Shown: one piece after another, positions 1-64,000 of the stretch
Position numbering within the stretch: position 1 is the first letter of the stretch
Layout of the letters: every line of letters begins with the position of its first letter
Assembly: GCF_040907265.1 (NCBI RefSeq)
Contig: NZ_JBFOHP010000002.1
Location: 4,526,001-4,590,000, forward strand
Origin: Streptomyces sclerotialus
GTDB lineage: Bacteria; Actinomycetota; Actinomycetes; Streptomycetales; Streptomycetaceae
Reading direction: 5' to 3'
DNA length: 64,000 nucleotides
Program-made: the position numbers and the translations under genes
The notes under the pieces: model-generated
Told to the model about the DNA's origin: nothing
The model's database searches: none
The model's input: the letters and a program-made list of their open reading frames with translations, nothing else

Positions 1-210
1 GACGTCTGTGCTCGGTCCGTGGGGCCTTGCTGCGTTACAGGTTTTCCTCTCGGAGATCCTTGGTCTCGCGGGCCGTTAATTCCTTTGTACTCCTGCGGAC
101 CGCCAAGCGGAACCCCTCGCTGCACATCTTTACTTTTGCCTGCAAAAGCGGGTGATTCGGGCGCACTTCTCGGGCGTTCGGTGCCCGGGCTGCGGGGAGG
201 TGCGGCCGGC
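1..210. other. Left-edge stretch, no gene recognised
   Basis: No reading frame here looks like a real protein, and I see no RNA gene, hairpin or repeat. The stretch lies downstream of the leftward phosphatase gene. It is less GC-rich than the coding DNA beside it, which suits intergenic sequence. Confidence 0.5.
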
Positions 211-1092
211 TCAGGCCGAGAGGGCGCGCGCCGGAGCGCCGCGGCGCCGGCTGGCGTACCAGACCAGGCCCGCCGTGGCCGCCGCCGCGCCCACCGCGAC
301 GGCGACCAGCGCCGGCCTGGGCGGCATGGAGAGCGACGGAATCCGCTGCTTCAGGCGCACCGGACGGTCGAAGGCGAGGACCGGCCAGTCGCGGGCGGCG
401 GCCTCCCGGCGCAGCGCCCGGTCGGGGTTGACCGCGTGCGGGTGGCCGACGGCCTCCAGCATCGGGACGTCGGTCGCCGAGTCGCTGTACGCGTAGCAGC
501 GCGCGAGGTCGTACCCCTCGGACGCGGCCAGCTCCCGGATCGCCTCGGCCTTGGTGGGGCCGTAGGCGTAGTACTCGATCTCGCCCGTGAAGCGGCCGTC
601 CGTGCCGACGACCATGCGTGTGGCCACGACCCGGTCGGCTCCCAGCAGCTCGCCGATCGGCTCGACCACCTCGGCGCCGGAGGTGGAGACGATGACGACA
701 TCACGGCCGGCGGTGTGGTGCTCCTCGATGAGGGAGGCCGCCTCGTCGTAGATGAGCGGATCGATGAGGTCGTGGAGGGTCTCGGCGACGATTGCCCGTA
801 CCTGGGCCACGTCCCACCCACGGCAGAGCGCGGAGAGGTACTCCCGCATCCGCTCCATCTGGTCGTGGTCCGCGCCGCCCGCGAGGAAGACGAACTGGGC
901 GTACGCGGTCCGCAGTGCGGCCCTCCGATTGATCAGGCCGCCTTGGTAGAACGACTTGCTGAAGGTCAGCGTGCTCGACTTAGCAATGACTGTCTTGTCC
1001 AGGTCGAAGAACGCGGCCGTCCGAGGGGCCGAGTGGGGCGCTGAAGGAAGCGAGCTTCGGTTTTCCACAAGGCGAGCATAGGGGGGCACCAT
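211..1092 (-). CDS. HAD-superfamily subfamily IB phosphatase with C-terminal membrane segment
   Basis: This is a SerB-like HAD-IB hydrolase. The catalytic motif FFDLDKTVI near the N-terminus supplies the nucleophilic Asp and the acid/base Asp. A later VIVSTSGAEVVEP segment matches motif II (Ser), and YSDSATDVPML matches the motif III/IV acidic pair. About 30 residues near the C-terminus (PALVAVAVGAAAATAGLVW) are hydrophobic and followed by Arg residues, so the protein may be tail-anchored. Such proteins are usually annotated as phosphoserine-phosphatase-like; the real substrate is unknown. In Streptomyces they commonly sit beside the tad locus, as here, transcribed divergently from it. The start is uncertain: I chose ATG 1092, but no strong ribosome site is visible, and in-frame alternatives lie at 1146, 1155 and 1068. 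Confidence 0.8.
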   Translation of the reverse strand: MVPPYARLVENRSSLPSAPHSAPRTAAFFDLDKTVIAKSSTLTFSKSFYQGGLINRRAALRTAYAQFVFLAGGADHDQMERMREYLSALCRGWDVAQVRAIVAETLHDLIDPLIYDEAASLIEEHHTAGRDVVIVSTSGAEVVEPIGELLGADRVVATRMVVGTDGRFTGEIEYYAYGPTKAEAIRELAASEGYDLARCYAYSDSATDVPMLEAVGHPHAVNPDRALRREAAARDWPVLAFDRPVRLKQRIPSLSMPPRPALVAVAVGAAAATAGLVWYASRRRGAPARALSA

Positions 1093-1532
1093 TCGGCGTA
1101 AGGTGTGGCGCGTGGGTTTGCCTGAGAAGGCTCTCGGGTACACCATGGAAGTCACGGATCGTTCGCGACCGTGCTAACCCGGCCCGACTCCTCCCCCCCC
1201 GAGTCGGCCGTGGGGACGACCCCCGCTCTCCCCCCCGGCGGGGGTCGTCGCATGTCCAGGCCCGTTTTCGGGGCATGGGGGTGACTTTTCGATCTTCCTT
1301 TGGCGATCAAGCGCCGGGCGTCGCCGCGGTCGCCGTTCGTAACTTACCGTAATCAGAAGACTGCTCTCAGGAAGTTTTCCATAGTCGCTGGTATAGGTGA
1401 CGGGGATATTCACAGCCCCAGTAGTTGTCCACAGTTTTCGACCAAGATCCACGGGATTTTCCGGATCGCTGCACCGTGAAAGTCCGCGAAGTTCGCGGAT
1501 GTGCGAGTTGTGTAGCGACAGGGGGACGGAAC
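1093..1532. promoter_or_regulatory. Divergent intergenic region with two GC-rich hairpins
   Basis: This 440-bp spacer separates the leftward phosphatase from the rightward tad operon, so it should hold both promoters. Two hairpins stand next to each other: a 7-bp stem (1184-1190 with 1201-1207) with a C-rich loop, and a perfect 12-bp stem (1215-1226 with 1238-1249), also with a C-run loop. Neither is placed like a terminator of a visible gene. No convincing -35/-10 pair was found. Confidence 0.45.
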
Positions 1533-2747
1533 GTGGCCGGAAGCAACGATTCGGATGGGGCGGAGCGGGACGGACAAGAGCCGGGACCGCTGATCATCAC
1601 GGAGGACGAAAACCTCCTCGACGATCTTCTGAGGCTCTGCGCGGCGGCGGGCACGGTGCCGGTCGTGGCGCACGGCGGGGGTGCCCGAGCGGCCGGCTGG
1701 GATTCGGCCCCGCTGGTGATCGTCGGGGAGGACTGTGTGCACCGGCTTCGGGGCCTCGCGCGCCGGTCCGGTGTCGTCCTCGTCGGACAGCATCGAGACG
1801 ACACCCGCGTATGGCAGCAGGCGGTCGAGATCGGTGCCGAGAAGGTCCTCGGGCTGCCGGACGGTGAGAGCTGGCTCGTGGACCGCATCGCGGACGCGGT
1901 GGAGGGCGACGGCGGTCCGGCTCTCACGGTGGGCGTCCTCGGCGGGCGGGGCGGCTCCGGCGCGAGCACCCTCGCCTGCGCCCTGGCCGTGACGGCGGCA
2001 CGGCAGGGCCACCGGACGATACTGATCGACACCGATCCGCTGGGCGGCGGCCTCGACGTACTGCTCGGCGGCGAGCGGGAGAAGGGCCTTCGCTGGCCCG
2101 CCTTCGCCGAGTCCCGCGGCCGGGTCGGCGGCGGCGCCCTGGCCGAATCCCTGCCGCGGCTGCACGCACTGCGCGTGCTGAGCTGGGACCGCGGCGACTC
2201 GGTGACGATCCCGCCGCAGGCCATGCGGGCGGTGATGTCGGCGGCCCGCAGGCGCGGTGGCGTCGTGGTGGTCGACCTGCCGCGCCGCTTCGACGGAGCC
2301 GTGGCGGAAGCGCTCACCCAGATCGATGTGGGACTGCTGCTGGTGCCTGCCGACCTCCGCGCGACGGTGGCCGCCCAGCGTGTCGCGGCCCCGGCCCGGT
2401 CGCTCCTGCGCGATCTGCGTGTGGTGGCCCGCGAGACCCCGGGCCCCGGCCTGCCGGACACCGAGCCGGCGCGGCTGCTGGCCTTGCCTCCGGTCGGCAC
2501 TCTGCCCTGGGATCCGCACCTCGCCGACTCGTTCGCCCGCGGCCTCCCACCGGGGGCGGACCCCCGCGGGCCACTGAGCCGCTTCTGTACGGAGTTCTGG
2601 ACGCGGGTGCTGGACCGACCCGGCGCTCAGGCTCCGCGACCGGGCTGCGGTGGTACCGGGGCCGCGGGGGGCCAGCCCGAGGACCACGGTGCGCCCGGAG
2701 CGGTTGTCGCCAGGCCCTGCGAGAGCGTTCAGGAGGGCCGGTCATGA
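1533..2747 (+). CDS. CpaE-like septum-site/secretion ATPase of the actinobacterial tad-helicase neighbourhood
   Basis: A MinD/ParA-type P-loop protein of about 404 residues. A divergent N-terminal receiver-like part (PLIITEDENLLDDLLRLC) is followed by a deviant Walker A, GVLGGRGGSGASTLA, that lacks the usual GKT lysine-threonine pair, and then by ILIDTDPLGGGLDVLLGG. This matches the CpaE homologue found beside a DECH helicase and TadA in actinobacteria (helicase/secretion neighbourhood CpaE-like family); such proteins are thought to localise the pilus/secretion machine. GTG 1533 was chosen because a purine-rich GGGGGACGGA precedes it and the family starts here; in-frame codons further upstream give an improbable N-terminus. 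Its TGA overlaps the tadA ATG (ATGA), indicating translational coupling. Confidence 0.85.
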   Translation: MAGSNDSDGAERDGQEPGPLIITEDENLLDDLLRLCAAAGTVPVVAHGGGARAAGWDSAPLVIVGEDCVHRLRGLARRSGVVLVGQHRDDTRVWQQAVEIGAEKVLGLPDGESWLVDRIADAVEGDGGPALTVGVLGGRGGSGASTLACALAVTAARQGHRTILIDTDPLGGGLDVLLGGEREKGLRWPAFAESRGRVGGGALAESLPRLHALRVLSWDRGDSVTIPPQAMRAVMSAARRRGGVVVVDLPRRFDGAVAEALTQIDVGLLLVPADLRATVAAQRVAAPARSLLRDLRVVARETPGPGLPDTEPARLLALPPVGTLPWDPHLADSFARGLPPGADPRGPLSRFCTEFWTRVLDRPGAQAPRPGCGGTGAAGGQPEDHGAPGAVVARPCESVQEGRS

Positions 2748-4135
2748 ACGGCACCGGCAGCGTGCAGGAGACGCCCCGGTGGACTGCGGGCACCGGGCGG
2801 GGCGTGCCGGTCCGACGGGCTGCGGAGACGGGACAAGGCAGGAACGCCCGGCGCGCTGTGGAGACCGGGCAAGGCAGGAAGGCCCGGCCGCCTGCGGAGA
2901 CCGGGCAAGGCAGGGCGGCCCGGGCGACGGGGGCGACCGGGGCGCTCCTGGAGGCCGTCCGCCTGCGACTCGCCAGGGCAGGCGCCGAGCCGACCCCCGC
3001 CCGGGTGGCCGTGGCGTTGCGCGAGGAAGGCCGACTGCTCGGCGACGCCGAGGTGCTGGGCGTCGTGGCGGCGCTGCGCTCCGAAATGGTCGGCAGCGGC
3101 CCCTTGGAGCCGCTGCTCGCCGCGCCTGACGTGACGGACGTACTGGTCACCGCGCCCGACGAGGTCTGGGTCGACCGCGGCGGCGGACTGCGCCGCGCGG
3201 ACGTGCGCTTCCCCGATGCCGCGGCCGTCCGCAGACTCGCCCAGCGCCTGGCGGCGGTGGCCGGCCGGCGACTGGACGACGCTCATCCGTGGGTGGACGC
3301 GCGGCTGCCCGACGGCACCCGACTGCACGCCGTGCTCCCGCCGGTGGCCGTCGGCTCGACCTGCCTGTCCCTACGGGTGCTGCGCCCGAAGGCCTTCACG
3401 CTGGACGAGCTGATCGCGGCGGGCACGGTGCCACCGGGCGGCGACCGGCTGCTCCGCTCGATCCTGGCCGCCCGGCTGTCCTTCCTGATCAGCGGCGGCA
3501 CCGGCAGCGGCAAGACCACGCTGCTCAGTGCCCTGCTGGGGCTGGTGGGTGAGGACGAGCGGATCGTCCTGGCCGAGGACTCGGCCGAGCTGCGGCCCGA
3601 CCATCCGCATGTCGTACGGCTGGAGACCCGCCCGGCCAATCAGGAAGGCATCGGCCTGGTCACGCTGCGGGACCTGGTGCGCCAGGCGCTGCGGATGCGG
3701 CCGGACCGGCTGGTGGTGGGCGAGGTCCGCGGCCCGGAGGTCACCGACCTGCTGGCCGCGCTCAACACCGGCCACGAAGGCGGGTGCGGCACCGTCCACG
3801 CCAACGCGGCCGCCGATGTGCCGGCCCGTCTGGAAGCGCTCGGCTCGACCGCCGGGCTGGACCGGGCGGCGCTGCACAGCCAGCTGGCCGCCGCGCTCTC
3901 GGTGGTGCTGCACCTCGTACGTGACCGTACGGGCCACCGCCGCATCGCCGAGATCCACGTCCTCGGCCGTGCCCCTTCCGGCCTGGTCACCACGACGCCC
4001 GCCGTGGTCTGGCAGCCGACCGGCTTCCGGCGGGCCGACGGTTGGCCCCGCCTGGCCGGCCTCTGCGACCGGGATCGCGACTCGGCGAGGTCACCGCACA
4101 GCGCCGGGGATGCGACGAACGGGGTGACGCCATGA
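2744..4135 (+). CDS. tadA: TadA/CpaF-type secretion ATPase
   Basis: The hexameric ATPase of the Tad (Flp pilus) type II-like system, 463 residues. Visible motifs in order are an N-terminal domain with [16 protein letters not shown], Walker [18 protein letters not shown], the Asp box around [12 protein letters not shown], the Walker B-like [12 protein letters not shown] and the His box [14 protein letters not shown]. It would power assembly of Flp-like pilins on the cytoplasmic face of TadB/TadC. The first 65 residues are low-complexity and carry three 12-residue repeats, unlike the conserved core. The gene overlaps the CpaE-like gene upstream and the TadB-like gene downstream by 4 bp each (ATGA), so the three are co-translated. 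Confidence 0.93.
2825..2932 (+). repeat. Three tandem 36-bp repeats in the 5' end of tadA
   Basis: Three adjacent copies of a 36-bp unit start at 2825, 2861 and 2897. Each encodes a 12-residue Arg/Gly-rich segment containing ETGQGR. They lie before the folded ATPase part and likely form a disordered, variable-length N-terminus. Confidence 0.75.
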
Positions 4136-5109
4136 GTACGCAGCTCGCGATGGACGCGATGACACCGGTGTGCGCGGCGCTGCTGTGCGCGGGGGCGGGC
4201 CTCCGGACGGTCGGCGGCCGGAACAACTCCGTACGCCGCGCGCGGCTGTTGCTGGCAGGCGGTGAGCCGACCGGACCCTGTCATGCCGTACGACGACGGG
4301 GTGTCCGACGAGGGCCGGAGGACGGCCGACTCCGGGCGTACGGCGAACGGGCGGTCAGAAGGAGCCAGGTGTGGACGGCACGACTGACCCGGCTGGGCCA
4401 TGCCCTGTGGTGCCTGCCTCTAGGAGCCGTACTCGGCCTTCTGGGCCAGTCACTGCTGCCGGTGGCTCTCGGGGTGCTGGCCGTTCCGGTAGCCCACCGC
4501 CGGCTGTGCGCCCGCGCCGCACAGCGGGAACGCGACCGGCGTCGGGACCATGTGATCGCGCTCTGCGCCGCGGTCGCCGCCGAACTGCGCACGGGCCGTC
4601 AGCCGGGCCAGGCCCTGCTGCTGGCCGGTACGGAGACCGGGCCGGCGGAAGGGCCGGGCGGGCTGGGGGACGCGGGGGCCGCGGTGCCGGCGGCGGCGCG
4701 ATTCGGCGGCGATGTGCCGGGCGCGTTGCGTGCAGCGGCGCGGTTGCCGGGCGCCGAGGGACTGACCGGTGTGGCCGCGTGCTGGCAGGTCGCGGTGGAG
4801 GGTGGTGCAGGGCTCGCCGCCGGCATCGAACGTGTCACGACGGGACTGCGGGCACAGCGCGACCAACAGGCCGACCTCGCCGCTCAGTTGGCGGGCGCGC
4901 GGACGACGGCGCTGATGCTCGCCCTCCTCCCCGCGTTCGGCCTGCTCATGGGCAGTGCGCTGGGCGCGGACCCGCTCCGCGTGCTCCTGCACACGCCGGT
5001 CGGCTGGGCCTGTCTGGCGGTCGGCGGGCTGCTGGAGTGGGCCGGGGTGCTCTGGACGGTCCGCATCGTCCGCGCGGCGGAGGGGCGGCGAACCGATGGC
5101 CACCGCTGA
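4132..5109 (+). CDS. tadB: TadB-like integral membrane protein
   Basis: A 325-residue membrane protein with a type II secretion F-domain pattern. Two hydrophobic segments lie in the first half ([27 protein letters not shown]), followed by a cytoplasmic stretch ([17 protein letters not shown]...[19 protein letters not shown]) and two C-terminal membrane segments around [18 protein letters not shown]. TadB and TadC form the inner-membrane platform of Tad pili. The start ATG 4132 overlaps the tadA stop. The 3' end overlaps the next gene's ATG at 5096 by 14 bp. Confidence 0.85.
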
Positions 5110-5923
5110 AGTTGTCCACAGCCTGGGGATCGTTTTCTCGCTCGCGACCACCTTGGTCTGTACGGCCTTGGCCGTCCGGCAGTCCGTCGCCACGACGACC
5201 GTCCGGCGGCGCGCGAACCGCATCTTCTCAGGCCCGATCAAGGCAGCCGGTGAACCGGCGCACCGAGTCCGCAGCGGTCGGCGGAACGCCGAGCAGCGGC
5301 ACGCGGGGCGGCGGAACGAAGCCGTGCGGGAGTGGGCAGTGGTCGCGGCCGCGGCCGGCATCGGCTCCGTGCTGATCGGCGGGGTCGCCGGAGCCGCACT
5401 GGGCGTCGTGGGCGCGTACGTCACGCGGGGCCGACGGCGCCAGGTCCGCGCCCGCTCTGCCGCCCGCGCGGCGGAGACGGCCGTACGGGAGCAACTGGCC
5501 GCGGCCGCCGACCTGCTGGCCGGCTGTCTCGCGGCGGGCGCGAGCCCCGGTGAGGCGGCGGCCGCGGTGGGGGAGTCCCTGGGCGGACCCGTGGGCGAGC
5601 GCCTGCGGCACACCGCGGCAGAACTCCGCCTCGGGAGCGAAGCGGCGGAGAGCTGGGGGCGGTTCGCCGAGCTGCCCGGAGCGCGGGAGCTGGGGCGCTG
5701 CCTGGCGCGCGCCGGAATATCCGGTGCACCGGCCGTCGAGTCGGTCGCCCGGGCCGCGGCGGACCTTCGGTCCGAGTGGGGCCGCGCGGCAACCGATGCG
5801 GCGCGTAAGGCGGGTGTCCTGGTGACCCTGCCGCTGGCGGTCTGCTTCCTGCCGGCCTTCCTGACGATCGGGGTCGCCCCGGTCCTCGTCGGCCTGGCCC
5901 AAGGGCTGCTGCCGCAGGCGTGA
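5096..5923 (+). CDS. tadC: TadC-like integral membrane protein
   Basis: A 275-residue type II secretion F-domain protein. It has an N-terminal membrane segment (IVFSLATTLVCTALAV), a central pair (VVAAAAGIGSVLIGGVAGAA), the conserved AADLLAGCLAAGASPGEA helix characteristic of actinobacterial TadC, and a C-terminal membrane hairpin (LVTLPLAVCFLPAFLTIGVA). It partners TadB in the pilus platform. ATG 5096 lies inside the tadB 3' end. A 132-bp gap containing short repeats follows before the pilin-like gene. Confidence 0.85.
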   Translation: MATAEVVHSLGIVFSLATTLVCTALAVRQSVATTTVRRRANRIFSGPIKAAGEPAHRVRSGRRNAEQRHAGRRNEAVREWAVVAAAAGIGSVLIGGVAGAALGVVGAYVTRGRRRQVRARSAARAAETAVREQLAAAADLLAGCLAAGASPGEAAAAVGESLGGPVGERLRHTAAELRLGSEAAESWGRFAELPGARELGRCLARAGISGAPAVESVARAAADLRSEWGRAATDAARKAGVLVTLPLAVCFLPAFLTIGVAPVLVGLAQGLLPQA

Positions 5924-5962
5924 CCACGGGCCGGGCCGACCGGATCCACGAAGCACAAGTCA

Positions 5963-6025
5963 CAGCGCAACCAGCGCAACCAGCGCAACCAGCACGACCA
6001 GCGCAACCAGCACGACCAGCAATCA
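5963..6025 (+). repeat. 9-bp tandem repeat between tadC and the pilin-like gene
   Basis: Seven head-to-tail copies of a 9-bp unit, CAGCGCAAC, with variants CAGCACGAC and CAGCAATCA, fill most of the spacer. The unit ends about 30 bp before the next ATG. It does not form a hairpin by itself. It may be a slippage-prone leader or plain expansion. Confidence 0.8.
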
Positions 6026-6055
6026 ACACAACCAGCGGCATCACAGGGGGATCTC

Positions 6056-6619
6056 ATGACGACTGCAGCGCAGAAGCCGTCCGGCAGGACGACGACACGG
6101 GAGGCAGTGAAGGCAACGGAGGCAGTGAAGGCAACGGAGGAAGCAGAGGAAGCGGAGGTAACGGAGGTAACGGGAGCGGTGGAGCCGGCAGAGGCCGTGC
6201 CGACGGCGCCGCGTACGGCCGTGCCCGGATGGGCGGTCGCGGCCGGCAGCGTGGCGCGCGGGGTGAGGAAGGCGCGGGCTACAGCTTCGGGGGCCGGTGG
6301 GACCGGTCAGAGGACTGTGATGGTGGCGGGCGGTCCCGCGGGGTGGGCCTCCTGGGCCGCCTCCTGCCTCGACTTCGGGAAGGCGTCGAGGCAGCTGGCG
6401 GGGAGGCGCCGGGCCGCATCGCTCAGGGGCGAGTGGGGCCGGCACCGGCGCATGGCGCTGCGGCAGCGGCTGGACCGGGGGATGACGACGGCCGAGTACG
6501 CCATGGGAACACTGGCGGCCTGCGCGTTCGCCGCGGTGCTCCACGAGGTCGTGACGAGCGGATCGGTGAGTTCCGCCTTGAGCTCGTTGATCGGCAAGGC
6601 ACTCCGTGCGCAGGTCTGA
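6056..6619 (+). CDS. DUF4244 family pilin-like protein
   Basis: A 187-residue protein whose last 45 residues carry the diagnostic DUF4244 motif GMTTAEYAMGTLAACAF followed by a hydrophobic helix and a short tail, resembling a Flp pilin (Gly-Met/Glu+5-like processing region then membrane helix). The first 130 residues are Ala/Glu/Arg-rich and low-complexity; Streptomyces homologues are often much shorter, so this N-terminus is unusually long. ATG 6056 is preceded by AGGGGGA. A start nearer the motif (for example ATG 6452 or ATG 6482) is possible. It is probably the major or a minor subunit assembled by the TadABC machine. Confidence 0.75.
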   Translation: MTTAAQKPSGRTTTREAVKATEAVKATEEAEEAEVTEVTGAVEPAEAVPTAPRTAVPGWAVAAGSVARGVRKARATASGAGGTGQRTVMVAGGPAGWASWAASCLDFGKASRQLAGRRRAASLRGEWGRHRRMALRQRLDRGMTTAEYAMGTLAACAFAAVLHEVVTSGSVSSALSSLIGKALRAQV

Positions 6620-6641
6620 TGCGGCCGTACACGCGAGGGCG

Positions 6642-6995
6642 ATGGCCAGGACGAGGTCGGACCGGGGCATGGTGACGGCCGAGGCGGCGGTGGTGATTCC
6701 GACGCTGGTGCTGTTCGCGGCGATGTTGATGTGGGGACTGATGGCGGCCTGCGCGCAGATCCAGTGCGTGGACGCCGCCCGCGCCGGGGCCCGGGCGGCG
6801 GCCCGTTCGGAGGCCGAGGGAAGCACCTTGGCGGCTGCCCGCGCGATCGCCCCGGGCGGGGCACGGGTGGTGGTCGCGAGGGAGGGCGACCTGGTTCGCG
6901 TACGGGTCGAGGCGGCGGCTCCCACGCTGGGGCCGCTGAGCATGACGCTCAGAGGGGAGGCGGTCGCTCTTGCTGAGGAGACGGTGGGGCGATGA
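6642..6995 (+). CDS. TadE-like pseudopilin
   Basis: A 117-residue protein with RGMVTAEAAVVIPTLVLFA, the TadE pattern (Gly before a hydrophobic helix with Glu at position +5 of the mature end), then a soluble domain with Arg-rich VDAARAGARAAARSEAE. TadE-type proteins are prepilin-peptidase substrates and minor components of Tad pili. I chose ATG 6642 (preceded by GAGGG); GTG 6606 would extend it by 12 residues into the previous gene. Its stop overlaps an out-of-frame ATG at 6992. Confidence 0.8.
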   Translation: MARTRSDRGMVTAEAAVVIPTLVLFAAMLMWGLMAACAQIQCVDAARAGARAAARSEAEGSTLAAARAIAPGGARVVVAREGDLVRVRVEAAAPTLGPLSMTLRGEAVALAEETVGR

Positions 6996-7431
6996 GCGTC
7001 GGGGACGAAGAAAGGGGAGTGGGCTACGAAGCCGGAAAGGGGATGAACGGGATGAAGGGACGGCGACGGTCTGGACTGCGGTGAGCGCCATGGCGCTGTG
7101 TGCGGTGTTCGCCGTGGTGATCGCCCTCGGGCAGGCGGCGATCGCCCGTCACAGGGCGGGTGCGGCGGCTGATCTGGCCGCTCTCGCCGCCGCCGGCCGG
7201 AGCGTGTACGGCGAGGCCGAGGCATGTGGCGCGGCGCGCCGGGTCGCGGCGGCGCAGCGCGCGCGGCTGGTGCGGTGTTCGGTGCGGGCGGACGTCGCCG
7301 ATGTCTCGGCGGAGGCCCGAGCGGGCCCGTTCACGCCACGCATCCGTTCCCGCGCGGGTCCCGCGGATGCGCCCCTGAACCCGGTGATACCGGTGATACC
7401 GGCGACGCCGGTGCCCCGAACGGCCAGGTGA
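6970..7431 (+). CDS. Second TadE/TadG-like protein (Rv3654c-type), start unclear
   Basis: The family signature is RDEGTATVWTAVSAMALCA followed by a hydrophobic helix and AIARHRAGAAADLAALAAAG, as in the helicase/secretion-neighbourhood TadE-like family. The only in-frame start candidate upstream is TTG 6970, which has no ribosome site. By contrast ATG 6992 overlaps the previous stop in the usual ATGA way but is in another frame and reaches a stop at 7082. A one-base shift between about 7010 and 7050 (runs of A and G occur there) would join them. The product is likely secreted or pilus-associated. Its C-terminus (PVIPVIPATPVP) is proline-rich. Confidence 0.65.
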   Translation: MLRRRWGDERRGRRKGSGLRSRKGDERDEGTATVWTAVSAMALCAVFAVVIALGQAAIARHRAGAAADLAALAAAGRSVYGEAEACGAARRVAAAQRARLVRCSVRADVADVSAEARAGPFTPRIRSRAGPADAPLNPVIPVIPATPVPRTAR

Positions 7432-7449
7432 CCCCGGCGGCCGCGGTCA

Positions 7450-7564
7450 CCCCGGCAGGCTCGATGATCCGGTGGCCCGGGGCATACCTCCGCCCGGCGG
7501 CCCGGGGCGTACCGCCGCCCGGCGGCCCGGAGGGCACCCCGCCCCGGCAGGCTCGATGATCCGG
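7450..7564. repeat. Pair of 23-bp direct repeats
   Basis: The same 23-bp sequence, containing GGCAGGCTCGATGATCC, occurs at 7450-7472 and 7542-7564. Between the copies the DNA is built from near-repeats of CCGCCCGGCGGCCCGG. The stretch is noncoding, in the convergent spacer between the tad operon and the helicase gene. Confidence 0.7.
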
Positions 7565-7609
7565 CTGGTCCAGGGTGCTCCCCCGGCCCGGCGGCCCAGG
7601 GCGCCCCTC

Positions 7610-7744
7610 CGTCCCGGGGGACCGGGATGCCTCCTCCGCCCCGGGGGACCGGGATGCCTCCTCCGCCCCGGGGGACCGGGATGCCTCCTCCGCCCCGGGG
7701 GACCGGGACGCGCCCTCCGCCCCGGCGGACCGGGACGCCCTCTT
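7610..7744. repeat. Five tandem 27-bp repeats downstream of the helicase gene
   Basis: Five consecutive 27-bp units begin at 7610, 7637, 7664, 7691 and 7718. The first three are nearly identical (core CCGGGGGACCGGGATGCC) and the last two are diverged. Each unit holds a short CCCGGGGG inverted element. The array ends 18 bp before the helicase stop codon and lies in the convergent spacer, which has no convincing gene of its own. Confidence 0.85.
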
Positions 7745-7761
7745 CGCCCCGGTGGCCGCGG

Positions 7762-10215
7762 TCACGAGTCGGTCCCCGCTGTCCCCGTCCCTGCTGCCCC
7801 CGCCGCCTCCGCTCCGCGGAGGAGTTCCGTCAACAGCCGGATGGCGCCTCGTTTGTGGAGGGGTTCGTTGCCGTTGCCGCACTTGGGGGACTGGATGCAG
7901 GACGGGCAGCCGGCGTCGCACTCGCAGGCGGCGATCGCCTTGCGGGTGGCGGCGAGCCAGTCGGCGGCGGTGTGGAAGGCGCGTTCCGCGAAGCCCGCGC
8001 CGCCGGGGTGACCGTCGTAGACGAAGACCGTCGGGAGGAGCGTGTCCGGGTGCAGCGGGACGGAGACGCCGCCGATGTCCCAGCGGTCGCAGGTGGCGAA
8101 GAGCGGAAGGATGCCGATGGAAGCGTGTTCGGCGGCGTGCAGGGCGCCGCCCAGCTGTTCCGGACCGACCCGGGCCGCGTCGAGCTGGTCCTCGGTCATG
8201 GTCCACCACACGGCGCGGGTGCGCAGCGTACGCGGCGGGAGGTCGAGCTTGGTCTCGCCGAGCACCTCACCCGTGATCAGTTTGCGGCGCAGGAAGGAGA
8301 CGACCTGGTTGGTGACTTCGACGGAGCCGAAGCACAGGCGCGCGTCACCCCACGGCACCTCGATGTCGGTCTCCAGGATGGAGATGGCGGTGGTGTCGCG
8401 GGCGGCCGTGGACCAGGGCGGCGTGGCCTCCTCGACGAGGGCGACGCTGTCCTCCAGGTCCAGGTGCTTCACCACGTACGTGCGGCCCTGGTGGAGGTGG
8501 ACCGCGCCCTCGTGGACGCTGGAGTGCGCGGCGGCCTCGTCGACCGTGCCGAGCAGCCGGCCGGTGCCGGCCTCCACGACCTGGACGGGCGAGCCGCCCT
8601 GGCCGCGGATGTCGGTGAGGTCGGCGGCGCGTTCGCGACGGGTCCAGTACCAGGACCTGCCGCGGCGGCGCAGCAGCCGGCGGCGTTCCAGGCCCGCGAG
8701 GACGTCCGGGGCCTCCGGGCCGAAGAGGGCCACGTCCTCGGGGCCGAGCGGGATCTCCGCCGCGGCCGCGCAGAGATGGGGCCAGAGGACGTACGGGTTG
8801 TCGGGGTCGAGGACGGTCGATTCGACCGGCCGGTCGAAGAGGGCTTCGGGATGGTGGACGAGGTAGGTGTCCAGGGGGTCGTCGCGGGCGACGAGCACGG
8901 CGAGCGCGCCCTGGCCGGCCCGGCCGGCGCGGCCCGCCTGCTGCCACAGGGACGCGCGGGTGCCGGGGTAGCCGGCGATGAGGACGGCGTCCAGTCCGGA
9001 GACGTCGATGCCCAGTTCGAGTGCGGTGGTGGCGGCGAGCCCCAGGAGCTCGCCGCTGTGCAGGGCGCGCTCCAGGGCCCGGCGCTCTTCGGGGAGATAA
9101 CCGCCCCGGTACGCCGCGACCCGGCTGGGGAGGGAACGGCCTTCGGGATCGGTCGCTGAGGACGCGACCTCGGCCAGCCGTTCCTGGGCGATGAGGGCGA
9201 TCAGCTCGGCGCCGCGCCGGGAGCGTACGAAGGCGACGCTGCGGACGCCCTGCACGGCGAGGTCGGTGAGCAGGTCGGCGGTCTCGGCGGTGGCGGTACG
9301 GCGGACGGGCGCGCCCTGCTCGCCGTGCAGCTCGGTCAGCGGCGGCTCCCACAGGGCGAAGACGACCTCGCCGCGCGGCGAGGTGTCCTCGGTGATCTGC
9401 ACGACCGGCGCGCCGATGAGCCGGGCTGCGGACTCGGCCGGTTCGGCCGAGGTGGCGGAGGCCAGCAGGAAGACCGGTTCGGAGCCGTAGCGGGCGCAGA
9501 CGCGCCGCAGCCGGCGTATGACCTGGGCGACGTGCGACCCGAAGACGCCGCGGTAGGTGTGGCACTCGTCGATGACCACGTAGCGCAGCGCGCGCAGGAA
9601 GGAGGACCAGCGGGGGTGGGCCGGGAGGATGCCGCGGTGCAGCATGTCGGGGTTGGTGAGGACGTAATTGCCGTACTGGCGCACCCATTCGCGTTCTTCG
9701 ACCGGCGTGTCGCCGTCGTACACGGCCGGGCGGATCGCCGTGCCCAGCGGGGCGGCCAGATCGCGTACGGCGCGCCGCTGGTCGGCGGCGAGCGCCTTGG
9801 TCGGGGCGAGGTACAGCGCGGTGGCTCCCCGGCCGTTCGGCGCCTCGGAGCCGTCCAGCAGCCCGGACAGCACGGGGGTGAGATAGGCCAGTGATTTCCC
9901 GGAGGCGGTGCCGGTGGCGACGATGACGGACTCGCCCTGCAACGCGTGTTCCGCCACCCGGGCTTGGTGGCTCCAGGGGCGTTCGATGCCGGCGGTACGG
10001 ATGGCGTCGATCACTTCCGTACGGATAGATGCGGGCCAGTCGGCATGGCTGCCGATCCGCGGGGGCAAGTGCTCCGTATGAGTGATGCGCGTAGCGCGGA
10101 TCTCTCCCCTGGCGAGACGGTCGAGGACCATGCCCGGGGAGGGGCGTGCACCCGCATCCGGCGGAGGTTGATTGGAGGCCATCGGCACCGAGTGTGTCAC
10201 CGGTGTGACGGACAA
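7762..10215 (-). CDS. DECH-box ATP-dependent helicase with DUF1998 zinc-binding C-terminus
   Basis: An 817-residue superfamily 2 helicase of the type that always accompanies actinobacterial tad loci (helicase/secretion-neighbourhood DECH family, related to Hrq1/YprA). Motif I is VATGTASGKSLAYL, motif II YVVIDECHTYRG, motif III LLASATSAEP, and motif VI QQAGRAGRAGQG. The C-terminus has a cysteine cluster CECDAGCPSC...CGNGN typical of DUF1998. It probably unwinds damaged or recombining DNA; the functional link to the pilus genes is unexplained. The start at 10215 leaves a 103-bp divergent spacer to bldG; Met12 (10182) is an alternative. Tandem repeats follow its stop. Confidence 0.92.
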   Translation of the reverse strand: MSVTPVTHSVPMASNQPPPDAGARPSPGMVLDRLARGEIRATRITHTEHLPPRIGSHADWPASIRTEVIDAIRTAGIERPWSHQARVAEHALQGESVIVATGTASGKSLAYLTPVLSGLLDGSEAPNGRGATALYLAPTKALAADQRRAVRDLAAPLGTAIRPAVYDGDTPVEEREWVRQYGNYVLTNPDMLHRGILPAHPRWSSFLRALRYVVIDECHTYRGVFGSHVAQVIRRLRRVCARYGSEPVFLLASATSAEPAESAARLIGAPVVQITEDTSPRGEVVFALWEPPLTELHGEQGAPVRRTATAETADLLTDLAVQGVRSVAFVRSRRGAELIALIAQERLAEVASSATDPEGRSLPSRVAAYRGGYLPEERRALERALHSGELLGLAATTALELGIDVSGLDAVLIAGYPGTRASLWQQAGRAGRAGQGALAVLVARDDPLDTYLVHHPEALFDRPVESTVLDPDNPYVLWPHLCAAAAEIPLGPEDVALFGPEAPDVLAGLERRRLLRRRGRSWYWTRRERAADLTDIRGQGGSPVQVVEAGTGRLLGTVDEAAAHSSVHEGAVHLHQGRTYVVKHLDLEDSVALVEEATPPWSTAARDTTAISILETDIEVPWGDARLCFGSVEVTNQVVSFLRRKLITGEVLGETKLDLPPRTLRTRAVWWTMTEDQLDAARVGPEQLGGALHAAEHASIGILPLFATCDRWDIGGVSVPLHPDTLLPTVFVYDGHPGGAGFAERAFHTAADWLAATRKAIAACECDAGCPSCIQSPKCGNGNEPLHKRGAIRLLTELLRGAEAAGAAGTGTAGTDS

Positions 10216-10318
10216 TGCTCATAAGGCGTCGTGCGCGCCTGCTGGTAAGTGATTGAATGCCATCGCGGCTGCCGATCCATGGGGGGCGACCGCTCGATAG
10301 CAAGGTGCTGGAGGATCC

Positions 10319-10660
10319 GTGGACCTGTCCCTGTCGACCGAAACCCTTGGCGACCGTACGGTCGTCAGGGTCGGTGGCGAGATTGATGTATACACCGCGC
10401 CCAAGCTGCGGGAGCAGCTGGTCGAGCTCGTGAACGACGGCAGCTACCACCTCGTGGTGGACATGGAGCGCGTCGACTTCCTCGACTCCACCGGGCTCGG
10501 CGTTCTTGTGGGTGGCCTGAAGCGGGTGCGTGCCCACGAGGGCTCGCTGCGCCTGGTCTGCAACCAGGAGCGCATTCTCAAGATCTTCCGTATTACCGGA
10601 CTGACGAAGGTGTTCCCGATTCACACCTCGGTCGACGAGGCCGTATCGGCCACCGACTGA
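10319..10660 (+). CDS. bldG: Anti-sigma factor antagonist BldG
   Basis: A 113-residue STAS-domain protein, the same length as BldG of S. coelicolor. The phosphorylatable serine is Ser57 in [13 protein letters not shown]. BldG is essential for aerial hyphae and antibiotic production; its unphosphorylated form binds anti-sigma factors and so releases stress sigma factors such as SigH. The start is GTG 10319, as in other streptomycetes. The gene is followed 112 bp later by the HATPase partner gene, with which bldG is known to be co-transcribed. The 103-bp spacer upstream, shared with the divergent helicase, should contain its promoters. Confidence 0.97.
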
Positions 10661-10772
10661 CAGCTGTCCGGTGCCCCGTGCCGTGTGTGCGGGGGCAGGA
10701 AGCAGTGGTGGGGGGTACCGGGCGATGCGCCCGGCCCCCTGCGCAGCACGCCCGCTTACCGAGGGGATGGCA

Positions 10773-11228
10773 ATGGCCACCGTCGAACTTCTTTTCAGTG
10801 CCCTTCCCGAGCATGTCCGGACCGCGCGCCTGGTCGCGGCCGCCATGGCGCGACGGGCCGGAGTGGACGAGGCGGTGCTCGACGAGGTGCGCCTCGCCGT
10901 CGGTGAGGCGTGCAGCCGCGCCGTGGGTCTGCACCGCAGCAACGAGGTCGCCACGCCGATCAAGGTCAGGCTGATCGAGGACGAGAAGAAGTTCTCCATC
11001 GAGGTGGGCGACGACGTGCCGGGCTCGGCCGCCGGTTCCGTGCCGGGCGTGCAGCGTACGGACAGCGATCCGGACGGCGCGGAGTCCGGGAACGGCGACG
11101 AGGCCGAGGACGAGATGGGCCTCGCGGTGATCAGCGGTCTGGTCGACGACGTCGAGGTGTCCTCCAGCGAGACCGGCGGCGTCATCCGCATGAGCTGGCC
11201 GACGCTCCCGGACCCGGTCCTGCCGTAG
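10773..11228 (+). CDS. RsbW-like HATPase anti-sigma factor (BldG partner)
   Basis: A 151-residue GHKL-type protein. The N-box helix is LDEVRLAVGEACSRAV, and an acidic insertion (QRTDSDPDGAESGNGDEAE) lies before the G-box-like EMGLAVISGLVDDVEV. It corresponds to the gene co-transcribed with bldG (SCO3548 in S. coelicolor), whose product interacts with BldG. The N-box has Ala-Cys where active kinases usually keep the Mg2+-binding Asn, so kinase activity is doubtful. ATG 10773 is chosen because GAGGGG ends 6 bp before it; the track of in-frame codons continues upstream to 10671 without support. Confidence 0.88.
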   Translation: MATVELLFSALPEHVRTARLVAAAMARRAGVDEAVLDEVRLAVGEACSRAVGLHRSNEVATPIKVRLIEDEKKFSIEVGDDVPGSAAGSVPGVQRTDSDPDGAESGNGDEAEDEMGLAVISGLVDDVEVSSSETGGVIRMSWPTLPDPVLP

Positions 11229-12037
11229 CGGCTTCCGCCGTAGCGCCGACAGAAGAGGGCGTGGCGGCCGCCGTCGGCGTCTCGGCGGTCTTGGTGGTCT
11301 CGGCGCCTCGGCGCCTCGGCGGCCTCCGGCAAGGGCAGCTGTAGCGAAAGCCGACGCGGCCCACCAGAACATGCCGGCGCGGCCCGCCAGAAGAAGCCAC
11401 CGCGGCCCGCCAGAAGCAGCCATGACGGCTGCCGTCGCACACCAACGGAAGCAGCCGGCGAGGGCTGCCCGTACACCGCTCCCGCGCGACCGCCTTACAG
11501 CCGCGCCCCGCGGCCATCACAGCGGCGCCCCGCGCGACCGCCGACAGCGGCGCTCCAAGCCGCCGGACGCCCCCAAGTGGCCCCCAGGGCCGCCTACTCG
11601 TGCCGTACGGCTCCGCATGCCGTCCAGCCCCGCAGGACGGTGAGCGCAGCTGTACCGGTGGGCCTACGCCTACGCCTACATGTTCGTACGCGTACGCACA
11701 CGCGAGGCGTTCCGCCGGCGCGGGGCGCCGGAGCGGAGGGCGCAACTCCGCTGCGTGCCCCGTTCAACGTGCTGGAAAAGGATCTCGCATCCGCCTCTGA
11801 GCAGCGGCGTTCAATACGACAGCGAGATCATCCGGGCGCGGTCAGCGAATTTGCTGCATTCCGTCTTACGGGCTAATTCTCGGAGCGATCACCTATTGAT
11901 CTTCGCGGCTGCAGGCGAATTCCCTTTGACGCGTACTGTTTTGATCTAGTGCGGCTCCCTACAATCCGTCCACATCTTTGCTCAGGACGCCTGAGCGTGC
12001 TTTCGCGCGCCCATGTGCCAAACGTCAAGGAGGACGA
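11229..12037. promoter_or_regulatory. Long intergenic region upstream of hppA
   Basis: An 809-bp stretch without a credible gene. The left part (about 11350-11640) is a GC-rich mosaic of short repeats such as GCGGCCCGCCAGAAG. The right part (11800-11970) drops in GC and contains TTGACG at 11926-11931 and a TACAAT hexamer at 11960-11965, but they are too far apart to pair, so the hppA promoter is only suggested. A clear AAGGAGG ribosome site lies at 12027-12033. Confidence 0.5.
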
Positions 12038-14434
12038 ATGGCGGGGCCTTACACCCCTCAGATGCTCGACACCCCCACATACCTGGCCGAGCCATCGCTG
12101 ACGAGCGGCAACCGCGGCATCGTGCTGGTGATCGCCCTCGTGGCCCTGGCGGCGCTCGCCGTCGCGGCCGTGCTGGTACGGCAAGTGCTCGCGGCCGGCG
12201 AGGGCACCGACAGTATGAAGAAGATCGCCGCTGCCGTGCAGGAGGGCGCCAATGCCTATCTCGCACGCCAGTTGCGCACCCTCGGCGTTTTCGCCGTCGT
12301 GGTGTTCTTCCTGCTCATGCTGCTGCCCGCGGACAACTGGACGCAGCGCATCGGACGCAGCGCGTTCTTCTTGATCGGTGCGGGATTCTCCGCGGCGACC
12401 GGCTATATCGGCATGTGGCTCGCGGTGCGCAGCAATGTGCGCGTCGCCGCGGCCGCCCGGGAAGCCACTCCGGCCGAAGGCGATACGGCTCCCCGTGATC
12501 TGACGGCCGTTTCGCACAAGGCGATGAAGATCGCTTTCCGTACGGGCGGGGTCGTCGGCATGTTCACGGTGGGCCTCGGCCTGCTGGGCGCCTCCTGTGT
12601 CGTCCTCGTGTACGCGGTCGACGCTCCGAAGGTGCTGGAGGGCTTCGGCCTCGGTGCCGCGCTGATCGCCATGTTCATGCGAGTCGGCGGCGGCATCTTC
12701 ACCAAGGCCGCCGACGTCGGCGCCGACCTCGTCGGCAAGGTCGAGCAGGGGATCCCCGAGGACGACCCGCGCAACGCCGCGACCATCGCGGACAACGTGG
12801 GCGACAACGTCGGCGACTGCGCCGGCATGGCGGCCGACCTGTTCGAGTCGTACGCGGTCACCCTGGTCGCCGCGCTGATCCTCGGCATGGCCGCCTTCGG
12901 TGACTCGGGCCTCGCCTTCCCGCTGCTCGTCCCGGCCATCGGTGTGATCACGGCGATGATCGGCATCTTCGTCGTCGCGCCCCGGCGCTCCGACCGCAGC
13001 GGGATGACCGCCATCAACCGCGGCTTCTTCATCTCCGCCGCCATCTCGCTGGTGCTGGTGGCGATCGCGGCCTTCACGTACCTGCCGTCCACCTACGCGG
13101 GCCTGGCCGGCGTCACCGACGAGTCCATCACCGGCCGGGCGGGCGACCCGCGCGTCCTGGCCCTGGTCGCGGTCGCCATCGGCATCGTGCTCGCCGCGCT
13201 CATCCAGCAGCTGACCGGCTACTTCACCGAGACCAACCGGCGCCCCGTACGGGACATCGGCAAGACCTCGCTGACCGGCCCCGCGACCGTCGTGCTGTCG
13301 GGCATCTCCATCGGTCTGGAGTCGGCGGTCTACTCGGCCGTGCTGATCGGCCTGGCCGTGTACGGCGCGTTCCTGCTGGGCGGCGCGTCCATCATGCTGG
13401 CGCTGTTCGCGGTCGCGCTGGCCGGTACGGGCCTGCTGACCACGGTCGGCGTCATCGTCGCCATGGACACCTTCGGGCCGGTCTCCGACAACGCGCAGGG
13501 CATCGCCGAGATGTCCGGTGACGTCGAGGGCGACGGCGCGCAGGTGCTCACCGACCTGGACGCGGTGGGCAACACCACCAAGGCCATCACCAAGGGCATC
13601 GCGATCGCCACGGCGGTGCTCGCGGCGGCCGCGCTGTTCGGGTCGTACCGCGACGCGATCGCCAAGGCCGTGGGCGAGGTGGGGGACGCCGCCACGGGCA
13701 TGGGGCTGAGCCTGGACATCTCGCAGCCGAACAACCTGGTCGGCCTGGTCCTGGGCGCCGCGGTGGTCTTCCTCTTCTCCGGACTGGCCATCAATGCCGT
13801 GTCCCGCTCGGCGGGTTCGGTGGTCTTCGAGGTACGCCGGCAGTTCCGGGAGAAGCCCGGGATCATGGACTACACCGAGAAGCCCGAGTACGGGCGGGTC
13901 GTCGACATCTGCACCAAGGACGCGCTCCGCGAGCTGGCCACCCCCGGCCTGCTGGCGGTGCTCACGCCCATCGCGGTCGGCTTCTCGCTCGGCGTCGGCG
14001 CGCTCGGCTCCTTCCTGGCGGGCGCGATCGGCACCGGCACCCTGATGGCGGTGTTCCTCGCGAACTCCGGCGGCGCCTGGGACAACGCCAAGAAGCTGGT
14101 CGAGGACGGCCACCACGGCGGCAAGGGCAGCGAGGCGCACGCGGCCACCGTCATCGGTGACACCGTGGGCGACCCGTTCAAGGACACCGCGGGCCCGGCC
14201 ATCAACCCGCTGCTGAAGGTGATGAACCTGGTGGCGCTGCTCATCGCGCCGGCCGTGGTCAAGTTCAGCTACGGCAACGACGCGAACATGGGCGTTCGGG
14301 TCACGGCCGCGGGCGTCGCGCTGCTCATCATCGTGGGCGCGGTGTACCTCTCGAAGCGCCGCGGCATCGCCGTGGGTGACGAAGACAACTCCGGCAAGGT
14401 CGCCCAGACGGCCGACCCGGCGGTCGTCTCCTAG
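12038..14434 (+). CDS. hppA: Proton-translocating membrane pyrophosphatase
   Basis: A 798-residue, roughly 16-helix membrane pump that couples pyrophosphate hydrolysis to proton export. Hallmarks are FTKAADVGADLVGKVEQGIP, the acidic DDPRNAATIADNVGDNVGDC, and the C-terminal DTVGDPFKDTAGPAINPL. The GNTTKA motif carries Lys where potassium-dependent enzymes have Ala, so it should be the K+-independent type. ATG 12038 has an excellent ribosome site (AAGGAGG, 12027-12033). The long upstream spacer and a hairpin terminator 24 bp after the stop indicate a single-gene transcript. Confidence 0.97.
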   Translation: MAGPYTPQMLDTPTYLAEPSLTSGNRGIVLVIALVALAALAVAAVLVRQVLAAGEGTDSMKKIAAAVQEGANAYLARQLRTLGVFAVVVFFLLMLLPADNWTQRIGRSAFFLIGAGFSAATGYIGMWLAVRSNVRVAAAAREATPAEGDTAPRDLTAVSHKAMKIAFRTGGVVGMFTVGLGLLGASCVVLVYAVDAPKVLEGFGLGAALIAMFMRVGGGIFTKAADVGADLVGKVEQGIPEDDPRNAATIADNVGDNVGDCAGMAADLFESYAVTLVAALILGMAAFGDSGLAFPLLVPAIGVITAMIGIFVVAPRRSDRSGMTAINRGFFISAAISLVLVAIAAFTYLPSTYAGLAGVTDESITGRAGDPRVLALVAVAIGIVLAALIQQLTGYFTETNRRPVRDIGKTSLTGPATVVLSGISIGLESAVYSAVLIGLAVYGAFLLGGASIMLALFAVALAGTGLLTTVGVIVAMDTFGPVSDNAQGIAEMSGDVEGDGAQVLTDLDAVGNTTKAITKGIAIATAVLAAAALFGSYRDAIAKAVGEVGDAATGMGLSLDISQPNNLVGLVLGAAVVFLFSGLAINAVSRSAGSVVFEVRRQFREKPGIMDYTEKPEYGRVVDICTKDALRELATPGLLAVLTPIAVGFSLGVGALGSFLAGAIGTGTLMAVFLANSGGAWDNAKKLVEDGHHGGKGSEAHAATVIGDTVGDPFKDTAGPAINPLLKVMNLVALLIAPAVVKFSYGNDANMGVRVTAAGVALLIIVGAVYLSKRRGIAVGDEDNSGKVAQTADPAVVS

Positions 14435-14457
14435 CGGGCGGCGCCACAGCCCCTCAA

Positions 14458-14502
14458 CGGGCGGGTGAACGAGGCGTTTTACGCGCCACGGGCACCCGCC
14501 CG
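14458..14502 (+). terminator. Hairpin terminator after hppA
   Basis: A 10-bp stem, CGGGCGGGTG (14458-14467) with CACCCGCCCG (14493-14502), encloses a loop that itself can pair GGCG with CGCC around TTTTA. It begins 24 bp past the hppA stop. Confidence 0.7.
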
Positions 14503-14647
14503 TACACGTGCGGGAAGTGAGAGGTATCGGTCACCGTCCCTTGGTGCAAATGGCTTCAATGCGGGTCGTACGGGATGCTCGTCTCATGGCCGAAGACCTT
14601 TGGGCGTGTATGTTCCGGGGCCGAGAGCCATGGAAGGGACCAATCCG

Positions 14648-15220
14648 GTGAACAAGAAGCTTGTGGCTGCACTGTCCGGCGGTGCGGCACTGGTGCTCGC
14701 GCTGACCGGCTGCAGCGACGACAGCGACAAGAAGCTCAATGACTGGGCCAAGCGTTTCTGCGACCCGGCGCAGGCTCAGTTCAAGCAGATTCAGGACGCC
14801 AACGCGTCGATGCAGACCGCGGACGACGGCACCACCGACTCCAAGAAGGTCCAGCAGACCGACTCCCAGGCGTTCCAGAAGATCTCGGACGCCTACGGCT
14901 CACTGGCCAGGTCGCTGGACAAGGCGGGCGCCCCGCCGGTCGACGGCGGCGGCGCGGACCAGAAGAACGCCGTCAAGGAGCTGAAGGGGCTCTCCTCGGG
15001 CTACGCGGACCTCAAGAAGCAGGTCGACGGCCTGGACACCAAGGACAAGCAGAAGTTCGCCGACGGGCTGCGCTCGCTGTCGGACGGCATCAACAAGCTC
15101 AACAAGAAGAGCGAGGCGGCCTTCAAGAAGCTGGAGTCCGGCGACGTCGGCAAGGCGATGGCCGGTCAGAAGGGCTGCCAGACGCAGAAGGCGTCGACCT
15201 CGCCGCAGAAGAGCTCGTAG
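14648..15220 (+). CDS. Small secreted lipoprotein of unknown function
   Basis: A 190-residue protein with a signal peptide and lipobox: positively charged NKK start, hydrophobic stretch, then LALTGCSDD with the lipidated Cys. The mature part is hydrophilic, Lys/Asp/Gln-rich and helical (for example NKLNKKSEAAFKKLESGDVG), consistent with a small extracytoplasmic coiled protein. The first Cys after the lipobox and a C-terminal Cys (QKGCQTQ) could form a disulphide. The start is GTG 14648 with AAGGGA upstream; ATG 14630 in frame would add six residues. It is conserved at this place in streptomycetes, but I know of no assigned role. Confidence 0.85.
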   Translation: MNKKLVAALSGGAALVLALTGCSDDSDKKLNDWAKRFCDPAQAQFKQIQDANASMQTADDGTTDSKKVQQTDSQAFQKISDAYGSLARSLDKAGAPPVDGGGADQKNAVKELKGLSSGYADLKKQVDGLDTKDKQKFADGLRSLSDGINKLNKKSEAAFKKLESGDVGKAMAGQKGCQTQKASTSPQKSS

Positions 15221-15340
15221 CGCTGCACCTGTGGGTTGCACGGCCCGGCCGGCCCGTGACGGTACGTCCGTACGGGACCGGGCGGGCCGCTGCCGTCGTG
15301 CCGGTGGTTCGCTGTCGGTGGTTGCCCTGACAATGGGGGC

Positions 15341-16933
15341 GTGAGTACGCACCTCCCCGTCGCAGACGACCGAGACCCCGAGTCCGCCGCCCGCACCGCC
15401 CGGCTGCGGGAGGCGTTGCTGGCCGCCGGCTTCACCGCCGACGGCCTGCTGGAGCTGCTCGGCGCCACCGCCTACGCCGCGCTGGCCCGCAGCGAGACCG
15501 TGCCGGCCCTGCGCGCCACCAGAGGCGAGGGCCCGCTGGCGGCGCTGGTGCGGCTCTTCCTGCTCCAGCAGCCGGTGGCGGCCTCCCGTGCGGCCGCCGC
15601 GCTGCCCCTGGACGACTGCCTCGCCGACGGCTGGCTGGTCCGGAGGGGCGAGGAGGTCCGCGCGACCGTGGACGTACGCCCGTACGGCGGCCCCGAGGGC
15701 CAGGACTGGTGGATCGTCTCGGACCTCGGCTGCGCGGTCGGCGGAGCGGGCGGCATCGGCCGCGGCCCGGCCGGCGTGGACCGCTCCGAGCTGGTGCTCG
15801 GCGTGGGCGGCGCGTCCACCACCCTCGCCGGGCTCACGCTGCGCCCCCAGGCCGGCGCCCCGGCCGCCGGTCCGCACTTCGACTCCGTCCTCGACCTCGG
15901 TACGGGCTCCGGCGTCCAGGCGCTGCACGCCGCCGAGTACGCCACCCGCGTCACCGCGACGGACCTGAATCCGCGGGCGCTGCGCATCGCGGCCCTCACC
16001 CTCGCGCTCTCCGGTGCCCGGCCCGCCGACCTCAGGGAGGGCTCGCTGTTCGAGCCGGTGGGGGAGGAGACGTACGACCTGATCGTCTCGAACCCGCCGT
16101 TCGTCATCTCCCCGGGCGCGCGCCTGACGTACCGCGACGGCGGCATGGGCGGTGACGACCTGTGCCGCACGCTGGTGCAGCAGGCCGCCGGTCATCTGAA
16201 CGACGGCGGGTACTGCCAGCTGCTGGCCAACTGGCAGCACGTCGAGGGCGAGGACTGGAAGGACCGGCTGCGCTCCTGGGTGCCGCGCGGCTGCGACGCC
16301 TGGATCGTGCAGCGCGAGGTGCAGGACGTCACCCAGTACGCCGAGCTGTGGCTGCGGGACGCCGGTGACCACCGGGCGGGCCCCGAGGAGTACGCCGCCC
16401 GGTACGAGGCGTGGCTGGACGAGTTCGAGGCGCGCAAGACCAGGGCGGTCGGCTTCGGCTGGATCACGCTGCGCAAGACCGGCACCGACGACCCCTCGAT
16501 CACGATCGAGGAGTGGCCGCACCCGGTCGAGCAGCCGCTCGGCCCCGCCGTGCTCGGCCACTTCGCGCGCCAGGACTATCTCCGGGCCACGGACGACGCG
16601 GCCCTGCTGGCCGGGCGGTTCAAGCTCGCCCCCGAGGTCGTGCAGGAGCAGGTCGGGCTGCCGGGCGCGGAGGACCCGGAGCACGTGGTGCTCCGTCAGA
16701 ACAGGGGTATGCGGCGGGCCACGAAGGTCGACACGGTCGGCGCGGGCTTCGCCGGGGTCTGCGACGGCACGCTGCCGGCCGGGCGCATCCTGGACGCCAT
16801 CGCGCAGCTGGTCGGCGAGGACTCCGTGACGTTGCGGGACCGTACGCCGGAGGCGATCCGGATGCTGGTCGAGCAGGGCTTCCTGGAACCGGTCGGCGGA
16901 CCGGCGGAGGACCGGGAGACCGACGGGGGCTGA
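15341..16933 (+). CDS. SAM-dependent methyltransferase of the NPPF (HemK/RlmG-like) type
   Basis: A 530-residue protein. After an N-terminal region of about 170 residues it shows motif I VLDLGTGSGVQALHA, motif II ATDLNPRALRIAAL, and the N-methyltransferase catalytic motif IVSNPPFVISPG. NPPF/NPPY enzymes methylate exocyclic amines of bases or glutamine; the extra N- and C-terminal domains (the latter with FARQDYL and winged-helix-like VEQGFLEPV) are typical of the actinobacterial version, whose substrate is not established. The start is GTG 15341. It stands alone between the lipoprotein and a small membrane-protein gene. Confidence 0.85.
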   Translation: MSTHLPVADDRDPESAARTARLREALLAAGFTADGLLELLGATAYAALARSETVPALRATRGEGPLAALVRLFLLQQPVAASRAAAALPLDDCLADGWLVRRGEEVRATVDVRPYGGPEGQDWWIVSDLGCAVGGAGGIGRGPAGVDRSELVLGVGGASTTLAGLTLRPQAGAPAAGPHFDSVLDLGTGSGVQALHAAEYATRVTATDLNPRALRIAALTLALSGARPADLREGSLFEPVGEETYDLIVSNPPFVISPGARLTYRDGGMGGDDLCRTLVQQAAGHLNDGGYCQLLANWQHVEGEDWKDRLRSWVPRGCDAWIVQREVQDVTQYAELWLRDAGDHRAGPEEYAARYEAWLDEFEARKTRAVGFGWITLRKTGTDDPSITIEEWPHPVEQPLGPAVLGHFARQDYLRATDDAALLAGRFKLAPEVVQEQVGLPGAEDPEHVVLRQNRGMRRATKVDTVGAGFAGVCDGTLPAGRILDAIAQLVGEDSVTLRDRTPEAIRMLVEQGFLEPVGGPAEDRETDGG

Positions 16934-17098
16934 CGGGGGCGGCCGCCCCTGACGGGCCGGCCGCCTCCCTTCACGCCTGTGCGGGCCGGCCCGCACACGG
17001 GCGCCCCACGGGGCCGTGTGGCACCCGTACGGAGGACGCGTCGCGCGTGTTCACCCGCCGTTCGCCCGGGGGTCGTGCGGGGGTGCCAGGGTGCCCGC

Positions 17099-17296
17099 AT
17101 GGAAAGTGGACCCGCGCTGTTCTCCGGTGCCGCCTTCGCGCTCTTCGGCGGCGGACTGCTGCTCTGGCTGGCGGCTCGCGTCAGCCTCCGCGCGCCGGTC
17201 GCCCACGGCGTGAGCCGCCCGCTCGCGGTGACCATGACCGTGCTCTTCGGCACGCTGTTCCTGACGGTCGGCGGCTGGCTGCTCTCCGCCGCCTGA
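17099..17296 (+). CDS. Small two-helix membrane protein
   Basis: A 65-residue protein made of two hydrophobic segments (LFSGAAFALFGGGLLLWLAA and LAVTMTVLFGTLFLTVGGWL) joined by a short basic loop. ATG 17099 follows a GGGGTGCCAGGGT stretch. It converges with the DUF2752 gene 55 bp downstream. No family is recognised, and the call rests on length, codon pattern and hydrophobicity only. Confidence 0.6.
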   Translation: MESGPALFSGAAFALFGGGLLLWLAARVSLRAPVAHGVSRPLAVTMTVLFGTLFLTVGGWLLSAA

Positions 17297-17351
17297 CGGT
17301 CCGGGGGCCCCACGGCTCCGGGCGTACGGTCCGGGCGGCCGAGGGCGGCGG

Positions 17352-17831
17352 TCAGCCCGTCACGTTCCGTACGACGCCCCAGACGAGGGCGGTGGCCAGG
17401 ACCGCGGCGAGCGTGCGCGGGGTCGGCCGGGGACGGTAGCGGCGCCCCCGCAGCCCTTCGTAGAGCAGCCGGCCGCCCACGTACGCGGCGAGCGGCACCC
17501 CGAGGACGAGCAGCGCCGCGTTGTCGTGGAAGGCCGCGGACAGGTCGCCGTGAAGGAGGTCGTACGCCATGCGGGTGCCGCCGCACCCCGGGCAGAGCAG
17601 GCCGGTCATGGCGTTGAAGGGGCAGCGCGGCAGCAGCTGACCGGGCTGGTGCGGGTCGGTGTGCCACAGGTAGGCGCAGGCCGCCGCCGTGAGTCCGGTC
17701 ACCGCCACGGCGCCGAGCAGTGTGACCCGCCGCACCCGCTTCCGGTCCTCCGGGGCGCCCGGCGCGCCCGGTGCGGCCTCCGGCGACGCGCCCGGTACCG
17801 GGCCGGCGTGGTTCCCGCGCTCCTTCGCCAT
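17352..17831 (-). CDS. DUF2752 membrane protein
   Basis: A 159-residue protein with the DUF2752 signature CPFNAMTGLLCPGCGGTRM, where two cysteine pairs may bind metal, flanked by membrane helices (LLGAVAVTGLTAAACAYLW before, NAALLVLGVPLAAYVGG and LAAVLATALVWGVV after). The N-terminal 30 residues are Pro/Ala-rich. The function of DUF2752 is unknown. ATG 17831 (preceded by a G-run) is chosen; the frame stays open to 18104 but the extension looks random. It is transcribed away from topA. Confidence 0.85.
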   Translation of the reverse strand: MAKERGNHAGPVPGASPEAAPGAPGAPEDRKRVRRVTLLGAVAVTGLTAAACAYLWHTDPHQPGQLLPRCPFNAMTGLLCPGCGGTRMAYDLLHGDLSAAFHDNAALLVLGVPLAAYVGGRLLYEGLRGRRYRPRPTPRTLAAVLATALVWGVVRNVTG

Positions 17832-18305
17832 GGCCGGTGCCCCCCGGAAGACGTATATGTGTGTGTCCGGCCACCCATCCTGCCAGCCGTCCCGGCGCCG
17901 GGTCCGGACCCCCGGCCGGTACCGCCCGGCACCCGTTCCCCGCCCCGTCCCCGACCGGTAAACGGAATATCCGCCGTCTGCCTTCCGTTCCTGCTCGGGC
18001 GCCTCAGGCGGAGCAGTATCCGGAGTGCGCCCTTCCGTCTTGGCGGCGGTCCCCGAGGGCCCCGTGACGGCCCCTTCCGCGGCTCCCGTGCGGCACGTGA
18101 TCACGCAGCGTGCCGGGACCGGCGGTGTGTGGTCCGGGCGGCACGAAGGGCTGGACTCGGGTTACCGTTCGAGTGGCGTTGTGGGCTTTTTCCGTTTGAC
18201 ACGGGGGCGGGATGTACCGTCACACTCCGCAGCGTCACCGCAGAGTCGCCCTCGGGAGTCCCGTCCCGAGGTACCCCCCAGCGCCGACCGGAGAGAAGAG
18301 CGAAG
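17832..18305. promoter_or_regulatory. Divergent spacer upstream of topA with a TTGACA element
   Basis: A 474-bp spacer separates the DUF2752 gene and topA. A consensus-like TTGACA lies at 18196-18201, about 105 bp before the topA start, but the sequence 16-19 bp further on (around GTCACAC) is a poor -10, so the topA promoter is only a candidate. The topA ribosome site GGAGAGAAG is at 18290-18298. Confidence 0.4.
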
Positions 18306-21149
18306 TTGTCCCCGACCAGCGACACCGCACAAGGCGGCGGCCGCCGACTCGTCATCGTCGAGTCGCCTGCCAAGGCGAAGACGATCAAGGGCTACCTCGG
18401 CCCTGGATACGTCGTCGAAGCGAGCGTCGGGCACATCCGTGACCTTCCGAACGGCGCCGCCGAGGTCCCGGCGAAGTACAAGGGCGAGTCCTGGGCCCGC
18501 CTCGGCGTGAACGTCGACGCCGACTTCCAGCCGATCTACGTCGTGAACAGCGACAAGAAGGACCAGGTCAAGAAGCTCAAGGAGCTGCTGGCAGAGTCCG
18601 ACGAACTCTTCCTCGCCACCGATGAGGACCGCGAGGGCGAGGCCATCGCCTGGCACCTGCAGGAGATCCTCAAGCCCAAGGTCCCCGTCCACCGCATGGT
18701 CTTCCACGAGATCACCAAGGACGCCATCCGGGACGCCGTGGCGAACCCGCGGGAGCTGAACAAGAAGCTCGTCGACGCCCAGGAGACCCGCCGCATCCTC
18801 GACCGCCTCTACGGCTACGAGGTCTCGCCGGTCCTGTGGAAGAAGGTCATGCCGCGGCTGTCGGCCGGCCGCGTGCAGTCCGTCGCCACCCGTCTCGTCG
18901 TCGAGCGGGAGCGCGAGCGCATCGCCTTCCGCTCCGCCGAGTACTGGGACCTGACCGGCACCTTCGCCACGGGCCGCGAGGGCGACGCGACCGACCCGGG
19001 CACCTTCGGCGCCCGCCTGACGACTGTCGACGGCCGCCGCGTCGCCCAGGGCCGCGACTTCGGTCCCGACGGCCGGCTCAAGACCGACCAGGTCCTGCAC
19101 CTGGACGAGGCGAACGCCCGCGCGCTGGCCGCGGCCCTGGAGGACACGCGGTTCGCCGTCCGCTCGGTCGAGTCCAAGCCGTACCGCCGCTCCCCGTACG
19201 CGCCGTTCCGTACGACGACGCTGCAGCAGGAGGCCAGCCGCAAGCTGGGCTTCGGTGCGAAGTCGACCATGCAGGTGGCACAGAAGCTGTACGAGAACGG
19301 CTTCATCACCTACATGCGTACGGACTCCACGACGCTCTCCGACACCGCCGTCGCGGCGGCCCGCTCGCAGGTCACGCAGCTCTACGGCGCCGACTACCTC
19401 CCGGACAAGCCGCGCTCGTACGCGGGCAAGGTGAAGAACGCCCAGGAGGCGCACGAGGCGATCCGCCCCTCCGGCGACCGCTTCCGCACGCCCGCCGAGA
19501 CCGGCCTGACCGGCGACCAGTTCAAGCTGTACGAGCTGATCTGGAAGCGCACCGTCGCGTCCCAGATGAAGGACGCCACCGGTAACAGCGTCACCGTCAA
19601 GCTCGGCGGCACGGCGAGCGACGGCCGGGACGCCGAGTTCAGCGCGTCCGGCAAGACCATCACCTTCCACGGCTTCCTCAAGGCGTACGTCGAGGGCGCG
19701 GACGACCCGAACGCCGAGCTGGACGACCGCGAGCGCCGGCTGCCGCAGGTCGCCGAGGGCGACCCGCTGACCGCCCGTGAGATGTCCGTGGACGGCCACG
19801 CCACCAAGCCGCCGGCCCGCTACACCGAGGCCACGCTGGTCAAGGAGCTGGAGGAGCGGGAGATCGGCCGCCCGTCGACGTACGCGTCGATCATCGGCAC
19901 GATCCTGGACCGCGGCTACGTCTTCAAGAAGGGCACGGCCCTGGTGCCGTCCTTCCTGTCCTTCGCCGTGGTCAACCTCCTGGAGAAGCACTTCGGGCGG
20001 CTCGTCGACTACGACTTCACCGCCAAGATGGAGGACGACCTCGACCGCATCGCGCGCGGCGAGGCCCAGTCCGTGCCGTGGCTGCGCCGCTTCTACTTCG
20101 GCGAGGGCGAGGCCGAGGGCGCCGCCTCCGAGGCGGGCAACGGCGACGGCGACCACCTCGGCGGCCTCAAGGAACTGGTCACGGACCTGGGCGCGATCGA
20201 CGCCCGGGAGGTGTCCTCCTTCCCGGTCGGCGACGGCATCGTGCTCCGGGTGGGCCGCTACGGCCCGTACGTGGAGCGCGGCGAGAAGGACACCGACAAC
20301 CACCAGCGCGCCGACGTGCCGGACGACCTGGCGCCCGACGAGCTGACGGTGGAGTACGCCGAGGAGCTGCTGGCCAAGCCCAGCGGCGACTTCGAGCTGG
20401 GCACGGACCCGGAGACCGGCCACCAGATCGTGGCCAAGGACGGCCGGTACGGTCCGTACGTCACCGAGATCCTGCCCGAGGGCACCCCGAAGACCGGCAA
20501 GAACGCGGTCAAGCCGCGTACGGCCTCGCTCTTCAAGTCGATGTCCCTGGACACCGTGACGCTCGCGGACGCGCTCAAGCTGATGTCGCTGCCGCGGGTG
20601 GTCGGCCAGGACGCCGAGGGCGTCGACATCACCGCGCAGAACGGCCGCTACGGCCCGTACCTGAAGAAGGGCACGGACTCGCGCTCCCTGGAGAGCGAGG
20701 AGCAGCTCTTCACCATCACGGTCGACGAGGCGCTGGAGATCTACTCCAAGCCCAAGCAGCGCGGCCGGGCCGCCGCCAAGCCGCCGCTGAAGGAGCTGGG
20801 CACGGACCCGGTCAGCGAGAAGCCGGTCGTGGTCAAGGACGGCCGCTTCGGCCCGTACGTCACCGACGGGGAGACCAACGCGACGCTGCGGCGGGACGAC
20901 GACGTCGAGACGATCACTCCCGAGCGCGGTTACGAGCTGCTCGCCGAGAAGCGCGCCAAGGGCCCGGCCAAGAAGAAGACCGCCAAGAAGGCCCCGGCGA
21001 AGAAGACGGCGGCGAAGAAGACCACCGCCAAGAAGACCACCGCCAAGAAGACGGCGGCCAAGAAGACGACCGCCAAGAAGACCGCGGCGAAGAAGACGAC
21101 CACGGCCGCGAAGAAGACGGCGGCGAAATCCAGCCCGTCCGCGGACTGA
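18306..21149 (+). CDS. topA: DNA topoisomerase I
   Basis: A type IA topoisomerase of 947 residues that relaxes negative supercoils. The TOPRIM domain starts LVIVESPAKAKTIKGYLG and carries LFLATDEDREGEAIAWH (the metal-binding DxDxE region). SAGRVQSVATRLVVERE and the active-site tyrosine in GFITYMRTDSTTLSD follow. Instead of zinc fingers, the C-terminal part has repeated GRYGPY motifs (five copies or close variants), then a strongly basic tail of KKTAAKKTTAKK repeats, the processivity-enhancing feature known from Streptomyces TopA. The start is TTG 18306 with GGAGAGAAG seven bases upstream. Confidence 0.97.
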   Translation: MSPTSDTAQGGGRRLVIVESPAKAKTIKGYLGPGYVVEASVGHIRDLPNGAAEVPAKYKGESWARLGVNVDADFQPIYVVNSDKKDQVKKLKELLAESDELFLATDEDREGEAIAWHLQEILKPKVPVHRMVFHEITKDAIRDAVANPRELNKKLVDAQETRRILDRLYGYEVSPVLWKKVMPRLSAGRVQSVATRLVVERERERIAFRSAEYWDLTGTFATGREGDATDPGTFGARLTTVDGRRVAQGRDFGPDGRLKTDQVLHLDEANARALAAALEDTRFAVRSVESKPYRRSPYAPFRTTTLQQEASRKLGFGAKSTMQVAQKLYENGFITYMRTDSTTLSDTAVAAARSQVTQLYGADYLPDKPRSYAGKVKNAQEAHEAIRPSGDRFRTPAETGLTGDQFKLYELIWKRTVASQMKDATGNSVTVKLGGTASDGRDAEFSASGKTITFHGFLKAYVEGADDPNAELDDRERRLPQVAEGDPLTAREMSVDGHATKPPARYTEATLVKELEEREIGRPSTYASIIGTILDRGYVFKKGTALVPSFLSFAVVNLLEKHFGRLVDYDFTAKMEDDLDRIARGEAQSVPWLRRFYFGEGEAEGAASEAGNGDGDHLGGLKELVTDLGAIDAREVSSFPVGDGIVLRVGRYGPYVERGEKDTDNHQRADVPDDLAPDELTVEYAEELLAKPSGDFELGTDPETGHQIVAKDGRYGPYVTEILPEGTPKTGKNAVKPRTASLFKSMSLDTVTLADALKLMSLPRVVGQDAEGVDITAQNGRYGPYLKKGTDSRSLESEEQLFTITVDEALEIYSKPKQRGRAAAKPPLKELGTDPVSEKPVVVKDGRFGPYVTDGETNATLRRDDDVETITPERGYELLAEKRAKGPAKKKTAKKAPAKKTAAKKTTAKKTTAKKTAAKKTTAKKTAAKKTTTAAKKTAAKSSPSAD

Positions 21150-21211
21150 GGACGGCGCCCGGAGGACGTCCCCGGAGACAGGACCGCCAGGTCCGCTCCT
21201 ATGTTCGGGCA

Positions 21212-21236
21212 GGGACCCGGTGTGTCACCGGGTCCC
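21212..21236 (+). terminator. Hairpin terminator after topA
   Basis: A perfect 11-bp stem (21212-21222 with 21226-21236, GGGACCCGGTG and its complement) with a 3-base TGT loop. It ends 14 bp before the next start codon, so it may also shape that gene's leader. Confidence 0.75.
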
Positions 21237-21250
21237 GCTAGGCTGGCGGA

Positions 21251-24200
21251 ATGACGCGTACCGAGCAGCCAACGGTCGTGACCCCCACATCAGGCGCACT
21301 CGCCGCGGACTCCCGCGAGCGCGCCGTGCGAGCCCTGCTGCGCTTCCCTCCCCTCAAACGGCTGTGGAGCGCCCAGTTCGTCGGCGGCATCGGTGATGCC
21401 CTCGGCATGCTGGTGCTGGTCCTGCTCGCACTCCAGGCGGCGGTCTTCACCCCCCACGGAGGCGCCGCGGCCTTCGGTGGCGGTTACCGGGGAGCGGCCT
21501 TCGCGGTCGCGGCCGTCTTCGGCGCCCGGTTGCTGTCGACGCTGCTCTTCGGTGCCGTGCTGCTCGGCCCGCTCTCCGCGCTGACCGCTCCTGAAGGGCC
21601 CCTGGACCGCCGCTGGACGATGATCGCGGCGGACGGCGTACGTGCCGTGCTGCTCATCATCGCCCCCCTGTGGATCGACTGGCTGCCGGGCAACGCCCTG
21701 GCCTGCGTGCTGATCACCGCCTTCGTGGCCGGTGTCGCCGAGCGCTTCTGGACGGTGTGCCGGGAGAGCGCGGCCCCCGCGCTGCTGCCCGCGCCGCCCG
21801 CCGAGGGCGACGCCGTGAGACCGCAGCGGGACAACCACGACGCGCTCCGCCGCCTCTTCCTGCGCACGGGCTTCGTGGCGCTGCCCATCGCCGCCGCCGG
21901 CCTCCTGGTCGTCACGCTCATCGGGAACGCCCTGGGCGCGGGCATCGAGTGGTTCCACACCCACCAGGCCGCGCTCGGCTCGTACGTCGCGGCCGGCCTG
22001 TTCGCCGCGTCCGTGTCGATCCTGTACTTCCTCGCGTTCCCCGGCGCCCGTACGCCGCGTCCGCGCTCCCCCTGGAGGGCCTGCGCCGTCCCAAGAGCGG
22101 CACCACCGTCGACAAGGGGCGCACGGGCGCGGTCCCGCTCCTCGTCCTGGCCTGCGCCGCCGTCGCCGCCGCGATCGCCGCGGCCGTCGCGGTGAGCGTG
22201 CTGCACGTGCGCGACCTCGGTGGCGGCCCGGTCGGCTTCGCCCTCTTCGTCCTGGCCCTGAGCGGCGGCCCGGTGCTCGGCATCCGCAGCGCCCGCAAGG
22301 TCCTGCCCGGCTTCTCCCGCCGCCGGCTGCTCGCCCTCTCCGTCGCCGTCACGGGCCTCGCGCTGCTGGCCATGGGCCTGGTCCCCGACACGACCACGGT
22401 CCTGCTGCTGGCGCTGCTCGCCGGCGTGAGCGCGGGCGTCGCGGCCAACACCGGGCACACCCTCCTGGACCAGGAGACCGAGGAGTCCCGCACCTCCCGT
22501 ACGACCGAGCACCTGCACGCCGTCGTACGGCTCGCGGTCGCGCCCGCCGCGATCATCGGCCCGCTGCTGGCCGCCGGTATCGGCCCGCACCACCTCGGGA
22601 ACGGCTCGTTCGTCTTCGCGCACGGCGGTGCGGCCTTCACGCTCATGCTCGTCGGCGCGCTGCTGCTGCCGGTGGCCGCGTGGGTGCTGGGCAAGACCGA
22701 CGACCGCCAGGGCGTACCGCTCCGCCGCGACCTGCGCGAGGCGCTGCGCGGCGGCGACCCGGAGCAGGCCCCGGCGCCGACCGGCTTCTTCATCGCCCTG
22801 GAGGGCGGCGACGGGGCCGGCAAGTCCACGCAGGTCGAGGCGCTCGCCGACTGGATAAGGGCCAAGGGCCACGAGGTCGTGGTGACCCGCGAGCCGGGCG
22901 CCACCGCCATCGGCAAGCGGCTGCGCTCGATCATCCTGGACGTCTCCACGTCCGGGCTGTCGGACCGGGCCGAGGCCCTGATGTTCGCCGCCGACCGCGC
23001 CGAGCACGTGGACAGCGTGATCCGGCCGGCCCTGGAGCGCGGCGCCGTCGTCATCACCGACCGGTACATCGACTCCTCGGTGGCGTACCAGGGCGCGGGC
23101 CGCAACCTCGCCCCGACCGAGATCGCCCGTATCTCCCGCTGGGCCACCGACGGCCTGGTCCCGCACCTCACGGTCCTGCTGGACGTCTCCCCGGAGACGG
23201 CGCGCGAGCGCTTCACGGAGGCGCCGGACCGGCTGGAGTCCGAGCCCGCCGAGTTCCACGAGCGGGTGCGCAACGGCTTCCTCGCCCTCGCCGCCGCCGA
23301 CCCGGCCCGCTACCTGGTCGTGGATGCCGGGCAGGAGCCCGAGGCCGTCACCACGGTCGTACGGCACCGCCTGGACCAGGTGCTGCCGCTCTCCGAGGCC
23401 GAGGTCAAGGCGCAGGCCGAGGCCCGTAAGGCCGCCGAGGAGGAGGCCCGCAGGAAGGCCGAGGAGGAGGCCGCCCGCAAGGCCGAGGAGGAGCGGCAGG
23501 AGCGCGAGCGCCAGGAGCAGCTGGCCCGGCTGCGCGCCGAGGAGGAGGAGCGCAAGCGCCGCGAGATCGAGGCCGCCAAGGCGCGCGAGGCCGCCAAGCA
23601 GGCGGAGGAGGCCCGGCAGCGTGCCGAGGAGGCCCGCCGCCAGGCCGAGGAGGAGCGCAAGCGCCGGGAGGCCGAGGAGGCAGCGCGCCAGGCCGAGCAG
23701 GAGCGGCTGCGCCGGCAGCACGAGGAGGAGAAGCGGCTCCGCAGGGAGGCCGAGGAGCGTCGCCTGGAGAAGCAGCGCAAGGCGGAGGAGGCGCTGCTCC
23801 GTGCCGAGCAGGCGCGGCTCGCCGCGGCCTCGGCGACGGAGGGCGTGCACGACTCCGACGCGCCGACCACCGAGACGCCGATGGTCAACATGTACAAGGA
23901 GCCGCAGGAGGACACGCGGCGTCCGGCCTCCGAGAGCGGGCCGGACGCGGCGGAGACCGTGCCCGGCGGGATGCCGCGGGTGGACATGTGCAAGGAGGAG
24001 GCGCCCGGCTCCGGCGACGCGCCCCGCTCCCGTACGGGCGCCGAGGGCCGGGACACCCGCGCCGGCTCCGACTCCGAGGAGACCGCCGTGCTGCCGCAGC
24101 CCGAGGTGGCCGCGGACGCGGACGACGACGGGGCCGAGGGCGGCCGGCAGGCCTCCGCCGCGGGCTCCGGCGCCGCCGACGAGACGGCCGTGCTGCCGTC

Positions 24201-24621
24201 CGTGCGGCCCGGGGACGCGGACCGGAGCGGCGCCGCCGACGAGACCGCCGTCCTGCCGCCCGTACGGCCCGAAGGTCCGGAGGACCGGGTGCCGTCGTGG
24301 ATGTTCCGCCCGGAGGAGGGCGGTAGGCGGCGGCCGGCGGACGAGTCGAGCACCGAGCGCACGGCCGAGCTGCCCCAGATCGACCCGGTGACGGGCCTGC
24401 CGTCCCACGGCCGGTCCGGTGGCCAGTCCCCGTACGAGTCGTACGCGCCGCAGCAGCCGCATCCTCAGTACGAGCAGCAGGTGCGCCCGGCCGGCCGGCG
24501 CCGCCCGGAGTGGGCCGAGGAGACCCCGCTGGACGATCTCCCGACCCTCGCCGACGAGCTGCTCGGCCCGCGCGACACGGAGGAAGAGGAGGAGCCCCGC
24601 GGCCGCTGGGGCCGCCGCTGA
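21251..24621 (+). CDS. tmk: MFS-type membrane protein / dTMP kinase fusion (apparent frameshift at 22068-22072)
   Basis: The bifunctional Streptomyces Tmk. Residues 1 to about 490 are an MFS-like domain with about ten membrane helices. Residues 510-720 are thymidylate kinase: P-loop LEGGDGAGKSTQVE, DRYIDSSVAYQGAGR, then the LID region. A Glu/Arg/Lys coiled coil (about 725-865) and an acidic disordered tail with ETAVLP-type repeats follow. Phosphorylation of dTMP is essential. In this sequence the frame starting at ATG 21251 runs into nonsense after FPGARTPRPRSP and the protein resumes in another frame with LEGLRRPKSGTTVD. Adding one C to the C5 run at 22068-22072 restores a single 1123-residue frame, so I treat the break as a likely sequencing error. 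Confidence 0.9.
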
Positions 24622-24634
24622 TCCCCGCTTCCCG

Positions 24635-24678
24635 GCCGTCGGCCCCCGGTACGCGCGCGCGTACCGGGGGCCGACGGC
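24635..24678 (+). terminator. Perfect 44-bp palindrome terminator after tmk
   Basis: Two perfect 22-bp arms (24635-24656 and 24657-24678) without a spacer, starting with GCCGTCGGCCCCCGG and followed by a short T-run. It starts 13 bp after the tmk stop and 198 bp before the next gene. Confidence 0.85.
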
Positions 24679-24875
24679 TTTCCGGGCCGGCGGGCCGCTC
24701 GCGCCCGGGGTTTTCCACAGGTGGACCGGACTGTCGGTGCCGTCCACCACAATGGGATGCGACGGGCCGTCCCCGCGCGGCGGCAGGACGGCCAAGGTGT
24801 GCCCCCGGACGCACCCGGCAGCGGTACGGCACGGCGACGGCACGGCAGGACACGGAACAGGACGGCGGAGCGGCA

Positions 24876-26108
24876 ATGGCGGTGTGGGACGACCTGGTGG
24901 GCCAGGAGCGGGTGACGGAGCAGCTCGCCGCCGCGGCACGCGACGCGGACGCCCTCGTCACGGCCGAGGAGCCGGGCGCCGCGGTGCCCGAGTCCGCGCC
25001 GGCCTCCATGAGCGCGTCCAGGATGACGCACGCCTGGCTCTTCACCGGCCCGCCCGGCTCCGGCCGGGCCACCGCGGCGCGTGCCTTCGCCGCAGCCCTG
25101 CAGTGCGTGAGCCCTGACCGCGCCCTGGGCGGCGCCCCCGGCTGCGGCTTCTGCGACGGCTGCCACACGGCGCTGGTCGGCACGCACGCCGACGTCGAGG
25201 TGGTCCGTACGGACCTGCTGTCCATCGGCGTGAAGGAAACCCGTGACCTGGTCCGCCGGGCCTCGATGTCACCGGCCGGCGGCCGCTGGCAGGTGATCGT
25301 CCTGGAGGACGCCGACCGCCTCACCGAAGGCGCGGGAAACGTCCTCCTCAAGGCCGTCGAGGAGCCCGCGCCGCGTACGGTCTGGCTGCTCTGCGCCCCC
25401 TCCATCGAGGACGTGCTCCCCACCATCCGGTCCCGCTGCCGCCTGCTGACGCTGTCCACGCCCGCCACGTCCGCGGTCGCCGACATGCTGATGCGCCGTG
25501 ACGGCATCGAGCCGGCCGCCGCCACGGCCGCGGCGCGCGCCACCCAGGGGCACATCGGCCGGGCCCGTCGGCTGGCGACGGACGAGCGGGCCCGCGCCCG
25601 CCGCGCCGCGGTCCTCAAGCTGCCGCTGCGCATCGACGACATCGGCGGCTGTCTCAAGGCCGCGCAGGAGCTGATCGACGCGGCGGGGGAGGACGCCAAG
25701 CAGGTCGCCGAGGAGGTCGACGCCAAGGAGACCGAGGAGCTGCGGGCCGCGCTGGGCGCCGCGGCGGGCACCGGCGGACGGCTGCCGCGCGGCACGGCGG
25801 GCGTGATGAAGGAGCTGCAGGACAAGCAGAAGCGCCGCTCCACGCGTACCCAGCGCGACAGCCTGGACCTCGCCCTCACCGACCTGACCGGTTTCTACCG
25901 CGACGTCCTGGCCCTTCAGCTCGGCACGGCCGTGGAGCTGGCCAACGAGGACGTACGGGACAGCGTGCAGCGCATCGCCGCCGGCTCCACGCCCGAGCGC
26001 ACCCTGCGCCGGATAGAAGCGGTCCTCGCCTGCCGCCAGGCCCTGGACCGCAACGTCGCCCCGCTCCTGGCCGTCGAGGCGATGACCGCGGCGCTCAGGG
26101 CGGGCTGA
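24876..26108 (+). CDS. holB: DNA polymerase III subunit delta-prime
   Basis: A 410-residue clamp-loader subunit with the AAA+ fold: an altered P-loop FTGPPGSGRATAARAFA (Arg instead of the catalytic Lys, as expected for the non-hydrolysing delta-prime), a zinc-binding Cys set CVSPDRALGGAPGCGFCDGC, the VIVLEDADRLTEGAGNVLLK Walker B region, and the sensor SRCRLL. Residues 20-45 hold an acidic insertion (TAEEPGAAVPESAPASMSAS). It opens the beta clamp together with DnaX and delta. ATG 24876 is chosen because the protein starts MAVWDDLVGQ as in the family. It lies downstream of tmk, the usual order. Confidence 0.92.
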   Translation: MAVWDDLVGQERVTEQLAAAARDADALVTAEEPGAAVPESAPASMSASRMTHAWLFTGPPGSGRATAARAFAAALQCVSPDRALGGAPGCGFCDGCHTALVGTHADVEVVRTDLLSIGVKETRDLVRRASMSPAGGRWQVIVLEDADRLTEGAGNVLLKAVEEPAPRTVWLLCAPSIEDVLPTIRSRCRLLTLSTPATSAVADMLMRRDGIEPAAATAAARATQGHIGRARRLATDERARARRAAVLKLPLRIDDIGGCLKAAQELIDAAGEDAKQVAEEVDAKETEELRAALGAAAGTGGRLPRGTAGVMKELQDKQKRRSTRTQRDSLDLALTDLTGFYRDVLALQLGTAVELANEDVRDSVQRIAAGSTPERTLRRIEAVLACRQALDRNVAPLLAVEAMTAALRAG

Positions 26109-26284
26109 GCGGCCCCGCGCCGCGACCTGCCGGGCCGGCCGCCGGCCGCCCGACGGGCCCGTCCGCGACGGCAGGCCGGCATACGGCAGTGCCGCTCGGC
26201 CGAACTCACTCGTACGAGGGCAATAGGCCGGGCACGACCCCACCGGGACGGATACGCTCCCCAGAGCTGTCGCCAACTGTCACC

Positions 26285-26297
26285 ATTGGTCACCAAT
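26285..26297. promoter_or_regulatory. Short palindrome with GTCACC repeats upstream of the peptidase gene
   Basis: ATTGGTCACCAAT is a palindrome centred on one base and lies within three GTCACC copies (26280, 26290 and 26300), 53 bp before the start codon. It could be an operator, but nothing else supports that. Confidence 0.25.
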
Positions 26298-26349
26298 CGT
26301 CACCGAGCCGAGTGCCGCCACCGCCGCCGCCGACCGAGGGACCGTACCC

Positions 26350-27942
26350 ATGGACACCAGCCGTCTGCTCCGCACCTCCGGCGCCGTGCTCGCGGCCGCC
26401 GCGCTGCTCGTCTCCTGCAGTTCGTCCGCCGGCTCGGACGGTGGCGCCGTCGCCTCACCGGCCCGGCAGGGTCCCGACGCGCGCCCGGAGAGCGACAAGG
26501 CGAGCAAGACCCTCGACCCGCTGCCCACGGCCGTACCGGCGGCCCTGCGCCCGTACTACGACCAGAAGCTGAGCTGGCACTCCTGCGGTCCCAAGGGCTT
26601 CGAGTGCGCCACCCTCAAGGCGCCGCTCGACTACGCGAAGCCCAGCCGCGCCACCGATCTGAAGCTCGCCGTCACCCGCAAGAAGGCCACCGGGCCCGGC
26701 AAGCGGATCGGCGCCCTGATGGTCGACCCGGGCGGCCCCGGCGCCTCCGCGGTCAACTACGCCCAGCAGTACGCGCCGGAGCCGGCCGCCGTGAAGGCCC
26801 GGTACGACATGGTCGCCATGGACCCGCGCGGGGTGGCCCGCAGCGAGCCGGTCCGCTGCCTGTCGGGCACGCAGATGGACGCGTACACACAGGTCGACCA
26901 GACGCCGGACGACAAGGCGGAGCAGAAGAAGCTCACCACCGCCTTCAAGAACTTCGCCGACGGCTGCAAGGCCCGCTCCGGCAAGGTGCTCGGCCACGTC
27001 TCGACCATCGAGGCGGCCCGGGACATGGACATCTTCCGGGCCGTCCTGGGCGACCGGAAGCTCACCTACGTGGGCGCCTCGTACGGCACCTTCCTCGGCG
27101 CGACGTACGCGGGCCTGTACCCCTCCCGCGTCGGCCGGCTCGTCCTGGACGGCGCGATGGACCCCTCGCTCAGCGCCCGGCAGCTCAACGAGGACCAGAC
27201 CGCCGGTTTCAACACCGCCTTCACCGCCTTCGCCGCCGACTGCATCAAGAAGCGCGACTGCCCGCTGGGCACCAGGAGCACGGCCGACGCCGGCAAGCAG
27301 CTCTCCGCCTTCTTCCGCCGCCTGGACGCGCGCCCGGTCGCCACGGGGGAGTCCCGCAAGCTCACCGAGTCCCTGGCGACCAGCGGCGTGATCGCCGCCA
27401 TGTACGACCAGGCGGCGTGGCCCCTGCTGCGCGAGTACCTCGCCAAGGCGAAGAAGGGCGACGGCAGCGGCCTGCTCGCCCTCTCCGACTCCTACTACGA
27501 GCGTGACCCGGACGGCAGCTACGCCAACCAGATGTTCGCCAACCCCGCGGTGAACTGCCTCGACCTCCCGCCCGCCTTCTCCTCGCCCGCCCAGGTCGAG
27601 TCCGCGCTCCCCGCCTTCCGCAAGGCCTCCCCGGTCTTCGGCGAGAACTTCGCGTGGGCCCCGCTGAACTGCGCGTACTGGCCCGCCGAGGCCACCGGTG
27701 AACCGCACCGCATCGAAGCGAAGGGTGCCGCCCCGATCCTGGTCGTCGGCACCACCCGCGACCCGGCGACCCCGTACCCCTGGGCCCGCGGCCTGGCCTC
27801 CCAGCTCGCCTCCGGCCGCCTCCTGACGTACGAGGGCGACGGCCACACCGCGTACGGCCGCGGCAGCGACTGCATCGACACCGCCGTGAACACCTACCTC
27901 CTGGAGGGCACCCCGCCGGCCAAGCACAAGCGCTGCTCCTGA
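26350..27942 (+). CDS. Secreted lipoprotein alpha/beta-hydrolase, tripeptidyl aminopeptidase (Slp/TAP family)
   Basis: A 530-residue exported peptidase. The signal peptide ends in a lipobox (LLVSCSSS). The catalytic triad is visible as nucleophile Ser in GASYGTFLGA, Asp in GTTRDPATPY and His in EGDGHTAYGRG, with the oxyanion region VDPGGPGASAV. These features match SlpD/SlpE and secreted tripeptidyl aminopeptidases of Streptomyces, which release N-terminal tripeptides from proteins outside the cell. Cysteines in PAVNCLDLP, LNCAYW and HKRCS suggest disulphides. It is a single gene followed 70 bp later by tRNA-Thr. ATG 26350 starts a normal signal sequence. Confidence 0.93.
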   Translation: MDTSRLLRTSGAVLAAAALLVSCSSSAGSDGGAVASPARQGPDARPESDKASKTLDPLPTAVPAALRPYYDQKLSWHSCGPKGFECATLKAPLDYAKPSRATDLKLAVTRKKATGPGKRIGALMVDPGGPGASAVNYAQQYAPEPAAVKARYDMVAMDPRGVARSEPVRCLSGTQMDAYTQVDQTPDDKAEQKKLTTAFKNFADGCKARSGKVLGHVSTIEAARDMDIFRAVLGDRKLTYVGASYGTFLGATYAGLYPSRVGRLVLDGAMDPSLSARQLNEDQTAGFNTAFTAFAADCIKKRDCPLGTRSTADAGKQLSAFFRRLDARPVATGESRKLTESLATSGVIAAMYDQAAWPLLREYLAKAKKGDGSGLLALSDSYYERDPDGSYANQMFANPAVNCLDLPPAFSSPAQVESALPAFRKASPVFGENFAWAPLNCAYWPAEATGEPHRIEAKGAAPILVVGTTRDPATPYPWARGLASQLASGRLLTYEGDGHTAYGRGSDCIDTAVNTYLLEGTPPAKHKRCS

Positions 27943-27992
27943 CCTCGGAGGCCGTCGCCGAAGCCGATTACGAATCACCCCTCCGCCATGTG

Positions 27993-27998
27993 TAGACT
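27993..27998 (+). promoter_or_regulatory. Candidate -10 box of the tRNA-Thr gene
   Basis: TAGACT lies 15 bp before the mature tRNA 5' end, the expected -10 position for a tRNA promoter; the best -35 match (TTACGA, 27968-27973) is weak. Confidence 0.4.
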
Positions 27999-28012
27999 GG
28001 GCCGCGCACCAC

Positions 28013-28086
28013 GCCGCCTTAGCTCAGTCGGCCAGAGCGACGCACTCGTAATGCGTAGGTCAAGGGTTCGATTCCCTTAGGCGGCT
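28013..28086 (+). tRNA. tRNA-Thr (anticodon CGT)
   Basis: A 74-nt cloverleaf. The acceptor stem GCCGCCT pairs with AGGCGGC and the discriminator base is T. The D-arm is around TAGCTCAGTCGGCCAGAGC, the anticodon loop CTCGTAA holds CGT (reads ACG, threonine), and the T-arm is AGGGTTCGATTCCCT. The 3' CCA is not encoded. It marks the border between conserved chromosome and the biosynthetic cluster. Confidence 0.96.
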
Positions 28087-28096
28087 CGGCTGGAAG

Positions 28097-28127
28097 CCCA
28101 GGTCACATCTCATGTGACCTGGGTTTT
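28097..28127 (+). terminator. Strong rho-independent terminator after tRNA-Thr
   Basis: A perfect 12-bp stem (28097-28108 with 28112-28123, CCCAGGTCACAT and its complement) with a CTC loop is followed by TTTTCTCTTGTTTT. This is the most classical terminator in the window. It ends the tRNA transcript. Confidence 0.93.
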
Positions 28128-28311
28128 CTCTTGTTTTCAGGGGCCTGTCGGCGACGTGGGGCCCACCCTCGTTCGTGCTTCCTCGTGACGCGGACCGGCG
28201 CCGTCCTCTCGGCCCGCGGAGCGGAGGTCGAGGCAGCCGTCCACCTGGTCACTCCGGAAGCGGTCGCCGAGGCTGAGCGTGAGCGACGAGCAATCGTGCT
28301 GCAGGGGCGCG

Positions 28312-29532
28312 TCAGCGCGCTGTCGCCGGGTGGCGGGGGAGTTCGGCTTCGATGAGGGCGGTGGCCTCGGAGGTGCCGCCCTCGTCGGCCATGGCGTGCT
28401 GGATGCGGGCGAAGCGGGCGGGGACGTCCGGGTCGTCGAGGAGGCCGAGGACGGCCTCCCGCAGCGCCTGCGGAGTGGCGCGTTCCTTCGGTACGCAACG
28501 GGCGACGCCCAGTTCCGCGAGCATCGCGGCATTGCCGAACTGGTCGGCGGCCTGGGGGACGGTCACCATCGGGACGCCGCAGGCGAGGGCCTCGTGTGCG
28601 CTGCGCGCGCCCGCGTGCGTGACGAAGGCGTCGGCCTGCCGGAGGACCGCCTGCTGGGGAACCCAGTCGCGTACTTCGATGTGGGCAGGAATCTCGCCGA
28701 GGTCGGCCGGGTCGGTGCCCCGGCCGATCTGCAGGACGACGTGCCAGCCCGGCAGATTGCCGAAGGCCGCGACGCAGGCCCGGTAGAAGTCGGGGGCTTC
28801 GGTGAAGACCGTGCCGAGCGAGATCAGCAGGACTTTCCCGGCGCCGGCCGGGCGGGTCCATCCGTGCTGGTGGCCGTGCTCGGCCCAGCACGGGCCGGTG
28901 AACGAGTAGACGGAGCCGTCGACCCGGTCGGCATGCGGCTGGAGGACCTTGGAGATCAGCGCGATGCAGCGGTCGGGGCGGCGGGCGATGCGGCCGGGGC
29001 CGATGGCGGTGCCGTTGTTGGCGAGCCAGGCGTGGGCCGGCCGGCCCACGCCTGGCTCGCCCGCCTCTCCCCGGCCCGGGGGCGCGGCCGCCAGGTCCGC
29101 CTCGTACCCTTCCCAGGCGACGGCGTGCGGCGAGAGCTGGACGGCGCGGATCTTCCAGCGGTCGGCCAGGGCGCGGGCCGCGTAGGCCATCGGGTCGTAC
29201 AGGATCAGGTCCGGGCGGTCGTCCTGATACGCGGTGACCAGTTGCGGCAGCGCCCGGCCGGCGTCGGCCAGGAACAGCCGTAGGTGGTCGATGAGTTCGC
29301 CGTCCCAGGCGCCCGGCGTCCCGGCGGCGGGCAGCGTGGTCGTGTAGGCCCTGGGCTCGGCACCGGTGGCGGCGACGGTGCCGGCGAAGGAGCTGGGGAC
29401 GGCGTAGGTGACACGGTGACCGCGGGAGACCAGTGCGCGGATCACCTCCAGGCTCGGGTTGACGTGCCCGTGGGCCGCCACGCTGAACATGGCGATATGG
29501 GCGGGCCGGACTCCGGGGGAGAAAGGATTCAT
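28312..29532 (-). CDS. GT-B (MGT-family) glycosyltransferase
   Basis: A 406-residue GT1-family enzyme that transfers an activated sugar to a small acceptor. The start IAMFSVAAHGHVNPSLEVIR and the sugar-nucleotide motif THAGARSAHEALACGVP...PQAADQFGNA match macrolide-type glycosyltransferases. It is the last gene of the ten-gene minus-strand unit that also makes dTDP-rhamnose, so it is the obvious candidate for attaching rhamnose or the aminosugar; enzymes of this subgroup can also inactivate a product for self-protection. The protein has GEPGVGRPAHAWLA encoded by a 40-bp perfect palindrome in a normally variable linker. ATG 29532 lacks a good ribosome site; Met15 (29490) is possible. Confidence 0.88.
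   Translation of the reverse strand: MNPFSPGVRPAHIAMFSVAAHGHVNPSLEVIRALVSRGHRVTYAVPSSFAGTVAATGAEPRAYTTTLPAAGTPGAWDGELIDHLRLFLADAGRALPQLVTAYQDDRPDLILYDPMAYAARALADRWKIRAVQLSPHAVAWEGYEADLAAAPPGRGEAGEPGVGRPAHAWLANNGTAIGPGRIARRPDRCIALISKVLQPHADRVDGSVYSFTGPCWAEHGHQHGWTRPAGAGKVLLISLGTVFTEAPDFYRACVAAFGNLPGWHVVLQIGRGTDPADLGEIPAHIEVRDWVPQQAVLRQADAFVTHAGARSAHEALACGVPMVTVPQAADQFGNAAMLAELGVARCVPKERATPQALREAVLGLLDDPDVPARFARIQHAMADEGGTSEATALIEAELPRHPATAR
29021..29060. repeat. Perfect 40-bp palindrome inside the glycosyltransferase gene
   Basis: Two exact 20-bp arms without a spacer (29021-29040 and 29041-29060, first arm begins GCGAGCCAGGCGTGG). It is within coding sequence, so a terminator role is unlikely. 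Both strands encode GEPGVGRPAHAWLA. It may be a real hairpin or an inverted-duplication artefact. Confidence 0.9.
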
Positions 29533-29589
29533 GGTGGGAAAGGGGTGCCGGGTAGGGGACGGGGGCGCTGGCGGGACGGGCGTCGGCGG

Positions 29590-30186
29590 TCAGCCGTGGC
29601 GTGGCCGGTTGCGCAAGGCGGTGCACGCCTCGTGGGAGGGCAGCAGTCCCTGGCGGTGCAGCTCGGAGAAGGAGGGGGCCTGAGCGTCCTTGGGAGAGAG
29701 CACGGGTTCGATGTCGGCGGGCCAGTCGATCGCGAGGTCCGGGTCCAGCGGATGGATGCCGTACTCGCGGCCGGGCGTATAGCCCTCGGAGCACAGGTAG
29801 ACCACGGTGGCGTCGTCGGTGAGGGCGAGGAAGGCGTGCCCCAGGCCCGCGGAGAGATGGACGGCACGGTTGTCGGTGTCGTCCAGGCGGGCCATCGCCC
29901 ACTGCCGGAAGGTCGGCGAGCCCGTCCGGACGTCGACGACGACGTCCAGGACCGCGCCGCGTACGCAGGTGATGTACTTCGCCTGCCCCGGGGGCACGGC
30001 CGCGAAGTGGATGCCGCGCAGGGCGCCGCGGCGGGACACGGAGAGATTGGCCTGGGCGAGGGGGAGGTCCTGACCGGTGGCCGCGCGGAAGTCGCCGCTC
30101 CTGAACCACTCGTGGAAGCTGCCCCGCTCGTCCGTGAAGACCTCGGGTTCGTGCAGCCAGGCGCCTTCTATCGGCAGGGGTCGCAT
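29590..30186 (-). CDS. rmlC: dTDP-4-dehydrorhamnose 3,5-epimerase (RmlC type)
   Basis: A 198-residue cupin epimerase. The catalytic His lies in ALRGIHFAAVPPGQAKYITC and the catalytic Tyr in TVVYLCSEGYTPGREYG; FTDERGSFHEWF opens the fold. It would epimerise dTDP-4-keto-6-deoxyglucose at C3 and C5 on the way to dTDP-L-rhamnose. The ATG at 30186 lies inside the 3' end of rmlD, an 19-bp overlap, and rmlB and rmlD precede it in the same unit. A second epimerase at 57137 sits with the deoxy-aminosugar genes, so this one is assigned to rhamnose. Confidence 0.85.
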   Translation of the reverse strand: MRPLPIEGAWLHEPEVFTDERGSFHEWFRSGDFRAATGQDLPLAQANLSVSRRGALRGIHFAAVPPGQAKYITCVRGAVLDVVVDVRTGSPTFRQWAMARLDDTDNRAVHLSAGLGHAFLALTDDATVVYLCSEGYTPGREYGIHPLDPDLAIDWPADIEPVLSPKDAQAPSFSELHRQGLLPSHEACTALRNRPRHG

Positions 30187-31157
30187 GTGATCTCGGCTTT
30201 CTCGCGCGTGGTGTCGGATTCCGTGTCCCTGGGCCCCGGCCGTCCGGCCGGGCGGCGCGCCGTTCCCCCGGTGCTCTCCAGCACCGAGGGGAACGCCTCG
30301 GCCAGCGCCGCACTCCAGTGCCGGATCGGTGCCATGCCGGCCGCGTGCCAGCGGTGGTGGCCGAGCACGCTGTAGGCGGGCCGGGGCGCCGGACGCGGAT
30401 AGCGGTCGCCGGTGGTGGGCCGTACCCGCGCGGGGTCGGCACCGAGCAGGCGGAAGATCTCCTGGCAGAACCCGAACCACGTGGTCCGGCCGCCGCTGCT
30501 GCCGTGGTACACCCCGGGCGGTGCGGTACCGTCCAGCGCCCGCTGTCCCAGCCCGACCAGCTGCCGGGCCAGATCCTCCGTCCAGGTCGGCTGGCCCCAC
30601 TGGTCCTCGACCACGTCGACGGCCGCCCGCTCCCGTGCCAGCTCGATCATGGTCCGTACGAAGTTGCGCCCGCCCGCCCCGTACAGCCAGGCGGTACGCA
30701 CCACGTAGCCGGTGTCCGGAAGCAGCTCCAGGACAGCCCGCTCGCCCGCCAGCTTGGTCCGGCCGTACGCACTGCGCGGCGCGGCCGGGGCGTCCTCCGG
30801 GTACGGAGCGCGGGCGCGCCCGTCGAAGACGTAGTCCGTGGACACCTGGAGCAGGACGCTCCCCGATGCCCGGCACGCCCCGGCCAGCAGGCGGGGCCCG
30901 GTGCCGTTGACCGCGAGGGCGTCGGCCTCCCGTTCCTCGGCTGCGTCCACCGCGGTCCAGGCGGCGCAGTTGACCACCACGGCGGGGCGGTGGGCGGCGA
31001 AGGCCGCGTGTACCGACTCCGGGTCGGTGATGTCCAGGTCGCCGCGGCCGGCGGCCACGGCGGTGCGGCCGGTGGCGGCCAGGTGGGTGAGCAGGTCCCG
31101 GGCGAGCATGCCCTGCGCCCCGGTCACCAGCCACGTGCCCGCGTCCTGTGCCGTCAC
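30168..31157 (-). CDS. rmlD: dTDP-4-dehydrorhamnose reductase (RmlD type)
   Basis: A 329-residue short-chain dehydrogenase/reductase. Motifs are the nucleotide loop VTGAQGMLARDLLTHL (third Gly replaced by Ala), VVVNCAAWTAVDAAE, STDYVFDG and the YGRTKLAGE catalytic Tyr/Lys. It reduces the 4-keto group to give dTDP-L-rhamnose. GTG 31157 overlaps the rmlB stop by 4 bp (GTGA). The C-terminal 30 residues (after VLESTGGTARR) are Arg/Pro-rich and longer than usual for the family. It might also serve as the otherwise missing 4-ketoreductase for the second sugar. Confidence 0.85.
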   Translation of the reverse strand: MTAQDAGTWLVTGAQGMLARDLLTHLAATGRTAVAAGRGDLDITDPESVHAAFAAHRPAVVVNCAAWTAVDAAEEREADALAVNGTGPRLLAGACRASGSVLLQVSTDYVFDGRARAPYPEDAPAAPRSAYGRTKLAGERAVLELLPDTGYVVRTAWLYGAGGRNFVRTMIELARERAAVDVVEDQWGQPTWTEDLARQLVGLGQRALDGTAPPGVYHGSSGGRTTWFGFCQEIFRLLGADPARVRPTTGDRYPRPAPRPAYSVLGHHRWHAAGMAPIRHWSAALAEAFPSVLESTGGTARRPAGRPGPRDTESDTTREKAEITCDPCR

Positions 31158-32140
31158 AGCGCCGCCCGCGCCTTCAGGGGCTCCCACCAGGCGCGGTGGT
31201 CGCGGTACCACTGAACCGTCGCGGCGAGGCCCTGCTCGAACGGCACGCGGGGCGCGTAACCCAGCTCTTCGCGGATCTTGGTGCAGTCGACGGAGTAGCG
31301 GCGGTCGTGGCCCTTGCGGTCGGCCACGTACTGGACGCTGCTGTCCCAGTCGGCGCCGCATTCCTTGAGGATCAGCTCGGTGAGCTCCCGGTTGGACAGT
31401 TCGGTGCCGCCGCCGATGTTGTAGACCTCCCCGGCGCGGCCCCGCGTCCGGACGAGTTCGATGCCCTGGACGTGGTCGTCGATGTGCAGCCAGTCCCGGA
31501 CGTTGCCGCCGTCCCCGTACAGCGGGACCCGCTTGCCGTCGAGCAGGTTGGTGACGAACAGCGGGATGGCCTTCTCGGGGAAGTGGTGGTGTCCGTAGTT
31601 GTTCGAGCAGCGGGTGACCCGTACGTCGAGGCCGTGGGTGTGGTGGTACGACAGCGCCACCAGGTCACCGGCGGCCTTGGCCGAGGAGTACGGCGAGCTG
31701 GGCCGCAGGGGGTGGGTCTCGGGCCAGGAGCCCTCGTCGATCGAGCCGTAGACCTCGTCGGTGGAGATCTGCACGAACGTTTCGATACCCGTTCGGTGTG
31801 CGGCGTCGACAAGGGTGTGGGTACCGAGGACGTTGGTACGGACGAACTCGTCGCCGCCGTCGATCGACCGGTCCACGTGCGACTCCGCGGCGAAGTGCAC
31901 CACCTGGTCGTGCTCGGCCATGAGCGGACGCACGACCGCGGGTTCGGCGATGTCGCCGTGGACGAACGCGAACCGCGGATGCCCGCGGACCTCGTCGAGG
32001 TTGGCGGGGTTGCCCGCGTAGGTCAGCTTGTCGAGCACGGTCACGGACACGTCACCGGGCCCCTGCGGGCCGAGCAGCGTGCGGACGTAGTGGGAGCCGA
32101 TGAAACCGGCTCCGCCGGTCACGAGTATCCGGGTCGTCAT
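31154..32140 (-). CDS. rmlB: dTDP-glucose 4,6-dehydratase
   Basis: A 328-residue extended SDR enzyme. The NAD loop GGAGFIGSHYVRTLLG, STDEVYGSIDEGSW, and YSSAKAAGDLVALSY (catalytic Tyr/Lys) are intact, with ATRCSNNYG-like TRCSNNYGHHHFPEKAIPL. It converts dTDP-glucose to dTDP-4-keto-6-deoxyglucose, the branch point for both sugars in this cluster. ATG 32140 gives the standard N-terminus TTRILVTGG; GTG 32152 upstream is possible. It follows the phosphopantetheinyl transferase gene by 50 bp on the same strand. Confidence 0.93.
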   Translation of the reverse strand: MTTRILVTGGAGFIGSHYVRTLLGPQGPGDVSVTVLDKLTYAGNPANLDEVRGHPRFAFVHGDIAEPAVVRPLMAEHDQVVHFAAESHVDRSIDGGDEFVRTNVLGTHTLVDAAHRTGIETFVQISTDEVYGSIDEGSWPETHPLRPSSPYSSAKAAGDLVALSYHHTHGLDVRVTRCSNNYGHHHFPEKAIPLFVTNLLDGKRVPLYGDGGNVRDWLHIDDHVQGIELVRTRGRAGEVYNIGGGTELSNRELTELILKECGADWDSSVQYVADRKGHDRRYSVDCTKIREELGYAPRVPFEQGLAATVQWYRDHRAWWEPLKARAAL

Positions 32141-32190
32141 GAGGAAGCGCACCTTGCTGTGATCACCGGCAGCGACCGGTGGACTTGGGC

Positions 32191-32880
32191 TCAGGGGGTG
32201 TCTACGGAGTCACGGGGCAGCACGATGGCGGCGAGCAGCAGACCGGGCGCGGCCAGCCAGTTTCCGTGCAGCACCGGCGGCAGCCGGTCCGCGGACCCGG
32301 CCGGCGCGGCCCGGAGGAGGCGCGCGCGGAACGTGCCCGTCGGCGCGTCGCCGGCCGGGGCGAAGACGATCGAGGCTTCGTCGAAGCCCAGCCATGCGCG
32401 CGTCAGCGGCGACCAGACCTTGTAGACGGCTTCTTTGGCGCAGAACAGCAGGCGGTCCCAGCACACGTCGCCCGCCGGCCGGCGCAGCGCGTGCAGATGT
32501 GCCTGCTCCTCCGGCAGGGCGATGCGGTCCAGCATGCCGTCCGGCAGCGGCCGGTGCGGCTCGGCGTCGATGCCGAGCGCCCGTACGTCCGCCGCGCGGG
32601 CCAGGGCGGCGGCTCGATAGCCCGCGCAGTGGGTCAGGCTGCCGACCACGCCGTCCGGCCACCGCGGAGCGCCCCTCGGCCCCGGCAGCAGGGGAGCGAG
32701 GGGCACGCCGAGCCGCAGGCCCGCGCGGCGGGCACAGTGCCGTACGGTGGCGAACTCACGGCGGCGGACCGGACACATGGTGGCCGCGTGCCGCTGTTCC
32801 TCGGGGAACAGCCCGGCCGCCGGCTCGTCGCCGTAGGACTCCGCCGCGGTGACGAAGTCCGGCAGTATCCGCGTGATCAT
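32191..32880 (-). CDS. 4'-phosphopantetheinyl transferase (EntD/Sfp group)
   Basis: A 229-residue enzyme that loads coenzyme A-derived phosphopantetheine onto carrier serines. Motifs are GSLTHCAGYRAAALA, the Mg2+-binding GIDAEPHRPLP and FCAKEAVYKVWSPL, all intact. It is the likely activator of the NRPS carrier domains and the free carrier protein encoded at 53251. ATG 32880 is 4 bp from the stop of the luciferase-like gene, so the two are closely coupled. Confidence 0.92.
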   Translation of the reverse strand: MITRILPDFVTAAESYGDEPAAGLFPEEQRHAATMCPVRRREFATVRHCARRAGLRLGVPLAPLLPGPRGAPRWPDGVVGSLTHCAGYRAAALARAADVRALGIDAEPHRPLPDGMLDRIALPEEQAHLHALRRPAGDVCWDRLLFCAKEAVYKVWSPLTRAWLGFDEASIVFAPAGDAPTGTFRARLLRAAPAGSADRLPPVLHGNWLAAPGLLLAAIVLPRDSVDTP

Positions 32881-32884
32881 GGCA

Positions 32885-33844
32885 TCAGTCCCGGCCGGGG
32901 GCGAGTGCCTCGACCTGCCCGACGGGATCGCCACCGCTGCTCGGCAGCAGCGCGATCACGGGCGTGTCGAGGCCGGCGGCCGCGTACGCCCGGATACGCG
33001 CGCGGCACTCCTCGGGGCTGCCGTGCACGATCAGTTCGTCGACCGTCTCGTCCGGAACGGCCATCACCGCGCGCCAGCGCTCGCCCGCGTCCCAGGCCCG
33101 GTGCATCGCGGCGAGCGGCTCCGTCCGGCCCAGCCAGTCCTGGAACGCCCGGTAGGCGGGCACGGTGAGATAGCTGCTGATCATCATCCGGCCGAGCCGG
33201 CGGGCCTCCCTGGCGTCCTCGGTGAGGCACACGAAGACCGGGGCGATCAGCTCGGGCCCGGGACCGAGTTCGGCCCTGACCTTCGGTACGTCGGTGGCGG
33301 CCAGCCAGTTGGTGATCGCCCCGTCCGCCTCGGACGCGGCCAGCCGCAGCATGCGGGGGCGCAGCGCCGCCAGCAGGACCGGCGGCGGCGTGGCGGGCGG
33401 CCGTTCCAGGCGGAACCCGCGTACCGAGAACGTCGGGTACCGCTCGTTCACCACCTTGCCGGTGAAGGCGGCACGCAGGAACCGGAGGGTGTCGCGGGTA
33501 CGGGCGTAGGGCCGGGTGTGCTCCAGGCCGTTCCAGTCCCGCACGACGCCGGGGGAGGAGGCGCCGATGCCGAGGGCGAACCGGCCGGGCGCGCAGTCGG
33601 CGACGGTCGCGGCGGTCATGGCGAGCAGGGCCGGGCCCCGGGTGAACACCGGGGCGACGGCCGTGCCCAGCCGCAGGTCGGGCGCCCACTGCGAGGCCAG
33701 CACCAGCGGCGAGAACGCGTCGGTGCCCGAGGTCTCGGCCGTCCACACGTCGGTGTAGCCCAGATCGGGGAGCCGCTCGAGGAGCGCGCGGTGTGCCGGC
33801 AGGGGCACGCCGGGCAGCGGGAGGGTGATCCCCCAACGGGTCAT
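32885..33844 (-). CDS. Luciferase-like (LLM) F420- or flavin-dependent oxidoreductase
   Basis: A 319-residue TIM-barrel enzyme of the bacterial luciferase-like superfamily: WGITLPLPGVPLPAHRALLERL at the start, DVWTAETSGTDAFSPL, RLGTAVAPVFTRGP, and GRFALGIGASSPGVV. The pattern is closer to F420-dependent oxidoreductases of actinobacteria than to FMN luciferases. Its reaction in this pathway is not evident; hydroxylation, dehydrogenation or reduction of a carrier-bound or cinnamoyl intermediate are all possible. ATG 33844 has GGAG seven bases upstream. It is 105 bp downstream of the ammonia-lyase-like gene in the same unit. Confidence 0.85.
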   Translation of the reverse strand: MTRWGITLPLPGVPLPAHRALLERLPDLGYTDVWTAETSGTDAFSPLVLASQWAPDLRLGTAVAPVFTRGPALLAMTAATVADCAPGRFALGIGASSPGVVRDWNGLEHTRPYARTRDTLRFLRAAFTGKVVNERYPTFSVRGFRLERPPATPPPVLLAALRPRMLRLAASEADGAITNWLAATDVPKVRAELGPGPELIAPVFVCLTEDAREARRLGRMMISSYLTVPAYRAFQDWLGRTEPLAAMHRAWDAGERWRAVMAVPDETVDELIVHGSPEECRARIRAYAAAGLDTPVIALLPSSGGDPVGQVEALAPGRD

Positions 33845-33949
33845 CGGGTGGTCTCCAGTCTCGTGGGCGGTTCCGGATCGGGGACGGTGCGTCCGGGGCG
33901 GTGCGGTCCGTACCACCGCGGGCGCCGGGGGAGGCGCCCGCGGTGGTGG

Positions 33950-35470
33950 TCAGTCGCCGGCGGCCAGCAGGGCGTCCGCGTGGTCACGGAAGAGGTCCGC
34001 GGCCGCGCGCACCTCGGCGGCCATCGGACGGTCGGCCTCCAGCGCGGGGGACACGGCGGCCAGTTCGCCCCACAGCCCGGCGGTCTCCGGCGTATGCCCG
34101 GTCATCACGGCCAGCTGCGCCGCGCCCAGGGCGAGCGAACCGACGGCGTGCCAGCCCAGTTCCAGGGCTTCGGCGACGCCGTTCGCGCCGTTGAGCGCCA
34201 TCGGGACGTGGTCCTGGTTCCAGCCGTTCGTCGGCAGGGTCGTCAGCGAGGCCGGGGTGACCAGCTGCCGGATCCGCGAGATGAAGGAGGTGGCGCTGAT
34301 CTGCACGCCGGCCAGGCCGCAGCCGCGGCCGGCCCGGGGGGTGAGCATGATGGGCAGGTCGCCGTTGGTGGTCGGGCTGACCACCAGGGCGAGCTGACGC
34401 TCGGCCAGGTACGCGGCCGTGTGCATGGCCAGACCGGTCTGCTCCGAGGCGAGACCGACCGGCATGGCATGGAAGTTCCCGGCGTGCAGCACCCGGCCCT
34501 CGTAGGTGAGCGGATTGTCGGTGCAGCCGTTCGCCTCCCGCAGCAGGATCTCCCCGGCCATGGTGAGCTGGTCCAGCGCGGCGCCGAGCACCTGTGGCGC
34601 GCAGCGCAGGCTGTACGGCTCCTGGAGCGGCCGGCGCTCGTCCCGCTGGTGGTCGGCGGGGAGTTCCCGGCGTATCCAGCGGGCCACCCGCAGCTGTCCC
34701 ACCTGGCCGCGCGCCTGGCCGACGCCTTCGTCGTAGTGCTCCGCGTTGCCGCCGAGCAGCACCGTCAGGCGCGCGGTGAGCACCGCGACGGCCCGCACGA
34801 GGCGCAGGGCCGAGCGCTGGTTGAGGAGGGCGACGGCGAGGCCGACGCCGGTGCCGTTGACGAAGGCGAGCGCCTCACGGACCGGCCACACCAGCGGTTC
34901 GGCGCCCAGCTCCGCGAGGGCCTGGGTGGCCGGGCGCAGGACCCACTCGCCGCGCTCGTCGCGTACCCATGCCTCGCCGTGGCCGGCGCACGCCAGCGCC
35001 ACGTGGGCCAGCGGCTGCAGGTCGCCGCTGGCGCTGACCGTGCCGTCCCGCGGGATCGCCGGGGTGAAGCCGGCGTTCCACAGGTCCGCCAGGCGCTGCC
35101 AGAAGTCGGGCGACACGGCGGAGAAGCCCTTGCGCATGCTGTTCAGCCGCAGCCAGAAGACCAGCCGTGACGCCTCCGGGGCGAGGGGCCGGCCCTGCGC
35201 GGTGCCCAGGTGGGAGATGAGCGAGCTGCCCTGCTCCATCTCGGAGGTGGCGGAGTAGGTCACCAGCGGGCCGAAGCCCTGCGTCAGCCCGTAGACGGGC
35301 TTGCCGTCGGCCAGGTACCGGTCGACGGTGGCGCCGCTCTCCCGCATCCGGGCCACGTCCGCGTCGCTGAGCGGACCGAGCTTCGCGGTCCAGGCGGCGG
35401 ACTCGACGAGGACCTCCAGGCTGGGCAGGTCCGTGCCGGCGCGGCCGGTGGTCGTGGGAGTCTGTGTCAC
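33950..35470 (-). CDS. MIO-dependent aromatic amino acid ammonia-lyase/aminomutase (tyrosine type suggested)
   Basis: A 506-residue member of the HAL/PAL/TAL family. The Ala147-Ser148-Gly149 triad (DGTVSASGDLQPL) forms the MIO cofactor, and the catalytic Tyr60 lies in VYGLTQGFGPL. LISHLGTAQG has His-Leu at the selectivity position, as in tyrosine ammonia-lyases, so tyrosine is the favoured substrate; TVSASGDL...AYLAERQLALV and EPYSLRCAPQVLG are conserved. The product would be p-coumarate (lyase) or beta-tyrosine (mutase); sequence alone does not decide. GTG 35470 overlaps the stop of the ligase gene (GTGA). The pairing with that ligase, and with the HpaB hydroxylase at 61068, mirrors TAL/ligase/hydroxylase sets for caffeoyl units and aminomutase/hydroxylase sets in enediynes. 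Confidence 0.9.
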   Translation of the reverse strand: MTQTPTTTGRAGTDLPSLEVLVESAAWTAKLGPLSDADVARMRESGATVDRYLADGKPVYGLTQGFGPLVTYSATSEMEQGSSLISHLGTAQGRPLAPEASRLVFWLRLNSMRKGFSAVSPDFWQRLADLWNAGFTPAIPRDGTVSASGDLQPLAHVALACAGHGEAWVRDERGEWVLRPATQALAELGAEPLVWPVREALAFVNGTGVGLAVALLNQRSALRLVRAVAVLTARLTVLLGGNAEHYDEGVGQARGQVGQLRVARWIRRELPADHQRDERRPLQEPYSLRCAPQVLGAALDQLTMAGEILLREANGCTDNPLTYEGRVLHAGNFHAMPVGLASEQTGLAMHTAAYLAERQLALVVSPTTNGDLPIMLTPRAGRGCGLAGVQISATSFISRIRQLVTPASLTTLPTNGWNQDHVPMALNGANGVAEALELGWHAVGSLALGAAQLAVMTGHTPETAGLWGELAAVSPALEADRPMAAEVRAAADLFRDHADALLAAGD

Positions 35471-36609
35471 GTTGCTACCTCTGAGTCGGTGGGTTCGGTC
35501 GGTGGTTGCTGCAACTTGCCCATCGCGGAACGGTTGAGGCCGGGCACCACGTGCACTTTCCGGGGGCGGGCGCCGAGGACGGCGCGAGCCGCGGACGGGT
35601 CGGCGTCCGCCGTCCCCGCTCCGGGCCGGGGCACGACGTACAGGTCGACGTGCTCGCCGATCATGGGGTCGTGCACCGGTACGAGAGCCAGGTCCGCGCA
35701 GTCGAGCCGGGCGCGCAGCGCGTGCTCCGCCTCGTCGAGGTTGATCCGCTGCCCGTTCACCTTCACCAGGCGGCCGACCCGGCCGAGCAGCCGGAAGGAC
35801 CGCTCGTCCAACGGCTCCACGAGGTCGCCCGTGTGCCACTCCGGCGGGGCGGGCTCGCCGGGCCGGGAGGCCAGGCGCGGGCTGCGGATCACCAGTGGCA
35901 CGGCCGGACCGTCCGCCGGGCCGGCGCCGTCCTGACCGGTGCCGGCCCGTTCGGGGGCGTAGGTCACGTCAGGGAAGAGGGTCCAGGCGGGCGGCTCGCC
36001 GGAGGACCAGCGGCGCGTGGCGATGCCGCCGGTCTCCGTCGAGCCGAGGAGTTCCACGAGGGACGCGCGCCCGGGGCCGGCCTCCTGGAGGAAGAGACCG
36101 GCGTCGGCCGGCAGCATCGCGCTGCTGTACAGCACGGTGACACGCTCGAAGGAGCGGACCCATGCCATGTTCCGGCGCAGCAGCGAGAAGATCCACGGCG
36201 TGGCCACGATCACGACGCGGCGCTGCCCGGTGTCCGGGAGCGCGCCGATGTACCCGGGCCGGTACCACACCGGTACGCCCAGCCTGGCCGGCAGCAGCAG
36301 TGTGGCCAGTGCGCCGTAGACATGGACCGGAGGGGCGAAGGCGACCACCGCTCCCGGCTGGTCCTGGCGTACGAAGCCGGCGAGCATGCCGGCCTCCTCC
36401 CAGGCGGCCGCGCGGCTGCGCTGCCAGTGGCGGCTCGGTCCCGTGCTGCCCGAGGTGTGGAAGTCCAGCACGGGTGGCAGCACCGCGGTGACCAGCGACT
36501 CCGGGGCCGGCGTCGCGTCCCAGCGCACGTGCCAGGCACGCTCGGCGACCTCCGGCGCACCGGTCCCCAGCGACAACAGCCGCTCAGGAGCCAGCTCTTG
36601 ATAGCTCAC
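35467..36609 (-). CDS. Short ANL-superfamily acyl/aryl-AMP ligase
   Basis: A 380-residue adenylate-forming enzyme, about 120 residues shorter than standard members because the N-terminal subdomain before the A3 loop is almost absent. It has FHTSGSTGPSRHWQRS (P-loop), ELLGSTETGGIATR (A5), WHTGDLVEPLDE (A7), GRVGRLVKVNGQRINLDE (A8) and the A10 lysine in NRSAMGKLQQ. Short ligases of this kind activate aromatic or fatty acids and often load stand-alone carrier proteins. Co-translation with the MIO enzyme suggests it activates the aromatic acid formed there. GTG 36609 is chosen because AGGGAG precedes it by five bases; GTG 36615 overlaps that site. Confidence 0.8.
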   Translation of the reverse strand: MSYQELAPERLLSLGTGAPEVAERAWHVRWDATPAPESLVTAVLPPVLDFHTSGSTGPSRHWQRSRAAAWEEAGMLAGFVRQDQPGAVVAFAPPVHVYGALATLLLPARLGVPVWYRPGYIGALPDTGQRRVVIVATPWIFSLLRRNMAWVRSFERVTVLYSSAMLPADAGLFLQEAGPGRASLVELLGSTETGGIATRRWSSGEPPAWTLFPDVTYAPERAGTGQDGAGPADGPAVPLVIRSPRLASRPGEPAPPEWHTGDLVEPLDERSFRLLGRVGRLVKVNGQRINLDEAEHALRARLDCADLALVPVHDPMIGEHVDLYVVPRPGAGTADADPSAARAVLGARPRKVHVVPGLNRSAMGKLQQPPTEPTDSEVAT

Positions 36610-36651
36610 TCGCACTCCCTGTAGTGGAACGACCCGGTGCCGGGCGGTGGA

Positions 36652-37524
36652 TCAGGCGGCCAACTGGGCGAGCTGCATGAGGTACTGGCCGTAGGAGGAG
36701 TTCCGCATCCGCGCCCCGAGCCGGTGGCAGTGCTCCGCGTCGATGTACCCCATGCGCAGCGCGATCTCCTCCACGCACGCCACCCTGACGCCCTGCCGGG
36801 TCTCGATCACGTGGACGTACTGGCTGGCGGCCAGGAGCGAGTCGTGGGTGCCCGCGTCCAGCCAGGTGAAGCCGCGGCCGAGCCGGATGAGCCGGGCCCG
36901 GCCCTGCTTCAGATAGGCCAGGTTGACGTCGGTGATCTCCAGCTCGCCACGGGCCGAGGGAGTGAGGTCCCGGGCGATCTCCACCGCGTCCGGGTCGTAG
37001 AAGTACAGCCCGGTGACCGCGTCGTTGGATCGGGGCCGGAGCGGCTTCTCCTCCAAGGACACCAGGTTGCCCTCGGCGTCGGTCTCGCCGATTCCGTAGC
37101 GTTCGGGATCGGAGACCGGATAGCCGAAGAGCGTGCAGCCGTTCAGGTCGTTCCGGGCCTCGCGCAGCAGTCGCGGGAATCCTGCGCCGTGGAAGACGTT
37201 GTCGCCAAGTATCAGCGCGACAGGATCGTTGCCGATGTGGTCCGCGCCGATGATGAGTGCTTCCGCGATTCCGCGTGGTTCCTGCTGCTCGGCATAGGTG
37301 ATGGTGAGGCCCAGGCGCGAGCCGTCGCCGAGCAGGGACTGCAGCGAGGGAATGCTCGTCGGTGTCGAGATCACCAGGATGTCCCGGATTCCGGCCAGCA
37401 TCAGCACCGAAAGCGGGTGATAGATCATGGGCTTGTCGTAGACCGAAAGCAGTTGCTTGGACGTCGCCAGCGTCGAGGGATACATGCGGGTGCCGCTGCC
37501 GCCGGCGAGAAGAATTCCCTTCAT
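36652..37524 (-). CDS. rmlA: Glucose-1-phosphate thymidylyltransferase
   Basis: A 290-residue nucleotidyltransferase: MKGILLAGGSGTRMYPST (nucleotide loop), SKQLLSVYDKPMIYHPLS, ALILGDNVFHG, EEKPLRPRSN and DAGTHDSLLAAS. It makes dTDP-glucose, the shared precursor for L-rhamnose and for the deoxy-aminosugar. ATG 37524 gives the usual start. It lies between the C-methyltransferase and the ANL ligase genes, 43 and 42 bp away, on the same strand. Confidence 0.95.
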   Translation of the reverse strand: MKGILLAGGSGTRMYPSTLATSKQLLSVYDKPMIYHPLSVLMLAGIRDILVISTPTSIPSLQSLLGDGSRLGLTITYAEQQEPRGIAEALIIGADHIGNDPVALILGDNVFHGAGFPRLLREARNDLNGCTLFGYPVSDPERYGIGETDAEGNLVSLEEKPLRPRSNDAVTGLYFYDPDAVEIARDLTPSARGELEITDVNLAYLKQGRARLIRLGRGFTWLDAGTHDSLLAASQYVHVIETRQGVRVACVEEIALRMGYIDAEHCHRLGARMRNSSYGQYLMQLAQLAA

Positions 37525-37567
37525 CGCTCTTCCCATTCTTCAATAACGAGGTCGCCAGGAACGGAAG

Positions 37568-38797
37568 TCATACGACGTGCACGTCGGGCACGTAGAGAAT
37601 CCACTTGCCGCCGGCCTCCCGGAATCCCTGTTCCTTCGCCATGATTTCCTCGGCGTGGTTCCAGGCGAAGAGCAGCGCGTAGTCCGGGTAGTCGCCGGAG
37701 AACGCACTCGGCTCCTTCACGGGGATGTGGGTGCCCGGGCTGAGCCGGCCCTGCTTGGCGGGGGTGGTGTCGCAGATGAACGGCACGAGGTCCGGGCCGA
37801 TGCCGCAGAGGTTCGTCACCGTGGCGCTCTTGGCCGTCGCGCCGTAGCCGACCACCGTCCTGCCCTCGGCGCGCAGCTTCTCCAGCAGCGCCGTCAGGTC
37901 CTCGCGGATCTTCATGACCTTGTCGCCGAACTCCCGCAGCGTGCCGAGGCCGGCGAGGTCGCGCCGCTCCTCCTCGGCGACGAGCGCGGCCACGGCCTCG
38001 GACGGGCTGCGCCGGCCGGCGGGCGCGAGGTGGTAGCGCACCTCGCCGCCGTGCACGGAGAGCCGCTCGACGTCCACCAGCTCCAGCCCGTTCCGCCGGG
38101 CCATCTCCTGCACCGACCGGGCGGTGAAGAAGAAGAAGTGCTCGTCGTAGATCTGGTCGAACGAGGTGCGCTCGACGATGTCCCCCAGGTACGGGTCCTC
38201 GAAGACGAAGACGCCGGTGGGCTTCAGCAGCGTACGCACGCCCGCCAGGATCGAGTCCATGTACGGGATGTGGCACAGGGTGTTGGCGGCGTAGACGACG
38301 TCGGCCTGGCCGTCCGCGGCCAGGATCTCCTTCGCGACGGACTCCTCGAAGAAGGACTTGCGGACCCGGACGCCCTTGGCCGCGGCGACGTCCGCCACGC
38401 CGCCGGACGGCTCGACCCCGAGGTGCCGGACGCCGTGACCGGCGATCACGTTCAGCATCACGCCGTCGTTGCAGCCCAGCTCGACGATGAACGGGTCGTC
38501 CGCAGTGAGCTCGGTGGACAGCAGCTGCTTCGCCAGGTTCTCGAAGTGCTCCCGCATGTAGGCCGAGCCGGAGGAGTGGTACGGGTAGGCCTCGTGGAAC
38601 ATGCGGTTCCGCGGGACCTCCTCCATCAGCTGCACCATCGTGCAGGACTCACAGACACCGACGGCGAGCCGGAAGAAGAACTCCTGGCCGAGGTCGGCGT
38701 CCGCGGGGAGGAAGGCGTCCGACAGGGGCTGGCGTCCGAAGTCGAAGAATTCCTGTACCGGAGCGGCACAGATATGGCATGGGACGTTGCTCGACAT
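37568..38797 (-). CDS. NDP-hexose 3-C-methyltransferase
   Basis: A 409-residue SAM-dependent enzyme of the TylCIII/EvaC type. The N-terminus is a Zn-binding module (CHICAAPVQEFFDFGRQPLS...VCESCTMVQL), followed by motif I VELGCNDGVMLNVIA, the catalytic-region YAANTLCHIPYMDSIL, DEHFFFFTARSVQ and a C-terminal domain (VVGYGATAKSATVTNL). These enzymes methylate C3 of 2-deoxy-3-keto or 3-amino-4-keto dTDP-sugars, producing branched sugars such as vancosamine or mycarose. It is the first gene of the minus-strand sugar/starter unit; AGGAG lies about six bases before ATG 38797. The other enzymes of that sugar are at 54619-58824. Confidence 0.92.
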   Translation of the reverse strand: MSSNVPCHICAAPVQEFFDFGRQPLSDAFLPADADLGQEFFFRLAVGVCESCTMVQLMEEVPRNRMFHEAYPYHSSGSAYMREHFENLAKQLLSTELTADDPFIVELGCNDGVMLNVIAGHGVRHLGVEPSGGVADVAAAKGVRVRKSFFEESVAKEILAADGQADVVYAANTLCHIPYMDSILAGVRTLLKPTGVFVFEDPYLGDIVERTSFDQIYDEHFFFFTARSVQEMARRNGLELVDVERLSVHGGEVRYHLAPAGRRSPSEAVAALVAEEERRDLAGLGTLREFGDKVMKIREDLTALLEKLRAEGRTVVGYGATAKSATVTNLCGIGPDLVPFICDTTPAKQGRLSPGTHIPVKEPSAFSGDYPDYALLFAWNHAEEIMAKEQGFREAGGKWILYVPDVHVV

Positions 38798-39190
38798 ACA
38801 TGCTCCTGGAAGGCCGACCGACGGCGGGTGGCGGGAATGGGAGAACTTCGGCTCGGGCGCCTCGGGCGCTCTCCGGAACCGGTGCCGCCGAGTCTGCCCC
38901 ACAAACCGGCCGGGGTGGAAGTGCGGGCATTGTTCACTGTCTCGCTGGCGGGACAGGAAAACGCCGTCGGCGAAGGCGTGGCGGCGGCTTCGCCGGGGCC
39001 GCGGAAAGGTTCGGAAATCGCCCCTGTTCCGCCGCGCCGGCGCCGTTTTATCCTCGCTGCGTCCCAGTGCGCCCGGGCGATCGGCAAGAGGTGTCCCGGA
39101 GGAAATTCGGGAGAGTCGGAAACCCCTTGAAAGGCTGTCGTAGGCCACTGGCGGTCCGCTCGTACGGCTTCCGTGAGAAGGCATGTGATC
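38798..39190. promoter_or_regulatory. Divergent promoter region between C-methyltransferase and oxygenase genes
   Basis: A 393-bp spacer between divergent units. It must contain promoters for the ten-gene minus-strand unit and for the oxygenase. I see no convincing -35/-10 pair; TTGAAA at 39127 lacks a matching -10. No gene or strong hairpin is present. Confidence 0.45.
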
Positions 39191-40177
39191 ATGACAGAGA
39201 CACTCTCTTTCCCTGCCCTGACCGAAACGGCGGTGATACTCACCGACACCCAGCGCGAAGAAGTCGCGATGCTCGCCGGGGAACTCGCCGGGGCCGCTTC
39301 CGGAGTGGTGGACAGTGCCGGATGGCTCGCGGCGGCCCGCGCCGCCTCGGTCCGGCTGCCCCGGCAACTGCTCGCGAGCGTGCGGGAGTTCCGGCACGAC
39401 GCGGGGCCCGAGGGCGCCCTGCTGATACGTAACCTCCCCGTCCCCGGGGAGCTGCCCGCCACGCCTGTCCGGCCCGGGTCCGTCCAGCGGACCGCGACCA
39501 CGGCGGCGGGTGCCGTCACCATGGTCATGCTCCAGCTCGGCGAGGTGATCGCCTACCGGAGCGAGAAGTCCGGCGCCCTGGTCCAGGACGTGGTGCCGGT
39601 ACCCGGCCAGGAGCGTCAGCAGAGCAACGCGGGCTCGGTACGGCTGCACATGCACACCGAGAACGCCTTCCACCGCAACCGGCCGGACCACGTCGGTCTC
39701 CTCTGCGTGCGCGCGGACCCGACGGGCGACGCCCGGCTGTGCACCGCGTCGGTCCGCCGGGCCCTGCCGCTGCTGTCGAGGGAAGCGCGCCGGACGCTGT
39801 CCGAGGAGCGCTTCCTCACCGAGGCCCCGCCGTCGTTCGGTGGCTCCGGAAGCGCACCGCCGCCGGCCCACGCGGTCCTGCGGGGCGTCCCCGAAGACCC
39901 CGACGTACTGGTCGACTTCGCCAGCACCCACCCGCTGGACAACGGCGCCCGGCGGGCCATGGAGGAGCTGCGCGCCGCCTTCGAGCGCACCACCCACGCC
40001 CTCGACCTCGCCGCCGGCGACCTGGCCGTGGTCGACAACCGCCTCACCGTCCACGGCCGGACGTCCTTCACCCCGCGCTACGACGGCACTGACCGCTGGC
40101 TGCATCGCGTCTACGCGGTTGCGGACCACCGCCGCTCCCGCGTCGACCGGCAGGACGGCGGCAGCGTCCTGGACTGA
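39191..40177 (+). CDS. Fe(II)/2-oxoglutarate-dependent amino acid beta-hydroxylase (clavaminate synthase-like)
   Basis: A 328-residue cupin oxygenase of the AsnO/VioC/clavaminate synthase group. The iron ligands are the His and Glu in LHMHTENAFHRNRPDHVGLL and the distal His in VDNRLTVHGRTSF; the Arg that binds 2-oxoglutarate fits DRWLHRVYAV. Characterised relatives hydroxylate the beta carbon of free Asn, Arg, Orn or Asp. Here Asn, 3-ureidoalanine or Dap are plausible substrates given the carbamoyltransferase and Dap genes. It is the only plus-strand gene between two minus-strand units. ATG 39191 has AAGG upstream; GTG 39185 is possible. A bidirectional hairpin follows. Confidence 0.88.
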   Translation: MTETLSFPALTETAVILTDTQREEVAMLAGELAGAASGVVDSAGWLAAARAASVRLPRQLLASVREFRHDAGPEGALLIRNLPVPGELPATPVRPGSVQRTATTAAGAVTMVMLQLGEVIAYRSEKSGALVQDVVPVPGQERQQSNAGSVRLHMHTENAFHRNRPDHVGLLCVRADPTGDARLCTASVRRALPLLSREARRTLSEERFLTEAPPSFGGSGSAPPPAHAVLRGVPEDPDVLVDFASTHPLDNGARRAMEELRAAFERTTHALDLAAGDLAVVDNRLTVHGRTSFTPRYDGTDRWLHRVYAVADHRRSRVDRQDGGSVLD

Positions 40178-40186
40178 CCGTGCCTG

Positions 40187-40241
40187 CGGCTCACGGGCCT
40201 CGCCGCCGGCGGAACGCGCCGGCGGCGAGGCCCGTGAGCCG
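40187..40241. terminator. Bidirectional terminator, perfect 25-bp stem
   Basis: Two exact 25-bp arms (40187-40211 and 40217-40241, first arm begins CGGCTCACGGGCC) with a GAACG loop. It lies between the convergent oxygenase and carbamoyltransferase genes and should stop transcription from both sides. Confidence 0.92.
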
Positions 40242-40274
40242 TCCGCTCCTGGCGGCGCTCAGGAGCGGGGCGGG

Positions 40275-41234
40275 TCAGACGCCGCCCGCGGCACCGGGCG
40301 CCGCGCGGCACCATTCCAGCACCGCCATCGCACTGTGCATCTTGTTCTCGGCCTGGTCGAACGCGAGGCTCGCCGGTCCGTCCAGCACCTCCGCGGTGAC
40401 CTCCTCGCCCCGGTGGGCGGGCAGGTCGTGCAGGAACACCGCCTTCGGGCTGTCCTCCCACAGCTCCGCCCGGACCTGGAACGGGGCGAACACCGTGCGC
40501 CAGTCCGGGTCGGCCTTCGACGTGCCGGTCGTCTGCCAGCGTGCCGTGTAGATGACGTCGAAGTCGCCGGGCAGCGCCTCCATGGTGTGACGCTCGCGCA
40601 GGACCGCGCCGTGGTCGGCGGCCTGCCGCGCGGCCTTCTCGGCGATCCGGGCAGGGAGTCCGTAGCCGGGCGGGGTACGCAGTTCGAACTCCACGCCCGG
40701 GAACCGGGTGAGCGCCAGCGCGAGCGCCGTCGCCGTGTTGTTCCCCTCGCCCAGGTACAGCACACGCAGTCCGTCGACGCGACCGAAGTGGCGCAGCAAC
40801 GTGGTCAGGTCCGTGAGCGCCTGGGTGGGGTGCTCCTCGGCGCTCATGGCGTTGATGACGGCCATCCGCCGCTGCGCCGCCCAGGCCCGCATCTCGGCGG
40901 GGTCCCCGGCGGTGCGTGCCACGAGCACGTCGAGCATCCGGGACAGCACCCGCCCGGTGTCCTCGCTCGTCTCCCCGGTGTTGAGCTGGAGGTCGCCGGG
41001 GCCGTACGTGAGGAGGGAGCCGCCCAGCCGCAGGGTGCCCGCCGAGAAGGCGGTACGGGTACGGGTGGAGGTCTTGGCGAAGTAGACGCCGGTGACGAGA
41101 CCGTCCAGCGGCCGCCCGGCACCGGCGGTGCCGGCGGCGAACTGCGCGCCGCGCTCGGTGAGGTGGCGCAGGTCCGCGTCGGTCAGGTCGTCGAGGGAGA
41201 TCAGGTGGCGTACGGGACGCGGGTCCATGGGCAT
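40275..41234 (-). CDS. Carbamoyltransferase (ornithine transcarbamylase family, secondary-metabolism type)
   Basis: A 319-residue enzyme. The carbamoyl-phosphate motif KTSTRTRTAFSAG and the EEHPTQALTDL motif (HPxQ) are intact; the C-terminus has HDLPAHRGEEV followed by FDQAENKMHSAMAVL, where OTCs carry HCLP. It transfers the carbamoyl group of carbamoyl phosphate to an amine. In tuberactinomycin and zwittermicin pathways similar enzymes carbamoylate Dap-derived residues, and this cluster encodes Dap synthesis, so 3-ureidoalanine formation is the leading guess; an aminosugar is the alternative. ATG 41234 overlaps the NRPS stop (TGATG) with GGAAG eight bases upstream, so it is the last gene of the NRPS operon. 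Confidence 0.9.
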   Translation of the reverse strand: MPMDPRPVRHLISLDDLTDADLRHLTERGAQFAAGTAGAGRPLDGLVTGVYFAKTSTRTRTAFSAGTLRLGGSLLTYGPGDLQLNTGETSEDTGRVLSRMLDVLVARTAGDPAEMRAWAAQRRMAVINAMSAEEHPTQALTDLTTLLRHFGRVDGLRVLYLGEGNNTATALALALTRFPGVEFELRTPPGYGLPARIAEKAARQAADHGAVLRERHTMEALPGDFDVIYTARWQTTGTSKADPDWRTVFAPFQVRAELWEDSPKAVFLHDLPAHRGEEVTAEVLDGPASLAFDQAENKMHSAMAVLEWCRAAPGAAGGV

Positions 41235-44200
41235 CAGCCGTCTTCCGTGGTGGCGCCGAGGGCGGAGGCCAGCTCGGCGATGGTCGGGTGGCGCAGAGCG
41301 GTGCCCGGGCCGAGGCCGAGTCCGGCCTCCCGGGCGGCGGCGAGCACGCTCAGCACGAGGAGCGAGTCGCCGCCCAGGTCGCGGAAGTGGTCGTGGACGC
41401 CGACCCGGTCCACGCCGAGCACGCGCTGCCACACGTCCGCGAGCCGTCGCTCGGTCTCGGTGCGGGGCGCCACGTACGCGGCGCGGGCGGCCGTCATCTC
41501 CCGGTGCGCGCCGGCCGCCGGGGCGGCGGCGCGGTCGTACTTGCCGTTGTCCGTCAGCGGCAGGGCGTCCACGATCCGGAAGGAGGCGGGGACGAGCGGA
41601 GCCGGCAGCCACTCGCGCAGTCGGGCACGCAGCTCAGCCGGGTGCGGCGCGGCACCGTCGGCGGGCACCACCCAGGCGGTGAGCCGCTGGTCCCCCGAGG
41701 GGCCGGGGAGCGCGGCCACGAGCGCCTCCCGCACCCGCGGATCGGCGGTGAGCACCGCCTCGGCCTCCGCCGGTTCGATGCGGTGGCCACCGGCCTTGAG
41801 CTGCCGGTCGGACCGCCCGGCGAACTCCAGGCAGCCGTCCGGCAGGACCCGGGCGAGGTCACCGGTGCGGTACAGCCGGGCGCCCGGCGCGCCGTACGGG
41901 TCGGGCACGAAGCGCTCGGCCGTCAGCCCGGGGCGTCCCGCGTAGCCGCGGGCGAGGCCCGGCCCGCCGATGAACACCTCCCCGGTGATGCCGTCGGGCA
42001 CCGGCGCCAGGTTCTCGTCCAGCAGCCGCAGTGTCGTCCCGGGCAGCGCGCGGCCCAGGGGCACCAGCGGCCGCCCCACGGGCCCGGTGACACGGTGGGC
42101 CGCCGCGGCCACGGTGGCCTCGGTCGGCCCGTACTCCGCGGCCAGGCGCAGCCGGCCGCCGGCCGCCTCGACGCGGGCCGCGATCCGCTCCGCCTGCGCG
42201 GCCGGGTAGGCATCGCCCGCGCAGACCAGCAGATCCGCCAGGCCGGCCAGCTCGGGGTCGCTCAGCTGCGCGTCCAGCAGGGCGAGATGGCCGGGCGTCA
42301 TGGTGACGAAGGCGTACGGAGCCCAGGAGGCCAGCAGCTTCGGGAACTCCGTCGGCTCGAACCGCTGCGGCAGCAGGTACACCGTCCGGCCGGTCAGCAG
42401 CGGGACGAACAGGGCGGGGACGCCGATGTCGGCGCCGACGGAGGTGAAGAACGGGGCGCCGCCCTCGGAGCCCGTGGCGTAGGCACCGGCCGCCCAGCGC
42501 AGGTAGTGGGCGAGGGCCCGGTGGTCGACGGCCACGCCCTTGGGGGCGCCGGTGGAGCCGGAGGTGTGCAGGACGTAGGCGAGCCGGTCCGGTGCGCGGC
42601 CGTCCGCCTGCGGGCCGGCGGGGGGCGGTGTCCAGGGCGTCGGCCCCGTCGGCGTCGTCGGCCCCGTCGGCGTCGTCGGGCCCGTCGGCGTCGTCGGGCC
42701 CGGACACGAGGACGGCCGTACGGGGTGCCGTACGGGCCGCGTGGGCCTCCTCCGTGACGACCAGTCGGCAGCCGGCGTCCGTGAACAGCGTACGCAGCCG
42801 GGCGTCCGGGAGGCACGGGTCGCACGGTACGTAGGCCGCCCCCGCCTTCCAGACGGCGAGCAGCGCGACGACGAGACCGGGCCCGCGGTCCAGGAGCACC
42901 CCGACGCGGTCCTCCGGGCCGGTGCCGAGGCCACGCAGCCGGCGGGCCAGCCGGCCGGCCCGGGCGTCGAGCTCGGAGTAGGTCAGCCGGGCGTCCGCGG
43001 AGACCACGGCGACCGCGTCCGGGGTGCGGGCGGCCTGCGCCTCGAAGGCGGTGAGGGTGTCCTGGCCGGCGCCGGTGGCGTCCGCCCCGGTCAGGGCCGG
43101 GTCGTCCGCCGGGCACGCGGGCAGGCTCCGGCCGAGCTCGCCCTCCTCCGGGTAGCCGCGGCGCGCGTCGCCGTCCGGGCCGGTCGCGGCCATGTCGGCG
43201 AGCACGGCGAGGTAGAGCCGGGCGAGCCGGTCGGCGCGGTCCCGGCGCAGGGTACGGGTGTCCGAGGCGAGCGTGAGGTGGCCGCGCAGCGGGGTGCCCA
43301 CGACGACGGGGAACTCGTTGGGGCTGTCGTCGCGGGTGGCCGCCGGGTCGATGAGATCCGTGTCCACCTGGTGGAAGTCCAGGTAGTGGAAGAGCACGTC
43401 GATCAGGTGCGGATCACCACCGGGGCGGCGCATCGCGGGCATCGGGTACCGCCGGTGCGGCCAGAGCGCGACCTCGGCGTCGAAGACCTGCCGGGCCAGC
43501 TCCCCCCAGGTCCGGGCGGAGCGTTCGTAGGGGAACGGCACGGAGTTGAGGTACATGCCGGAGACCCGGTCGGCGCCGTGCACCTCGGGCCGGGCGTCGG
43601 CCACCATGCCCCCGCGGAAGGACCGCTGCCGGGTGAGCAGGCTCAGCACCTTGCTGTGGGCCGCGTGCAGCACGCTCTTGTACGGCACGCCGGTCTCCGA
43701 CGCCAGCGCCCGCAGGCCGGGCTCCACGTCGTGCAGCGGCAGGTCGATGCGGTACCGCTCGGCGGCCGCGGCCCGGCCGCCGGACCAGCCGGACGGGATC
43801 TCGAACTTCTCGTACCGGTCGAGGAGGCCGTGCCAGTACGCCCGGTCGTCCTCGTCGGCGAGCGAGCGCAGCTCGGCCGCGATGAAGTCGGCGTAGCGGA
43901 CGGCGGGCGCCGGCGGGGCCGGGTCCGGGGCGTGCCCGTCACGTATGCGCTGGTAGGCGCGGACCATCTCCATCAGCTGATTGTGGTAGCTCCACCCTTC
44001 GATGACCGGGTGGCCCTCGGTGATCGACAGCCACCAGCTCTCGTCGTCCAGCACATGCGTGGCCATCCGCATCAACGGCGCCCGGGTGACGTCGAAGAGG
44101 CGCCGGCGGTCGCGCCGGGCGAAGTCCACCAGCGCCGGCCACCGCTCATCCGGCGGCAGCTGCCGGAGGTCGTCGTGGACGCAGGGCATGGTCGCGTGGG

Positions 44201-47200
44201 CGTGCACGATCTGCAGCGGCTGCGAGTGGCCGGTGAGCGCGAACGACGTCCGCATCACTTCGTGCCGCGCCACGATCAGGTCGGCGGCGGCCTGGAAGGC
44301 GGCCGGGTCGAAGGGCCGGTCGTCGCGGATCCGGAAGGAGGTGACGTTGTGGTAGCGGTTCTCGCCGCTGTCCCCGAACATCTCGACGAACATCCCGGCC
44401 TGGGTACGGGACAGAGGGTAGGCGTCGACGGCGTCGGCGGGCAGCGCCGCACGGTCCTGGTCCGGTACGAGGGCGAACGGGGCGACCGGCCGGACGCCCT
44501 CTTCCGCCACCAGGCCGTCCCGCAGCGCCTCGCAGAGCCGCGCCACGGTGCGGTGCTCGAAGATGTCGCGCACGGCCACCGGCCGGCCGGCCTCGCGCAG
44601 CGCGCCCGCCAGCGCGACCGCGCGCAGCGAGTCACCGCCGAGGTCGAAGAAGTTGTCGTGTACGCCGATCCGTTCCAGGCCCAGCACCTCGGACCATACG
44701 GCGGCCATGGCGTGCTCGTCGTCGCCGCGCGGCGCGACGTGCTCCCCGACGGCGGTCGCGGCGCGCTCAGGGGCGGGCAGGGCCGTACGGTCGAGCTTGC
44801 CGTTGGCGGTCAGCGGCAGGGCGTCGAGCGTGACGAACGCCGACGGGACCATGTACTCGGGCAGCCGCGCCCCCAGCAGATCGCGCAGCCGGGCCGGGGC
44901 GAGCGCGGCGGCGTCCGCGCCGGGGCCGGGCACGAGGTAGGCCACCAGGCGCTTGTCGCCCGGCGCGTCCTCGCGGACGAGGGCGACGGCCTCGGCCACG
45001 GCGGCGTCCGCGGTCAGCGCGGTCTCGATCTCACCCGGCTCGATGCGGTAGCCGCGCAGCTTGACCTGGTGGTCGGCGCGGGAGACGAAGTCGAGGTTGC
45101 CGTCCGGCAGGACGCGCGCGAGGTCACCGGTGCGGTACAGCCGGGCGCCGGGCGGGCCGTACGGGTCGGGCAGGAACCGTTCCGCCGTCAGGTCGGGGCG
45201 GCCCGCGTAACCGCGGGCGAGGCCGACGCCGCCGATGCAGACCTCGCCGATGCTGCCCAGCGGCACCGGCCGCAGGTCCTGGTCCAGGACGCGCATGGTG
45301 GTGTGCGGGATGGCACGGCCGATGGAGACCAGCTCGGCGTCCTGGGGGCCGTCCAGGAAGTACGCGGAGTTGCCCACGGTGATCTCGGTGGGCCCGTACT
45401 CGGCGGCCAGCCGCGTGCCGTTCGCCGCCGGCCCCAGCCAGCGGTTGGCGAGCCGCCCGGTGAAGGCGTCACCGGCGGCGATCACCAGCCCGGCGAGGCC
45501 CGCCCGCTCCTCCTCCGACAGCTGCTGCGTGAGCAGGTCGAGGTGGCCGGGCGTGAGCTTCACGAACGCGTACGGCGCGCCCTCGGTCAGCAGCCGCCCC
45601 AGCTCCGAGAGGTCGAAGTCCTGGTCGATCAGGTGCACCGGCCGGCCGGTCAGCAGCGGGGTGAAGAGGTCGGGCACACCGAGGTCGAAGGCGACCGAGG
45701 AGAACAGCGGGGCCCCGCCCGGCCCGGCGCTCGCGTACGCCTGGACGGTCCAGCCGAGGTAGTTGGCCAGCCCGCGGTGGGTGATGAGCACGCCCTTGGG
45801 GCGGCCGGTGGACCCGGAGGTGTAGATGACGTACGCGAGGTGGTCGATGTCGTAGCCGCCGGCGGGCGGGGCGAGGGGCGTGGCCGGGCAGGCGTCGAGC
45901 GTCCGGCGCTCGGCCTCCTCGTCGAGCACGACGAGCCGGGCGTCCGTGCCGGCCAGGCGTGCGGCGTGGCGGCGCTCGGTGACGACGATCCGGCCGGCGG
46001 TGTCGGAGAGCATGAACGCCAGCCGCTCGTCGGGATAGCCGGGGTCGAGCGGCACGTAGGCGGCACCGGTCCGCCAGATGCCCAGCAGGGCGGCCACCAT
46101 CTCCGGGCTGCGGTCCAGCAGTACGCCCACGGTGGTCTCGGGTCCGGCTCCGAGCGCGCGCAGCCGGTGCCCCATGCGGTGGGCGAGCGCGTCGAGCTCA
46201 CCGTAGGAGGTGTGCCGCCCGCCGTGCACCACGGCGGTCGCCTCCGGGGTGGCGGTCGCCTGGCGGGTGATGGTCTCGTGCACGGGGCGCAGGGCCGCGA
46301 TGTCGAGCGGGGTGCGGGTGCCCACCGGCGTGTCGGGGCCGTCCAGCAGCAGGGCCCGCTCGTGCGCGTCGAAGATGTCCAGTTCGGACACCGGGGTGGT
46401 GGGGGAGGCGGCGGCCGCGCTCAGCAGACGGGTGTAGTGGCCGGTGATCCGCCGGGCCGTGGCGGGGTCGAAGAGCGCGGTGGCGTACTCGAGTGAGCCG
46501 TCGAGGGAGCCGTCCGGCCGCTCCCGGAGGTGGACGGTGAGGTCGAAGCGGGCGGTGCGGCCGGGCACCTCGGCCGCTTCCACGGTCACGCCCGCCAGGG
46601 CGAGGGGTTCGGCGGCGTCGGCCTGCGTCAGGTCGAACATCACCTGGAACACCGGGGTGGCGGACAGGTCGCGCTCCGGCTCCAGCGCGTCGGCCAGCCG
46701 GTCGAAGGGTGCGGAGCGGTGGTCGAAGGCGGCCAGCACCGTTTCCCGGTTCCGCTCCAGGAGCCGGCGGAACGGCTCGTCGCCCTCCCAGCGGGCGCGC
46801 ATGACCAGGCTGTTGAAGGCGTAGCCCGCCATGGTGGCGAGTTCGGGGCGGGTACGCGCCGACACCGCGGTACCGACCGCGACGTCGCGCGTTCCGGTGT
46901 AGCGGGACAGCAACGCCTGGAACGCGGTGAGCAGCACCATGAACGGCGAGGCGCCGTGGTCGGCGGCCATCCGGCGCAGCGGCTCGCCGACCGAGGCCGG
47001 CACGGTGAAGTGCTCCAGCGCCCCCTCCCAGGACCGCACGGCGGGGCGCGGCCGGTCGGTGGGCAGGTCCAGCGAGGACAGCCCGGCCAGCTGCTGCTGC
47101 CACCAGTCGAGCGCGCGGCGCACCTCCGGCCCGTCCTCGTGCGCGTTGAGCCAGGCGGCGTAGTCGGCGTACTGCACCGGCTCCGGTGCCAGGGCGGGGG

Positions 47201-47816
47201 CCCGGCCTTCGCGCCGCGCGCGGTACAGCTCGGACAGCTCCGTGAGCAGCAGGGTACGGGTGGGGGCGTCGCAGGCGACGTGGTGGACCACCACGACCAG
47301 CAGGTGGTCGTCGTCGGCGAAGCGGACCAGACGGGCCCGCAGCGGCGCCTGCGCGGCGAGGTCGAAGGGCTGGAGCGAGAACTCCTCGGCGTCCTGCCGC
47401 GCCGCCGTGGCCCGGCCGTCCTCGGCGAGCCCGCCGCGGTCGGTCACCGTGAAGTCCACGGGGCCCGGGGCGTCGATGAGCTGCCGGGGCTCGCCGTCCA
47501 CCAGGACGTAGCGGGTGCGCAGGATCTCGTGGCGCTCCGCGAGCAGGTCGAAGGCGTGGCGCAGCGCCTCCTGGTCCAGCGGTCCGCGCAGCCGGTACGC
47601 CATCGGCAGCAGGTACTCCGGGGCGGCCGGGTCGAGCTGGTGCAGGAACCAGAGCTGACGCTGACCGGCGGAGAGCGCGAGCGGCTCGCCGCGGGGCACG
47701 CGGGGGATGTCCCGGCGGGCCCGGGGGGCGGAACCGGACAGCCGGCGGCGCAGCAGCTCCGCGCGCAGGGCGTCGGCCGACGCGGGGTCCGCAGGGTGCT
47801 GGGCGGGTTCGGTCAT
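41234..47816 (-). CDS. Two-module NRPS, C-A-PCP-C*-A-PCP (apparent frameshift at 42620-42625)
   Basis: About 2193 residues once one frame break is corrected. C1 spans about 45-470 with HHVACDA (178-184, Ala for the usual final Gly). A1 spans about 500-1015, with specificity residues read by hand as D711 L712 P715 K753 I779 A781 E806 V814 G815 K1007, close to the Asn code DLTK(L/I)GEVGK. PCP1 uses Ser1063. C2, about 1130-1560, has EGHPVIEG (1267-1274) in place of HHxxxDG. A2 reads D-I-P-T-V-A-E-V-A-K, not assigned. PCP2 ends the protein; there is no thioesterase. In the sequence the A2 frame breaks after DALDTAP and resumes with AGPQADGRAPDR; removing one C from the C6 run (plus-strand G6, 42620-42625) rejoins it. 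ATG 47816 overlaps the stop of the upstream NRPS. Confidence 0.9.
42643..42712 (-). repeat. 18-bp tandem repeats encoding a GPDDAD linker in the NRPS A domain
   Basis: Nearly four units of 18 bp encode (G-P/A-D-D-A-D)n in the variable loop before the A3 motif of the second adenylation domain. The repeat is open in two frames, so the exact place of the adjacent frame break cannot be fixed by eye. Confidence 0.75.
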
Positions 47817-50800
47817 GGGTGGTACTCCCTGTGTGCGGCGGCCACTGCGGCGTCGCTCAATGACGCGATCTCGGCACGTACGGCGTCCTCGACGGACGCG
47901 GCGAGCGCGGCGACGGTGGGCCGGTCGAAGAGGGTGCGCAGCGGCAGTGCCACGCCGTACTCCTCCTGGATGCGGGCGATTACCCGGGCGGCGCGGAGCG
48001 AGTCCCCGCCCAGCCGGAAGAAACCGTGGCGGGCGCCGATACGCGGGGCACGCCCGTCGGGTCCGGTCAGCACCGAGCGCCAGATCTCCGCGACGGCCTC
48101 CTGGAGCGGGCCCTCGGGCGCGGTGTACGGCTCGTCGTCGGCCACGGTGGACAGGTCGGGGGCGGGCAGTGCGGCCAGGTCGGGCTTGTGGTGCGAGGTC
48201 AGCGGCAGGGTGTCGAGGGGGACGACGAGGGTCGGCAGCATGTAGTCGGGCAGCCGCCGGGCACAGTGGTCCAGCAGCTCGCCGTGGTGCGGCAGCCCGC
48301 CGCCGGCGGGGACGCAGTAGGCGATGAGCCGGGCCGCGTCCCCGGTGCCGTGTGCGATCACCACGGCCTCGGCCACCGCGGGGTGTTCGGCCAGCACCGC
48401 ACGCACCTCACCGGTCTCCACCCGCCGGCCGCGGATCCTGACCTGGCCGTCGGCGCGTCCGGCGAAGGAAAGGGTGCCGTCGGGCAGCATCCGCGCCAGG
48501 TCGCCGGTGCGGTACAGCCGGGCGCCCGGCGGGCCGTACGGGTCGGGCACGAACCGGTCCGCCGTGAGGTCGGGGCGGCCCGCGTAGCCACGGGACAGTC
48601 CCTTCCCGCCGATGCACAGCTCCCCTGTCGTGCCCGGGGGCACCGGGCGCAGCAGCGGGTCCAGCACGTACGCGCTGACGTACGGGTAGGGCCGGCCGAT
48701 GGGCACCGCCGTCGCGGTCGCCGGGACGTTCCAGCGGGTCGCGGCGATGGTGGTCTCGGTCGGGCCGTACTCGTTCACGAACCGCTTCAGGCGGCGGGCC
48801 AGCTCACGAGCGAGGTCCGGCGGGCAGGGCTCGCCGCCGGTCTGCCCGACCAGCGGCCGCTCGCCCAGCCCGCTGTCCAGGAGCAGCCGCCACTGGGTGG
48901 CCACCGCCTGGAGGTGGGTGACGCCGGCCCGGTCGATCAGCGCCGGCAGCGCCGGGTAGTCCTCGGCCTCCTGGTCGCGGGCCAGCACCACCCGCCCGCC
49001 GACGAGCAGCGGCATCACCAGTTCGGTGAAGGAGATGTCGAAGGTGGCCGGGGCGAGCGCGAGCCAGGCGCTGTCCGGGCCGAACTCCAGGTGCTCCGCG
49101 GAGGCGCGGAGCAGCCGCACCAGTGACCGGTGCTCGACGGCCACGCCCTTGGGGCGGCCGGTGGAGCCGGAGGTGTAGAGGAGGTACGCGAGCCGCGCCG
49201 GGTCCCGGTGGCCGCCGGGGCCCTTGCGGGGCGCGACGGCGGCCGGCCACCCGGCACCGTCGACGGTGAGCCAGGCGCCCTGGTGCCGGGCGGCCAGGCG
49301 GGCGCGGCCCGCCTCGTCCGTGACCAGGACGCGGGCGCCCGAGTCGGTGAGGATGTGGGCCAGCCGCTCGTCGGGCGCGGTCCGGTCCAGGGGGACGTAC
49401 GCGGCCCCGGCCTGCCAGCAGCCGAGCAGGCAGGCGAGGAGATCGGGGGTGCGCGGCAGCAGCACGGCGACCGCGGTCTCCGGACCTGCCCCCAGGGCGA
49501 GCAGCCGCTGCGCGAACTGGTCGGCGCGCTCCGCCAGCCGGGCGTAGGTCCACCGCTCGCCGCCGCAGACGACGGCGGTCGCTCGCGGGGTGCGGCGTGC
49601 CGACCCGGCGAACGCCGTGTACACGCAGCCGTCGGGCCGCTCCAGGGCCGCCGGGTCGGCGGCGCCGAGGGCGAGCAGGCGGGCGCGTTCGGCAGGGGGA
49701 GCAGCTCCGCGTCCGCCAGCGGCGTGCCGGGGCCGGCGGTGAAGGACTCCAGGAGCCGCACCCAACAGGCGGCCAGCCGGTCGATGGTGGCCGGGTCGAA
49801 CAGCGCCGTCGCGTACTCGGCCATGCCCAGCAGGCTGCCGTCGGCCTGCCGTTGCACCACGAACGTGAGGTCGGTGCGGGCGGACTGCCAGGCCGCGCGG
49901 AACGCTTCGAGGTCGGCCGTGGAGAGGGCGGTGCCGGTGCGTCCCTCCTCGTGGAAGTCGAACATCACCTGGTACAGCGGGGTGCGGGACGGGTCGCGCG
50001 CGGGCCGCAGCTCACGGACCAGTTCCTCGAACGGCAGATCCTGGTGGGCGAGGGCGTCCAGCACGGACCCGCGTACCGCCGTGAGCGCGTCGCGCACGGT
50101 GGCCCCGTCGGCCACCCGGCAGTTCAGGACCAGGGTGTTGAGGAAATAGCCGGCGGTCTGCGCCACCTCGGGGCGGTGCCGGCCGGCGACGGGCATGCCG
50201 AGGGTGACGTCCGCGCGGCCGCTGAACCGGGCCAGCAGCACGACGAAGGCGGTCAGCAGCGTCTGGTGGAGGGTGGCGCCCGCCTCCCGGCCCAGCGCGG
50301 CGACCCGCTCGGCCAGGGCGGCGGGGACGACGAAGGTCCGCAGGGCGCCGCGCCCATCGCGCTCGGCGGGGCGCGGCCGGTCCGCCGGCAGCTCCAGCGG
50401 CGTGGCGTCGCGCAGTGCGTCCTTCCAGTACGCGAGGGAGCGGGCGGCCGCGGCGCCGCCGTCCGCGGCGAGGCGGCGGCGCTGCCAGGCCGCGTGGTCG
50501 GCGTACTGCACCGTGACGTCCGGCAGGCCGGCCCGGCCCCCGGTGTGCGCGGCTTCGCCCAGGGCCCGCAGGTCACGCTCCAGGAGCACCGAGGACCAGC
50601 CGTCGCAGGCGATGTGGTGGATGCCCAGCAGCAGTGCCTGGCCGCCGTCGGGGGTGCGCAGCAGCAGCGCCCGCCACACGGGGCCGCGCGCCAGGTCGAA
50701 GCCGCGCCCCAGTTCCTGCGCGGCGAGTGCGCGGACGGCGTCGGGGCCGGCGGCCTCGGTGACGCGCAGCTCCACGGTACGGCCGGGCGGGTCGACCACC

Positions 50801-52938
50801 TGGACGGGCTCCGTGCCTTGCAGTTCGTAGCGGGTGCGCAGGATCTCGTGACGCTCCGTCAGCTGAAGGAGGGCGGTCCTGACGGTCCGCTCGCTCCAGT
50901 CGTCCGGCAGGCGCAGCCACACCAGATCGGCCCACTCGGGGCTGCCGGGGCGCATACGCTCCAGCAGCCACAGCCCCCGCTGTCCGCTCGACAGGGGGAG
51001 CGGGTGGGCGCGGGAGACGGGGACCACGGGGGCCGCGCCGGGCTCGGCGTCCGCCGGGTCCTCGTACTGCGCTTCCGCGTCCCCCAGGAGCGCGGCCTGC
51101 TCCGCGACCGTGGTCGCGGAGTACAGGGCGCGCAGCGTGACCGTGCGGCCGGCGACGGCGGAGAGCCGGCCGGCGAGCTGCCCGAGGTGCAGCGAGGAGC
51201 CGCCGCTCCCGAAGAAGTCGTCGTGCGCGCCGATGCTTTCGGCGGGGAGGTCCAGCGCCCGCGCCCACGCCCGGGCGACGGCCCGCTCGGCGGAGGTGCG
51301 CGGCGGCACGTGGCCCGGAGCGCCGCCGCCCGGGCCGGGAGCGGGCAGCGCTGAACGGTCCGTCTTGCCGCTGGCGGTACGGGGGAACACGGCGACGGGT
51401 ACGAAGACGGCGGGAACCAGCTGTCCCGGCAGGGTACGGCGGAGGAAGTCCCGCAGCTCCCCCGCGGACGGCGCGGTGCCCTGCGGCTGCACCCAGGCCA
51501 CGAGCCGCTGCCCGCCGTCGCGGCCGGGCACCGCGTCGACGACGGCCGCGTCCACCCCCGGGTGGGCGACGAGCGCGGCCTCGACCTCGCCGGGCTCGAT
51601 CCGTACGCCGTTCACCTTGATCTGCTGGTCCAGACGGCCCAGGTACTCCAGTTCGCCCGTCGCCGACCGGCGCACGCGGTCACCGGTGCGGTACAGCCGG
51701 GACCCGGGCGGCCCGAAGGGGTCCGGGACGAAGCGCTCCGCGGTCAGGCCGGGACGGCCGAGGTAACCGGTGGCGACGCCGGCCCCGCCGGCGTACAGCT
51801 CCCCGGTGCCGCCCGTCGGGACGGGGTGGCCCTGCGGGTCCAGGACCAGCGCGCGCAGGCCCCCGATGGGCCGCCCGATGGGCACCGGGCCGTGGGTCTG
51901 GGCAGGGTCGAAACGGTGCTCGGTGATGTCCACCGAGCACTCGGTGGGGCCGTAGGTGTTCCAGATCGTCACCTGCGGCGCGTGCGCGAGCAGCCGGTGG
52001 CACAGCTCCGCGTGCAGCGGCTCGCCGGCGCTGAAGACCAGCCGCAGGGCGTCGCAGCCGTCCCAGTCCGGCGCGTTCACCAGCGCACGCAGTACCGAGG
52101 GCACCGCCTGGAGCACCGTGACCCGGCCGGCGGCCACCGCACCGAGCATGGCCGCCGGGTCGCGCTCGGCACCGTGCGGCGCGCACACGACCGTGCCGCC
52201 GGCGGCCAGCGGCGCGAACAGCTCCAGGCCGGCCGCGTCGAAGCCGATGGTGGTCTTCTGCAGCATCCGGTCGGCGGGGCCCAGCCCGTGGCGGGACACC
52301 AGCCAGCGCACGCGGTTCGCGATGCCGCCGTGCGGCACCACCACTCCCTTCGGGCGCCCGGTCGAGCCGGACGTGTGGAGCACGTAGGCCGGGCGGCGGG
52401 CGGCTTCCGCCGGGCCACCGGGAAGCACCGGGGGGCCCGCGGAAGCCGCCGCGGGCCCGTCGTCCCGGTCCGCCGTCCCGTCGAGCACCAGCAGTCGCGT
52501 CCCGCCGAGGGGCGGGAGCGCCGGCGCGGCGGCGCTGTCGGTCACCACGAGCGGCGCGCCGGTGTCGGCGAGCGTCCAGGACAGCCGCTCGGCCGGGTGG
52601 TCCGGGTCCATCGGTACGTACGCGGCGCCCGCCTTCCACACCGCCAGCAGGGCGATGACCAGCTGAGGCCCGCGGTGCAGGCATACCCCGACCAGACTCT
52701 GCGGGCCGATGCCGAGCGCGGACAGCCGGTGCGCCAGCCGGTCGGCCCGCCGGTCCAGCGCGCCGTAGGTGAGGGCGGCCGGGCCGGCGGGGACGGTGTC
52801 CACCGCGATGGCGTCCGGCGTGGCCGCGGCCCGCGCCGCGATCAGCTCGGGCAGCAGCGGGTCCGCCGCGTCCGGTGTGGCGTGTTCCCCGGGCGGCCTG
52901 TCCGTGGGCGAAAGAGCCGACAGGGTCCGGTCGTTCAC
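47813..52938 (-). CDS. Two-module NRPS, A-PCP-C-A-PCP (apparent frameshift at 49695-49699)
   Basis: About 1708 residues after correction. It begins directly with an adenylation domain (A1, about 25-535; A3 motif VLHTSGSTGRPKG), so it probably starts the peptide. A1 specificity residues read D-A-L-Q-F-A-T-V-D-K, with no confident match. PCP1 is GSGGSSLHL (Ser582, not the usual GGDSL). C, about 645-1070, has a canonical HHIACDG (774-780). A2 reads D-I-T-Q-G-T-E-I-A-K and has HHK instead of NGK at A10. PCP2 is RLGGDSLRAA. The frame breaks after PLADAELLP and resumes with AERARLLALG; adding one C to the C5 run (plus-strand G5, 49695-49699) rejoins it and makes the length divisible by three. GTG 52938 has AGGAG six bases upstream. 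Confidence 0.9.
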
Positions 52939-52988
52939 AGATGCTCCTTCGACGAAGCCGCCAGGGGAAGGGAGAGGGCGCCGGCGGT

Positions 52989-53204
52989 TCAGCCGACGGC
53001 GGACTCGTCCATCCGTCGGCGCAGGCTCAGCGGGCGCATGTCGGTCCACACCGTGTTGATCCGGCTCAGGCACTCCTCGCGGCTGCCTTCCGTGCCCTCG
53101 GCGTACCAGCCGTCCGGCAGGGGCCGGTCGGCCCACCAGACCGAGTACTGTTCCTCGTCGTTGCGGACCACGCGGTAGGCGCGGTCACTGCTGTTGTCGT
53201 CCAT
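52989..53204 (-). CDS. MbtH-like NRPS chaperone
   Basis: A 71-residue MbtH-family protein that binds and activates adenylation domains. The signature is present as NDEEQYSVWWADRPLPDGW, then CLSRINTVWTDMRPLSLRR. The usual SLWP is SVWW here, with Trp in place of Pro. It lies 50 bp upstream of the first NRPS and 46 bp downstream of the free carrier protein gene. Confidence 0.93.
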   Translation of the reverse strand: MDDNSSDRAYRVVRNDEEQYSVWWADRPLPDGWYAEGTEGSREECLSRINTVWTDMRPLSLRRRMDESAVG

Positions 53205-53250
53205 GCGTCATTCCCAGGGGCGGAGTCGGGGCGGGGCGGACGGTGTCCGG

Positions 53251-53583
53251 TCAGTCGGTTCCGTCGTCGACGATGCGGCGCACGGTCGCCTCGAACTCGG
53301 CGTACGTGCCGCCCCGGCGGGCGACGTCCGCAATGTGCTCGGCGATTTCCCGGAAGGTCCGGCCCTCGAATCCCTCGAGCTCCTCCAGGACCTTCATGTC
53401 CAGCTCGTTCTCCAGGTCGAGCAGGACCTGGACCATGGAGAAGGAATCCAGGTCGCGAAGCTCTTCCGGAGCCGGGACGTCCGGCTGCTCGGCGCAGATC
53501 GTAGCCGCCGTCCGGCGGATGAGCTCGGTGAATTCATCGATGAAAGAAGGCGTTGTTTCCGTGGCAGTTGCGTTGTCCGACAT
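53251..53583 (-). CDS. Free-standing acyl/peptidyl carrier protein
   Basis: A 110-residue carrier protein. The phosphopantetheine serine is in RDLDSFSMVQVLLDLENEL, with acidic helices typical of acyl carrier proteins; the N-terminal 35 residues and a C-terminal tail EATVRRIVDDGTD extend the core. It opens the NRPS operon. It may receive the aromatic acyl group activated by the short ANL ligase (35467), or hold an amino acid while it is hydroxylated. AAGGAG lies about 14 bases before ATG 53583, somewhat far. Confidence 0.85.
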   Translation of the reverse strand: MSDNATATETTPSFIDEFTELIRRTAATICAEQPDVPAPEELRDLDSFSMVQVLLDLENELDMKVLEELEGFEGRTFREIAEHIADVARRGGTYAEFEATVRRIVDDGTD

Positions 53584-53684
53584 AGTTTTCGCCTACGCTC
53601 CTTAGCCGCTTATCCGGAGGATTCTCTCCCCGGCGGCGGGGCCTGTCCCGGGCGGAATGAAAGTACTGTCACTTGTCGGGCCTG

Positions 53685-53714
53685 AACGTAGTCCGGTGAG
53701 CGTCACGGGGTCAA
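53685..53714 (-). promoter_or_regulatory. Candidate promoter of the NRPS operon
   Basis: On the minus strand TTGACC (53714-53709) and TACGTT (53690-53685) are separated by 18 bp. Transcription would begin about 95 bp before the carrier protein start. It resembles a vegetative SigHrdB-type promoter. Confidence 0.5.
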
Positions 53715-53911
53715 TGACGAGCTCTCTGTTTCACCGCCTGCCGTCCCGCCGGCGAGACAGCGGCGGAGTCGGCCGGCCGCTCGGGACCGTACGCCGGTCA
53801 ACCCGCTTCTGCCCGGAGTAACCGCTGGTCAAGGATTGGTCGCTGGTCTTGTACCGGCCTATGGTCCGGTGATTCCCGTGGCTTGACCGACCGGATGCGG
53901 CGTCCGCCGCA

Positions 53912-53939
53912 TTGTCGGCCGCATTCCCCGCGGTATAGA
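53912..53939 (+). promoter_or_regulatory. Candidate promoter of the deoxysugar operon
   Basis: TTGTCG (53912-53917) and TATAGA (53934-53939) are separated by 16 bp, about 65 bp before the acetyltransferase-like gene. The 420-bp divergent spacer 53584-54003 holds no gene. Confidence 0.45.
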
Positions 53940-54003
53940 AATCCAAGGGGTTCGCAGCGGGTAATCGGTCCCGGGCGACCACGGTAAAAGAGACAGGTGG
54001 CCA

Positions 54004-54537
54004 ATGTTTTTTCCGCACACCGAGACCGAGCGGGTCGTGCTGCGTCCGGCCGGTGCCGAGGACGCCGCTGCGGCATACGCGGTCCTTTTCCGTCTGGGAG
54101 TGGCCGGACTGCCGGTGCTGGACAGCTTTGTCAAGACGTTCGGGGAAGGCCTCTCGGCATGTTTCCTGGTCCATCGGAAGGACACCGACGAGGTGGTCGG
54201 GCTCAGTACCGTTTCCGGTACCACCCCGGCCGGCCATGTCCGGATCGAGGTGCATCTCGCCGGGGATTCGGCCGCCGAACTCAGCGGTGACGTCCATGCG
54301 CTGACAGCCAACTTCGCTTTCGCGATGTGGCCCGTCCGCAAGGTGTACATTCACCGGACGTCCCCGGACGCCGGGGCCATCGGGCTCGGTGCGGCACACG
54401 CTCCACTGGTCCGCGCCGAGGCGGTCCTGCCCGACCACACGTATTTCCACGGCAGGCTGTGGGACGTCCACATCTTCGCCGTCCACCGTGACGACTGGGA
54501 CACGCACGGTGCGGCTCTTCTCCAGCAGATCGCCTGA
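54004..54537 (+). CDS. GNAT-like acetyltransferase
   Basis: A 177-residue protein with a GNAT-like start (TETERVVLRPAGAEDAAAAY) and overall size, but the acetyl-CoA loop (Q/RxxGxG/A) is not clear. The middle segment LVHRKDTDEVVGLSTVS matches the family's beta-strands. It heads the plus-strand sugar operon, so acetylation of the 3-amino group of the sugar or of Dap is possible. The weak acetyl-CoA motif means it could also be a non-catalytic relative. Six consecutive T residues follow the ATG. No strong ribosome site is present except GAGACAGG. Confidence 0.6.
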   Translation: MFFPHTETERVVLRPAGAEDAAAAYAVLFRLGVAGLPVLDSFVKTFGEGLSACFLVHRKDTDEVVGLSTVSGTTPAGHVRIEVHLAGDSAAELSGDVHALTANFAFAMWPVRKVYIHRTSPDAGAIGLGAAHAPLVRAEAVLPDHTYFHGRLWDVHIFAVHRDDWDTHGAALLQQIA

Positions 54538-54618
54538 AACGGCCGGACAACGGTCTGCTGCTCCCCACGGCCAAATCTTCGAACCTGACGGCAACTCTGT
54601 TGGAGGTGACGTGCCGCG

Positions 54619-55728
54619 ATGACCCAGCACGTGTGGGGTTACTTGCCCGAGTACGAGAAGGAACGCGCTGACATTCTCGATGCCGTGGACACGGTGTTCC
54701 GCTCGGGGCAGCTGGTGCTGGGCAACAGCGTCCGCAGCTTCGAGCGGGAGTTCGCCGACCACCACGGCGTCGGCCACTGCGTCGGCGTCGACAACGGAAC
54801 CAACGCCATCGTGCTCGGTCTCCGTGCCCTGGGGATCGGCCCCGGCGACGAGGTGATCACCGTGTCGAACACGGCGGCGCCGACCGTCGTGGCCATCAAC
54901 GCCGTGGGCGCCACCCCGGTGTTCGTCGACATCCACTCCGACACGTACCTGATGGACGTGGACCAGGTGGCCGCGGCCGTCACCCCGCGCACCCGCTGCC
55001 TGCTCCCGGTGCACCTTTACGGCCAGTGCGTCGACATGGCACCGCTGAAGGAGCTCGCCGAACGGCACGGCCTGCTCGTCCTGGAGGACTGTGCGCAGGC
55101 GCACGGCGCCCGCCACCACGGGCGGATAGCCGGCTCGATGGGGAATGCCGCGGCGTTCTCCTTCTACCCGACCAAGGTCCTCGGGGCCTACGGCGACGGC
55201 GGCGCCACGGTCACCGACGATCCGGACGTCGACGCGCGCCTGCGGCGGCTCCGCTTCTACGGCATGGAGGACCGCTACTACGTCGTCGAGACCCCCGGCT
55301 ACAACAGCCGCCTGGACGAGGTGCAGGCCGAGATCCTGCGCCGCAAGCTCCCCCGGCTGGACGGCTACGTGGCCCGTCGCAGGGAGATCGCCCAGCGGTA
55401 CGCGGAGGCCTTCAAGGGCACCGACCTCGTCACGCCCGTGACCGCTTCCGGCAACGAGCACGTCTACTACGTGTACGTGGTGCGCCACCCGCGCCGAGAC
55501 CAGATCATCGAGGCCCTCAAGGCCCACGGCATCGCGCTGAACATCAGCTACCCCTGGCCGGTGCACACCCAGTCGGGATTCGGCTACCTCGGTTACGGCA
55601 AGGACGCGCTGCCGGTCACCACCCGGGTGGCCGACGAGATCTTCTCCCTGCCCATGTACCCGTCCCTGTCCGACGCCGAGCAGGAACGGGTCATCGACGC
55701 GGTGACCGACGTCATGGGAAGGCTCTGA
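54619..55728 (+). CDS. NDP-hexose 3-aminotransferase (DegT/DnrJ/EryC1 family)
   Basis: A 369-residue PLP enzyme. The start [19 protein letters not shown] resembles DnrJ- and EvaB-type sugar 3-aminotransferases. Other motifs are [29 protein letters not shown] and the PLP lysine in [14 protein letters not shown], then HVYYVYVVR. It would aminate C3 of the 2,6-dideoxy-3,4-diketo sugar produced by the dehydratase encoded next. GGAGG lies 13 bases before ATG 54619. The stop is 4 bp from the dehydratase start. Confidence 0.92.
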
Positions 55729-55732
55729 CCGC

Positions 55733-57082
55733 GTGAGCGTCATGTCGACCACCGAGTTCCACGCCTGGTGGGCCGAGCGCCGCCAGGCCGGCGGGTTCTC
55801 GGTGGAGCGCATCCCCTTCGACGCGCTGGACTCCTGGAACTTCGAGCCGCGAACCGGCAACCTCGGCCACGAGAGCGGGCGGTTCTTCACGGTCGAAGGG
55901 CTCCAGGTCCGCGAGGGCGGAGCGGAGATCTGGTCGCAACCGGTCATCAACCAGCCCGAGATCGGCATCCTCGGCATCGTCGTCAAGGAGTTCGACGGTG
56001 TTCTGCACTGCCTCATGCAGGCCAAGATGGAGCCGGGCAACGCCAACACGATCCAGCTCTCACCGACGGTGCAGGCGACGCGCAGCAACTACATGAAGGT
56101 GCACCGGGGCGCCGGCACCCGGTACCTGGAGTACTTCACCGGGCCGCAGCGCGGGCAGGTCCTCGTGGACGTCCTCCAGTCGGAGCAGGGCGCCTGGTTC
56201 TGGCGCAAGCGGAACCGCAACATGGTCGTGCTCGCGACCGGTGACGTACCGCTGTACGAGGACTTCTGCTGGCTCACCATGGACCAGATCCGTGAGCTGA
56301 CCATGGTGGACAACCTCGTCAACATGGACGCCCGCACGGTGCTGTCGTGCATGCCGTTCATGCTCCCCGACGAGGCCGAGTCGGCCGGCCGGGACGCGTT
56401 CCACGACGCGCTGGTGCGCTCGTACCAGTACCAGGCGGCGGAGGACCTGGACACCCCGGGCACCGCGGGCAGAATCCTGAGCTGGTTCACCGAGGCGAAG
56501 ACCCGCTGCGACTGGTCGGCGCGTCTCGTACCGCTGGCGGACGTGACCGGCTGGCGGCGCGACGAGTGGGAGATCACCGACGACGCGGCGGAGAACTTCC
56601 GCATCATCGCGGTGCGGGTCGCGGCCGGCACCCGTGAGGTCACCCGCTGGACGCAGCCCCTGCTCCACCCGCGCGGGGAGGGCCGGGCGGTCTTCCTCGT
56701 CCGGTCCGTCGGCGGGGTGCTCCGGCTGCTGGTGCGGGCCCGGCCCGAGTACGGCCTGCTGGACCAGGTCGAGATGGCGCCGACCGTGCATCTGCACCCG
56801 GGGCAGGGACTCGCGGACATCCAGGAGTCCTGCCTGCGCGACGCGCTGCTGCCCGGCGGCGGCACGACGCGCTACGACCACGTGCTCTCGGAGGAGGGCG
56901 GGCGGTTCCACCACGCGCTGACGCGCTACCAGGTGATCGAGGTGAACGAGGACTTCCCGCTCGACGTGCCGCCCCAGCTGTGCTGGATGACGGCACGGCA
57001 GCTCACCGACCTGCTCCGGCACGGTCACTACCTCAACATCGAGGCCCGGTCCCTGCTCACGTGCCTGCTCAGCCTGTGCTGA
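55733..57082 (+). CDS. NDP-hexose 2,3-dehydratase
   Basis: A 449-residue enzyme of the EvaA/TylX3 family, built from two homologous halves: NLGHESGRFFTVEGLQV...QPVINQPEIGILGIVVKEFDG...NTIQLSPTVQATRSNY in the first and WEITDDAAENFRIIAVRV...VEMAPTVHLHPG in the second. It removes the C2 hydroxyl of dTDP-4-keto-6-deoxyglucose, committing the sugar to a 2-deoxy series. GTG 55733 or ATG 55742 start it; the first is nearer the previous stop and favoured. Confidence 0.95.
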   Translation: MSVMSTTEFHAWWAERRQAGGFSVERIPFDALDSWNFEPRTGNLGHESGRFFTVEGLQVREGGAEIWSQPVINQPEIGILGIVVKEFDGVLHCLMQAKMEPGNANTIQLSPTVQATRSNYMKVHRGAGTRYLEYFTGPQRGQVLVDVLQSEQGAWFWRKRNRNMVVLATGDVPLYEDFCWLTMDQIRELTMVDNLVNMDARTVLSCMPFMLPDEAESAGRDAFHDALVRSYQYQAAEDLDTPGTAGRILSWFTEAKTRCDWSARLVPLADVTGWRRDEWEITDDAAENFRIIAVRVAAGTREVTRWTQPLLHPRGEGRAVFLVRSVGGVLRLLVRARPEYGLLDQVEMAPTVHLHPGQGLADIQESCLRDALLPGGGTTRYDHVLSEEGGRFHHALTRYQVIEVNEDFPLDVPPQLCWMTARQLTDLLRHGHYLNIEARSLLTCLLSLC

Positions 57083-57136
57083 GCGGAGACCTGCCGGGTG
57101 ATCTGTACGCGTGCGATTCTCTGAGACTGGTGAGCC

Positions 57137-57763
57137 ATGTTTGATGCGGCACGAGTGACCGAAATGTCGATCGAGGGGGCTTACCGCATAGTCCCCAACA
57201 AATTCCCGGACCAGCGGGGCTCCTTCTTCGAGGCCTTCCGGGCCGACATCCTCACGGAGATCATCGGCTACCCCTTCGCCGTCCGGCAGGCGAACTACTC
57301 CGTCAGCCGGCGGAACACGATGCGGGGCATCCACAGCACCTCCCTGCCACCGGGCCAGGCCAAGCTGGTCACCTGCGTGCGGGGGGCCGTCCTGGACGTC
57401 GCGGTGGACCTGAGGGTGGGGTCACCCACCTTCGGGAAGTACGACACGACACCGCAGGACGAGGAGTCCGGTACCGCGGTGTACCTGGCCGACGGCATCG
57501 GCCACGCCTTCCTGGCCCTCACCGACGACGCGTGCATGAACTACCTGTGCTCGGAGGCGTACATCCCCGGCACGATGATCGAGGTCAACCCCCTCGATCC
57601 CGACATCGGCATTCCCTGGGGGAACACCGAACCGCCGATCATGTCAGAGAAGGACGCCACGGCCCCCACGCTGGCCGAAGCGGTGTCCCAGGGGCTGCTC
57701 CCGCTGTACGAGGAGTGCCTCGTCCACTACGAGGCGCTGCGGAAGCGCCCCGACCAGGGCTGA
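57137..57763 (+). CDS. dTDP-sugar 5-(or 3,5-)epimerase, deoxysugar type (EvaD/RmlC family)
   Basis: A 208-residue cupin epimerase. The catalytic His is in TMRGIHSTSLPPGQAKLVTC, and Tyr in CMNYLCSEAYIPG. It is clearly related to the rmlC product at 29590 but distinct, and its place between the 2,3-dehydratase and the Gfo/Idh gene assigns it to the second sugar, converting a D- to an L-configured intermediate. ATG 57137 is used, although the operon partner lies 54 bp upstream without a strong ribosome site. Confidence 0.9.
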   Translation: MFDAARVTEMSIEGAYRIVPNKFPDQRGSFFEAFRADILTEIIGYPFAVRQANYSVSRRNTMRGIHSTSLPPGQAKLVTCVRGAVLDVAVDLRVGSPTFGKYDTTPQDEESGTAVYLADGIGHAFLALTDDACMNYLCSEAYIPGTMIEVNPLDPDIGIPWGNTEPPIMSEKDATAPTLAEAVSQGLLPLYEECLVHYEALRKRPDQG

Positions 57764-57831
57764 CGCGCCCGGAGCGCCCCAGGTGACCGGCCACTTTTCT
57801 TCTCGTCCCATGCTGAGCGGAGTTCTTCCAC

Positions 57832-58824
57832 ATGTTTAAGAGCACGAGCGACAGACTGCGCATCGGGATCATGGGGTGTGCGGATATCGCCTGGCGGCGG
57901 ACGCTCCCGGCCATGGAGAGCAACCCCGCCGTGCGCGTCACGGCGATCGCCAGCCGGCACCAGCGGTCCGCGGCCGGGTTCACCGAACGGTTCGGCGGCG
58001 TGCCGCTCGAAGGGTACGGAGCGCTGCTCGACCGCGACGACGTCGACGCCGTCTACATTCCGCTGCCGGGCCTGCTGCACGCCGAATGGGTCTCCAGGGC
58101 CCTGGCGGCGGGCAAGCACGTGCTGGTCGAGAAGCCGCTGACGGCCGGGTACGAGGAAACCCGCCGGCTGGTCGACGAGGCGCGCTCGCGGGACCTGGTG
58201 CTGCTGGAGAACTACATGTTCCTCTACCACTCCCAGCACACCGCGGTGCGCAAGGCGCTGGCCGAGGAGGCCATCGGTGAACTGCGCGGCTTCTCCAGCG
58301 CGTTCACCATCCCGCCCAAGCCCGCCGGTGACATCCGCTACCAGCGCGACGTGGGCGGCGGCGCCTTCCTCGACTTCGGCGGCTATCCGGTACGGGCCGC
58401 CCAGTTCTTCCTCGGCCATGAACTCCGGGTGGCCGGTGCGGTGTTCCGGCACGACCGGCGGCACGGAGTGGTGATGTCCGGCAGCGTCCTGCTGTGCACG
58501 CCCCAGGGGGTGCCGGCCCAGCTGACGTTCGGCATGGAGCACTCCTACCGCAACACCTACAGCGTCTCCGGCAGCACCGGCCGGATCATCCTCGACCGCG
58601 CCTTCACACCGCCGGAGACGTACCAGCCGGTGATGCGGGTGGAGCGGCAGGACCACCGCGAGGAACTGGTCCTGGCGCCCGACCACCAGTTCGCGAACGT
58701 GATCGACACGTTCGTGGGCGCCGTCGTCGGGGACCGCGACGTCACGGAACAGCAGGAGGGCTCCCTGCGCCAAGCGGCACTGATCGAGGAGATCCGGGAA
58801 CGCGCCCAGCTGGTGGAGGTCTGA
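57832..58824 (+). CDS. Gfo/Idh/MocA-family NDP-hexose 3-ketoreductase-like oxidoreductase
   Basis: A 330-residue NAD(P)-dependent enzyme. It has RIGIMGCADIAWRRTLPAM (Rossmann start), the EKP motif in KHVLVEKPLTAG, and GGGAFLDFGGYPVRAAQF. Sequence and context match KijD10/OleW-type 3-ketoreductases of deoxysugar pathways. That role competes with the 3-aminotransferase in the same operon: one intermediate cannot receive both a 3-OH and a 3-NH2, so this enzyme either serves another sugar or has shifted regiochemistry (for example 4-keto reduction). ATG 57832 with GGAG upstream; last gene of the plus-strand unit. Confidence 0.88.
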   Translation: MFKSTSDRLRIGIMGCADIAWRRTLPAMESNPAVRVTAIASRHQRSAAGFTERFGGVPLEGYGALLDRDDVDAVYIPLPGLLHAEWVSRALAAGKHVLVEKPLTAGYEETRRLVDEARSRDLVLLENYMFLYHSQHTAVRKALAEEAIGELRGFSSAFTIPPKPAGDIRYQRDVGGGAFLDFGGYPVRAAQFFLGHELRVAGAVFRHDRRHGVVMSGSVLLCTPQGVPAQLTFGMEHSYRNTYSVSGSTGRIILDRAFTPPETYQPVMRVERQDHREELVLAPDHQFANVIDTFVGAVVGDRDVTEQQEGSLRQAALIEEIRERAQLVEV

Positions 58825-58832
58825 AACGCGCC

Positions 58833-58873
58833 GCGGCCGGCGTCCCACCCCCTGAGGGTGGGACACCGGCCGC
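58833..58873. terminator. Bidirectional hairpin terminator
   Basis: An 18-bp stem with one mismatch: 58833-58850 pairs with 58856-58873 (GCGGCCGGCGTCCCACCC against GGGTGGGACACCGGCCGC), loop CCTGA. It is between the convergent Gfo/Idh and SbnB-like genes. Confidence 0.88.
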
Positions 58874-58896
58874 TGTGGTGAGCGGGGGAGTGCCGG

Positions 58897-59886
58897 TTAC
58901 GGCAGGAAACCCTCGATGCGGGTGCCCATGCCGCGGCGCACCGCCTCGTCCCGCACCCACCGCGCCAGGGCCAGGTCCAGGATGCCGAGACCGAACGGGG
59001 AGAACACCACCGGCCGTGCCGGGTCCCTGCGGAAAGCGGAACCGTCCCGCAGCAGCGCCCCGATGGACGTGTCGATGAAGTCCCGCCCCCCGGTCGCCTG
59101 TTCGGCCAGGTGCAGCGAGGTGTTCTCCCGGCAGACGTGGTCCGCGTCGTCGACCACGTTCTGCGCGCCGAGGACCGCCTCGGCCGACAGGTCCCGCAGG
59201 GAGACGTGCAGCACCGTGGCGTCCGGACGGCAGGCGGACAGGTCCAGGTGCGGCCGGACGGCGGACGTGGCGAGAGAGACCAGCGGATGGGCGCCGAGGG
59301 CGTCCTCCGCCCGCTCCGCCACCGCGCACTCGACGTCCGGTACCAGCTCGGCGGCGCGGGCGGCGAAGTCCGCGGCACGCTCCCGGTCCAGGTCGAACAC
59401 CGTGGCCGTACGCAGCGAGGGCAGCCGGGCCTTGGTGAAGCGCAGCACTTCCCGGTTGATGGGACCGCAGCCGATCAGGGTGATGCCCTGGGGCTCGGGG
59501 GCCGTCACCAGCCGGGCGGCGGCCAGCGCCGCGGAGGCGGCGGTGCGCCGGGACGAGATCAGCGACGCCTCGATCAGCGCCTCGGGGCGTCCGTCGGCCA
59601 TCGAGTTGAGCAGCATGGCGGCGCTGGCCCGCTCCTTCCCCTCGGCGACGTTGCCGGGGAAGCTGGCGATCCACTTCAGGCCGGCCACCGCGTCGGCGCC
59701 GCCCACGTAGGCCGGGAGGCCGATGATGCGGTCGCGGGCGCTGTCCGGGAAGCGCAGGAACACCGAGTGCGGCAGCGCGGTGCGGCCCTCCTCGTGGTGG
59801 CGGTAGGTCTCGTCCACCAGCGAGAGGACCTGCTGCTCCCCGTCGCGGAGGATGTCCTGCACCTCACCATGTCCGATGATCAACAA
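58897..59886 (-). CDS. SbnB-like N-(2-amino-2-carboxyethyl)-L-glutamate dehydrogenase
   Basis: A 329-residue member of the ornithine cyclodeaminase/mu-crystallin family. It has GLKWIASFPGNVAEGKERAS and the NAD loop ITLIGCGPINREVLRF, where SbnB orthologues oxidatively cleave N-(1-amino-1-carboxyl-2-ethyl)-glutamate to give L-2,3-diaminopropionate and 2-oxoglutarate. The neighbouring SbnA-like gene provides that substrate, a pairing that defines this Dap pathway (as in staphyloferrin B and viomycin). The start is TTG 59886 with GGAGAG six bases upstream, 23 bp inside the SbnA-like gene. Confidence 0.9.
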   Translation of the reverse strand: MLIIGHGEVQDILRDGEQQVLSLVDETYRHHEEGRTALPHSVFLRFPDSARDRIIGLPAYVGGADAVAGLKWIASFPGNVAEGKERASAAMLLNSMADGRPEALIEASLISSRRTAASAALAAARLVTAPEPQGITLIGCGPINREVLRFTKARLPSLRTATVFDLDRERAADFAARAAELVPDVECAVAERAEDALGAHPLVSLATSAVRPHLDLSACRPDATVLHVSLRDLSAEAVLGAQNVVDDADHVCRENTSLHLAEQATGGRDFIDTSIGALLRDGSAFRRDPARPVVFSPFGLGILDLALARWVRDEAVRRGMGTRIEGFLP

Positions 59887-60970
59887 GAGGGGCTCTCCTT
59901 TGTGTGGGCATTGCCGTCGTAGCGGTGGTCGCGGGGCCGGTCACCGTGGTGGCCGGCGGCGTGCGCGCGGTGTCCGGCGCGGCCGGGCCCGACCACAGAT
60001 GAGCCACGTCACCGAAGTGCCGGCCCACCCATGCGTCGGAGTAGATGGTGTCGAGGTAGCGGTCCCCGCCGTCCGGCAGGATCAGGACGCAGCAGGACCC
60101 GGCGGGGAGCTCCGGCGCCAGCTTCTCCAGCGCGGCGACCAGGGCACCGGAGGAACCCCCGGCGAGCACCGCCTCACGGTCCACGAGCCGCCGGCAACCG
60201 ACCACCGATTCCAGGTCCCCGACGTGCACCACCCGGTCGGCGGCCGCCGGGTCCAGCAGCGCGGGCACGACGGCCGCGCCGTGCCCGGGGATGAGCCGCG
60301 GACACGTCACCGGGGAGCCGAACAGCCGGCTGCCCACCGCGTCGACCGCCACGACCGTGGTCGGCAGGGCGTGCTCCCGTACGTACGCGGCGCAGCCACC
60401 CAGGGTCCCGGTGGTGCCGGCCGCGCAGAAGAGGTAGTCCACCGCGCCGTCCAGCGCCTCGTCGATCTCGCGCATGGTTCTCAGGTGCGCCCGCGGGTTG
60501 AAGGGGTTGTCGTACTGGCCCGGTACGTAGGAGTCCGGGACGGCCGCCGCCAGCTCGGCGACCCGGCGCAGCCGCCGGGGCAGGTAGTCCCCCGACACCG
60601 GGTCGGGCTCGGTGACGACCTCGACCTCGGCCCCGTAGGCCCGCAGGATCGCCAGGTTCTGCTCGGTGGTCCGGGCGTCGACGACACAGACGAACCGCAC
60701 TCCGAGGTACCGGCAGATGTGCGCGATGCCGATGGCGAGGTTGCCCGAGCTGGACTCGATCACCGTGGTCCGGCCGGGCACCACCTCACCGGTGCGCACC
60801 GCCTCGCGCAGCATGCTCAGCGCCGACCGGTCCTTGATGCTGCCACCGGGATTGAACTTTTCGATCTTCGCGAGGACCCGGAGGCCGAGGTCGGCGGAGA
60901 GCCGCTCCAGTTCGACCAAAGGGGTGTCCCCCACCGTCGCGAGAATGCCCTTGAGCGGCTGCGCGGCCAC
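59864..60970 (-). CDS. SbnA-like N-(2-amino-2-carboxyethyl)-L-glutamate synthase
   Basis: A 368-residue PLP enzyme of the cysteine synthase fold. The PLP lysine is in NPGGSIKDRSALSML, with ESSSGNLAIGIAHICRYLG binding the substrate carboxylate and FCAAGTTGTLGGCA the cofactor phosphate. SbnA enzymes join O-phospho-L-serine and L-glutamate. The C-terminal 30 residues (Thr/Ala-rich, TTVTGPATTATT) are an unusual tail that may exist only because the next gene's start lies within it. GTG 60970 with a GGGGGAG ribosome site close by. Confidence 0.92.
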   Translation of the reverse strand: MAAQPLKGILATVGDTPLVELERLSADLGLRVLAKIEKFNPGGSIKDRSALSMLREAVRTGEVVPGRTTVIESSSGNLAIGIAHICRYLGVRFVCVVDARTTEQNLAILRAYGAEVEVVTEPDPVSGDYLPRRLRRVAELAAAVPDSYVPGQYDNPFNPRAHLRTMREIDEALDGAVDYLFCAAGTTGTLGGCAAYVREHALPTTVVAVDAVGSRLFGSPVTCPRLIPGHGAAVVPALLDPAAADRVVHVGDLESVVGCRRLVDREAVLAGGSSGALVAALEKLAPELPAGSCCVLILPDGGDRYLDTIYSDAWVGRHFGDVAHLWSGPAAPDTARTPPATTVTGPATTATTAMPTQRRAPLVDHRTW

Positions 60971-61067
60971 CGACTCCCCCTGCCATGAGAACTGCGTGCT
61001 GATCGTGGATTCCCGGGAGGCGGATGCCTCTGCCGGTGCGGTGCGGTGCGGGCCGGTCCCGGCCCGG

Positions 61068-62579
61068 TCAGGCCCCGGTGGCCGGGCGCGGCAGGTCGCC
61101 GGGCCCGAACAGGTCGGGGCGCGTCCAGCCGTCCAGGTCGTACTCGGACATGCACTGGTCCGCGAAGCCCTTCAGGGCGTCGGCCTGGCCCCGCGCCTGG
61201 TAGCTCAGCAGGGTCTGGACGCGGATGCCCTCGTGGTCGCCGCCGTAGTTCCGCTCGTACAGCTCGTGCCGGCCGGCGAATTCGGTGCCGACGCAGTCCC
61301 ACAGCAGCTTGAGGAGCTTGACGCGGTCGATGGCCTCGACGCCGCGCGAACCGCGCAGATAGCGGTCCAGATAAGGGCGGACCTCGGGGTTCTTCCAGTC
61401 GCTCGCATGCGAATTGAGGTAGATCAGTCCGCTGCCGATGGTCTGCTGGATGATTTCCCGGATGCGCGGATAGCCGATGCCCATGAATGTGCGGTACGCC
61501 AGCCCGTAGTTGAGGTTCGGCTGCACCGCGCCGTTGTGCCAGTCGGTGGGCGACTTCGCCATCGCGTCGGACATCCCCCAGAACATGTCACGCCAGTTGA
61601 GGACCTCTCCGATCTGCGCCTGTACGCCTCGGAATCCGGAGGTGCCGGTCACCTCGACGGCCTTCAGCAGACAGCCCGCGATGAAGTCGAGTTTCACCGC
61701 GAGACGCGTGCACCCGTGAAAGGTGAAGCGCTCCAGGAATCCCGACCGGGTGGCGAACGCGTTGGCCGAGGCGGCGTCGTACATGAACACGTTCTCCCAC
61801 GGCACCAGCACCCGGTCGAGCACCATGATCGAGTCGTTCTCGTCCAGCCGGCTCGACAGGGGGTAGTCGAAGGGACTGCCCAGCACGGCCGCGTGCATCT
61901 CGTAGGAGGTACGGCAGAACAGCTTGAGGCCGGGGGAGTCCATCGGCACCGTGAACATCGCGCCGAAACGCTTGTCCCGCAGCGGCAGCCCCATGTGCGC
62001 GATCAGATTGGCGTTGGTGAGCGCGGAGGAGGTGGCCACGACCTTGGCGCCGGACACCACCAGGCCGGCGTCGGTCTCCTCCTCGACGTGGACGCAGACG
62101 TCAGCGGTCCGGTCGGCCGGCCGGTCGCGGTCCACCGGCGGGTGGACGATCGCGTGGTTGAAGTACAACACCCGTTCCTGCGCCCGCCGGTACCAGGCCA
62201 GCGCATTGTCGCGGAACGGACCGTAGAAGTCGGCGTTGGCCTCCAGGGTGCCGAAGAACGCGGCCTTGTAGTCGGGGGTGCGGCCCATCCAGCCGTACAC
62301 CAGCCGCTGCCAGGCGACGATGGCGTCGCGCGCCGCGACCAGGTCCCCGGCGCTCCTGGCGGTCTTGAAGAAGGGGTGGGTGAACCCGCCGTTCCCGGTG
62401 TCCGTCGGGACGCTCAGCACACCGCGGGAGTCCGGCTCGTGCAGCACGTCGTAGAGCTGCGCGAGGGACCTGGCGCTGTTGCGGAAGGCGGGGTGCGCGG
62501 TGACGTCCCGGACCCGCTCCCCGTGGATGTAGACCGCACGCCCGTCCCGCAGGGAATCCAGGTATTCCGCACCGGTCAT
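61068..62579 (-). CDS. HpaB-family FAD-dependent aromatic 3-hydroxylase
   Basis: A 503-residue two-component flavin hydroxylase of the 4-hydroxyphenylacetate 3-monooxygenase large-subunit family. It begins [20 protein letters not shown], the normal family start. Conserved parts are the [17 protein letters not shown] helix, the flavin region [20 protein letters not shown] and [14 protein letters not shown]. Relatives hydroxylate p-coumarate to caffeate, tyrosine, or PCP-bound beta-tyrosine. With the MIO enzyme (33950) the pair would give a 3,4-dihydroxyphenyl unit. No flavin reductase partner is visible in the window. ATG 62579 has no strong ribosome site; GTG 62588 is an alternative. Confidence 0.92.
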
Positions 62580-62966
62580 CGGACGGACACCGTTCTGCAC
62601 GTCCGCATTTGTACCTGACGCTGTCGTCAACTCGGCTCTCTTTCGGAGAAAAGGCAGCCGGCCTTGATCGGCTACTTCGGTGGCGTGACAGGGAACAAGG
62701 CGGACAGCGGTATTGCCGCAGGGAATTCTCTTGCGTGAAGGCCCGGGCGGGCGCGGCCCGGCGGAATCCGGGCCCGGCACACGGCGGGCGGCCGGTGACG
62801 GAAGCGGCCCGCCGCACGGGCGGGTCGCGTCCCGCCGGCGGGACGGGCCGGGCGTGACGCTGTCCAACGGCGCTGCCGGAGACGAAAGTTCCAAGCAGTC
62901 CGACCAAGGTATCGTCCCTCGTCCGGACCGCTCCGGGAAAGAGATCATGCCGGTAAAGTCACGGCC
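62580..62966. promoter_or_regulatory. Divergent spacer between HpaB-type hydroxylase and sensor kinase genes
   Basis: A 387-bp intergenic region that should hold promoters for both directions. On the minus strand TTGACG is followed only 11 bp later by TACAAA, too close for a standard promoter. The right part is GC-rich with short open frames that I do not consider genes. Confidence 0.4.
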
Positions 62967-64000
62967 GTGCCTGACTCCGTGAACCCATCCGCGTTCATTC
63001 GGCGGAGTCCACGGGACTGGGCCGTGGACACCGCCCTGTTCCTCCTTGCGGTGGCCTACGGTGTGGCCACTGCGAAGAGCAGAGGGCAGGCGGACCCCGA
63101 CATCGGACTGAACTGGTGGTACGCCGAGCAGCTCGCCGGGGCATTCGGCTGCGCACTGCTGTGGCTGCGCCGGCGCAAGCCGGTCGAGGTCGCCTTCGTC
63201 CTCATCGCCCTGTCGGTGCCGTTCGAAATGGTGGCGGGCGCCATGCTCGTCGCTCTTTTCACCGTCGCGGTGCACCGCAATCCGCGGACCACCGGGATCG
63301 TCTTCGCGGCGAGCGTGCTGCCGGTGGTGTCCGACGGCTTCCTGCGCCCCGACGCCGCCCTGCCGGCCTTCCACTTCTTCCTCTTCGGCACTCTCGTACA
63401 GGCCGGCGCCGTCGGCTGGGGACTGTCCATCCACCACCGCCGCCAGCTGCTGGAACGCGTGGCGGCCGAGGCGGGGCTCCGGGCCGAGCAGGCCCAGATG
63501 CGGGCACGCGAAGAGGTGGCCAGGGAGATGCACGACGTGCTCGGCCACCGGCTGTCGCTGCTGAGCCTGCACGCCGGGGCACTGGAGTACCGGCCGGACG
63601 CCCCGAGCGAGGACGTCGCACGGGCGGCGGGCGTGATCCGGGAGAGCGCCCACAAGGCGCTCCAGGACCTGCGCGAGGTGCTGACGGTACTGCGGGCACC
63701 GGCCGGGGAGCTGCCCCAGCCCACGCTGGCCGACGTGCACCGGCTCGTCGCGGAGTCGTGTGCGGCGGGGATGCGGGTACGGCTGGTCGAGGAGGTTCCG
63801 GAGGACGTCCCGGAACTGATCGGCCGCACGGCGTACCGCGTCGTCCAGGAAGCCCTCACCAACGTACGGAAACACGCCTCCGGAGCCGAGGCGGACGTCC
63901 ATGTGTCGGGGAAGCCGGGGGACGGGCTCCAGGTCGAGGTGGCCAACGCCGCCCCCGGCCCCCGGACGCCCCACGCGCACGCCGCGCCGGGCCAGGGACT
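62967..64000 (+). CDS. Sensor histidine kinase (NarL/DesK-type), cut by the window end
   Basis: The 5' 345 codons of a two-component kinase. There are about four to five N-terminal membrane helices ([52 protein letters not shown]), a short coiled stretch, then the HisKA_3 dimerisation box with phospho-His in [38 protein letters not shown] is the N-box of the ATPase domain. The G-boxes lie beyond 64000. It would phosphorylate a LuxR/NarL-type regulator, probably encoded next. GTG 62967 or 62979 may be the start; neither has a good ribosome site. It may mark the right edge of the biosynthetic cluster or its regulator. Confidence 0.85.

Follow-up and report, generated by a model that had tools for sequence, protein, structure and literature searches.

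An orphan Streptomyces sclerotialus gene cluster predicted to direct a caffeoyl-capped, glycosylated nonribosomal tetrapeptide

We find that a gene cluster on contig NZ_JBFOHP010000002.1 of Streptomyces sclerotialus is an orphan that probably directs synthesis of a phenylpropenoyl (caffeoyl)-capped nonribosomal tetrapeptide that contains residues of the Dap and asparagine types and bears a chain of deoxysugars resembling that of the saccharomicins. Pfam and NCBIfam searches confirmed the parts listed in a first-pass annotation of this DNA, namely two NRPSs with four adenylation (A) domains, an MbtH-like protein, a free carrier-like protein, SbnA/SbnB, an OTCase-family carbamoyltransferase, a TauD-type 2OG oxygenase, a MIO lyase, a short ANL ligase, an HpaB hydroxylase and RmlA, RmlB, RmlC and RmlD. 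Literature searches found neither the cluster nor its product, and no named compound matched the combination, as that annotation had also stated. In our estimate the chances are about even that the product belongs to an unreported antibiotic class: a tetrapeptide of Dap or ureido-Dap and hydroxy-asparagine whose carrier-made caffeoyl cap bears about seven or more deoxysugars, together with a conserved starter-and-sugar cassette paired with different NRPSs across genera, the peptide being swapped under one glycan.

The cluster starts at position 28312 of the window, the 64,000-nt stretch of DNA that was analysed, which holds only about 70% of it. At its full length of about 48.5 kb it extends to window-equivalent position 76857, about 13 kb past the window's right edge, and not to 62579 as first proposed. 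Ten further syntenic genes lie beyond the window, comprising seven tandem EryCIII-like glycosyltransferase genes (L007:2936-12078, window-equivalent 64935-74077) and three others (to L007:14858); with these seven and one more glycosyltransferase inside the window, the initial description of a two-sugar product no longer holds. At the window edge, an ORF on the plus strand (62967..64000, running off the window; L007:968-2104) that by eye reads as sensor-kinase-like may be a flanking gene or a regulator. Three further Streptomyces carry this block with its gene order unchanged, matching 31, 33 and 33 of its 34 genes, and the proteins of matching genes are 67–95% identical across species. Such conservation of gene order excludes grouping by chance. 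The tandem array has seven members here, 7 in G358, 7 in S. abikoensis and 6 in S. rhizoryzae.

The starter, sugar and glycosyltransferase core is not confined to Streptomyces: G818, G553 and G555, genomes from a single other family, have it next to a different NRPS. All three keep together the genes for the carrier protein, HpaB, lyase, ligase, SbnA, aminotransferase, dehydratase, epimerase, MocA-type and 4-ketoreductase-like proteins, an aldo-keto reductase and glycosyltransferases, and both extended loci of that family include the carbamoyltransferase and C-methyltransferase in this cassette; the aligned NRPS pieces are only 42–44% alike. The different NRPS beside the block in G818 and G555 shows that the two parts are exchangeable, and might be taken as a sign that an unrelated NRPS cluster has by accident come to adjoin a pathway for an oligosaccharide. 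This is highly unlikely and we dropped it, because the genes for sugars, starter and peptide are intermixed (rmlA and the C-methyltransferase gene, for example, lie between the ligase and 2OG oxygenase genes) and their order is identical here and in the three other Streptomyces. The shared cassette, with its differing NRPSs, hints that glycosylated peptides are made in a modular way. Less favourable to our reading, a 60-kb region of G602 has a lyase (61%) and a ligase (44%), and genes for the carrier protein, HpaB and Dap synthesis were not seen in those 60 kb. Two candidates with lyases at 50–52% identity, G019 and G278, were rejected as kin, since in 35 kb each only the lyase and ligase matched cluster genes; G019 also has an aldo-keto reductase match at 36%.

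The predicted starter genes all lie on the minus strand. The MIO aromatic lyase (33950..35494, start approximate; PF00221, 1.9e-112), a predicted tyrosine ammonia-lyase, has an ASG triad and an SHLG stretch, the H-L signature being associated with tyrosine preference. It is 69% identical to P0194, a lyase from the genome of the saarvienin A producer Amycolatopsis sp. YIM 10; this homologue carries an ammonia-lyase annotation. With P0194 as query, matches came from 2 genomes among 118 and 10 among 394 in two overlapping samples of the class, and from 27 of the 341 genomes in one family; all were at or below 73% identity. The short ANL acyl ligase (35467..36615), predicted to act on coumarate or caffeate, is 60% identical over 97% coverage to Saccharothrix espanaensis Q2EYY6 (P0055), named 'Putative caffeoyl CoA-ligase'. 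The free carrier-like protein (53251..53583; DSFS motif; PF00550 E 0.023, below the Pfam cut-off) is retained in 7 of the 8 relatives examined, the exception being G602, with identities of 75–86% in Streptomyces relatives and 58–60% in G818, G553 and G555. Against the assignment of the activity (lyase or mutase) and of the substrate, the MIO enzyme falls below every NCBIfam cut-off, its best model being histidine ammonia-lyase (319.5 versus 524).

C-1027-type enediynes contain a beta-tyrosine unit, and the MIO enzyme could be a tyrosine aminomutase, with HpaB hydroxylating carrier-bound beta-tyrosine in an enediyne-like route that does not pass through caffeate. The HpaB-type hydroxylase (61068..62576, start approximate) has as its nearest solved structure 4oo2, with 305 of 488 aligned residues identical (62%), which we take to be SgcC, acting on carrier-bound beta-tyrosine; tyrosine aminomutases occur among the MIO matches, and the retained carrier protein also fits. 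However, the partner ligase most resembles a protein named caffeoyl-CoA ligase, the tyrosine aminomutase model scores 231.6 versus a cut-off of 501, and the saarvienin producer's homologue is annotated as an ammonia-lyase, which together make the aminomutase route unlikely. Compared through 4oo2 only, the C-1027-type pathway shares the HpaB-type hydroxylase and a free carrier protein and differs in its ligase, which here matches the caffeate type; no polyketide synthase domain was found among the Pfam matches of the window genes scanned. The saccharomicin and enediyne leads of the first-pass annotation are both upheld, by the ligase and HpaB respectively. For the caffeoyl route that we prefer, one point of difficulty is that HpaB is also near 4-hydroxyphenylacetate enzymes (605 bits), which need no carrier.

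Dap synthesis is represented by SbnB (58897..59886) and SbnA (59864..60970), both on the minus strand and above their NCBIfam cut-offs (TIGR03944, 398.1 versus 326.9 bits; TIGR03945, 395.6 versus 349.95 bits). The carbamoyltransferase (40275..41234, minus strand; PF02729, PF00185), for which Dap is the predicted substrate, is 53% identical to a G358 copy adjoining SbnB-like and PALP genes, and 30–34% to other OTCase-family matches. The 2OG oxygenase (39173..40177, plus strand) is asparagine-oxygenase-like, with 161 of 312 aligned residues identical (52%) to the asparagine oxygenase entry 2og5 (281.4 bits). In favour of our reading, SbnA, SbnB and the carbamoyltransferase are jointly absent from the G358 cluster, and elsewhere in G358 a PALP gene, an SbnB homologue (42%) and the 53% identical carbamoyltransferase are neighbours. 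Against it, the A-domain codes of G358 are identical although its cluster has no Dap genes. SbnB homologues (42–47%) also occur elsewhere in the S. sclerotialus genome, in G002 and three times in G358, and Dap could possibly be supplied by genes outside the cluster.

Dap genes, a carbamoyltransferase and a 2OG enzyme are also common in kind to the tuberactinomycins, which the first-pass annotation had described as sharing all three, and the cluster might be a viomycin- or capreomycin-type pathway with added sugars. The Dap and carbamoyl part of that likeness stands and the hydroxylase part does not: the oxygenase scores 281 bits against the AsnO entry versus 79–105 against arginine hydroxylase entries and 108–109 against CmnC, and only 144.3 against the VioC model TIGR03946 (cut-off 418.6), so that a VioC-type arginine hydroxylase is missing. 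No tuberactinomycin is known to involve aromatic starter genes or a set of eight glycosyltransferases such as those present here. Viomycin is carbamoylated by VioL (PMC9403184). Dap and carbamoylation are likenesses in kind, and hydroxylase family, aromatic starter and sugars are differences. On the evidence of the 2OG enzyme we dropped the tuberactinomycin reading, which is extremely improbable.

By Pfam, NRPS1 (47813..52940, start approximate) has the order A1-PCP-C-A2-PCP and NRPS2 (41234..47816) the order C-A3-PCP-C-A4-PCP; both lie on the minus strand, as does the MbtH-like gene (52989..53204; PF03621, 2e-17). In this copy the reading frame is broken in each of the two NRPS genes, through either sequencing error or loss of function, a feature that the first-pass annotation had missed. 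Near 49680, NRPS1 is one base shorter than in G358 and S. rhizoryzae, and also one short against S. abikoensis, where the alignment is gappy; near 42610, NRPS2 has a longer low-complexity stretch whose length difference from relatives is not divisible by three. NRPS1 is a single open frame in all three relatives (G358, S. abikoensis and S. rhizoryzae), as is NRPS2 in these and NRRL F-4489 (four of four), so real frameshifts and a dead relic making no peptide have to be weighed, in which case our explanation would hold for the relatives. We regard this as a tentative alternative, doubtful but not negligible, because the other cluster genes read are open and each frame change falls within a very GC-rich run or a repeat, where assembly is prone to error. 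The pathway would be functional in this genome only if both frame changes are sequence errors.

Substrates can be predicted for A1 and A3 and not for A2 or A4, which limits our reading of the peptide. The A1 type (Q278, [SC]AGEP, NTYGPTEC; position 278 read with the conserved proline as anchor) recurs at seven of the ten other loci that encode an SbnB homologue, consistent with Dap. Against this, no A1-type domain was seen in the DNA examined of L013, L014 and L015, and position 239 is Leu here and Trp in all six domains read of the seven similar ones. The A3 code, DLPKIAEVGK, is identical in all five genomes examined and has 8 of its 10 positions in common with DLTKIGEVGK, which PMC12283262 places in its Glu/Gln/Asp/Asn section; the AsnO-like oxygenase lies in the same cluster.

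The sugar genes include, on the minus strand, RmlC, a dTDP-4-dehydrorhamnose 3,5-epimerase (29590..30210, start approximate; PF00908, 1.1e-57), RmlD (30168..31158, start approximate; PF04321, 2.1e-96), RmlB, a dTDP-glucose 4,6-dehydratase (31154..32152; TIGR01181, 420.7 versus 365.1), RmlA (36652..37536; TIGR01207, 419.6 versus 360.65) and a sugar C-methyltransferase (37568..38803, start approximate; PF08421, PF13489, PF08484). On the plus strand are a DegT-type aminotransferase (54619..55728; PF01041, 1.7e-114), an NDP-hexose 2,3-dehydratase (55733..57082; PF03559, 1.8e-146), a second 3,5-epimerase (57137..57763; PF00908, 1.4e-52) and a MocA-type oxidoreductase, a predicted 3-ketoreductase (57832..58824; PF01408), which with the C-methyltransferase make up the vancosamine-type set named in the first-pass annotation. 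One cluster glycosyltransferase is 59% identical to P0270, named for Actinosynnema sp. NPDC047251.

Four genes had gone unmentioned before. An MGT/OleI macrolide-inactivating-group glycosyltransferase (28312..29532, minus strand; PF00201; TIGR01426, 385.5 bits, cut-off 260), which does not reach the NF033129 cut-off (550.9 versus 700), is a possible self-protection enzyme. A 4'-phosphopantetheinyl transferase (32191..32865, minus strand, start approximate; PF17837, PF01648) adjoins an F420-type luciferase-like oxidoreductase (32885..33916, minus strand; PF00296; TIGR03841, 312 versus 213.65) that has no match in the S. abikoensis cluster. The GNAT-like protein (54004..54537, plus strand) gave no Pfam or NCBIfam match and is 34% identical to a Pfam-supported GNAT acetyltransferase of the same cluster.

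Gene families, synteny, closest relatives and A-domain residues are the observed basis for an inferred pathway, whose reactions, sequence of steps, site of linkage and product are all predictions. The MIO lyase would convert L-tyrosine to p-coumarate, which the short ligase would activate and load onto the free carrier protein, and the SgcC-like HpaB would add the second hydroxyl to give a caffeoyl thioester. SbnA and SbnB would supply L-Dap, convertible by the carbamoyltransferase, either free or in the peptide, to ureido-Dap, and the AsnO-like enzyme would hydroxylate Asn. NRPS1 and then NRPS2, with MbtH, would assemble Dap-X-Asn/OH-Asn-Y. Because NRPS1 opens directly with A1 and lacks a starter C domain, caffeoyl would be placed on the N-terminal amine by a free-standing enzyme, either a GNAT-like protein or the ligase itself. 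The seven activator-type glycosyltransferases would then build a chain from the catechol, using L-rhamnose, a 2,6-dideoxysugar and a C-methyl aminosugar. Against this scheme, the cluster genes scanned showed neither a thioesterase nor a transporter, nor a P450-type partner of the kind used by activator-dependent glycosyltransferases.

The closest precedent, which the first-pass annotation had also overlooked, is saarvienin A (2025), whose cluster, Amycolatopsis sp. YIM10 BGC14, is described in the cited passages as having Dap genes, an aromatic lyase with an AMP-binding protein, an NRPS, eremosamine genes and 4 glycosyltransferases (PMC12171682). The Dap pair, the lyase with its AMP-binding ligase and several glycosyltransferases are likewise present here, as is a set of sugar genes similar to that for the vancosamine-type aminosugars, rhamnose and digitoxose on the saarvienin phenol. 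Dap, a lyase–ligase pair and a sugar chain had thus already been combined, which makes the cluster here a variant on a known combination and not the first of its kind. BGC14 differs in its six NRPS modules, Trp halogenase and methyltransferase, 4 glycosyltransferases and 5 sugars, and those passages mention no HpaB, AsnO-like oxygenase or carbamoyltransferase (PMC12171682). No halogenase of the kind needed for beta-Me-Cl-Trp was found among the cluster genes scanned, and the sole methyltransferase seen is of the sugar C-methyltransferase type.

Saccharomicin, from the sam cluster of S. espanaensis, resembles the pathway predicted here in its tyrosine ammonia-lyase, 4-coumarate 3-hydroxylase and short caffeoyl ligase, tandem glycosyltransferases (ten in sam, seven here) and rhamnose, digitoxose and 4-epi-vancosamine-type sugars, whereas its aglycone is caffeoyl-taurine, and the sections of the sam reports drawn on name no NRPS, Dap or carbamoyltransferase genes (PMC3469384, PMC8234114). 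The Sam7-type ligase is recognised here by alignment, the lyase and hydroxylase by family only; two NRPS genes inside the cluster set it apart from an NRPS-free caffeoyl-taurine pathway. The cluster family lies between saccharomicins and saarvienin A, both reported in the portions cited to be active against resistant Gram-positive bacteria (PMC8234114 and PMC12171682, respectively), with a saccharomicin-type starter and glycosyltransferase array linked to Dap-containing NRPSs. It has open NRPS frames in the named strains S. abikoensis JCM 4002 and S. rhizoryzae RS10V-4, and yields testable predictions of product mass, sugar losses and enzyme activities. Two further literature candidates, manikomycin and biffamycin A, proved unrelated to the cluster on the sections consulted; biffamycin A likewise has a tetrapeptide made by a pair of dimodular NRPSs (A-PCP-C-A-PCP then C-A-PCP-...), includes a hydroxylated amino acid and is glycosylated, and differs in its single hexose, tryptophan chemistry and epimerase and SurE release domains (PMC13285481).

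The cluster is real and conserved across species. With 34 cluster genes as queries, we recovered 33 in S. abikoensis JCM 4002, which lacks the luciferase-like enzyme, 33 in S. rhizoryzae RS10V-4, where the tandem glycosyltransferases number six, not seven, and 31 in a further Streptomyces relative (G358), from which SbnA, SbnB and the carbamoyltransferase are absent. Streptomyces sp. NRRL F-4489 has an identical gene order in the stretches compared; its contig stops within the cluster, and it was therefore left out of the count. The left-hand flank (TAP-like, polymerase III protein, tmk and topA genes) also matches in S. rhizoryzae and was not found in the compared flanks of G358 and S. abikoensis. 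Across 392 genomes of the genus, the lyase exceeds 80% identity in three, its own included, and the next best match reaches 52%.

The window spans bases 4526001–4590000 of contig C2 in a genome of 8.28 Mb, and the genes scanned left of 28 kb are ordinary chromosomal ones, encoding topoisomerase I, a thymidylate-kinase protein, a DNA polymerase III delta-type protein and a TAP-like hydrolase. Every gene named in the first-pass annotation is present within 28312–62576, along with a phosphopantetheinyl transferase, an F420-type luciferase-like oxidoreductase and a GNAT-like protein that it had not listed. The end that it assigned to the cluster did not hold, as the cluster is cut by the window, is larger than reported, at 48.5 kb in all, and continues in the adjoining DNA (L007). 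There, to the right of HpaB and of a sensor-histidine-kinase-like gene oriented divergently from it and assigned by eye (window 62967–64000 and L007:968–2104), lie seven tandem EryCIII-like glycosyltransferases (L007:2936–12078), all open and 423–435 residues long, three of which were scanned with Pfam and all seven placed by tblastn. The array is followed by an NAD-dependent epimerase/reductase, a GNAT acetyltransferase and an aldo-keto reductase, and then by PH-domain genes, kept in all four species compared, which were taken as flank. A Mgt/OleI-type enzyme encoded at the edge of the cluster (28312–29532), a member of the macrolide-inactivating/OleI group with a predicted role perhaps in self-protection, brings the glycosyltransferases to eight. 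The array enzymes look activator-dependent, on the basis that the one tested passed TIGR04516, and the scan of cluster genes turned up no P450-like activator. Glycosyltransferases 2 and 5 of the array have identical first 25 residues, and the corresponding G358 copies are 87% identical; the two copies appear to be a recent duplication or gene conversion.

Among the aromatic starter genes, the ligase is missing some 110 N-terminal residues relative to a normal ANL enzyme (its residue 48 aligns to residue 157 of the solved structure 3nyq), keeps the TSGSTG, STETGG and late Lys motifs, and shares 60% identity, across 97% of its length, with Q2EYY6, the 'Putative caffeoyl CoA-ligase' of S. espanaensis. 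The lyase retains the ASG triad, and lining it up without gaps against histidine lyase puts His-Leu at the putative site of the tyrosine signature; among curated models it scores best with histidine ammonia-lyase, without reaching the cut-off. HpaB is identical to the solved structure 4oo2 at 305 of 488 positions, with 4-hydroxyphenylacetate enzymes coming next. We infer that HpaB would hydroxylate a carrier-bound acid, a step that fits the retention of the carrier protein in seven of eight relatives compared (the exception being the more distant G602). Lyases of 50–52% identity with short ANL ligases nearby also occur in two other genomes (L058 in G019 and L060 in G278), in clusters that also carry either amidase and DAHP synthase genes or ATP-grasp and prenyltransferase-type genes.

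The A-domain residues vary little or not at all across the genomes compared, the codes being DALQFATVDK (A1) and DITQQGEIAK (A2) in 4/4 genomes for NRPS1, and DLPKIAEVGK (A3) and D[LI]P[GT][VI]AEVAK (A4) in 5/5 for NRPS2. A1 is assigned Dap as its predicted substrate because a similar domain occurs in seven of ten other loci with an SbnB homologue (L016–L020, G818 and G555); none was seen in the remaining loci L013, L014 and L015, and position 239 is Leu in A1 versus Trp in the A1-like domains read. The A3 code matches 8/10 residues of DLTKIGEVGK, which a published source (PMC12283262) gives in its Glu/Gln/Asp/Asn section, and the 2OG enzyme is identical to an asparagine oxygenase at 161 of 312 positions, which together lead to Asn or hydroxy-Asn as the predicted A3 substrate. 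In the second C domain of NRPS2, HPVIEG replaces HHxxxDG, as it does in the relatives (HP[VA]IEG). For the carbamoyltransferase, the likeness to a copy adjoining SbnB-like and PALP genes in G358 is 53%, versus 30–34% for the remaining OTCase-family matches across the five genomes searched; this likeness, and its absence from the G358 cluster jointly with SbnA and SbnB, link it with Dap and not with a sugar. Further SbnB homologues (42–47%) lie elsewhere in the S. sclerotialus, S. rhizoryzae and G358 genomes.

Both NRPS genes change frame within the window. Near 49680, NRPS1 is a single base shorter than the matching stretch in G358 and S. rhizoryzae, and at 42580–42660, within a GC-rich repeat stretch, NRPS2 shows a length difference that is not a multiple of three. 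Both genes are open in G358, S. abikoensis and S. rhizoryzae, and NRPS2 also in NRRL F-4489. The frame changes are either sequencing errors or real damage.

Outside Streptomyces, three genomes of another family (G818, G553 and G555) keep the starter and sugar block (HpaB 81–83%, aminotransferase 80–81%, lyase 71–72%, ligase 59%), with SbnA and eight tandem glycosyltransferases in each; their aligned NRPS pieces are 42–44% alike to those of S. sclerotialus. In the two that were extended, G818 and G555, the carbamoyltransferase (63–64%) and C-methyltransferase (76–77%) are also present, and 100 kb of each showed neither a 2OG nor a luciferase-like gene. G602 has the lyase at 61%, the ligase at 44%, the aminotransferase at 72% and the C-methyltransferase at 66%, alongside eight EryCIII-like glycosyltransferases; genes for HpaB, the carrier protein and Dap synthesis did not turn up in the 60 kb examined.

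The cluster is a saccharomicin/saarvienin-like variant whose NRPS genes are not intact in the present assembly. The saccharomicin reports describe a TAL, a 3-hydroxylase, the sam7 ligase, ten glycosyltransferases and caffeoyl-taurine (PMC3469384, PMC8234114). In saarvienin A, a Dap carries HHPP at its alpha-amine, a urea joins two Dap and five sugars sit on the phenol; its cluster, BGC14, includes Dap genes, an aromatic lyase, an AMP-binding protein and four glycosyltransferases (PMC12171682). As far as these accounts go, our cluster has the logic of both in common, not all the parts of either. Literature searches of open-licence papers returned none describing it, and its product is probably unreported.

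Related genes also occur at other loci. In G358, PALP, SbnB-like and carbamoyltransferase genes (L067/L068, G358:C1:4009410–4019176) adjoin those for an AurF-like N-oxygenase, a LysE-type exporter, an MFS protein and a class-III aminotransferase, forming a separate small cluster. The S. sclerotialus genome holds a second HpaB, 64% identical (L008/L009, G000:C2:8095001–8130000), beside A-T and C-A-T-reductase NRPS genes and those for a chorismate-binding/GATase protein, PhzF-like, luciferase-like and UvrA-like proteins, a gamma-glutamyltranspeptidase, a flavin reductase and an O-methyltransferase, a set that resembles a pyrrolobenzodiazepine-type cluster.
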